Source: Chloroflexota bacterium
Lineage (GTDB): Bacteria; Chloroflexota; Anaerolineae; Promineifilales; Promineifilaceae
DNA: 34,236 nt
Assembly: GCA_003696605.1 (NCBI GenBank)
Contig: RFGV01000237.1
Location: 1 to 34,236, forward strand
Reading direction: 5' to 3'
Of the stretch, positions 1 to 34,236 are shown in pieces. The notes beneath the pieces are model-generated. The model saw only the letters and a list, made by a program, of their open reading frames with translations. It had not been told where the DNA came from and ran no database searches. Each line of letters opens with the position of its first letter. Within the stretch, counting starts at the first letter, position 1. The position numbers were made by a program, and so were the translations under genes.

Positions 1-1668
1 CGGTGGGAAGATTTTCTGGATGGCCTAAATACTTTTTCCACCCGGTTGCGCCATTGGGCCCAGGAAATTGCCCCAGAAGAAACGGCCGTTTCTCCAACCC
101 CAGCCCCATCAACCACTCCCGAAACCACCCCTGAAAACGACACACTCCTCATCATCAACAACACCGCCCCCCAAACCACCCCTCACAGACGAAGAAACAA
201 ACACCTGCCCGACATCTCCCTGCTGGAAGAAGGCGGCACACTTGCCCTGACAGACGAAGAAATAGACGAGAAAAAACGCATCATCGAACAAACCCTGGCC
301 GACTTTGGCCTGCCCGCCACAGTTACCCAAATTCGGCGTGGCCCCGCCGTCACCCAATTTGGCGTAGAACCCGGTTACATAGAACGCCCCGGTCCCGATG
401 GGCAACCCAAACAACAAAAAGTACGCGTTGGCCAGATTGCCGCCCTGCAAAAAGACCTCGCCCTAGCCCTCGCCGCACCCCGCTTACGCATCCAGGCCCC
501 TGTCCCCGGTCAGGGCGTGGTCGGAATCGAAGTTCCTAACGAAGCCGTCAGCATCGTGCGCCTGCGCCCCATCATCGAATCAGACGCATTCTACCAGCTC
601 AAATCCCCACTAGCCGTCGCCCTGGGCCAGGATGTCTCTGGCATACCCGTAGCCGTCGATCTGGCCAAAATGCCCCATCTGCTTATCGCCGGTACCACAG
701 GTTCCGGTAAATCAGTCTGTATGAATGCCCTGATTACCTGCCTGGTCTTCAACAACACACCGGATGAACTTAAACTCATTATGATTGACCCCAAAAAGGT
801 CGAACTCATTCGCTTTAACGGCCTGCCACACTTGATTGGCAATGTAGAAGTAGAAGCAGATCGGGCGGTAGGGGTATTGCGTTGGCTCACAGCCGAAATG
901 GACCGACGGTATGAACTATTTGCCAAAGTAGGTGTCCGCAACCTAAATGGCTATAACCGCAAAGTTAAACGCCAGAAAGAATACACCCCCTTGCCCTATA
1001 TCGCCGTTTTCATTGATGAACTGGCTGACCTGATGCACATTTATCCGGGCGATGTCGAACGAACGCTTTGTCGCCTGGCGCAAATGGCACGCGCCACAGG
1101 CATTCATCTGGTTGTGGCCACACAACGGCCGTCTACCGATGTTATCACTGGCCTTATCAAGGCTAACTTTCCAGCACGTATCTCCTTCGCCGTTGCCTCC
1201 GGCACAGATTCCCGCGTTATTTTGGATACGGTAGGCGCAGAACATCTATTGGGAAAAGGAGACATGCTCTTTCTGGGTCCGGAAGCCAGTGGTCCCATTC
1301 GCGTACAGGGTGTTTTCGTCAATGATACCGAAATTGAGCGTGTTGTTGCCCACTGGCAAAAAGCAATGCCGGACTTTGAACCACAACCCCCTCCCTGGGA
1401 AACACTCATTGCCCGTTTTGCCTTGCTGGAAGAAACAGACAGTTTACTGGAAGCAGCAATCGATCTGGCTCAAAAATATGACACCCTGTCAGCTTCATTT
1501 CTGCAACGACGTTTACGTATTGGTTATCCTCGTGCTGCTCGCATCATGGAACACCTCTATGAAATGGGGCTGGTAGAAGACCCCAAAACAGGTGGGAAAA
1601 CACGTCGCTCTCTGGTAGATGACGATGATGATGACCCCTTGGAAAAGTTCCTCTCGGAAAATAAATAA
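1..1668 (+). CDS. ftsK: DNA translocase FtsK/SpoIIIE, 5'-truncated by window edge
   Basis: Cytoplasmic motor of an FtsK/SpoIIIE DNA translocase, which pumps chromosomal DNA during division and terminus segregation. The frame is open to base 1, so the true start and the N-terminal membrane domain lie outside; about 555 residues are visible. A Pro/Thr-rich linker covers the first ~75 residues. Next come the alpha and beta motor domains, with Walker A GTTGSGKS at about 691-714 and a Walker B-like stretch ending IDELADL near 1010-1030. The C-terminal winged-helix gamma domain (about 1450-1620, containing LQRRLRIGYPRAARIMEHL) is the part that reads polar DNA motifs in known FtsK proteins. The tail has a run of six Asp from GAT/GAC repeats. 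The linker-coding DNA is extremely C-rich just after an ACGGCCGT copy at 82. The TTG at 46 is not the real start. Identity is secure. Confidence 0.96.
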   Translation, partial: RWEDFLDGLNTFSTRLRHWAQEIAPEETAVSPTPAPSTTPETTPENDTLLIINNTAPQTTPHRRRNKHLPDISLLEEGGTLALTDEEIDEKKRIIEQTLADFGLPATVTQIRRGPAVTQFGVEPGYIERPGPDGQPKQQKVRVGQIAALQKDLALALAAPRLRIQAPVPGQGVVGIEVPNEAVSIVRLRPIIESDAFYQLKSPLAVALGQDVSGIPVAVDLAKMPHLLIAGTTGSGKSVCMNALITCLVFNNTPDELKLIMIDPKKVELIRFNGLPHLIGNVEVEADRAVGVLRWLTAEMDRRYELFAKVGVRNLNGYNRKVKRQKEYTPLPYIAVFIDELADLMHIYPGDVERTLCRLAQMARATGIHLVVATQRPSTDVITGLIKANFPARISFAVASGTDSRVILDTVGAEHLLGKGDMLFLGPEASGPIRVQGVFVNDTEIERVVAHWQKAMPDFEPQPPPWETLIARFALLEETDSLLEAAIDLAQKYDTLSASFLQRRLRIGYPRAARIMEHLYEMGLVEDPKTGGKTRRSLVDDDDDDPLEKFLSENK

Positions 1669-1687
1669 TCCTCTCTCCGAATTGGGG

Positions 1688-1693
1688 TATAAT
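1688..1693 (+). promoter_or_regulatory. Possible -10 element for ctaA
   Basis: A perfect TATAAT lies 32 bases before the ctaA start, inside TGGGGTATAAT (1683-1693). The same 11-mer lies on the - strand before dnaG. No good -35 hexamer is seen at 16-18 bases, so this is a weak call from the -10 match and the short intergenic position. Confidence 0.35.
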
Positions 1694-1725
1694 CAGCTGC
1701 GAAAATTTATTGAGTAGAGAATAAC

Positions 1726-2679
1726 ATGACCCGATTCAGACGATTTACGATTTATGCCTGGCTGGTACTGGGCTACACGGTTTTGGTGATTTTATGGGGT
1801 GCATATGTGCGGGCTACCGGTTCTGGTGCAGGGTGTGGTAGTCATTGGCCGTTGTGCAATGGGCAGGTCATTCCTCGTGCCCCTGCTGTAGAAACGCTGG
1901 TTGAGTACTCACACCGGCTAACCAGTGCTTTTTCTGGTTTTTTGGTGTTGGGGCTGCTTTTTGGAGCTTTTCGGCTTTATCCAAAGGGGCATCCGGTGCG
2001 CCGGGGGGCGGTTTTATCTACGTTCTTTATTGTTACTGAGGGGCTTGTTGGTGCTGGTTTGGTGCTGTTTGAGCTGGTTGCTTATAATGAGTCGGCAGCA
2101 CGGGCAATGTGGGGGGCTGCACATCTGGTGAATACATTTTTGTTGCTGGCGGCGCTGACGCTGACGGTGTGGTGGGCAATGGGTGAACGGCCGTTGCGTT
2201 GGCGACAACAAGGTCATATCACCTGGTGGGTTGCCTCCAGTCTGGTAGCTGTACTTATATTGGGTGCCAGTGGGGCCATAACGGCATTAGGTGACACATT
2301 GTATCCTGCAACTTCATTAGCAGAAGGAATTCAACAGGATTTCTCCCCCACAGCCCATTTCCTGATTCGTTTACGGGTTTGGCATCCTACGCTGGCTATT
2401 CTCATTGGTCTTTATCTGGTCATTAGCAGCACGCTGATCTATCGTGCGCGCCCTAATCAACAAACGTTGGTATTTTCACGGATGCTTAAGGTGCTATATA
2501 TTGCTCAATTGCTGGCTGGTGCGTTGAATGTCTTTTTGTTGGCTCCGGTATGGATGCAGTTGGTGCATTTGTTGCTAGCGGATGTGGTGTGGATTACGCT
2601 GGTTATGTTAGCGGCAGCTGCCCTGGCAGAGAGTGTCCCAATTGCCGGGCAGGTGCCTGTTGTGCAACCAGGAGATTGA
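1726..2679 (+). CDS. ctaA: Heme A synthase (CtaA/Cox15 family)
   Basis: Integral membrane enzyme that oxidises the C8 methyl of heme O to the formyl group of heme A, the cofactor of aa3-type cytochrome oxidases. The 317-residue protein shows the family layout of two homologous four-helix halves. The first half has GAYVRATGSGAGCG followed by HWPLCNG, which gives the conserved extracytoplasmic cysteine pair, then the EYSHR motif with its heme-ligand His and a second His in AAHLVN. The second half has RVWHP and LVHLLLAD, supplying the other His pair. The length is typical of bacterial CtaA. The start follows a weak purine-rich GAGTAGAGAA. The DUF72 gene begins 12 bases after the stop, so the two are probably cotranscribed. 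The gene implies that a heme A oxidase is encoded elsewhere. Confidence 0.95.
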   Translation: MTRFRRFTIYAWLVLGYTVLVILWGAYVRATGSGAGCGSHWPLCNGQVIPRAPAVETLVEYSHRLTSAFSGFLVLGLLFGAFRLYPKGHPVRRGAVLSTFFIVTEGLVGAGLVLFELVAYNESAARAMWGAAHLVNTFLLLAALTLTVWWAMGERPLRWRQQGHITWWVASSLVAVLILGASGAITALGDTLYPATSLAEGIQQDFSPTAHFLIRLRVWHPTLAILIGLYLVISSTLIYRARPNQQTLVFSRMLKVLYIAQLLAGALNVFLLAPVWMQLVHLLLADVVWITLVMLAAAALAESVPIAGQVPVVQPGD

Positions 2680-2691
2680 TGGGAAACGGCC

Positions 2692-3477
2692 GTGACTAAC
2701 TGGTATATTGGCACAATGGGGTTTGCCTATAAGGCATGGCGGGGAGTTTTTTATCCTCCTGGCCTATCGCCACGAAATTATTTGGCTTATTATGCCAGTC
2801 GCTTTAATGCTGTGGAAATGGATTCCACTTTTTATGGTGTGCCAACGGCAGAGCGAGTTATGAGATGGACGGCTGTTTCCCCAGTTGGCTTTCGAATTTG
2901 TCCTAAAACCCCCCGTGCCATCACACACGATGCGTCTCTGGACAGAGGCATCATGTTAATGCAGACTTTCATTAAACAGATTCGCCTTTTAGGCAACTAC
3001 CTTGGCCCAATTCTTATCCAATTTCCTCCAAACTTCACCATCCAGAAATATAACCAATTGACCACCTTTTTGAAAACCTTGCCCCCAGATTTACAATTTG
3101 CCATAGAATTTCGGCATCCTTCGTGGGAACAACCAGAAACGGCCGAATTACTCCGTCAGCACAATATCTGTCAGGTAACCGCTGACTACATCTATATGCC
3201 CAAGCAAATCCACCGCACTACGAATTATCTATATCTTCGATTCCTCGGCCCGCACGGTCAGTTCGCCGACAAAAATAAGGAGCAACTAGATAAAACGGCC
3301 GAACTCAAACAATGGTGGCAAAAAATCCAACCACACCTCCCCCATATCCACACCATATACGCTTTCTTCAACAACGACTATGCTGGCTATTCACCAGCCA
3401 CCTGCAACCGATTTCGGGAAATTGTAGGAGAACCAACCACAGAAATCAATCAACCTCAACAAGGGCGCCTCTTTTAG
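2692..3477 (+). CDS. DUF72 (YecE-like) family protein
   Basis: Member of the DUF72/YecE family, TIM-barrel proteins of uncertain function. The 261 residues begin with the family's YIGTMGFAYKAWRGVFYP signature, continue with YYASRFNAVEMDSTFYG, and later contain ILIQFPPNF and AIEFRHPSW, all typical of the family. The C-terminal part has YAFFNNDYAGYSPATC, close to the usual F.N...GyA..NA motif. The start is a GTG lying inside an ACGGCCGT palindrome (2686-2693). An ATG at 2679 is out of frame, and GGAG at 2671-2674 is rather distant. The coding strand is T/G-rich in the first third and strongly C/A-rich in the last third. It follows ctaA closely and converges on nuoN. No specific function can be assigned. 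Confidence 0.9.
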   Translation: MTNWYIGTMGFAYKAWRGVFYPPGLSPRNYLAYYASRFNAVEMDSTFYGVPTAERVMRWTAVSPVGFRICPKTPRAITHDASLDRGIMLMQTFIKQIRLLGNYLGPILIQFPPNFTIQKYNQLTTFLKTLPPDLQFAIEFRHPSWEQPETAELLRQHNICQVTADYIYMPKQIHRTTNYLYLRFLGPHGQFADKNKEQLDKTAELKQWWQKIQPHLPHIHTIYAFFNNDYAGYSPATCNRFREIVGEPTTEINQPQQGRLF

Positions 3478-3520
3478 TCAGAGCATCACAACTGTACAGA
3501 CACATTCCCTGCCAGAAATC

Positions 3521-3550
3521 AAAAAGGGGAACGGCCGAAACCATTCCCCT
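3521..3550 (-). terminator. Rho-independent terminator of nuoN
   Basis: On the - strand a 10-bp stem (arms 3541-3550 and 3525-3534, one G.U pair) closes a TTTCGG loop and runs into a T tract (A3521-3525 on +). It begins 30 bases past the nuoN stop. The hairpin contains an edge variant, ACGGCCGA, of the iterated palindrome. Confidence 0.8.
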
Positions 3551-3579
3551 GATTCCACACATACTATTCAGGCGAAAAA

Positions 3580-5052
3580 TCAACCACCCGCCACCATTTG
3601 CACTGTCTGCAAAGCGGCATCCCGTGCCATATCAAACCACGGCCCCGGCAACAAGCCTAAAACCAGCGTTGCCAATGCTGTCAGGCCAACCGTCCATACC
3701 AACGCCCGGTTAGCTACCACTTCCCCTTCGCCATCATACATATACATCAGGTACACAACCCGCAGATAATAATAGCCGGAAATCACACTCGTGATCACAC
3801 CTACAATAGCCAGCCACAACAAATCCGCTTCAATCGCCGCCCGGAACACATAAAACTTACCCGAAAAACCACCCGTTGGCGGCACACCAGTCAGCGAAAG
3901 CATAAAATAAGCCATTGCCAATGCCAACCAGGGACGACGCTTACCCAATCCCTTGTAATCATCCAGCATCACCCCTTCACCTTGCTTGTGCTCCAGGGCA
4001 ATCACCACAGCAAACGCACCCAGGTTGGTAAACAAATAAGCCAACATATAGAAGAGTGCTGCACTAACCCCATCAGGGCTATTGACACTGGCAGCTACTG
4101 CAATCATGATGTAACCAGCATGGGCAATGCTGGAGTAAGCCAACATCCGTTTGATATTAGGCTGGACAATAGCTACCACATTCCCCACGATAAGGGTTAG
4201 AGTAGCCACCCCGGCAACGGCTGGAACCCAGGCTTCACCCAATTGTGGCAAAGCGGCTACAAATACACGCAACATGGCAGCAAATCCACCAACTTTTGCC
4301 CCAACAGACATAAAAGCAGTAACTGTTGTTGGCGCACCTTCATAAACATCTGGTGTCCACATATGGAAGGGAGCAGCGGCAACCTTGAATGCAAAACCAA
4401 CTATCAACATGGCCGTTGCTACCAACCCCAACATGCCTGCATCGCTTATTCGTTCTAATACCAGTGGTAAGGATGTGGTACCGGTGGAACCATATGTGAG
4501 GGCAATACCAAATACAAAAATACTGGATGAAAACGCCCCTAACAGGAAATATTTCATGGCTGACTCTTCGGAATCGGGGCGTGGCCAGGCAAATCCAGAC
4601 AAAATGTAAAGGGGGATAGATAGCAATTCCAATGCCAGAAAGACCAAAATGAGGTCATTGGCCATCCCCATTAGCATCATGCCGCTAACGGAAAAGAGTA
4701 GCAGCATGTAATACTCTGGGCGGTCTAGTCCGGTTCGCCGCAGGTAATGAATGGAGATAAGTACAGTTAAGATGCCGGTTAATAAAAAGATGATGTTGAG
4801 GAAGGTGGCAAAGTTGTCCACCACTACCATTGGGGCGCCACCTTTGGGGGTAAATGTGCCGCCGTTGTATCCCCACAGGCCTATTGTTTGTATCAGGGCC
4901 AGCACCAGGCCAAGCATGGTAAGCCAAGGCGCCCAACTCTTCTTTTCTTCTGGAATAAAGAATTCGGCAAGCATGAGGAGCATGCCCCACCCAGTTACAA
5001 TTAAAACGGGTAATACGATTAACAGGTTTAACGAAGGAACTTGAAACTCCAT
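3580..5052 (-). CDS. nuoN: NADH-quinone oxidoreductase subunit N
   Basis: Antiporter-like membrane subunit of respiratory complex I, one of the three large proton-channel subunits. The 490 residues are almost wholly hydrophobic (about 14 helices). They include the family stretches KVAAAPFHMWTPDVYEGAPT, with the channel lysine, and NIKRMLAYSSIAHAGYIM. I place the start at ATG 5052, giving MEFQVPSLNLL. The open frame continues 54 codons upstream, but that extension is hydrophilic, Cys-containing and unlike the family. The - strand has AAAAGG about 10 bases before this ATG. Unlike nuoA-M, this gene stands apart: about 4.8 kb and four other genes separate it from nuoM. It has its own terminator, so it must be expressed separately while working in the same complex. 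Confidence 0.95.
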   Translation of the reverse strand: MEFQVPSLNLLIVLPVLIVTGWGMLLMLAEFFIPEEKKSWAPWLTMLGLVLALIQTIGLWGYNGGTFTPKGGAPMVVVDNFATFLNIIFLLTGILTVLISIHYLRRTGLDRPEYYMLLLFSVSGMMLMGMANDLILVFLALELLSIPLYILSGFAWPRPDSEESAMKYFLLGAFSSSIFVFGIALTYGSTGTTSLPLVLERISDAGMLGLVATAMLIVGFAFKVAAAPFHMWTPDVYEGAPTTVTAFMSVGAKVGGFAAMLRVFVAALPQLGEAWVPAVAGVATLTLIVGNVVAIVQPNIKRMLAYSSIAHAGYIMIAVAASVNSPDGVSAALFYMLAYLFTNLGAFAVVIALEHKQGEGVMLDDYKGLGKRRPWLALAMAYFMLSLTGVPPTGGFSGKFYVFRAAIEADLLWLAIVGVITSVISGYYYLRVVYLMYMYDGEGEVVANRALVWTVGLTALATLVLGLLPGPWFDMARDAALQTVQMVAGG

Positions 5053-5350
5053 ATTGTCATGCCTTTTGTTCGCGCTTTTTTTCACGATCATACCACAATT
5101 GCGGCAAATGGGAAAAAAACGGAACTGTTTGTTGTAAGTAAAAATTAGAGGGGTAAGGGCGTCTAATGGGTGCATGGGGGTAGATAGTAAACGAAATGGT
5201 AACTGTTTGTTCACGAAATGGTTACTGGAAAACGGCCGTTTCTTTCTATCCTATTATGTACCGGTATTGTCCATTTTGTTGACAAATTCGTTTTGGCAAT
5301 TGTTTTGTGACCCATTGACAAGCCACAAAACACAATAAAGGAGTTCTCGA
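5053..5350. other. Divergent intergenic region nuoN / doxX-like
   Basis: This 298-base gap between divergent genes must hold both promoters. It contains an ACGGCCGT copy (5232-5239), two TTGACAA repeats (5279-5285 and 5315-5321) and an inverted repeat TTGTC-N9-GACAA (5267-5285). No convincing -10 partner lies at the right distance on +, so the promoters are not pinned down. GC skew switches near the palindrome: the 60 bases on its left have 18 G and 6 C. Confidence 0.4.
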
Positions 5351-5836
5351 ATGGATATTTTTAATTTCCTCACTGTGTCCCAATGGCTGGCTCTTTTGCG
5401 GATTGGCATTGGGTTGTGGTGGCTAAAGAGTGTTTTGCACAAACCGTTACGTCAATTTGTGAGTGGTCAAATGGTGAATTGGACATTGGCACTGGCAGAA
5501 AATCATCCTGTACCTGCGTATGGGCGATTAATTCGAGGGCTGGTTGAGCCGAATGCGTCCTGGTTCCCATATCTGATTTTGGTGGGAGAAACGGCCGTTG
5601 CTATCGGTCTTATCTTTGGCCTCTTCACCCCACTCTCCCTCATCGTGGCCATCTTTCTCAACCTGAACTACATCAGCCTGGCAGGCGTTCGCCCCAAGGA
5701 TATCAACATCAACAAAGCTTATCAGTGTGAACAGGGACAAAACTGGAATATGCTCATTGCAGAAATCGTCTTGCTGGTAACAGCGGCTGGTTCAGTATGG
5801 AGCCTGGATAGTGTACTGGGTATCTTTGGTGCGTAA
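5351..5836 (+). CDS. DoxX-like small membrane protein
   Basis: A 161-residue membrane protein with about four predicted helices, resembling the DoxX / TQO small-subunit DoxD-like group. Visible cues are the N-terminal WLALLRIGIGLWWLKSVLHK segment, then PYLILVGETAVAIGLIFGLF and PLSLIVAIFLNLNYISL. Members of this superfamily occur with thiosulfate:quinone oxidoreductase, thioredoxin-like proteins and stress membrane proteins, but many are uncharacterised, so no reaction is claimed. The start is supported by AAAGGAG eight bases before the ATG. The ACGGCCGT at 5591 encodes TAV in a membrane segment and is a sharp GC-skew switch. The DUF5996 gene starts 29 bases after the stop, so the pair is probably an operon. 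Confidence 0.75.
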   Translation: MDIFNFLTVSQWLALLRIGIGLWWLKSVLHKPLRQFVSGQMVNWTLALAENHPVPAYGRLIRGLVEPNASWFPYLILVGETAVAIGLIFGLFTPLSLIVAIFLNLNYISLAGVRPKDININKAYQCEQGQNWNMLIAEIVLLVTAAGSVWSLDSVLGIFGA

Positions 5837-5865
5837 ATATATTCAAACAAAAAAAGGAGTCTCGT

Positions 5866-6699
5866 ATGACTACACGTCAATTATTCCCCTCATTGGCCGG
5901 GTTTGAACCTACCCGCAAAACTTTACACCTGTATGCAAATGCAGTTGGCGTTATTCCCCGAGCACATGGCATTGCGCACCCTAAATGGTGGCACATCAGC
6001 CTAAAAATACGGCCGGATGGACTGGTTACTGACAATATACCATTGCCACATGGTGGGTCATTCTTTTTGCGAATGGATCTCATTCATCATGTTATTCACC
6101 TGACCACAAGCACTGGGGATGATTTGACATTTAGCATGACAGCGGGACTAACGGCCACTCAAATGGGAGAAAAGCTGATTGCAGCCGTAGCAGATTTGGG
6201 GTTACGGGCGGAGTATGCACGGGAAAAGTTTGAGAATGATGAGCCGCGTGTTTATGAACCGGATAAAGCTGTCGCATTTTTTACGGCCGTTACCAACGCC
6301 GATCTGGTATTTAAGCGGCATCAGTCCATTTTGGACGGAAATTATGGACCTGTACAACTTTGGCCACACGGTTTTGACCTGGCGTTTGAGTGGTTTGGAA
6401 CGCGCACGGAAACGTATGAGGAGCATGGAGAAGTCAAGACATACCCCTCACAACTTAATCTGGGGTTCTATCCCGGTAATGAGCATACCGAACCATATTT
6501 TTATTCTAATCCCTGGCCATTTGAGGCGGACAAACTCCTGGACAAGCCTTTACCTAAAGGAGCGCGTTGGTTTACGGAAGGCTGGCAAGGTTCTATTTTC
6601 CCGTATTCAGAACTGGAAGGGGACGAAAATGCGGCCGAGCGGCTTTTGACGTATGCACGAACGGTATATGAAGTAGCTGCGCCCACGTTATTGGCTTGA
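5866..6699 (+). CDS. DUF5996 family protein
   Basis: A soluble 277-residue protein that I recognise as DUF5996-like. It has an N-terminal TLHLYANAVGVIPRA stretch, then HPKWWHISLKIRPDGLVT, then a C-terminal part with FDLAFEWFGTR and GFYPGNEHTEPYFYSNPWPF, which matches my recollection of this family of unknown function. There is no signal peptide or membrane helix. The start follows AAAAAAGGAG, well spaced before the ATG. It is the second gene after the DoxX-like gene and is followed by a strong terminator, so the transcription unit ends here. The ACGGCCGT at 6283 encodes TAV. I know of no biochemical role. Confidence 0.8.
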   Translation: MTTRQLFPSLAGFEPTRKTLHLYANAVGVIPRAHGIAHPKWWHISLKIRPDGLVTDNIPLPHGGSFFLRMDLIHHVIHLTTSTGDDLTFSMTAGLTATQMGEKLIAAVADLGLRAEYAREKFENDEPRVYEPDKAVAFFTAVTNADLVFKRHQSILDGNYGPVQLWPHGFDLAFEWFGTRTETYEEHGEVKTYPSQLNLGFYPGNEHTEPYFYSNPWPFEADKLLDKPLPKGARWFTEGWQGSIFPYSELEGDENAAERLLTYARTVYEVAAPTLLA

Positions 6700-6746
6700 A
6701 TGTTTCGTGTTGGCTGGCTGGTTAATACCAGCTTACCTCCTGTGTT

Positions 6747-6780
6747 CCCCTTCTGTCCTTCGGGATAGAAGGGGATTTTT
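6747..6780 (+). terminator. Rho-independent terminator after DUF5996 gene
   Basis: A 12-bp stem (6747-6758 with 6763-6774, one G.U pair) closes a TTCG tetraloop and is followed by ATTTTT. It ends the doxX-DUF5996 unit. Its T tract overlaps the stop codon of the converging molybdopterin oxidoreductase gene. Confidence 0.93.
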
Positions 6781-8866
6781 ATTCGGTGCTGACAGGTCTT
6801 ATCCAAACACGATTGCTATGGAAAGTGCTCTGACCAGCCATATCGCCTAAGGCGTCGGAGGTTGTCCAGTTGATGTTACGGCCGTTTCCCAGTTTGCTCC
6901 ACCTGCCCTTGGGAGAGGCTAACACACCAGGACGTACATCTTCAGTGACTACAGCTTTTAGCTCACACCAGCCACGACCATTTTCCACAATGACACGATC
7001 TCCGTGCTGAATTCCTCTGGCAAGGGCGTCTTGGGGGTGAATTTCTACAAATGGTTCACCTTCGCGCTGCAACAAATCAGGCTGATTGGCCATGCTGCTG
7101 GTAACAAAATGATGAGCCGCACCAGAGAGGAGGATAAGAGATTGGTCTGGGGAGAAACGGCCGTTTACCGTCGCTCCCTCTTGGCCTCCCCCATCATCCA
7201 TAGGCGACCAGGCAGGCAAAGGATCTAGCCCTCTGTCCGCAAGCGTTTGCGAATATAACTCTACCTTACCACTGGGAGTGGGGAAACGGCCATCCGCAAA
7301 TGGAACTTCTGGCTCGAACTGTAATGGAATGTATGATTCTGCCTGCAAACGTTCCAGGGTCACATCCCTTAAAGCTGGATTGGAAACGGCCGTAGCCGCC
7401 AACACCTCCGCAATCACCTCATCTGGCGACTGGAACAACCACGATTCAGTAAAACCCATTTCACGGGCTAACAAGCCCATCACTTCCCAATTACTCTTAG
7501 CTTCACCTAGCGGAGCAATAGCCGGACGATTATATCCCAACACAGTATGCCCATACGCCTTGTGCAAATCAGTCTGCTCCAATTGAGAGGTCGCGGGCAA
7601 AACAATATCAGCAAATTCGGCCGTGTCCGTCATAAACAACTCATGCACCACCGTAAACAAATCCTCTCGTTGCAAACCAGCCACCACACGCCCCGCATTG
7701 GGCGCAATCGCTGCCGGATTAGACCCAAACACATACAACGACATAATCGGTGGATCAGTCACCTCACCCAACAATGCTGCCCCCAATCGGTTCATATTCA
7801 CCCATCGTCCCGGCGGGGGGCATTCCGACCAATGATTAACAGCCTCATCATCCCACTGCAAATAACCACTGGTACTATACGCCAACCCTCCCCCACGCAC
7901 ACCATATTGACCAGTTATCGCTGGTAACACACAAATTGCCCGTACTGTTTGCCCCCCATTACGATGACGCTGCAAACCATCAGCAATCTTAATCAACGCC
8001 GGTGTCGTCGTAGCATACAAACGAGCCAATTCAATAATATCCGCCACAGAAATACCAGTTATTTCAGCCACACGCTCTGGTGGATATTCAGCCAATCTCT
8101 CTTTTAGTGCTGGCCAACCAACAGTGTGCGTCATCAACCACGCCTCATTATGCCATCCTTCCCGCACAATCACATGCGCCAGTCCCAAGGCCAAAGCGCC
8201 ATCAGTTGCCGGTTTGGGCGCAATATGCCAGTCAGCCCCTTTGGCCGTGCGAGTACGACGTGGATCGATAACAATCAGCTTGCATCCTGCCCGTTGGGCA
8301 TCTTTCAGATGAGGCATAAAGTGAGGGGCAGTACTAACTGGATTGTGCCCCCAAATAATCACCAGGCGACTGTCACGAACATGGTGATAGGGTGGGCTAT
8401 GCCTGACCCCTAACGTACAAGTCACAGCAAATTCGGCAGCTGCCCCACAAATAGCCCGATCCAGTTGGCTGGCTCCTAGCCGATTCCAAAAGCGAGCACT
8501 GCTCACTGTCATCTGTACCAGGCCGAGTGTACCACTATAACTATACGGTAAAACTGCTTCAGATCCGTATTGCCTGATAATTTCACGCCAGCGGTGGCCA
8601 ATTTCAGCAATAGCTTCTTGCCAGCTAATACGTTTCCACTGACCACTTCCCTTTGGCCCAGTGCGCCGTAATGGATATAACAGGCGGTCGGGATGATAGA
8701 CGTGGTTAAGATACGGCCGTACCTTTGCACACAACCACCCTTGTGTAACAGGATGTTCCGAATCTGCATAAAATCGACGAATACGGCCGTTTTCCACCTC
8801 AGCCACAAACCCACAAGTATCCGGACAATCATGCGGACACACACCCCTAACCCGTTGCACAGCCAT
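6779..8866 (-). CDS. Molybdopterin-dependent oxidoreductase (formate dehydrogenase/DMSO reductase family)
   Basis: A single-subunit-sized (695 aa) member of the molybdopterin oxidoreductase family. The N-terminus binds a [4Fe-4S] cluster: Cys10, Cys14 and Cys18 in VCPHDCPDTC, and Cys46 in GWLCAKVRP. Molybdopterin-binding signatures follow, including VIWGHNPVSTAPHF, LIVIDPRRTRTAKGADW and VLPATSQLEQTD. The C-terminal molydop-binding barrel starts near LILLSGAAHHF. Cys140 in RAICGAAAEF is at the place where formate dehydrogenases carry the metal-ligand Sec/Cys; that is inference. There is no Tat signal, so it is probably cytoplasmic. The start is ATG 8866, four bases after a perfect AGGAGG; a GTG at 8869 is too close. 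The phosphoesterase gene ends 9 bases upstream, so the two are probably cotranscribed. The substrate is unknown. Confidence 0.9.
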   Translation of the reverse strand: MAVQRVRGVCPHDCPDTCGFVAEVENGRIRRFYADSEHPVTQGWLCAKVRPYLNHVYHPDRLLYPLRRTGPKGSGQWKRISWQEAIAEIGHRWREIIRQYGSEAVLPYSYSGTLGLVQMTVSSARFWNRLGASQLDRAICGAAAEFAVTCTLGVRHSPPYHHVRDSRLVIIWGHNPVSTAPHFMPHLKDAQRAGCKLIVIDPRRTRTAKGADWHIAPKPATDGALALGLAHVIVREGWHNEAWLMTHTVGWPALKERLAEYPPERVAEITGISVADIIELARLYATTTPALIKIADGLQRHRNGGQTVRAICVLPAITGQYGVRGGGLAYSTSGYLQWDDEAVNHWSECPPPGRWVNMNRLGAALLGEVTDPPIMSLYVFGSNPAAIAPNAGRVVAGLQREDLFTVVHELFMTDTAEFADIVLPATSQLEQTDLHKAYGHTVLGYNRPAIAPLGEAKSNWEVMGLLAREMGFTESWLFQSPDEVIAEVLAATAVSNPALRDVTLERLQAESYIPLQFEPEVPFADGRFPTPSGKVELYSQTLADRGLDPLPAWSPMDDGGGQEGATVNGRFSPDQSLILLSGAAHHFVTSSMANQPDLLQREGEPFVEIHPQDALARGIQHGDRVIVENGRGWCELKAVVTEDVRPGVLASPKGRWSKLGNGRNINWTTSDALGDMAGQSTFHSNRVWIRPVSTE

Positions 8867-8875
8867 CACACCTCC

Positions 8876-9694
8876 TCACTCAATTGGCCGCGGAAACGTA
8901 TGCTGATGAATAATCGTCTGCTCCGGCATCAAATGCACAAACGAATATCCAGGCAAAAACTCCCGATCATACCCCGTCTTCACCGCCCCCGGCCACGCCG
9001 AAAACTGCGAAAAACTACTAGCCACCCCCACATACAAAATACCATCCCGCACCGTTTGCATATGCTGATGAACATGCCCATAAAACACCCCCCGCAACCG
9101 ATCCCGCGCTGGCAACAATGCCTTATGCAAATCCTGACCATTAACCACCAGCATATACGCATCCATCCAAATAGAATTCATCGGCAAAACCGGAAAATGC
9201 ATAAACACCGTCAATGGCGGCCCTTCCGGCGTCGCCTCCCTGCGGACAATTGCCAACTGCTCCTCCGACAACAATCCATGAGGATCAATCTCATCCGGTC
9301 CACGTGCATCCACCACCAAAAACCGATACCCCTTCACCTCAAACGCATACGTCAAAACATCCGGACTATTACAAAACTCCTCTTTAGGCCCCATCGGCAA
9401 ATACCGATAAATTTCCCGCGCCTGATCGTGATTCCCCACCACATAATAAATTGGCACCTCCAACCGTGAAAACGTCCTCGCTGCCAATTCATACGCTCTC
9501 GGATCAGGATACGCCACCACATCTCCTGTATGAATTACAAAATCAGGCCGTACAGGCAAACCATTAATCACATCCACCAAACGTTCTGCACACGGCAAAG
9601 ATACAAACCCATCCCGTTCATAATCCCTTGTTGGTCCAATATGAGTATCACTGATATGAACAAAATAGACAATCTCATTGGAATCTCGCATCAT
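8876..9694 (-). CDS. Calcineurin-like metallophosphoesterase (CpdA/Icc-like)
   Basis: A 272-residue dimetal phosphoesterase. It shows the full motif set in order: HISDTHIG (D-x-H), HTGDVV (GD), VVGNHDQ (GNH), MHFPVLP and YGHVHQH (GHxH). This is the arrangement of the CpdA/Icc class III nucleotide phosphodiesterases, although cAMP is only one possible substrate. I choose ATG 9694 because AGGA lies seven bases before it and because the longer frame (to 9760) would run into the nuoM terminator hairpin. The next ATG, 9691, is equally plausible in sequence. The stop is 9 bases before the molybdoenzyme start. The + strand here is strikingly G-poor: 9001-9060 has 6 G and 22 C. Confidence 0.9.
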   Translation of the reverse strand: MMRDSNEIVYFVHISDTHIGPTRDYERDGFVSLPCAERLVDVINGLPVRPDFVIHTGDVVAYPDPRAYELAARTFSRLEVPIYYVVGNHDQAREIYRYLPMGPKEEFCNSPDVLTYAFEVKGYRFLVVDARGPDEIDPHGLLSEEQLAIVRREATPEGPPLTVFMHFPVLPMNSIWMDAYMLVVNGQDLHKALLPARDRLRGVFYGHVHQHMQTVRDGILYVGVASSFSQFSAWPGAVKTGYDREFLPGYSFVHLMPEQTIIHQHTFPRPIE

Positions 9695-9734
9695 GCCATC
9701 ATCCTGTAGGTCAATATATCCCCAAAACATAAAA

Positions 9735-9773
9735 CGGCTCTGGTTGCTGCATTTTATCACACAACCAGAGCCG
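9735..9773 (-). terminator. Rho-independent terminator ending the nuoA-M operon
   Basis: A perfect 12-bp inverted repeat (9735-9746 and 9762-9773, 15-base loop) is followed on the - strand by TTTT. It starts 41 bases after the nuoM stop and precedes the phosphoesterase start. Confidence 0.88.
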
Positions 9774-9813
9774 CCATAATGGGACTAAGAAAAGATTGGA
9801 CAAATTTACTATT

Positions 9814-11319
9814 CTAAGGCATTGCTACGATTGTCGCGCTAATATCCGCCACCAACTTTGCCACAGAACTATCCATCAAGGCAAAGTATCCAGCCGGTGC
9901 AATACCAATCCAGAAAATAAACAGCAAGAACGACAACATAATAACCAACTCTCGCCGATTCAAATCACGCAACTTCATATTTGCCGGATTATCCAACGGT
10001 CCCATGAAAACCCGCTGGAACATCCATAACAAATACACCGCGGCCAAAATAACACCCGTTGTCGCAAACGCTGTATAAATCCAGGGCGAACTACCCAACG
10101 AAGCAGCTCCCATAGAACCCAGCAAAATCGTAAACTCACCCACAAAACCATTCAAACCTGGCAGCCCCATACTGGACAAAACTACAATTAACGACAACAC
10201 ACTAAAAACAGGCATCGCCTTCCACAAGCCACCAAATTCAGACATCTTGCGGGTATGCCGTTGCTCATAAATAACCCCCACCAGGAAAAACAGCGCACCA
10301 GTGCTTAAGCCATGATTGACTCCCTGTAAAATAGCACCCTGAATACCCTGTTCATTCAGAGCAAAAATACCCAACATTACAAAACCTAAGTGACTAATAC
10401 TGGAATATGCAACCAGTTTTTTCACATCTGTTTGGGCAAAAGACACAATTGCTCCATAAATAATGCCGATGATAGCCAATACGGCAATCGTGGGGGCAAA
10501 TTTAACGGCCGCTTCCGGGAACAATGGCAAGTTAAACCGCAAGAAACCATACGTACCCATCTTCAGCAAGACACCCGCCAGAATAATAGAACCAGCCGTT
10601 GGGGCCTCAGTATGTGCATCCGGCAACCAGGAATGGAATGGAAACACAGGCACCTTAATAGCAAACGCAATTGCAAAACCAAGGAACAGCCAATCTTGTA
10701 CATTGGCAAACGCTTCACGCCCGGCAATCAAATCCGGTACAGCAAACGTGTTATTAGTAATTCCCATATACAAAATGGCCAACAGCATCAACAATGAACC
10801 GGCCATTGTGTACAGAAAGAACTTGATGGAAGCATATACACGATTGTTGCCGCCCCAAATGCCAATAAGAAAATACATGGGGACTAGTGTAAATTCCCAG
10901 AAAATATAAAACAGGAACAAATCCTGTGCCAGGAATACCCCCATCATGCCAGCTTCCAACAACAGCATAAAAACATAATACTGTTTCACACTTGTTTCAA
11001 TGGCACTCCATGATGAAGCGATAGCCAGCATAGAAATAAATGTGGTCAGCAACACCATCAAAATGCTTAGGCCATCCACACCCAGATAATACTTAATTCC
11101 CCAGGAAGGAATCCAATCGGCCTTATCCACCAGTTGCAAACCAGCTACACTTTTATCAAATCGGAACAAAACAACTAACGACACGATAAAGGTAGCTATT
11201 GCCGTCACATTGGCAATTTGTTTAATCAACACATCTGATTCCCGCTTGAGCGGTTTCAGGAGCAAAATGGCCGCTACACCTACCAGCGGCAGAAATGTGA
11301 CAATCGTTAAAATTCCCAT
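9814..11319 (-). CDS. nuoM: NADH-quinone oxidoreductase subunit M
   Basis: Antiporter-like proton-channel subunit of complex I, 501 residues and about 14 membrane helices. Family marks visible are LLLEAGMMGVFLAQDLFLFYIFWEFTLVP (the Glu-bearing helix), KVPVFPFHSWLPDAHTEAPT and DVKKLVAYSSISHLGFVMLG. The length is normal. The ATG follows GGAGAAAAG at good spacing. It is the last gene of the nuoA-M operon, 81 bases after nuoL and just before the operon terminator. It carries no exact ACGGCCGT copy and lies in a 4.1-kb stretch without one. Confidence 0.97.
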   Translation of the reverse strand: MGILTIVTFLPLVGVAAILLLKPLKRESDVLIKQIANVTAIATFIVSLVVLFRFDKSVAGLQLVDKADWIPSWGIKYYLGVDGLSILMVLLTTFISMLAIASSWSAIETSVKQYYVFMLLLEAGMMGVFLAQDLFLFYIFWEFTLVPMYFLIGIWGGNNRVYASIKFFLYTMAGSLLMLLAILYMGITNNTFAVPDLIAGREAFANVQDWLFLGFAIAFAIKVPVFPFHSWLPDAHTEAPTAGSIILAGVLLKMGTYGFLRFNLPLFPEAAVKFAPTIAVLAIIGIIYGAIVSFAQTDVKKLVAYSSISHLGFVMLGIFALNEQGIQGAILQGVNHGLSTGALFFLVGVIYEQRHTRKMSEFGGLWKAMPVFSVLSLIVVLSSMGLPGLNGFVGEFTILLGSMGAASLGSSPWIYTAFATTGVILAAVYLLWMFQRVFMGPLDNPANMKLRDLNRRELVIMLSFLLFIFWIGIAPAGYFALMDSSVAKLVADISATIVAMP

Positions 11320-11400
11320 CTTTTCTCCAACACCCGTTTTACTCTGTTTTTATTTTATTCTTGTTTATCTAACAACAACCTTTTTCAAAGTTGGTTATTG

Positions 11401-13656
11401 TTAATTCGCCATAAAGATAAAGTAAGCCAACAAAACAACTGTACCCAAGAAAATACTCAGGGCATAATTTCGTGCATACCCTGTTTGCGTTTGCCGAATC
11501 CAGTTGGCCAGGCGTTTTGCCAGACTACCAGCCCCATTGACCATACCATCTACACCTTTGAGATCGAGAATATTCGCTGCAAAATGAGCAAATCCAACAA
11601 AAGTGTCTCGAATGATACGGTCGTGGAAAAAGTCGTGCCAAAAAGCCCAGTCCACTTTGTCTGCTAACCACTGTGCCAATCGATTGAAACCTGGCACAAT
11701 GTAGTTCATATAGAGCGTGTTTAAAGGAAGTACAGAGAACCACCAAATTGGTGTAGATTGAAGCGGATCAGGTTCTTCGGCTGTCTTGGGCTTGTTAGCA
11801 TACACAACATAGAACGCCAAAACTAACGCACCCACTGCCAAAATTGTCGAAATACCTGCTACACCAGGTGAAAAGACTTTAGGTGTTTCTGGCAAATGCA
11901 CAACCCCTTCTTCTGTGAGTTCAAAGGCAGCTATCGAATGCTCCAACCACCCTTCTAGACCCAAGAAAACACCACCTGGATGTTCATGGTATGTTTCAGC
12001 AATTCCCTGGCTCAGGAATGGTAAGTTAAGTCCTCCACCAAGAACTGCTAGTGTCGCCAAAATCATCAATGGAACAGTCATTACTGCGGGGCTTTCTTCG
12101 GCATGGGCGGCTGCTTCATGGCGTGGTTCACCAAAGAAAACCATTTTTAGCTGGCGGCCCATGTAGAAAGCGGTACAAACAGCTGCAATAGTAAGCAAAA
12201 TATAGACTATCAGGTTGTGTTCGCTACCGTGTGCCAAAATTTCATCTTTGGACCAAAAACCGGCTAATGGCACAATACCAGCTAATGCTAACGCACCAAT
12301 CATGTAAACAATAAAGGTGGTTTTCATACGATAGCGTAAACCACCCATGGTACGCATATCTTGTGGATCAAAATTGTCTTCTTCGTGGTGTGTGTCACCT
12401 TGAGGTGTACCGTGAACTTCTTTGCCATGATTGTGTGCATGGATATGGTGATGCCCGTGTTCCATGCCATGAATGACTGAACCGGAGCCAAGGAAAAGTA
12501 GTGCTTTGAAGAAGGCATGTGTTATTAAATGGAACATTGCGGCGACATAGGCTCCCATACCGGCCGCAGCAATCATGAACCCTAACTGGCTAACTGTAGA
12601 ATAGGCCAGAACTTTTTTGATGTCGAATTGGGTAAAGGCAATCAGGCCAGCCAGTAGTGCTGTAGCTGCACCAATGTAGGCTACCAGATCGGGAGATGAG
12701 ACAATACCAAAAATGGTGGCGCCGCTAGCTCGCACGATTTCAAACAGGACATTGCTGCGAACAATGAGATAGATACCAGAGGTTACCATTGTAGCAGCAT
12801 GGATGAGGGCGGAAACTGGTGTGGGACCGGCCATAGCATCTGGTAACCAAACGTAGAGGGGGATTTGGGCGGATTTACCGGTGGCACCAATGAGGAAGAG
12901 AGTAGTAACGGCCGTTAACACACTCCCCAAAGAGGCGCTAAACAACCCAAAATGTACCATTTCCCCGCTTTCGAACATTTCCAACGCATGCGAAAAGACC
13001 GGTTCAAACTCTAAAGAACCAAAACTCCAAAATGTGAGTGCCATCGCCAAAATCATAGCAAAGTCACCCACACGGTTTGCCACAAACGCCTTTCGGGCTG
13101 CATTCGCATTCATTGGCTCCCCTTTCTCATTCACCTTATCAAACCAAAAGCCAATGAGCAAAAAGGAACACAACCCAACACCTTCCCAACCAACAAACAG
13201 CATCAGGTAATTATTACCCGACACCAAAATCAGCATGAAAAACAGGAACAAATTTAGATAGGCAAAAAAGCGAGAAAAATTCGGGTCGCCATGCATATAA
13301 CCAATGGCATAGATGTGGATCAGAGACCCCACACCTGTAACCACCAGCATCATCGTCACCGACAATGTATCAATCTGGAATGCCCATGGAACCCGAAATC
13401 CAGCCGATGGTATCGCCAGCCAGTCAAATAAATGGACAACCTCTGCATGATATTCATGACTGCGCAAGCTCAAAAACAGCAGCACAGAAACCATAAAGGC
13501 ACTTAATGCCATCACACTGGCAAACCAGCCAGACCATTTTTCACCTGTATTACGATTGGCAACAATAAACCGTCGGCCTACCAGACCATTAAACAGCACG
13601 CCAATCAAAGGGAAAACCAACAATAATGGAGCCAAACCAAATGCATTCATAGGCAT
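11401..13656 (-). CDS. nuoL: NADH-quinone oxidoreductase subunit L
   Basis: The distal proton-channel subunit of complex I, which also carries the long lateral helix. It is 751 residues, longer than many NuoL proteins of about 610-680. Typical segments are LLFVGWEGVGLCSFLLIGFW, GKSAQIPLYVWLPDAMAGPT and DIKKVLAYSTVSQLGFM. A His-rich insertion, including HGHHHIHAHNHG, sits at about residues 394-425 between VIHGM and the conserved DMRTMGGL. The C-terminus has the expected amphipathic region and a final helix. I choose ATG 13656; a GTG one codon upstream and an ATG two codons downstream are alternatives, and no strong ribosome site decides. It follows nuoK by 16 bases. The ACGGCCGT at 12908 encodes TAV. 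Confidence 0.96.
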   Translation of the reverse strand: MPMNAFGLAPLLLVFPLIGVLFNGLVGRRFIVANRNTGEKWSGWFASVMALSAFMVSVLLFLSLRSHEYHAEVVHLFDWLAIPSAGFRVPWAFQIDTLSVTMMLVVTGVGSLIHIYAIGYMHGDPNFSRFFAYLNLFLFFMLILVSGNNYLMLFVGWEGVGLCSFLLIGFWFDKVNEKGEPMNANAARKAFVANRVGDFAMILAMALTFWSFGSLEFEPVFSHALEMFESGEMVHFGLFSASLGSVLTAVTTLFLIGATGKSAQIPLYVWLPDAMAGPTPVSALIHAATMVTSGIYLIVRSNVLFEIVRASGATIFGIVSSPDLVAYIGAATALLAGLIAFTQFDIKKVLAYSTVSQLGFMIAAAGMGAYVAAMFHLITHAFFKALLFLGSGSVIHGMEHGHHHIHAHNHGKEVHGTPQGDTHHEEDNFDPQDMRTMGGLRYRMKTTFIVYMIGALALAGIVPLAGFWSKDEILAHGSEHNLIVYILLTIAAVCTAFYMGRQLKMVFFGEPRHEAAAHAEESPAVMTVPLMILATLAVLGGGLNLPFLSQGIAETYHEHPGGVFLGLEGWLEHSIAAFELTEEGVVHLPETPKVFSPGVAGISTILAVGALVLAFYVVYANKPKTAEEPDPLQSTPIWWFSVLPLNTLYMNYIVPGFNRLAQWLADKVDWAFWHDFFHDRIIRDTFVGFAHFAANILDLKGVDGMVNGAGSLAKRLANWIRQTQTGYARNYALSIFLGTVVLLAYFIFMAN

Positions 13657-13672
13657 CACTACGTCCGATAGA

Positions 13673-13981
13673 TTAACCTTTCATCAAATGAATCTCGTCA
13701 ATATTAATGCTCTTCTTCGTACGGAAAATCGTCACAATTAGTACCAATCCAACAGCGACTTCAGCTGCGGCCACGGTGATAACAAAAAACACCAACACTT
13801 GTCCATCCAAATCACCCAAATGCCGGGCAAAAGCCACAAAAGCCAGATTGGCTGCATTTAGCATCATCTCAATTGACATAAACAAAATAATGGCGTTACG
13901 CCGTAACAAAACGCCCAGTGCGCCAATAGAAAACAAAATGACGCTTAAAGCAACATACCAGTCAATCGTCACTTCGGGCAT
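13673..13981 (-). CDS. nuoK: NADH-quinone oxidoreductase subunit K
   Basis: Small three-helix membrane subunit of complex I (102 aa). The pattern [31 protein letters not shown] is diagnostic, with the conserved Glu in SIEMMLN and a second Glu in AAAEVAVGL; both lie on the proton path in known structures. The length is exactly typical. The start is two bases after the nuoJ stop, so translation is probably coupled. Confidence 0.97.
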
Positions 13982-13983
13982 GT

Positions 13984-14499
13984 CTAACCTCGCTTTTTGG
14001 TTTTATTCAGAACGACAACACCAATCATGGCGGCTAACAACAAGACACCAGTCAATTCAAAAGGAAGCAGATAGGCCTCAAACAGACGCAACCCCAATGC
14101 AGAGGGAGATGTGTCAACGGCCGTTACGCCACTTCCTGTTGCGCCACCACCCTGAAACAACACCACAGCAAACACAATCAACAGCGTCACAGTTAAAACA
14201 CCAGCCAGCAATTGCTGCCAGCGCTCACTACCACGCCAATCACCCCGCACACCACGCAACTGTTCTGCACCCAATAACATAATCACAAACAGGAACAGAA
14301 CCATAATCGCACCAGCGTAAACAGTAATTTGCACCATGGCAATAAACGGGGCGTTCAAAATAAGATACAACACAGCAATGGTCGAAAAATTCAAAACCAA
14401 AAACAGCGCACTATGCACCGCATTGCGACTCAGCAACATACCCAGTGCAGAAGCAATCGCAATTATCGCCAAAATTCCAAAAACGATCGGATTTCCCAT
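13984..14499 (-). CDS. nuoJ: NADH-quinone oxidoreductase subunit J
   Basis: Membrane subunit J of complex I (171 aa, five helices). It shows [32 protein letters not shown] and then [25 protein letters not shown], the conserved third helix that carries the pi-bulge in solved structures. A loop of about 60 residues follows with the ACGGCCGT-encoded TAV (14117), then a last helix, [11 protein letters not shown]. It lies 12 bases after nuoI and two bases before nuoK. Confidence 0.96.
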
Positions 14500-14511
14500 T
14501 TCCCCTCAACC

Positions 14512-15012
14512 TTATTTTGGATCTTCCATTTCTGGAATTGCTCGATCGTACTTTCCCGGTTCCACCTTTTGCGGCGTTGGCTGCCCACCTGGTGGCACAG
14601 GAACCAACAACATTTCCTTGGTATAAATTGCGCTCGCCCGATCATAGAAGCTCAACTCATAGTTATCTTCCAAAACAATTGCTTCCGTCGGACATGCATC
14701 TTCACAAAAGCCACAGAAAATACACCGCAACATATTAATTTCATAAACCCGCGCATACCGCTCACCAGGCGAATATCGTTCATCATCTGTATTTTCTGCT
14801 GCTTCCACAAAAATTGCATCAGCCGGACAAGCTGCCGCACACAAGGCACATCCAATACACTTCTCCAGGCCATTGTCATACCGTTTCAATTCATGACGAC
14901 CTTTAAACCGATATCGCACAGGGCGTTTCACTTCCGGATACTGAATCGTAACCGGTGGTTGCAGCAAATGCTTAAACGTTGTAAACATGCCCTTCAAAAT
15001 CTCAGTAATCAT
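14512..15012 (-). CDS. nuoI: NADH-quinone oxidoreductase subunit I (2 x [4Fe-4S])
   Basis: Ferredoxin-like subunit of the peripheral arm that holds clusters N6a and N6b. The two motifs CIGCALCAAACP and CIFCGFCEDACPTEAI give the eight cluster cysteines. It is 166 residues, with an N-terminal amphipathic segment and a basic RYRFKGRHELKRY stretch before the first motif, as usual. The C-terminal tail is Pro-rich. It is 60 bases downstream of nuoH and is followed by nuoJ. Confidence 0.97.
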   Translation of the reverse strand: MITEILKGMFTTFKHLLQPPVTIQYPEVKRPVRYRFKGRHELKRYDNGLEKCIGCALCAAACPADAIFVEAAENTDDERYSPGERYARVYEINMLRCIFCGFCEDACPTEAIVLEDNYELSFYDRASAIYTKEMLLVPVPPGGQPTPQKVEPGKYDRAIPEMEDPK

Positions 15013-15072
15013 ACCCAGTCTCCAACACGCAAATCAGAGTTTCCAACGGTCTGCGTTTCCATGTACCTTCTG

Positions 15073-16188
15073 TCAACCTATACCTAAGAATCGCAACGTA
15101 TTTTCAAACAATGGTTGCAATATTCCTTCTTCCTGTAACACAATGAATATACCAACAACCACAAAGTTCAGTACCGAAATCGGTAACATCCGTTTCCAGC
15201 CAAAAGCCATAAGCTGATCATACCGGAATCGTGGCAAGGTGGCTCGAATCCAGATCATGATACAGAGGCCAATAAAGGTTTTTAAGCCAATGTAAAGGAA
15301 GCCCAATGCTGGAACCTGATCCACAAACGGGCCGCGATAACCACCAAAAAAGAGTGTGGCAGTAATGGCACTAAGAGCAATCATCTTCATGTATTCGGCC
15401 ATAAAGAACATGCCAAATCGCATACCAGCATACTCAACCGTGTAACCAGCCGATAACTCTTGTTCTGCTTCTAGTAAGTCGAATGGTGCGCGCTGGAGTT
15501 CGGCCAATGCACCTATCCAGAATATGATTGCTGCTAATGGCTGGCGAAAAACAAACCAGTCAATTACACCTTTTTGAGCAGCCACAATTTCACCCAGATC
15601 CATTGAATCGGCCAGCATGATAGGCACCAGAACGGTGAGCCCCAATGCCAGTTCGTAGCTAATCATCTGGGCTGAAGCACGAATACCGCCAAGAACAGCA
15701 TATTTGCTATTGGATGCCCAACCGGCCAGCACAACGCCATACACGCCGATAGAGGTAATTGCCAGCACGAAAACGATGCCAACGTTTACACCAGGAGCGA
15801 TAGCAAAATAGGGGCTAAATGTTTGGCCAAGGATGGTGATTTCTCCTGCCCAGGGGATGACGGCCAGAATAAGAATGGCTGGAATGACCGCCAGCATGGG
15901 TGCCAGGGTATATACCCATCTATCCACTTTGGCCGGTGTGATGTCTTCTTTGAAGAAGAGCTTGACGGCGTCAGCGGCAGGCTGCATGATGCCACCCAAA
16001 AAGCGGCGGGGTTTGCCACTTCGTGTGGGTACAGGGATATATCCAGCCCGGTTGGGACCGATTCGTCCCTGAAGGCGGGCTAACAATTTACGTTCTAGCA
16101 GTGTTGTGTAGGCGAAGCCGGTAATGACGGCAAAGGTAATGATGAAGCCTACTATCAAAGATCGCAAGGCTAGTTGACCTGGTGTCAT
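15073..16188 (-). CDS. nuoH: NADH-quinone oxidoreductase subunit H
   Basis: Membrane subunit that forms the quinone channel with NuoB and NuoD. It is 371 residues with about eight helices. Diagnostic stretches are ERKLLARLQGRIGPNRAG near the N-terminus, QPAADAVKLFFKEDITP, and later AELQRAPFDLLEAEQELSAG, the Glu-rich loop near the quinone entrance. The C-terminus has WIRATLPRFRYDQLM. The start follows GAGGAG at good spacing. It is 81 bases downstream of nuoG in the operon. Confidence 0.97.
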   Translation of the reverse strand: MTPGQLALRSLIVGFIITFAVITGFAYTTLLERKLLARLQGRIGPNRAGYIPVPTRSGKPRRFLGGIMQPAADAVKLFFKEDITPAKVDRWVYTLAPMLAVIPAILILAVIPWAGEITILGQTFSPYFAIAPGVNVGIVFVLAITSIGVYGVVLAGWASNSKYAVLGGIRASAQMISYELALGLTVLVPIMLADSMDLGEIVAAQKGVIDWFVFRQPLAAIIFWIGALAELQRAPFDLLEAEQELSAGYTVEYAGMRFGMFFMAEYMKMIALSAITATLFFGGYRGPFVDQVPALGFLYIGLKTFIGLCIMIWIRATLPRFRYDQLMAFGWKRMLPISVLNFVVVGIFIVLQEEGILQPLFENTLRFLGIG

Positions 16189-16269
16189 ACAATCTCCTCA
16201 CATTGACAAAGTAAACAACCCAATAAATTGTGGTTGTGGATAACGTGTTTTTGGTTGGTAATTGTGGTT

Positions 16270-18846
16270 TTAGTCGCCTGTTGGTTGAGCCACGGCCGTT
16301 TCCAGTTTACGGATTTGGGCTGTTGTCAGGCCAGCAATATACGGCACACCGCTCAATAAAACCAATCCGGCTGGAACTTGCTCGTTAACACGAACGGCCG
16401 TTTCATACGTCACACTATTTACAGTCACCTCTGCCCGATCATCATCGGCCAATCCCAGCGCAGTCGCATCAGCATGTGCCAACTGAATTGTTGGCCTGGC
16501 CATACGATGATGCAATACAGGTGATTGCTCAATTAATGTACCGGAAGTGTACAAAGCGGCCACTCGAACAAGTTGCAAGCCATCACGGGCAATTACTGGC
16601 TGTTCCGCCACGTCAAATCGCTCCACGGTTGCCGATTCAGCCACACATGCCCATTGTTGTCCCAAACCGGAGCGATTTTCGTGAGCTGTACCACCGTAGT
16701 ACAAATCCTCACCGCCAACATCTGGCCACTGTTTTTCTACGCGGGCAAGTGAACGATAATCCATCCCTTTGTATTGTGGCACAACTTTGGCGATTTCATT
16801 AAAGACCAGGCTGGCAGCAAAAGCTGGTTTACCCAGCCCGACACGCTCATTGATCTGGGCCAAAATTTGCCAATCGGGACGACTGTCGCCAATAGGTGGT
16901 ATGGCCATGTAGTAACGCTGTACGCGCCGTTCGCCCGTGGTAAATGTACCTTCTCGCTCAGCCCAGCTTTGGGCGGGCAGGACGACGTCGGCCAATTCGG
17001 CCGTTTTTGTCATGAACAACTCTTGCACAACCAGAAAATCAAGCTGGCCGCGATCTGCCATCAGACCATCACCAACTGGATCTGCACCGATCACAAACAA
17101 TGCTTTGAGCGAACCGTCAGCTACTCCGGCATAAATATCAGTGGCTCTCAATCCCGGCTCTGACACTGGCTTATAGCCTGGTGCAAAGGCAGGGTGAACA
17201 CCCATATCCCAAGCACCCTGCGTATTACTATGTGGCCAGACAGGAATCAGCCCATTATTCGGACGGCCTACATGTCCTTCCCCATTTTTCACCAGCAACA
17301 GATTTGCCAGCAAGCGGGCCAAAGCATCCGTTTCTTCATAGGTCAGCCCTTCGCTGCCATAGAAAACAACCATATTCTTGGCCTTTATCAATGCATCTGC
17401 CGCCGCCGCAAGGGGATCAGAATCGGCCGTTTCCATTTCCACCTTGGCCAAATTCACCAACTGACGAATAGTGGACAAGGCCTCTCCTGGTGCATAGTGT
17501 AAGCGATGGGTAGCGAACTTATCCAGGCGAGTCGGCCGCAAATTAGCCACTACTACCACAGCACCCCGTTCGGCAGCCTGTTTCACCCGCAACCACCAGA
17601 CAGGTGCCTCTTCGTGCAAATCAGTGGCTACAACCAAAACAGCATCCCCTGCTCCCAATTCCTTCAGGTTGCTGCCGCTAGCCAACCCTACTTGAGCCAC
17701 CACATCACCACCAGCCAGGCGGCGATTTGCCAGATCAATATTGTTGCTTCCCAGACCTTCACGGAACAGCTTTTGGAAAAGATAAAGGTCTTCATTGCTG
17801 AGACGATCACCAGCCAGGCCAGCAACGGCCGTTTTATGTTGCTGCAACTTACCAGCTACCAGATCCAACGCCTCATCCCAGCTTGCTTCTACCAGTTGTC
17901 CATTCTTCCGCACCAGCGGCTGCTTCAGGCGTGTGGGGGCATCCGCATAATGGTGAACAAATCGCCCTTTATCACAAATCCAGATTTCATTCACCCATTC
18001 ATTCTGACGCGGCATCACCCGTTTGATCACACTACGGCCACCAGCAATCGCTTCCCGTCGCGTATCCAGCGTAGTATTGCACCCCACCGGACAATGAGTA
18101 CATACACTGGCCACCGAAGTAAGCTCCCAGGGACGCGCACCAAAACGAAAATCGGCCGTTGTCAACGCCCCAACCGGGCAAATATCCGTCGTATTCCCGC
18201 TCCAATAACTATCAAAGCCCGGTTCCGACAACGTCACAATTTCCAGACGACGACCACGATTATGAAAATCAATCACCGGATCATCTACCACTTCATCCTG
18301 GAACCGAATACACCGGGCACATTGGATACAACGCTGCCGGTCAAGGTAAATCAATTCACCCAACGGCACATGTTTATCCAGCAAAATCTTGTTACTGAAA
18401 TCAAACCGGCTCTCCCCACGCCCATATCGCATGGTCAGGTTTTGCAAGGGGCACTCACCCCCCTTGTCACAAATAGGGCAATCCAACGGGTGGCTGGTTA
18501 GCAAAAATTCGATAACCGCCTCTCGGGCATCCTTGACCGGCTGAGTGGCCGTACGCACCACCATACCATCAGAGACGACAACGGTACAGGCTGTCTGCAG
18601 GCCACGGCCGAAATTAAGCCGAACTGAACCATCTTCATTGCGCAACACTTCGCCAGTAGCACGGTCGCGCATTGGCACACCAATCTCTACCAGACACATA
18701 CGACACATCCCCACAGGCTTCAGTTTGGGATGGTAGCAAAAAACGGGGATGTCGTTATCAATCATTTTGGCGGCATCCACAACCAACGTTCCCTGCGGAA
18801 CGGTTACTTCAACACCATCAATCGTTACTGTTACCAGATCACTCAT
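16270..18846 (-). CDS. nuoG: NADH-quinone oxidoreductase subunit G
   Basis: Large iron-sulfur subunit of the NADH module (858 aa). The N-terminal [2Fe-2S] domain has FCYHPKLKPVGMCRMC plus a later Cys. The His-coordinated cluster motif HPLDCPICDKGGEC (N5) and CIQCARCIRF with a distal CPVGAL (N4) follow. A further CTHCPVGC with a distal WICDKGRF supplies four Cys for the extra N7 cluster found in only some bacteria. The rest is a molybdopterin-oxidoreductase-like fold that in this family binds no cofactor. The start follows AGAGGA. Three exact ACGGCCGT copies (16292, 16394, 17825) all encode TAV; the first is in the C-terminal tail. It is 33 bases after nuoF. Confidence 0.96.
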   Translation of the reverse strand: MSDLVTVTIDGVEVTVPQGTLVVDAAKMIDNDIPVFCYHPKLKPVGMCRMCLVEIGVPMRDRATGEVLRNEDGSVRLNFGRGLQTACTVVVSDGMVVRTATQPVKDAREAVIEFLLTSHPLDCPICDKGGECPLQNLTMRYGRGESRFDFSNKILLDKHVPLGELIYLDRQRCIQCARCIRFQDEVVDDPVIDFHNRGRRLEIVTLSEPGFDSYWSGNTTDICPVGALTTADFRFGARPWELTSVASVCTHCPVGCNTTLDTRREAIAGGRSVIKRVMPRQNEWVNEIWICDKGRFVHHYADAPTRLKQPLVRKNGQLVEASWDEALDLVAGKLQQHKTAVAGLAGDRLSNEDLYLFQKLFREGLGSNNIDLANRRLAGGDVVAQVGLASGSNLKELGAGDAVLVVATDLHEEAPVWWLRVKQAAERGAVVVVANLRPTRLDKFATHRLHYAPGEALSTIRQLVNLAKVEMETADSDPLAAAADALIKAKNMVVFYGSEGLTYEETDALARLLANLLLVKNGEGHVGRPNNGLIPVWPHSNTQGAWDMGVHPAFAPGYKPVSEPGLRATDIYAGVADGSLKALFVIGADPVGDGLMADRGQLDFLVVQELFMTKTAELADVVLPAQSWAEREGTFTTGERRVQRYYMAIPPIGDSRPDWQILAQINERVGLGKPAFAASLVFNEIAKVVPQYKGMDYRSLARVEKQWPDVGGEDLYYGGTAHENRSGLGQQWACVAESATVERFDVAEQPVIARDGLQLVRVAALYTSGTLIEQSPVLHHRMARPTIQLAHADATALGLADDDRAEVTVNSVTYETAVRVNEQVPAGLVLLSGVPYIAGLTTAQIRKLETAVAQPTGD

Positions 18847-18879
18847 GCTGATCCTCTTCGCTATTTATCGTCGTATTCA

Positions 18880-20166
18880 TTAATCTGCAGTGGCCACGGC
18901 CGTTTCCCGTGTTGCCTGCTGCTTCTGGCCTGCACCCGACACTTTAGCCTTGTACTCATCAAAGAAATGGCGAATCGTCGAAAGCACTGGATTCACCGCA
19001 AAATCACCCAACGCACACAAACAACGTCCACCTATTTGATTCGCCACACTTTCCAAAATTTGCAAATCCCGTTCTGTACCATAACCATGATAAATTCGCG
19101 AAAGCACCTTCTCCATCCAGAACGTACCTTCACGACAAGGCGTACACTTGCCACAAGACTCATGCCGGAAGAAGTGAACCATCTTCAGCGCCGCCCAGAC
19201 CATATCCGTCGTCTCATCCATCACAATAACAGAAGACGAGCCCATTACTGAGCCATACGGAGTCAGGCCTTCATAAGTCATGGGCGCATCCAAAGCCTCT
19301 TCCGTAATTACCGGGCCAGAGCCGCCACTGGGGAGAAGCGCTTTAAATTTACGGCCGTTTCGCATTCCACCAGCCATCTCAATCAACTGGCGATACGTCA
19401 CCCCCATTTCCACCTCATAATTACCCGGCCTTTCCACATGGCCACTCATACAAACAATCTTCACACCAGGACTCTTCTCTGTCCCCATGCTCGTGTACCA
19501 CTCCGGACCATTCACCAAAATCGGTGGCACATTCGCCAACGTTTCCGTATTATTCACCACCGTCGGTTTACCATACAGGCCCTCAATGGCCGGGAAAGGC
19601 GGTTTCGACCACGGCTGCCCCAAATTCCCCATCAACGAGTTAATCAGCGCGGTCTCCTCACCACAAATATATGCTCCTGCCCCATAATGGCAATAAAAAT
19701 CACAACTAAAATCAGAACCCAGAATATTCTGTCCCAACAAGCCCCGCTCATAACAGGCTTTCAACGCCTCCTCAAAGCGGTAAGCCGCATCCATATACTC
19801 ACCACGGAAATAATTATAAATCGTGCGTGCCCCAATCGCATACGCCGCAATCAGCGCCCCTTCAATTACCTGGTGAGGGTTCTTCTCTACCAGCTCACGA
19901 TCTTTAAATGTGCCAGTCTCCGATTCATCCGTATTAATAATGACATACTTCTCCCCCGGTCCTTTGGGAATAAACCCCCACTTAATACCAGTCGGGAAAC
20001 CAGCACCACCACGACCACGCAAACCGGACTTCTTAACCACCTCAATAACCTCATCCGGCTGTATACTCAACGCCTTCTTCAGGCCTTCATATCCACCATG
20101 TGCCAGATAGACATCCAGCTCATGAATGTTCTCAATATCACGATGACGCAACAAAATATGTGCCAT
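18880..20166 (-). CDS. nuoF: NADH-quinone oxidoreductase subunit F (NADH/FMN-binding)
   Basis: Catalytic subunit that oxidises NADH through FMN and cluster N3. The 428 residues begin with the family N-terminus. They show GLRGRGGAGFPTGIKW (the Gly-rich FMN/NADH site), then NTDESETGTFKDRELV and GAGAYICGEETALINS. The N3 cluster ligands are in SCGKCTPCREG and a distal GRCLCALGD. ACGGCCGT copies are at 19351 (encoding NGR) and at 18896 in the C-terminal tail, which reads ETAVATAD. GGAG sits about seven bases before the ATG. It is 28 bases after nuoE. Confidence 0.97.
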   Translation of the reverse strand: MAHILLRHRDIENIHELDVYLAHGGYEGLKKALSIQPDEVIEVVKKSGLRGRGGAGFPTGIKWGFIPKGPGEKYVIINTDESETGTFKDRELVEKNPHQVIEGALIAAYAIGARTIYNYFRGEYMDAAYRFEEALKACYERGLLGQNILGSDFSCDFYCHYGAGAYICGEETALINSLMGNLGQPWSKPPFPAIEGLYGKPTVVNNTETLANVPPILVNGPEWYTSMGTEKSPGVKIVCMSGHVERPGNYEVEMGVTYRQLIEMAGGMRNGRKFKALLPSGGSGPVITEEALDAPMTYEGLTPYGSVMGSSSVIVMDETTDMVWAALKMVHFFRHESCGKCTPCREGTFWMEKVLSRIYHGYGTERDLQILESVANQIGGRCLCALGDFAVNPVLSTIRHFFDEYKAKVSGAGQKQQATRETAVATAD

Positions 20167-20194
20167 TGCCTAACTCCAAAAAATAGAGGGTGTG

Positions 20195-20731
20195 TCACGA
20201 TTTGGCATACGCCATAATCTTTTCCACAACCGATGGCTCTTCCTTGCCCGACTCAGCTTCTGCCCGTAATCGGGCGATTAACTGGTCAAACTTTTCCTCA
20301 TCAAGATGCTCTTCAAATTTCAAGTTGCACTGCAACATTGGAGCGCGATCGCACGCCCCCAAACACATAACCGTCTTGACTGTAAACAAACCATCGGCTG
20401 TTGTGCCATCTACTGGTACACCTAACTTATGGCAGACCATCTCCACAAACTCATCTGCACCACGCAAGGCACAAGCCAGGTCATTGCAAATCTCCAACAC
20501 ATACTTACCCACCGGTTCTTCGTAATACAAAGAATAAAAACCGGACAAAGCCAGTACATGCGTGGGCGAAATCTCCAAAATATCCGCCACCTCTTGCATT
20601 GCCTCACGACTCATATGGCCATATGCCTGTTGCGCCAGGTGCATCAATGGCAAAACGGCCGATTTCTTATCCGGAAACCGCTTGAGAATCCCTTCAATTT
20701 CCTCTGCGTACTTTTCTGCAATCAATGCCAT
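20195..20731 (-). CDS. nuoE: NADH-quinone oxidoreductase subunit E ([2Fe-2S])
   Basis: Thioredoxin-fold subunit of the NADH module that carries cluster N1a. The ligands are CNDLAC and, about 40 residues on, CLGACDRAPM; this is the standard C-x4-C...C-x3-C spacing. The 178 residues include the N-terminal helical region (KKSAVLPLMHLAQQAYGH) seen in the family. It is in the operon 17 bases after nuoD. A one-mismatch variant, ACGGCCGA, lies near 20655. Confidence 0.96.
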   Translation of the reverse strand: MALIAEKYAEEIEGILKRFPDKKSAVLPLMHLAQQAYGHMSREAMQEVADILEISPTHVLALSGFYSLYYEEPVGKYVLEICNDLACALRGADEFVEMVCHKLGVPVDGTTADGLFTVKTVMCLGACDRAPMLQCNLKFEEHLDEEKFDQLIARLRAEAESGKEEPSVVEKIMAYAKS

Positions 20732-20748
20732 CTCTCAAACAATCCTAT

Positions 20749-22005
20749 CTAGCGATCAATTTCACCCAACACAATATCTATCGAACCAATAATCGCCACC
20801 ACATCCGCAATAAACGCCCCCTTACTTAACAACGGCAACGAAGCCAAATTCACATACGAAGGCGTACGGAAATGCACTCGTGCCGGGCGTGGCGAACCAT
20901 CACCCCGCAAATATACCGAAAACTCACCTCGTGGCGACTCCACACTCTGATATACAAACCCTTCCGGTGCGCTAAACCCTTCTGTCCACAACTTAAAATG
21001 ATGAATCACCGCTTCCATACTATGCCCAAGCTCCGAACGCGGCGGTGGTACAATCTTCCGATCAGAAATATTCACCGGCCCCTGCGGCAACTTATCCAAT
21101 GCCTGGCGAATAATACGCAAGCTTTCCCACATTTCCCGCATCCGGCAACGATAACGGGCATACACATCCCCATCCGTTTCCACCGGCACATCAAACTCAT
21201 ACTGCTCATAGCCAGAATACGGCATCACCTTTCGATAATCCCAATCCACACCAGAACCACGCAAACTGGGACCAGTCAACCCCCAGGCCACCGCATCCTC
21301 ACCAGAAATCACACCAATACCCTTAGTGCGCTCCAGCCAAATGGGGTTATCTTTAAGCAATGCTTCATAGTCTGCAATACGGGATGGGAAAAAGTCCAAA
21401 AACTGCCGCACAGCTGGCTCAAACTCTTCCGGCACATCGCGCCACAAACCACCTGGCCGGAAATAGCTCACCATCATTCGCTGGCCAGCTACCATCTCGA
21501 AAATATCCAAAATATACTCCCGCTCCCGGAAGCAATACAAAAACACAGACATAGCCGCCAGGTCTAGCGCATGAGTAGCCAACCACACAAGATGACTGGA
21601 AATACGTGCCAGTTCACACAAAATCACACGAATCGCCTGAGCGCGTGGTGTAGCTTCTACACCTAGCAGCTTTTCCACCGCCAGAATATAGGCCAGGTTA
21701 TTGGACATGGGCGAAAGATAGTCGAGCCGATCGGTCATCACCAATGCTTTAGTGTATGTCTTCGACTCCATGTTCTTTTCCACGCCCGTATGCAAAAAGC
21801 CTATATCTGGGGCGAGGTTGACGATATTTTCGCCATCCAGTTCTACCAGGAGGCGCAACACACCATGCGTACTGGGGTGCTGCGGCCCCATACTCAGCAA
21901 CATATGTTCTTCCGGGTCATCAATGGGCATTCCTGTACCCACTTTCGCCCGCAACTCTTCTACTGTCAGTTCCTTAAAGGTGTCTTCACCTGCACCAATC
22001 GTCAT
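20749..22005 (-). CDS. nuoD: NADH-quinone oxidoreductase subunit D (49-kDa)
   Basis: The 49-kDa-type subunit that forms the quinone site opposite NuoB (418 aa). Key stretches are SMGPQHPSTHGVLRL, with the quinone-pocket His, then PDIGFLHTGVEKNMESKTY and VMTDRLDYLSPMSNNLAY. The C-terminus ends VDVVAIIGSIDIVLGEIDR after RTPSYVNL. There is no nickel-hydrogenase Cys motif, as expected for complex I. The start follows GAGAGGG. nuoC and nuoD are separate genes here, not fused, with a 33-base gap. Confidence 0.97.
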   Translation of the reverse strand: MTIGAGEDTFKELTVEELRAKVGTGMPIDDPEEHMLLSMGPQHPSTHGVLRLLVELDGENIVNLAPDIGFLHTGVEKNMESKTYTKALVMTDRLDYLSPMSNNLAYILAVEKLLGVEATPRAQAIRVILCELARISSHLVWLATHALDLAAMSVFLYCFREREYILDIFEMVAGQRMMVSYFRPGGLWRDVPEEFEPAVRQFLDFFPSRIADYEALLKDNPIWLERTKGIGVISGEDAVAWGLTGPSLRGSGVDWDYRKVMPYSGYEQYEFDVPVETDGDVYARYRCRMREMWESLRIIRQALDKLPQGPVNISDRKIVPPPRSELGHSMEAVIHHFKLWTEGFSAPEGFVYQSVESPRGEFSVYLRGDGSPRPARVHFRTPSYVNLASLPLLSKGAFIADVVAIIGSIDIVLGEIDR

Positions 22006-22038
22006 GATTCCCTCTCACGCTGTTGCCAGATAACGTTA

Positions 22039-22560
22039 TTAGTCTTTGGCATAAGGCTTTTTAGCGTCTATTTCTTGCCAGTTAAAGGAGAACTGTACTT
22101 CTTCATATCCCAAGGGGTAATCCTTGCGAAGTGGATGCCCTTGCCAATCCTCCGGCAGGAAGAGACGTCGCAAGCTGTTGTTGCCCTTGAAACGAATCCC
22201 CATCAAATCCCAAACTTCGATTTCCAACCAGGTAGCTATCGGCCAGAGTTCGGCCATTGTTTCCGGGCCTTTTTCCGGGTCCTCTACACGCACGCGTAGC
22301 CGTAGCCGATATTTGTTTGGCATGGAAACGAGGTGGTAATTGACGGCAAAGCGTGGTGTTTCTGGCAAGAGGTCGTCGGCGCAAATGTCGGTGAGAAAAT
22401 TGAATTGGAGATCGGGATCGTCTCGCAATAACTGGCAAACGTTTTTGATGTGCGCTTGTTTGATGTAGAGTGTTCGCTCATCACGAAAATCTACAATTTC
22501 TTCCAGTGCCTCTGGATAGGCGGTTTTTATCTTTTCGACGACAAGATTATCCAGGTTCAT
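22039..22560 (-). CDS. nuoC: NADH-quinone oxidoreductase subunit C (30-kDa)
   Basis: The 30-kDa-type subunit of the peripheral arm (173 aa). It shows FNFLTDICADDL, then FAVNYHLVSMPNKYRLRLRVRV and the family signature WPIATWLEIEVWDLMGIRFKGN, followed by LRRLFLPEDWQGHPLRKDYPL. It is soluble and binds no cofactor in known structures. Its ATG follows the nuoB stop after a single base (TAAaATG), so translation is probably coupled. Confidence 0.96.
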   Translation of the reverse strand: MNLDNLVVEKIKTAYPEALEEIVDFRDERTLYIKQAHIKNVCQLLRDDPDLQFNFLTDICADDLLPETPRFAVNYHLVSMPNKYRLRLRVRVEDPEKGPETMAELWPIATWLEIEVWDLMGIRFKGNNSLRRLFLPEDWQGHPLRKDYPLGYEEVQFSFNWQEIDAKKPYAKD

Positions 22561-22561
22561 T

Positions 22562-23044
22562 TTAGGACCAGTCCTTTAGTTGTTCGCCTCGGATTTTTTC
22601 ATGTAATGTCATGATGCCATCAATCAAGGCTTCTGGACGGGGGGGGCAGCCAGCCACATACACGTCAACTGGTACGATTTCGTCCACGCCTTGAACGATG
22701 GCGTAGTTATTGAAGATACCGCCGCAGGAAGCACAATCTCCCATGGCAATCACCCATTTGGGGTCGGGCATTTGGTCGTAAAGGCGACGCACGACGGGGG
22801 CCATTTTGCGGGAGACGCGCCCGGCGACGATCATAAGGTCTGACTGACGAGGTGATGGCCGCATCAGTTCCATACCGAAGCGGGAGGCATCATAGTGTGA
22901 GGCCTGGGTGGACATCATTTCGATGGCACAGCAGGCCAAACCAAAGAGCATAGGCCACATGGCATTGGTGCGGCCCCAATTTACCAGGTCTTCAAGTCGG
23001 TGGGTGACAATACCCATTGTGCCGAGTTTTTGTTCTAATCCCAT
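22562..23044 (-). CDS. nuoB: NADH-quinone oxidoreductase subunit B (cluster N2)
   Basis: PSST-type subunit holding the terminal cluster N2, next to the quinone site. The ligands are the tandem Cys pair in [10 protein letters not shown], one Cys in GDCASCGG and one in [11 protein letters not shown] choose ATG 23044 (160 aa) because AGGAG lies seven bases upstream. The longer frame to 23065 has no such site and would overlap nuoA further. As chosen, it overlaps the end of nuoA by 10 bases. An eight-C run on the coding strand (22639-22646) encodes the Pro-Pro of GCPPRPE. Confidence 0.96.
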
Positions 23045-23403
23045 TCCAGCACTCCTTTTTTCCATACCCAGGCATCGCCGAGAATGAAAATAAACATGAA
23101 TACGAGCATTGCCGCAAGGCCGTATAGACCGAGTCGGCGGAAGCTAACTGCCCAGGGGACAAGTAGAATGATGTCTACATCGAAGAGGATGAAGAGGACG
23201 GCGATGCGGTAGAATTTGACGGGCAAACGTCGCTGGGCTTCGCCAATAGGGGTCATGCCGGATTCGTAGGGTGAAAGTTTGCGGAATGTCGGCCGTTTTG
23301 GTCCCAGGCTTAGGGACAATACGGGCAACAATACGGCAAGAAAAAGGGCGATTCCCAGCAATACAGCTATGGGAAGGTAAGTAATTAGTAACTGATTGTC
23401 CAT
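23035..23403 (-). CDS. nuoA: NADH-quinone oxidoreductase subunit A
   Basis: First gene of the nuo operon. NuoA is a three-helix membrane subunit of 122 residues. The family signature is visible: [40 protein letters not shown], with the conserved Glu/Asp of helix 2 and its preceding loop, then [12 protein letters not shown]. The ribosome site is weak (AGAAAG). The promoter proposed at 23457-23485 lies 54 bases upstream. Confidence 0.97.
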
Positions 23404-23456
23404 AGGTACTTTCTACTCTTATTTGTGGCTTTTCAGGCTAGAAATTACGTCTGTGC

Positions 23457-23485
23457 ATTCTATCACAAGCAATATATGCAAGCAA
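23457..23485 (-). promoter_or_regulatory. Candidate promoter of the nuo operon
   Basis: On the - strand TAGAAT (23457-23462) is preceded by TGA, giving an extended -10, with TTGCTT (23480-23485) as a moderate -35 at 17-base spacing. It lies between the rpoD terminator and nuoA, which is where a promoter is needed. Confidence 0.5.
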
Positions 23486-23506
23486 AAATCAACAATAAGT
23501 GAAAAT

Positions 23507-23536
23507 AAAAAACGGCCGTTTCCGGAAACGGCCGTT
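23507..23536 (-). terminator. rpoD terminator built from two iterated palindromes
   Basis: Positions 23511-23536 are a perfect 26-bp palindrome made of two ACGGCCGT units (23512 and 23528) joined by TTCCGGAA. On the - strand it can fold into a 13-bp-arm hairpin followed by TTTTATTTT, about 28 bases past the rpoD stop. It therefore looks like a working intrinsic terminator separating rpoD from nuoA. Confidence 0.8.
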
Positions 23537-23564
23537 ACCGCTCACCGGTGTAATGAAATCGCGC

Positions 23565-25268
23565 CTATGTCAAATAATCCCGCAAGGATTTACTGCGGCT
23601 GGGATGCCGCAACTTTCGCAACGCCTTGGCCTCGATCTGGCGGATACGTTCACGCGTCACGCCAAATGTCTTCCCAACTTCCTCCAGCGTATGGTCCTTC
23701 CCGTCATTTAGGCCAAAACGCATTTCCAATACTTCTCGTTCCCGATCACTCAGGTAATTCAGCACACTGCGAATTTGCTCCCGCAACAACTCCTTAGAAG
23801 CAGCATCAACCGGCTCAACCACACTTTCATCTTCGATAAAGTCACCCAGCTCTGTTGAATCCTCTGTATTGCCAACCGGCGTTTCCAGTGACATCGGATC
23901 CATGGAGATACGCAAGATATCTCGAATTTTGCTTACCGATTGTCGCCACTTACGGGCCAAAACCGGCTCCAGTGGCTCCCCGGTAGTCAGATGATGGCGC
24001 ACAACCTCTTTCTCTTCCGCTGTCAGGTAATCCAGTTCCAGCGCCAACTCTTCTACCGATGGCTCATGACCCAGCTTTTGCACCAGGTCACGCTGAATGC
24101 GGACAATCTTGTTGATTGTTTCATACATATGTACCGGAATACGAATTGTGCGTGCTTGGTCGGCAATGGCGCGACTTACTGCCTGACGAATCCACCATGT
24201 GGCATAAGTGCTAAACTTGTACCCTTTCGTATGGTCAAATTTCTCAACGGCCCGTAATAGCCCTACATTTCCTTCCTGAATAAGGTCAAGCAATTGGATA
24301 CCACGCCCCATATACCGCTTGGCAACACTCACAACCAGCCGCAAGTTGGCACGGGTAAGGCTGGACTTGGCTTCTTCGGCCAGATGGTAGATCATGAATT
24401 CGTTATATTCAAGAGCAACTGTATCTTGAGAAAGCCAGTTGTGGAAAGTATCCAGATCTGGTAAACGGCCGTATTCCTTCAAATACGCCTCCAACCGTTC
24501 GGCCATACTGGCTGGCAACAAATACAAAGCCGTAAACACTTCAAACACCTGTTCTGCCAATTCTGTCCAGGCGTCATCCTGCCCCCAATTCCCCTCATTC
24601 AAATAACCGCGCAAATAAGATCCTTCAACTTCCTGCCAATTCCCTCGAATCTTGCGGGCTTCATGCAACAACGCCAACAAATCCGGCGGTTCAACCTCTA
24701 TCTTTTCAGCGGCGGCACAACTCCTGTCCCAGTATTCCAGCAAATTACGATAATTCACCAACATCTTTTGGAAATGAATACTGGTATCATCATCATAAGA
24801 CTCGGAAATTTCATCCGATGCCAACTCATCCAGCACCGAAGCTGCTGCCAGTTGCGTCGAAAGCCAAATCTCCTGTTCTGCCGTCAATAATGGTACCTGC
24901 CCAATCTCTTTCAGATAGGTATGTACCGGATCATTTTCCACATCTCCAGAAACATAATCCATGTCTTCGTCGTCCTCAGCGTCTAACGGATCATCAAGCA
25001 CATCTAGCAAACTGTTATCACCCAAATCTTCAATTGTTTCACCCGAATCAGAAACAATTCGAATCCCCATCTTTTGCAAACGCGAATACAAGAGTTCTGC
25101 CTGTTCTTCATCGGCAGAAGCAAGAATTGTCTGCACATCTGCCTCACTAATCTGACGTGAACGACGTGCTTTCTTGACCAGTGCCTCAATATCAATTCGT
25201 TCTTCTTCTACGTTCAATTCTTCATCCAAGTCATTATCTTCCAGTTCGGGATCGTATAGAGTATTCAT
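23565..25268 (-). CDS. rpoD: Primary RNA polymerase sigma factor (sigma-70)
   Basis: Housekeeping sigma factor, 567 residues. A short acidic N-terminus with a region 1.1-like helical stretch precedes region 1.2 ([21 protein letters not shown], near residue 110). A non-conserved insert of about 150 residues precedes region 2 ([53 protein letters not shown]). Region 3 follows, then region 4 with [20 protein letters not shown] as the -35-binding helix-turn-helix. I choose ATG 25268 ([10 protein letters not shown]), preceded by AGGAAG; a TTG at 25310 is possible but unlike the family. It lies 60 bases after dnaG, the classic macromolecular-synthesis pairing. Confidence 0.96.
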
Positions 25269-25328
25269 AACTTCCTGAGCCAATGAGTCGCCAAAAAAGA
25301 CTGCCACCAAAACACAGGACAGCCATCC

Positions 25329-27311
25329 CTATAACAAATTGTTTGCGGAGTCGTCAGCTTTTCTGCGGCTAACGGCTGACATTGCATCTCGGGCACGATT
25401 GATGCTGAAAACGATGAGGGGCAATCTCCGCAACTGTTCCTTGTAGGTCTCAATTGCTTCGATATCGTTCATCTCCTTTGCTTCATCAAACAATTGTTTT
25501 ACTTCGTTTAGCAAGCGGCGGGTCTTTTCTAATCGCCAGTCCAGAACTGATTTGGCCAGTTCATCGGCCAGACGTTCCAATTCGGAGTCAGGTGTGGGTG
25601 GGAATGTGAGCAACGTTTGCACCCGCTCCTGAAGCACGTTATCTAAACTATCGCACAAATCCTCAATCGTGGCAAACGGAGAGGCGTGGCTGATCTGGCT
25701 TAGGTGACGGAAGAGTGCTTTATCTTCGGCTGTGGTAAAGTCGGCTTCACGCACGGGTGGTTGACTGTTTTGGGTTAATCGTTGATTAACGCTTGTAAGT
25801 AGTTGTGGATGGCGAAGGCATTGGCTGAGGTAATTGGCTTCGCGTTTGTGGGTAGCAATGATGCCACCATTGATTACGGCCGTTTCCCCATCGCCGTTTC
25901 TCCTCTTACCCACGCCCACAGCCACCGAACGGACTGGTACTTCCGAAGAAGACGGCCGTTTTCGCCCCCCATCCTCTACCCGAATCTGTCGCAAAGCCCG
26001 CTCATCCACATGCAAAGCACGCGCCAACATCTGCCAATAATGATCACGCTCCACCGGATCCAACACATCCCGAATCAGCGGAATCACTCGCCTGGCAGCA
26101 GCCGTTTTCGCCTTACCATCATTCAAATCCAGGTTACACGTCACCACATCAATTACATACGCCACCACCGGCTGCGCTTTTGCCAGCAACTTCGGCCAAG
26201 CCGTTACATCTTCCCGAATCAACTTATCCGGATCGTAGCCAACTGGCAACGTCACAACACGAATATCTGCCTGCAAACGCCCTTCCTGCCGCAACAAACC
26301 CCGGGCATCAAACCGAATATTTACCTCCCGATCCAACGACTCCCGCGCCACCTCCAAACTCCGCATTGTGGCCTTAAACCCAGCGGCATCGGCATCCAAC
26401 GCCAGTACAAACTGCTTTGTGTACCGTTTCAGCAACTGTAACTGTTCATGGGTCAATGCCGTTCCCATCTGAGCCACCACATTCCGAAAACCTGCCTGCC
26501 ATGCCTGAATCACATCCATATACCCTTCAACAATCACTGCCTGACGGGCTTCTCGGATATGCCGTTTGGCCATATCCAGCCCAAATAACAGATGGCTTTT
26601 GTTGAACAAGTCGGTTTGTGGTGAATTCAGGTACTTTGGCACACCGTCTTTATCCAAAGTACGTGCGCCAAACCCCACAACACGGCCGTTTACATCCCGT
26701 ATTGGAATCATCAGCCGATTACGAAACCGGTCATACTTTGTTCCCCGCTCTTCATTAACCGTCAACAAACCGGCTGCCAGCAACTCATCATCATCATATC
26801 CTTGTGCATTAAAATGAGTCCGGCACGCATCCCATGAATCCAGTGCATACCCCAACCCAAAAGCCGCTATCGTTTCCTCCTGCAGACCACGCTCCAACAC
26901 ATATCGGCGGGCATATTCAGCCTGTGGCGCATGTAAAAACAGTTGATGAAAATAATCAGCTGCAGCAGCCAACAATCGCTCCTGTCGGGTCACTTTGGCC
27001 TGTTTTGCCTGCTCCATGGGCTTGGTTTCTTCCAATGACACACCAGCCCGCTTGGCCAAATGTTCCAATGCTTCCCGAAAGTCCCATCCTTCTTTTTTCA
27101 TCAAAAAGGAGAAAACATCACCACCTTCGGCGCATGCACCAAAGCAATGCCATGTTTGTGTTTCGGGAAATACGTAAAAAGAGGGGGTACGCGTGTTTGG
27201 ATGGAAGGGGCAAAAACCGGCATAGTTACGCCCAGATTTGCGTAGAGCAACATGCTCCGATACAACATCGACAATATCCAGGCGATTCTTGATTTCTTCC
27301 GTTACGCGCAT
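25329..27311 (-). CDS. dnaG: DNA primase
   Basis: Bacterial replicative primase, 660 residues from ATG 27311 (MRVTEEIKNRLDIVDVV, the usual N-terminus); a TTG 13 codons upstream is less likely. The N-terminal zinc domain has Cys34 and His37 (CPFH) and then Cys56 and Cys60 in HCFGACAEGGD. The second pair is C-x3-C, where the usual primase spacing is C-x2-C. The TOPRIM core shows VIVEGYMDVIQA and LALDADAAG. The C-terminal helicase-interacting region contains two ACGGCCGT copies (25876, 25952) in a linker of low conservation; a third copy is at 26682 (NGRVVGFG). It is the first gene of the dnaG-rpoD unit. Confidence 0.96.
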   Translation of the reverse strand: MRVTEEIKNRLDIVDVVSEHVALRKSGRNYAGFCPFHPNTRTPSFYVFPETQTWHCFGACAEGGDVFSFLMKKEGWDFREALEHLAKRAGVSLEETKPMEQAKQAKVTRQERLLAAAADYFHQLFLHAPQAEYARRYVLERGLQEETIAAFGLGYALDSWDACRTHFNAQGYDDDELLAAGLLTVNEERGTKYDRFRNRLMIPIRDVNGRVVGFGARTLDKDGVPKYLNSPQTDLFNKSHLLFGLDMAKRHIREARQAVIVEGYMDVIQAWQAGFRNVVAQMGTALTHEQLQLLKRYTKQFVLALDADAAGFKATMRSLEVARESLDREVNIRFDARGLLRQEGRLQADIRVVTLPVGYDPDKLIREDVTAWPKLLAKAQPVVAYVIDVVTCNLDLNDGKAKTAAARRVIPLIRDVLDPVERDHYWQMLARALHVDERALRQIRVEDGGRKRPSSSEVPVRSVAVGVGKRRNGDGETAVINGGIIATHKREANYLSQCLRHPQLLTSVNQRLTQNSQPPVREADFTTAEDKALFRHLSQISHASPFATIEDLCDSLDNVLQERVQTLLTFPPTPDSELERLADELAKSVLDWRLEKTRRLLNEVKQLFDEAKEMNDIEAIETYKEQLRRLPLIVFSINRARDAMSAVSRRKADDSANNLL

Positions 27312-27385
27312 TGTCCAGGTGCTTCCTGATTGATTTTTGCCACTTGCCAATTTGTTTTGCAGGAAATAGTAGCCAGAATAAGGTA

Positions 27386-27391
27386 ATTATA
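27386..27391 (-). promoter_or_regulatory. Candidate -10 of the dnaG-rpoD promoter
   Basis: A perfect TATAAT on the - strand, 75 bases before the dnaG ATG, within TGGGGTATAAT (27386-27396), the same 11-mer as before ctaA. The -35 region at 17 bases is poor (TAGAAC). Confidence 0.42.
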
Positions 27392-27501
27392 CCCCAGTGC
27401 GAGCAATTGTTCTAAATTTCGAATAAATTTGTAATGGACTAAACGTCTTTTGGGGGTAAAGGATGCGTAAAAAACAGATTTCAGAATAAAAGATGTCTTG
27501 T

Positions 27502-27537
27502 AAAAAAACGCCCCATACACAGTAACGTATGGGGCGT
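27502..27537 (-). terminator. Rho-independent terminator of glyQS
   Basis: A perfect 11-bp stem (27508-27518 and 27527-27537) with an 8-base loop is followed on the - strand by seven T, the first of which pairs in the stem. It starts 24 bases past the glyQS stop and precedes the dnaG promoter. Confidence 0.93.
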
Positions 27538-27560
27538 GGGTTTGTGTTGTTTGTTTTTGT

Positions 27561-30533
27561 CTAGAATCCTTCCAGGTGGGAAAGGTCGGCAATGCCTTTG
27601 GGAAGATCGGCTATGTTTTGTAACAAGGCCAGGCGATTTTGCCGAACGGCCGTATTTTCATCCATCACCAACACATTATCAAAGAAACGGGTAATCACTG
27701 GCTCCATTTGCCGCAAGCTTTCCACAAAGGTTTCAATCGAACCATTCATGGCAGCGGCAGCAGTTTGCCAGGCAGCAGCCAATGCCTTTTCCTCATCCAG
27801 GGTAAATGCTTCTGGGCGCAGCTCATACCGCTCATCCAGCCCGCGCGTAATACGAACACAGCGGGCATAAGCGTCCAACAATTGTGCCCAGTCTGGCTGT
27901 TGAGTCAGTTCATGGAGTGCGGATACAGTACGTGCCGCAGCGTACGGGTTATGCCCCTGTTCGGCCAATACTGCCTTTACAACAGAGGCCGGATATCCTT
28001 GTTCGCGCAGCATGTTTTCCAAACGGCCGTTTATAAACGCCATCACCTCCGCCAGCACCGTTTGATCACCCACAATGGGCAACAGACGGCCAGCTTCTGT
28101 CAAGCCTGCTCGCAAATCAAATTCCGTCTTATTCGCAATCAGATTTTCAATTAGTTGCAGAGCGGCTCGCCGCAGCGCAAACGGATCATTAGAGCCTTTG
28201 GGCGCAAGCCCCACAGTGAACAATCCCATCAGACTATCCAGCCGGTCAGCAATTGCGAGGACCAGACCGGGCCGTGTATGGCTGACACTTTCGTATTGTT
28301 CAGCAATGGCTTGGGCAACTGTTTCTGGCTCACCACTAATCCGCGCATAATGGCCACCCATAATGCCTTGCAAAGAGGTCATTTCTATAACCATTTGCGT
28401 AGCCAGGTCGGCTTTGGCCAGGGAAGCAGCACGGCTGGCAACGGCCGTTTCTGTCTCATCCAGCCCCAACATTTTCGCAATAACCGGTGTCAGCCGTTCC
28501 AAACGATGCGTTTTATCCAGCATTGAACCCAAATCAGACTGGAAGGTAAGGGTAGCCAGCTTGGGTACAAACTCTTCCAGCTTGTGCTTGCGATCGTTGT
28601 TGTAGAAGAATTCAGCATCAGCAAAACGAGCCCGAATCACATGCTCGTTGCCATCCACCACCACGTCCAGATGCCGTTCATCTCCATTCCGTACAGAGAT
28701 AAAGTAGGGCAGCAAACGGCCGTTTCCATCATACACCGGAAAATAGCGCTGATGTTTTCGCATCACAGCCACCAACACCTCTGCCGGCAAAGCCAAAAAC
28801 CGCTCTTCAAACTGCCCCCGCAAAGGAGTCGGCCGTTCCACCAAATTTGCCACTTCATTCAACAAATCCGGATCGGCCGGAATCTTTCCTCCCTTTTCTG
28901 CAGCCAATTTCTCCGACACCGTCGTAATCAACTCCTTGCGCCGCTCCACATCAATCACAATACCATTACGACGCATGATCACTTCATAATTTACGGCATC
29001 ATCAATTGGCAATTCCGGCGAACCAAACGGCCGTAATCCCCGGCTCTTGCGGCCACTCACCACGCCAGCATAACTAAACGGAACCACATCTGGCCCATAC
29101 ATCGCCACAATCCAGCGAATAGGACGACTAAACGCCACATTCGTATGATTCCATCGCATACTCTTTTGGAACTTCAAGGCAGCAATCAACTTCGGCAACT
29201 CTTCAGCCAGCACGGCAGCTGTTGGCCGACCTGCCTCATGCACCACTGCCGCCACATACCGTTTACTTCCTTCGTCAACCACCTTCAAATCGGCCACATC
29301 CACCCCTTTGCTACGGGCAAACCCAATGGCCGCCTTCGTAGGATTTCCATCCGCATCAAAGGCACGATCAGCAGGTGGTCCCTTCACTTCCGTTTCCAGA
29401 TCAGCCTGGCGTCCGGCCAGGTTACGCACCATCACAGCCAAACGGCGTGGCGTTCCTTGTACCAGCAAACTGCTATAACTCAACCGCAACCGTGCCAACA
29501 TTTCCGGCACAAGCTGCCGCAACTGCTCTAAAGCCGACTCCAAATCAGCTACCGGCAACTCTTCCGTGCCAATTTCTAACAAAAACGCTTGTGGCTGCTC
29601 AATCTGGGCAAATTGCACCCGGGGCAACGAAAATGTCTGGCGGGATTGTGACCACATATCCATCAATGGATATTCCAGCTGTTGCCGCTGCTCCAAATAC
29701 AACTCAGAAATACGCCGGGCTACGTTTCGCATCCGCCGAAAATAATTGGCACGCTCCGTTACACCAATCGCCCCGCGCGTATCCATAATATTAAACAAAT
29801 GGGAGCATTTCAGATTGTAGTCATGTGCGGGTACAACCAGCCCAGCCTCAAGACACCGAATGGCTTCCCTTTCGTAGGTATCGTACACTTGCCGCAGCGC
29901 ATCTACATCAGCCAGTTCAAAATAGTATTTGCAGTGTTCAATTTCGGCCTGAAGCAAAATATCCTGGTAAAGGATGCCCGCGCCATAATCCATTTGCCAT
30001 ACACTGTCTTTTCCTTGTAATGCCAGGGCAATACGGTCGAGGCCATAGGTGATCTCTACTGAAACGGGGTCAAGTTCCTGGCCTCCTGCCTGTTGAAAAT
30101 AGGTAAACTGGGTGATTTCCTGACCGTCTAGCCAGACTTCCCAGCCCAATCCCCAGGCACCAAGTGCTGGGCTTTCCCAGTTGTCTTCGACAAAGCGAAT
30201 GTCGTGTTGCCGGGGATCGATACCAATGGCTTCCAGGCTTTTCAAGTAGAGTTCTTGTGGATTGCCCGGATCGGGCTTGAGGATGACTTGGAGCTGGTGG
30301 TGCATTTGCATTCGGTTGGGATTGTCGCCGAAACGGCCGTCATCCGGACGGATGCTTGGCTCAACATATACTACATTCCATGGTTCGGGTCCCAACACAC
30401 GTAATGCTGTTGCCGGATTCATTGTACCGGCACCCACCTGCACATTGTAGGGCTGTTGCACCAGGCAACCACGATCTTTCCAGTATTCCAATAAACGTAA
30501 AATAATGTCTTGAAAGCTGAGTTGGCTTGTCAT
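27561..30533 (-). CDS. glyQS: Glycyl-tRNA synthetase, fused alpha and beta subunits
   Basis: Charges tRNA-Gly in the cytoplasm. The 990 residues join a complete class II alpha subunit (about residues 1-305) to a complete beta subunit. The alpha part shows [19 protein letters not shown], then [19 protein letters not shown] and [19 protein letters not shown]. The beta part starts at [18 protein letters not shown] and ends with a DALR-type anticodon-binding region. The subunits are separate genes in E. coli; fused forms are known in some lineages, such as Chlamydia. There is no stop or frameshift at the junction. Six ACGGCCGT copies are present, including 28441 (ETAV) and 28716 (NGRL). The start has AGGA only two or three bases before the ATG, which is close. 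Confidence 0.95.
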
Positions 30534-30606
30534 TTATTTTCCTGAAGTTTCAGTTAATTTTGTTTTTGTAATTTTTCGTTGTTCTTGCTGGTTTTGGTAT
30601 AACCGG

Positions 30607-30634
30607 ATTGTACCATGCACAGGGTTGATGTCAG
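30607..30634 (-). promoter_or_regulatory. Candidate promoter of glyQS
   Basis: On the - strand CTGACA (30629-30634) and TACAAT (30607-30612) each match the sigma-70 consensus at five of six bases, with 16 bases between. They lie about 74 bases before the glyQS ATG. No T-box features were recognised in the leader. Confidence 0.55.
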
Positions 30635-30690
30635 TTACCAATGCGTTAATTTACAAGGGGAAATTATAACATGCCCCCTTAAATAGGGCA

Positions 30691-31479
30691 TCAGGATTCA
30701 TCTTTGGGGGCAAAAAGTGCGGCTTCGCGGCGCAGACGGTGCAGAAAATCTACAGATTTGAGGTTGCGCTCCAGGATGTGGGTAAGGTAATGGTGCATGA
30801 GTGTTTCAAGTTCATGGTGTAACGGCCGTTTCAGTCGCAGAACGGCCACTGTTTCCCACGGACGTGTTTGCAAATACCGCAACACTTTCACCGCCACGGC
30901 CGAAATTGGCTTTGCGCTTCTATCCTTGTCCTGGCATTTAGGACACAATATTCCACCTAATTCTGTTGAGAAAAACTGGTCCTGTTCCTGAATAGCCTCA
31001 TCACATCCTATACAACGGAACAACTGGGGTTGAAAACCGGCCAATGCCAGCAAATGAAGCTCATAATATCGCGCAGCCAGCAACAAATCATCGGCCGTTT
31101 CCAGCCAGCCAAGCCCCTCTGCCAGTAATTTGTACATACCACCATGCGGATCTTCTTCCACAGTAAAGCGATCTAGCAATTCGACTGCATAAGATGCATA
31201 CGTTGCTCGCACCAGATCCTCACGCAAGGCAGGATATGCCTGTATCATTTCAGCCTGCGTAATAATGTCCATATCCCGGCCTTGTGCCAACAAAAACCTG
31301 GATCGCATAAACAATTCCACGTGGCCTGTCTTTCGGCTTTGTGGCTTGCGTGCACCTTTGGCAATAGCCCGAATTTTGCCATATTCCCGGCTGAACAGTG
31401 TCAGCAGCCGGTCTGCCTCACCAAAATCAGTTCGGCGCAAAACAATGGCTTCGGTACGAAACGTTCTTTCTCTGGGCAT
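30691..31479 (-). CDS. recO: DNA repair protein RecO
   Basis: RecFOR-pathway mediator that helps load RecA on SSB-coated DNA and anneals strands. The 262 residues start with the OB-fold pattern RTEAIVLRRTDFGEADRLLTLFSREYGKIRAIAKGAR, then VELFMRSRF and the helical domain. A zinc site is formed by CIGC and CPKC. The length is typical. It begins 9 bases after cdd, so the two are probably cotranscribed. RecR, its partner in the pathway, is encoded 2 kb further right. The ACGGCCGT at 30822 encodes the RP of LKRPLHH. Confidence 0.94.
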   Translation of the reverse strand: MPRERTFRTEAIVLRRTDFGEADRLLTLFSREYGKIRAIAKGARKPQSRKTGHVELFMRSRFLLAQGRDMDIITQAEMIQAYPALREDLVRATYASYAVELLDRFTVEEDPHGGMYKLLAEGLGWLETADDLLLAARYYELHLLALAGFQPQLFRCIGCDEAIQEQDQFFSTELGGILCPKCQDKDRSAKPISAVAVKVLRYLQTRPWETVAVLRLKRPLHHELETLMHHYLTHILERNLKSVDFLHRLRREAALFAPKDES

Positions 31480-31488
31480 AATCGTCTT

Positions 31489-31899
31489 TTATTGGCCGGG
31501 TAAATGTTCCGGGCCAAAATGGTCAGGCAACAAGGTATGGAGTGATGTCTGACGCACATTTCCGGCACTGTCGCATAAAAATATGGGAATATCGCCGGCA
31601 AATTCAACAAGGACCTGACGGCAAGCACCACATGGGGAGCCCCCGTTGTCGGTGCAAATGGCCACAGCGAGGATTTGTTGTTGCCCTTCGGAGACCATTT
31701 TGAAAACGGCCGTTCTTTCCGCGCACATCGTTAAACCATACGAGGCATTTTCTACATTCACACCAGTAAAAATACGGCCGTCTGCTGCCAGCAACGCCGC
31801 CCCCACTGCATATTGGGAATACGGAGCATATGCCTGTGCCCGAGCCGCACAAGCTGCTGCTACCAATGCTTCCTGTTCTGCTTTCGTTACCACACCCAT
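31489..31899 (-). CDS. cdd: Cytidine deaminase
   Basis: Homotetramer-type cytidine deaminase of the pyrimidine salvage pathway (cytidine or deoxycytidine to uridine or deoxyuridine), 136 residues. Visible motifs are YAPYSQYAVGAALL, then GVNVENASYGLTMCAERTA with the catalytic CAE (zinc Cys and proton-shuttling Glu), and SPCGACRQVLVEF with the other two zinc Cys. The start ATG 31899 lies 6 bases after the stop of the glmU-like gene, which carries an AGAGGA. Two ACGGCCGT copies (31706, 31774) fall inside conserved motifs: CAERTAV and DGRIFTGV. Confidence 0.96.
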   Translation of the reverse strand: MGVVTKAEQEALVAAACAARAQAYAPYSQYAVGAALLAADGRIFTGVNVENASYGLTMCAERTAVFKMVSEGQQQILAVAICTDNGGSPCGACRQVLVEFAGDIPIFLCDSAGNVRQTSLHTLLPDHFGPEHLPGQ

Positions 31900-31905
31900 A
31901 TCCGT

Positions 31906-32940
31906 CTAATCCTCTCCACGAACAACCGTAAACGGCATCACCTGTGTCCCTGACGCCAATTCCACCTTTTCGACAACAGCCTGAGTTACAATACACCCAT
32001 CCCCCAACCGGGCATCTCGTACAATCGCATTTGGGCCAATCACACAATCCTCACCAATCACCGTTTGTCCCTGCACATAACTATTCGGCCAAATAATAGT
32101 ATCCTGCCCAATTTGCGCTGTATCGTCAATATAAACCGTCGCTGGATCGATCAAAGTCACTCCTTGCTCCAGCCAATACCGATTGACACGCCGCCGAAAT
32201 GCTTGCTCCACCACGGCCAATTCTGCCCGCGTTCCCGCACCCAAACACTCATCCGGGTCTTCCGCCACCAATGCTTCTACACCCCGTCCCTGTCCAACAG
32301 CCATTTCAATCAGGTCAGTCAAATAATATTCCGGGCCAGAACGTGCCTGATGCAAGGGTAATTGGTCCAAATTATTCCAAAGCCATTCTGCATCAAAACA
32401 GTAAATACCGGCATTTTGTTCCCGAATAGCCAGTAATTCGGTGGCATTGGGGCGCCGACGCGCATCAGTCACTTCAACAATCTCAACAACACGGCCGTTT
32501 CCATCCCGCACCACACGCCCAAAAGAGCTTTTCGGATCCCCAATCACAGACAACATGACAACAGCCACACCCGTCTCTGCCTGCACCGTTGCCAATTTCT
32601 GCATCGTACCGGCCCGCAAGAGCGGCATATCCGCATAAGTCACCAACACCTGCTGGGTGCGCCCCCGCAATACAGAACGTGCCATTTTGGTTGCATGGCC
32701 AGTACCAAGCTGCTCTGGCTGTTCTACATAAAGCGCCTGCTCACCCAAAAGAGCCCTTACTGCCTCGCCGCCTGATGGCCCAATAACCAACACCGGAGGA
32801 ACGTGGGAAACGGCCGTAGCCGCTGCAAACACATGCGCCACCATCGGCCTCCCCCCCACCTCATGCAAAATCTTCTGCCGTTTCGACCGCATACGCGTTC
32901 CCTGCCCGGCAGCCAAAATCACAACACCCAACTCACTCAT
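31906..32940 (-). CDS. GlmU-like UDP-GlcNAc pyrophosphorylase with short beta-helix
   Basis: A nucleotidyltransferase resembling the N-terminal uridylyltransferase half of GlmU. It has VVILAAGQGTRMRSKRQKILHEVGGRPM at the N-terminus, then QLGTGHATKMA and LVTYADMPLLR (metal-binding Asp), ATELLAIREQNAGIYCFD and GPEYYLTDLIEMA. A short left-handed beta-helix follows (about residues 255-344: IGQDTIIWPNSYV, IGEDCVIGPNAIV) and the protein then stops. At 344 residues it lacks the distal coils with the acetyltransferase site of the ~450-residue bifunctional GlmU. It probably makes the UDP-sugar step only. I choose ATG 32940; TTG 32973 is possible but lies in the tRNA terminator T tract. The ribosome site is weak. 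Confidence 0.85.
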   Translation of the reverse strand: MSELGVVILAAGQGTRMRSKRQKILHEVGGRPMVAHVFAAATAVSHVPPVLVIGPSGGEAVRALLGEQALYVEQPEQLGTGHATKMARSVLRGRTQQVLVTYADMPLLRAGTMQKLATVQAETGVAVVMLSVIGDPKSSFGRVVRDGNGRVVEIVEVTDARRRPNATELLAIREQNAGIYCFDAEWLWNNLDQLPLHQARSGPEYYLTDLIEMAVGQGRGVEALVAEDPDECLGAGTRAELAVVEQAFRRRVNRYWLEQGVTLIDPATVYIDDTAQIGQDTIIWPNSYVQGQTVIGEDCVIGPNAIVRDARLGDGCIVTQAVVEKVELASGTQVMPFTVVRGED

Positions 32941-32975
32941 ACCACCAACCACACTCGCCAAACATAATGACAAAT

Positions 32976-33011
32976 AAAAACAGGACTGAGGCTTTACATC
33001 TCAGTCCTGTT
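32976..33011 (-). terminator. Rho-independent terminator of tRNA-Gln
   Basis: A perfect 12-bp stem (32979-32990 and 33000-33011) with a 9-base loop is followed on the - strand by TTTTTATTTG. It begins 5 bases past the tRNA 3' end, so the tRNA is a short single-gene transcript. Confidence 0.93.
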
Positions 33012-33016
33012 GTCTG

Positions 33017-33089
33017 CTGGGGTGGTAGGATTCGAACCTACGAATGGCGGATTCAAAGTCCGCTGCCTTAGCCACTTGGCGACACCCCA
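33017..33089 (-). tRNA. tRNA-Gln (anticodon UUG)
   Basis: A complete 73-base cloverleaf can be read on the - strand. It has acceptor TGGGGTG pairing with CACCCCA, a D arm with CCAAGTGG, and anticodon stem GCGGA/TCCGC closing loop CTTTGAA with anticodon TTG at 33054-33056. The T arm is GTAGG-TTCGAAT-CCTAC and the discriminator is G. The 3' CCA is not encoded (the next bases are CAG). The UGGGG start and G discriminator fit glutamine identity. Confidence 0.97.
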
Positions 33090-33102
33090 TCATGACAAGC
33101 AA

Positions 33103-33131
33103 ATGTTAGCACAATGCCCCACTTTTAACAA
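33103..33131 (-). promoter_or_regulatory. Candidate promoter of tRNA-Gln
   Basis: On the - strand TTGTTA (33126-33131) and TAACAT (33103-33108) are separated by exactly 17 bases. TGC directly before the -10 makes it an extended type. Predicted initiation is a few bases before the tRNA 5' end. Confidence 0.55.
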
Positions 33132-33234
33132 GCCCTGAAAGCAAAAATTTTGTCTCCCACTAGCAACAAGCAACTTGCTCTCTGGCACGTCAGATTACCT
33201 TGAAGTTTGACTATGCCATCTTGCCAAAAGCCAA

Positions 33235-33846
33235 CTACTCCTTAAACTCCTGCCGACCTTCCAACGCACGCCCCAATGTAATCTCATCTGTATATTCCAG
33301 GTCTCCCCCTACCGGCAAGCCCCGTGCCAACCGCGTCAGACGAATATTCAAACCAGCCAACCGCCGCTGCAAATACAAAGCCGTTGACTCCCCTTCCAGA
33401 GTTGGATTCGTCGCCAGAATAATCTCTTTGAAATTCCCTTTTTGCACTCGTTCGACCAATTCAGCAATACGCAAATCTTCTGGACCAACCCCTTCAACTG
33501 GAGAAATTGCCCCGTGCAAAACATGATAGAGGCCATGATAGGCCCGTGACCGTTCGATCGCCACCACATCTAATGGCTCTTCTACGACACACAAAAGCGT
33601 TCGGTCACGCCCTAAATCTTCACAAACGAGGCAAGGATCCTCTTCTGTAATATTAAAGCAAACCGAACAAAAGCGGGTGCGTTCCTTCAGTTCCCGCAAA
33701 GCATCCGAGAGGTCAAAGGCCTGATCATCAGCGGCACGCAACAGGTAAAATGTGAGCCGCGCCGCTGATTTGGGGCCAATGCCAGGCAATCGGGCAAATT
33801 CGTCAATCAACCGCTGTACTGGGCGAGGCAGGACGTTTGTGGCCAC
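33235..33846 (-). CDS. recR: Recombination protein RecR
   Basis: Ring-forming RecFOR-pathway protein that works with RecO to load RecA at gaps. The 203 residues show the N-terminal helix-hairpin-helix (IDEFARLPGIGPKSAARLTFYLL). A zinc motif follows: CSVC, then CLVC. The TOPRIM domain contains LLCVVEEPLDVVAIERS, YHVLHGAISPVEGVGP and ATNPTLEGESTALYL. The start is a GTG only two bases after the ybaB stop, so translation is probably coupled. There is no strong ribosome site beyond a G-rich stretch at the end of ybaB. No clear terminator is visible between recR and the tRNA promoter. Confidence 0.96.
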   Translation of the reverse strand: MATNVLPRPVQRLIDEFARLPGIGPKSAARLTFYLLRAADDQAFDLSDALRELKERTRFCSVCFNITEEDPCLVCEDLGRDRTLLCVVEEPLDVVAIERSRAYHGLYHVLHGAISPVEGVGPEDLRIAELVERVQKGNFKEIILATNPTLEGESTALYLQRRLAGLNIRLTRLARGLPVGGDLEYTDEITLGRALEGRQEFKE

Positions 33847-33848
33847 TG

Positions 33849-34226
33849 TTACAAACCACCCAAACCACCAAGCAGATCGGTCAGACCACCACCCAGGCCA
33901 CCGGTGATGCTCTCCATCCGCTCGGCGGCCATTGTCTGTGATTGTTCAATAGCCGCATTGACAGCAGCTACCAGCATATCTTGTAACATTTCCACGTCAT
34001 CACCGTCTAATAGTTCAGGGTCAATCTCAATAGCCTGAACACGCTGATGCCCGGTAATGGTAATGCTAATGGCCCCCCCCCCAGCCGTGACGGTAACGGT
34101 TTCGTGGGCCAGGGCTTCTTGGGCTTCGGCCATTTGTTGTTGCATTTGCTGGAATTGTGCCAGCATGTTTCGCGGATTTGCTTTTGGCTTTTTGGCTTTG
34201 CCACTACGATATGGTCTTTTGCTCAT
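33849..34226 (-). CDS. ybaB: YbaB/EbfC family nucleoid-associated protein
   Basis: Small DNA-binding protein (125 aa) of the YbaB/EbfC family, usually encoded between dnaX and recR, as probably here. It has a basic N-terminal tail (SKRPYRSGKAKKPK), a Gln-rich helix (MLAQFQQMQQQMAEAQEAL), the TVTAGGGAISITITGHQRVQAIEIDPELL core, then a helix and a Gly/Leu-rich tail ending GGLGGL. ATG 34226 has GGAG six bases upstream. The coding strand contains a run of ten G (34073-34082 on +, as C) across the Gly-Gly-Gly, a possible slippage site. The upstream gene is outside the window. Confidence 0.94.
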   Translation of the reverse strand: MSKRPYRSGKAKKPKANPRNMLAQFQQMQQQMAEAQEALAHETVTVTAGGGAISITITGHQRVQAIEIDPELLDGDDVEMLQDMLVAAVNAAIEQSQTMAAERMESITGGLGGGLTDLLGGLGGL

Positions 34227-34236
34227 TATAAACTCC

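What the first reader, a model, noticed from the sequence alone, without database searches (positions are those of the whole stretch)
82..32817. A HIP1-like highly iterated palindrome, ACGGCCGT, about 70-fold over chance
By hand count there are 36 exact copies in 34.2 kb (about one per 950 bases), against about 0.5 expected. The preferred flanks are themselves palindromic (toward GGAAACGGCCGTTTCC). Copies occur on both sides of operon borders and in unrelated genes, so this is a genome-scale property rather than a gene-family repeat. Known parallels are HIP1 (GCGATCGC) in cyanobacteria and the uptake sequences of Neisseria and Pasteurellaceae. I know of no described counterpart with this sequence. 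It could be the target of a methyltransferase, an uptake or recombination mark, or a chromosome-organising site.
Basis: seen in the sequence. Interest (0 to 1): 0.88.

Follow-up and report, generated by a model that had tools for sequence, protein, structure and literature searches.

The report
Genome-wide repeated palindrome in Chloroflexota
A short mirror-image DNA word is scattered thousands of times through the genomes of many uncultured Chloroflexota bacteria of one order and some viruses, much like the HIP1 word of cyanobacteria but with a different spelling, and its outer letters change between lineages and leave a mark on the proteins.

Summary
The window has 36 ACGGCCGT against 0.45 expected. 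The whole genome has 5,641 in 4.92 Mb, against 201 for the reversed control. Codon usage does not explain it: 32 in genes, 2.3 after synonymous shuffling. It is a HIP1-like highly iterated palindrome outside cyanobacteria. The core CGGCCG outnumbers its reversed control in 48 of 52 genomes of the window's family and 4 of 4 of the sister family. The outer pair differs by lineage: ACGGCCGT, TCGGCCGA, GCGGCCGC or none preferred; one genome has TGCCGGCA, three show no excess. Sites outlast their surroundings. The octamer inflates dialect-specific tripeptides. A few viral contigs carry it as densely as hosts or more. Excess is 29- to 108-fold in the 30 word-bearing samples computed. I favour a biased repair or conversion drive at the CGGCCG core. 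The enzyme is not identified: cytosine-5 methylase and Vsr do not follow the trait, a DUF1156-like methylase does only partly. Methylation was not measured.

The parts
82..89 (.). ACGGCCGT copy 1
1125..1132 (.). ACGGCCGT copy 2
2187..2194 (.). ACGGCCGT copy 3
2686..2693 (.). ACGGCCGT copy 4
5232..5239 (.). ACGGCCGT copy 5
5591..5598 (.). ACGGCCGT copy 6
6283..6290 (.). ACGGCCGT copy 7
6878..6885 (.). ACGGCCGT copy 8
7157..7164 (.). ACGGCCGT copy 9
7386..7393 (.). ACGGCCGT copy 10
8713..8720 (.). ACGGCCGT copy 11
8783..8790 (.). ACGGCCGT copy 12
12908..12915 (.). ACGGCCGT copy 13
14117..14124 (.). ACGGCCGT copy 14
16292..16299 (.). ACGGCCGT copy 15
16394..16401 (.). ACGGCCGT copy 16
17825..17832 (.). 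ACGGCCGT copy 17
18896..18903 (.). ACGGCCGT copy 18
19351..19358 (.). ACGGCCGT copy 19
23512..23519 (.). ACGGCCGT copy 20
23528..23535 (.). ACGGCCGT copy 21
24465..24472 (.). ACGGCCGT copy 22
25876..25883 (.). ACGGCCGT copy 23
25952..25959 (.). ACGGCCGT copy 24
26682..26689 (.). ACGGCCGT copy 25
27646..27653 (.). ACGGCCGT copy 26 (in the fused glycyl-tRNA synthetase gene)
28023..28030 (.). ACGGCCGT copy 27 (same gene)
28441..28448 (.). ACGGCCGT copy 28 (same gene)
28716..28723 (.). ACGGCCGT copy 29 (same gene)
29027..29034 (.). ACGGCCGT copy 30 (same gene)
30333..30340 (.). ACGGCCGT copy 31 (same gene)
30822..30829 (.). ACGGCCGT copy 32
31706..31713 (.). ACGGCCGT copy 33
31774..31781 (.). ACGGCCGT copy 34
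32491..32498 (.). ACGGCCGT copy 35
32810..32817 (.). ACGGCCGT copy 36

Best explanation
It is a highly iterated palindrome: a HIP1-like, genome-wide word with core CGGCCG and a lineage-specific outer base pair. SHOWN: enrichment, dialects, site conservation, dialect-specific tripeptide inflation, and presence in some viral contigs. INFERRED: it is kept up by a biased correction process inside the cell. When one strand spells the word and the other does not (after a replication error, damage or recombination), a symmetric (dimeric) DNA-binding enzyme system resolves the mismatch toward the word. New copies are thus kept, lost copies restored, and any DNA replicated in the cell, phage included, approaches an excess of some tens-fold up to about 100-fold. 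Changes in the enzyme's outer-base preference give the dialects; its loss gives the genomes without the word. It may be coupled to a modification of the core, as Elhai proposed for HIP1, but that step is not shown.
For: Excess in whole genomes. O/E 29-108 (ln 3.4-4.7) in all 30 word-bearing samples computed, hosts of four words and six viral stretches; under selection I would expect it to track population size (inference). Similar density inside and outside genes in G024 (1.89 and 1.73/kb) and G001 (2.15 and 1.76/kb), gap CV 0.95 and 0.97. T-A-V tripeptides are spelled as the word in 170 of 173 (G024) and 160 of 164 (G001), against 29 and 27 expected from codon usage. One-base inner variants are depleted in A-dialect genomes (0.58 of expectation; 0.98 in three genomes without the word). 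Sites persist: 31 of 47 kept at 74% identity where control octamers keep 10%. All 10 single inner differences at sites are transitions, against 58% in the control. The octamers in excess are self-complementary, which suggests a symmetric reader.
Against: No enzyme was found that follows the trait. MutL is present also in the four genomes without CGGCCG excess. Equilibrium counts alone cannot separate a repair bias from selection. The inner-variant depletion is modest: 0.82 in the G dialect, 0.65 in T, and 0.72 also in the sister family, which lacks the octamer. Densities outside genes differ in smaller samples: G014 0.53 against 1.57/kb (8 non-coding copies), G031 none of 27, window 2.23 against 0.99 (4 copies). 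Gaps in the two T-dialect samples are more regular than random (CV 0.61 and 0.67, 26 and 33 gaps), and G024 has fewer gaps under 50 bases than random (5.1% against 8.9%). All six viral stretches come from a scan for clustered copies, which favours dense ones. The excess is not strictly uniform (29-108).
Confidence: 0.48

Rival explanations
1. Selection for a binding site: a nucleoid, replication or segregation protein binds the palindrome every 0.5-1 kb, and cells with more sites do better.
For: Strong site conservation; weak palindromic flank preference out to about 16 bases; even supply in G001 (35-47 per 20 kb); gaps more regular than random in the two T-dialect samples (CV 0.61, 0.67).
Against: Thousands of weak sites would each need selection. 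Spacing is near random in the window, G024, G001 and G014 (CV 0.95-1.04), with 25-52 copies per 20 kb in G024. Some viral contigs are as rich or richer, and the excess is alike in hosts and viruses. The T-dialect GlyRS gene has 3 of its 4 sites at columns where no other row has a core.
Confidence: 0.24
2. Methylation-directed mismatch repair as in Elhai's HIP1 model: a cognate methylase marks the core and repair then favours the word.
For: Same anatomy as HIP1: core hexamer, variable outer pair, deviations concentrated at the outer bases in the A dialect, alternate words in relatives. GGCC, the centre of the word, is a methylase target (GGm4CC) in Synechocystis (PMC6560206 passages). MutL is found in 51 of 58 genomes. 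A DUF1156-like methylase occurs in 29 of 33 octamer-dialect genomes and in 11 of 19 others (Fisher p 0.019, not corrected for kinship).
Against: No PF00145 in 10 of the 23 octamer-rich genomes scanned, the own genome included. G005 has no match to PF00145, PF01555 or the DUF1156-like enzyme, yet CGGCCG is 3.5-fold over its control. The DUF1156-like enzyme is not found in G012 (95% complete, 6,514 copies) and is present in low-octamer genus g4 (8 of 8). Elhai too notes HIP1-rich genomes without the CGATCG methylase, so a missing gene is not decisive.
Confidence: 0.2
3. DNA uptake signal: cells prefer to take up DNA with the word, and recombination spreads it.
For: Density about 1 per kb and lineage dialects resemble uptake sequences of Neisseriaceae and Pasteurellaceae (recalled).
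Against: The word is a perfect palindrome; it is dense in a viral contig with head, portal and terminase genes, and phage DNA enters by injection (general knowledge). No uptake genes were searched.
Confidence: 0.06
4. By-product of codon, dipeptide or dinucleotide usage.
For: None found.
Against: Synonymous shuffling gives 2.3, 45 and 35 copies against 32, 335 and 272 observed (window, G024, G001); T-A-V is itself 4- to 8-fold over amino-acid expectation in the four A-dialect samples and not in the eight other groups.
Confidence: 0.02

Closest known systems
HIP1 (GCGATCGC) and alternate HIPs of cyanobacteria (Elhai 2015, PMC4390886; abstract, sections 7, 8, 12, 13, 19 and first part of 18 seen)
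   Same: Palindromic octamer around a hexamer core, about 500-2500 per Mb, genome-wide, extended palindromic flanks, deviations at the outer bases, replacement by other GC-rich palindromes in some relatives (including TCGATCGA, an outer-pair change).
   Different: Core CGGCCG instead of CGATCG; Chloroflexota; outer pair A/T, T/A or G/C by genus; no cognate methylase identified; dense in some viral contigs; effect on tripeptides measured here. I did not test cyanobacterial phages or proteomes for the same.
DNA uptake sequences (DUS/USS; recalled, search listing only)
   Same: Dense short word, lineage dialects.
   Different: Palindromic; dense in some viral contigs.
Very short patch (Vsr) repair bias in E. 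coli (Bhagwat and McClelland 1992, seen only as a reference title)
   Same: A repair bias proposed to change word frequencies.
   Different: Vsr found in only 7 of 52 genomes and not in the own genome.
CCGG excess in Helicobacter (PMC4687349, passages)
   Same: Palindromic site over-represented with no explanation given.
   Different: Observed/expected about 1.4-1.5 there, 29- to 108-fold here.

Membership tests
Highly iterated palindrome (HIP) class | One palindromic octamer dominates and occurs about 500-2500 times per Mb | tested here: met
   36 against 3 for the next palindromes; 5,641 in 4.92 Mb, 1,147 per Mb
Highly iterated palindrome (HIP) class | Genome-wide, in and outside genes | tested here: met
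Highly iterated palindrome (HIP) class | One-base deviations concentrated at the outer bases | tested here: met
   A dialect outer 2.32, inner 0.58 of expectation; weak in T (1.20, 0.65), not seen in the G dialect (0.98, 0.82)
Highly iterated palindrome (HIP) class | Replaced by another GC-rich palindrome in some relatives | tested here: met
   TCGGCCGA, GCGGCCGC, TGCCGGCA
Highly iterated palindrome (HIP) class | Cognate methyltransferase(s) in the genome | tested here: inconclusive
   no PF00145 match in the own genome; DUF1156-like candidate only partly correlated; PF02086, PF02384 and PF07669 not searched
HIP1 proper | Sequence GCGATCGC, CGATCG core | tested here: not met
   the word is ACGGCCGT
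DNA uptake sequence | Asymmetric word (recalled) | tested here: not met
   the octamers in excess are perfect palindromes
DNA uptake sequence | Preferential uptake through a pilin receptor | not tested
   no search for competence genes
Vsr-type repair bias | Vsr endonuclease present | tested here: not met
   7 of 52 genomes, own genome without
REP-like repeat family | Longer homologous unit around the word | tested here: not met
   the 36 flanks look unrelated beyond a weak preference

The most novel reading that the evidence does not exclude
A dimeric enzyme system that drives one palindrome through all DNA replicated in the cell, chromosome and phage alike, by sequence-biased mismatch resolution without a cytosine-5 methylase; its specificity has drifted at the outer base pair, so each lineage's genome and proteome carry the signature of its own dialect.
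Probability: 0.3. Interest if true: 0.92.

Novelty: new variant of a known kind. Interest (0 to 1): 0.8.

Why it matters
HIP1 was described in 1995 (reference seen) and its function is still debated. A second phylum with its own word, with gain, change and loss of the word inside one family, gives natural contrasts to find the enzyme and to tell drive from selection. It also shows a DNA word that inflates specific tripeptides in proteins, and a signature that might help to assign viruses to hosts.

Tried and rejected
Cytosine-5 methylase as the common cause: rejected; 17 of 35 genomes have one, the own genome none. PF01555 methylases: 31 of 35 genomes have a match at E 0.001; in the own genome two look like DNA methylases, a ParB-like/MTase protein beside a terminase-like ORF (my reading) and the DUF1156-like one; subfamilies were not compared across genomes. 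Vsr: rejected. Loss of MutL as the cause of loss of the word: rejected. DUF1156-like enzyme as the determinant: not established; the label rests on matches below the curated cut-offs of Pfam and NCBIfam. An earlier count said 29 of 31 octamer genomes; the recount replaces it: 26 of 30 genomes at 0.4 copies per kb or more, 29 of 33 with the T and G dialects. That threshold counts G017 and G025, which have mostly bare cores. Partial or split hits were counted as present (G004, G007, G010, G015, G027, G030, G063, G064, G071). The 12 listed of 119 plasmid records with a relative of the enzyme name DUF1156 or hypothetical proteins or DNA methyltransferases at 26-30% identity, which gives no specificity; phages gave one weak hit; solved structures only general methyltransferase matches. 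T-dialect viral contigs: 7 stretches of 1.7-12.6 kb with 4-7 TCGGCCGA each, of which three are the cluster searched for; not conclusive. Relatives of the L293 protein: only itself. The octamer as a text search gave 196 papers; the 20 listed look unrelated from title and abstract start.

Weak points: stretches of 15-200 kb stand for genomes in the dialect calls; G009, G011, G020 and G033 were sampled in short contigs (15-39 kb each). AAA, the tripeptide of the G dialect, is raised also in G011 (42 against 15) and the window (20 against 9), so it is a weaker marker than T-A-V. Gene calls were a simple longest-ORF rule. The GlyRS tree has 8 of 23 inner branches open. L001, which has one stop in the translated stretch, and L007 were left out of the GlyRS site table.
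Full report
WHAT IS THERE. The window has 36 exact ACGGCCGT, with 0.45 expected from dinucleotide shuffles and 0.65 from a second-order Markov model with the copies masked. No other palindromic octamer has more than 3 copies. The genes around are ordinary: ftsK, ctaA, a nuo (complex I) operon, rpoD, dnaG, a fused glycyl-tRNA synthetase, recO, recR. Copies lie in unrelated genes and between them. In genes the count is 32 against 2.3 after synonymous shuffling, in all frames.

WHOLE GENOME AND KIN. The own genome (4,916,558 bases, 705 contigs) has 5,641 copies; the reversed control has 201. The family search returned 52 genomes in 22 genera. 30 have at least 0.4 copies per kb, up to 2.1 per kb, with G061 at 15,176. 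The sister family (4 genomes) and 20 genomes of other families of the class have 0 to 287. The core CGGCCG against its reversed control GCCGGC is above 1 in 48 of 52 family genomes (own 8,703 to 1,401; G017 21,019 to 132; genus g4 only 1.1-2.6). It is above 1 in 4 of 4 of the sister family (1.29-1.75) and in 1 of 20 others (G047, 1.87). The trait therefore looks like one of the order, with four exceptions: G009, G011, G020, G027. Named loci found with the GlyRS protein are mostly Chloroflexota (Anaerolineae) metagenome bins. I recall the family as Promineifilaceae of GTDB; no call shows this.

DIALECTS. Stretches of 15-200 kb per genome show which octamer is in excess. Most genera use ACGGCCGT (counts). 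G007, G031 and the named bin L051 use TCGGCCGA (for L051). G014 uses GCGGCCGC: 110 in 80 kb, with outer pair G/C in 110 of 127 cores. G017 and G005 have mostly bare cores: ACGGCCGT makes up 1,727 of 21,019 and 1,189 of 25,568 CGGCCG; the sister-family genomes show no outer preference of that kind; G025 is mixed. G011 has TGCCGGCA (3,665 genome-wide) and few CGGCCG (447). A GlyRS tree puts L053, which lacks the word, inside a supported group (97/82) with three A-dialect bins. L053 is a 9.4-kb locus, so this loss is tentative. Weak flank preferences extend each dialect palindromically: T,T,C,C after the A octamer in the window, weaker in other genomes; A or T after the T octamer; G then A after the G octamer.

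CONSERVATION. In the fused GlyRS gene (23 rows, the others 63-78% identical to the window), some copies sit at the same column in most rows: column 193 in 19 of 22, column 2524 in 14 of 20, column 2907 in 14 of 20; many other columns have the word in 1-3 rows only. Between species pairs (nine compared) the word is kept in 31 of 47 cases at 74% identity (control octamers with six G/C: 10%). It is kept in 43 of 47 at 85% (control 34%) and 42 of 44 at 91% (control 59%). The weakest contrast is G034-G021, 23 of 28 against 65%. Sites that differ often differ by more than one base: 14 of 48 by one; the 10 at inner bases are all transitions, against 58% in overlapping control octamers (small sample).

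EFFECT ON PROTEINS. T-A-V, one reading of ACGGCCGT, occurs 173 times in 59,371 codons of G024 and 164 times in 41,943 of G001, against 26 and 20 from amino-acid frequencies (46 and 38 from dipeptides). 170 of 173 and 160 of 164 are spelled as the word. In the T dialect SA[E/D] is inflated (32 against 9), in G014 AAA (71 against 17; 67 of the 71 spelled as the word). AAA is also raised in G011 (42 against 15) and the window (20 against 9), so that marker is weaker. T-A-V is not inflated in the T or G dialect, the sister family or the genomes without the word. In GlyRS (18 A-dialect rows), rows without the word at a site differ in the residues in 186 of 223 cases. In frame 0 only 1 row has T-A-V without the word, against 69 with it. 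In frames 1 and 2 rows with the same residues but no word are commoner (column 1514: 12 with, 6 without; columns 1132 and 1315: 11 and 9 rows with G-R and no word, first residue not compared).

VIRUSES. A scan of viral contigs for three clustered copies gave 18 contigs. In most the density is low; L293, L302, L306 and L308 carry 2.0-3.7 copies per kb, against at most 2.1 in whole host genomes and 2.8 in a short host locus (L011). L302 encodes head, portal and terminase proteins. Four relatives of its head protein (39-55% identity) have 0 ACGGCCGT and 0-3 CGGCCG. Of six viral records only that of L308 has a PF01555 match. The scan favours dense contigs, so the frequency among phages is unknown, and hosts were not established.

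MECHANISM. With copies masked, the excess is 29- to 108-fold (ln 3.4-4.7) in all 30 word-bearing samples I chose: own window, other A genomes, T, G and TGCCGGCA genomes, and six viral stretches. A like factor in bacteria and viruses, and in and outside genes in the two largest samples, is what a biochemical bias would give; selection should scale with population size (inference). Against this, gaps in the two T-dialect samples are more regular than random (CV 0.61, 0.67), and G014 and G031 have few or no copies outside genes. Inner one-base variants are depleted in A-dialect genomes (109 against 188) and not in three genomes without the word (31 against 32), though the sister family shows 28 against 39. 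I infer a symmetric enzyme system that resolves mismatches toward the word. Inference stops there: no gene found follows the trait. Cytosine-5 methylases are missing in 10 of 23 octamer-rich genomes among the 35 scanned. Vsr is in 7 of 52. MutL is in 51 of 58, including the four exceptions. A DUF1156-like methylase (own genome C558:8175-10136; DPPY and SAM motifs; PF01555 3.9e-14) is in 29 of 33 octamer-dialect genomes and 11 of 19 others. It is not found in genus g6 (0 of 5) nor in G017, which have mostly bare cores, but also not in G012 with 6,514 copies. It stays a candidate.

COMPARISON. The system works like HIP1 of cyanobacteria: same density, core-plus-outer-pair build, outer-base deviations and alternate words (PMC4390886, sections read and the first part of section 18). 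It is not HIP1 by sequence or host, and the cognate methylase that Elhai reports for words in excess is not identified here; he too notes HIP1-rich genomes without the CGATCG methylase. GGCC, its centre, is methylated to GGm4CC in Synechocystis (passages), which makes a methylation link worth testing. My paper searches found no report of such a word in Chloroflexota; preprints and closed papers were not searchable.

Noticed in passing
G014 and G017, whole genomes: GCCGGC is nearly absent (51 in 8.0 Mb, 132 in 4.1 Mb) while CGGCCG is abundant; perhaps restriction avoidance of GCCGGC or CCGG.
   Followed up: no
L035 and L038 (other Anaerolineae): Hexamer GCCGGC in excess (122 against 30; 175 against 46), perhaps a separate HIP-like word.
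   Followed up: no
L031-L034, L080: CCGCGG in mild excess in several Anaerolineae loci.
   Followed up: no
L301 (viral contig): Carries 8 ACGGCCGT and 6 TCGGCCGA together, and 34 CTCGAG against 13 expected.
   Followed up: no
L186 (G007): The DUF1156-like gene matches in two overlapping pieces in different frames, so it may be broken or frameshifted in this T-dialect genome.
   Followed up: partly
window 27561-30533: Glycyl-tRNA synthetase alpha and beta subunits fused in one 990-residue protein; full-length matches also in Nocardia and Endomicrobium.
   Followed up: no
L015: A record labelled Candidatus Entotheonella carries a GlyRS 67% identical to the window's, without the word: transfer or mislabelling.
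   Followed up: no
L138 (own genome C117): ParB-like/methylase protein next to a terminase-like ORF, prophage-like by my reading of the sequence.
   Followed up: no
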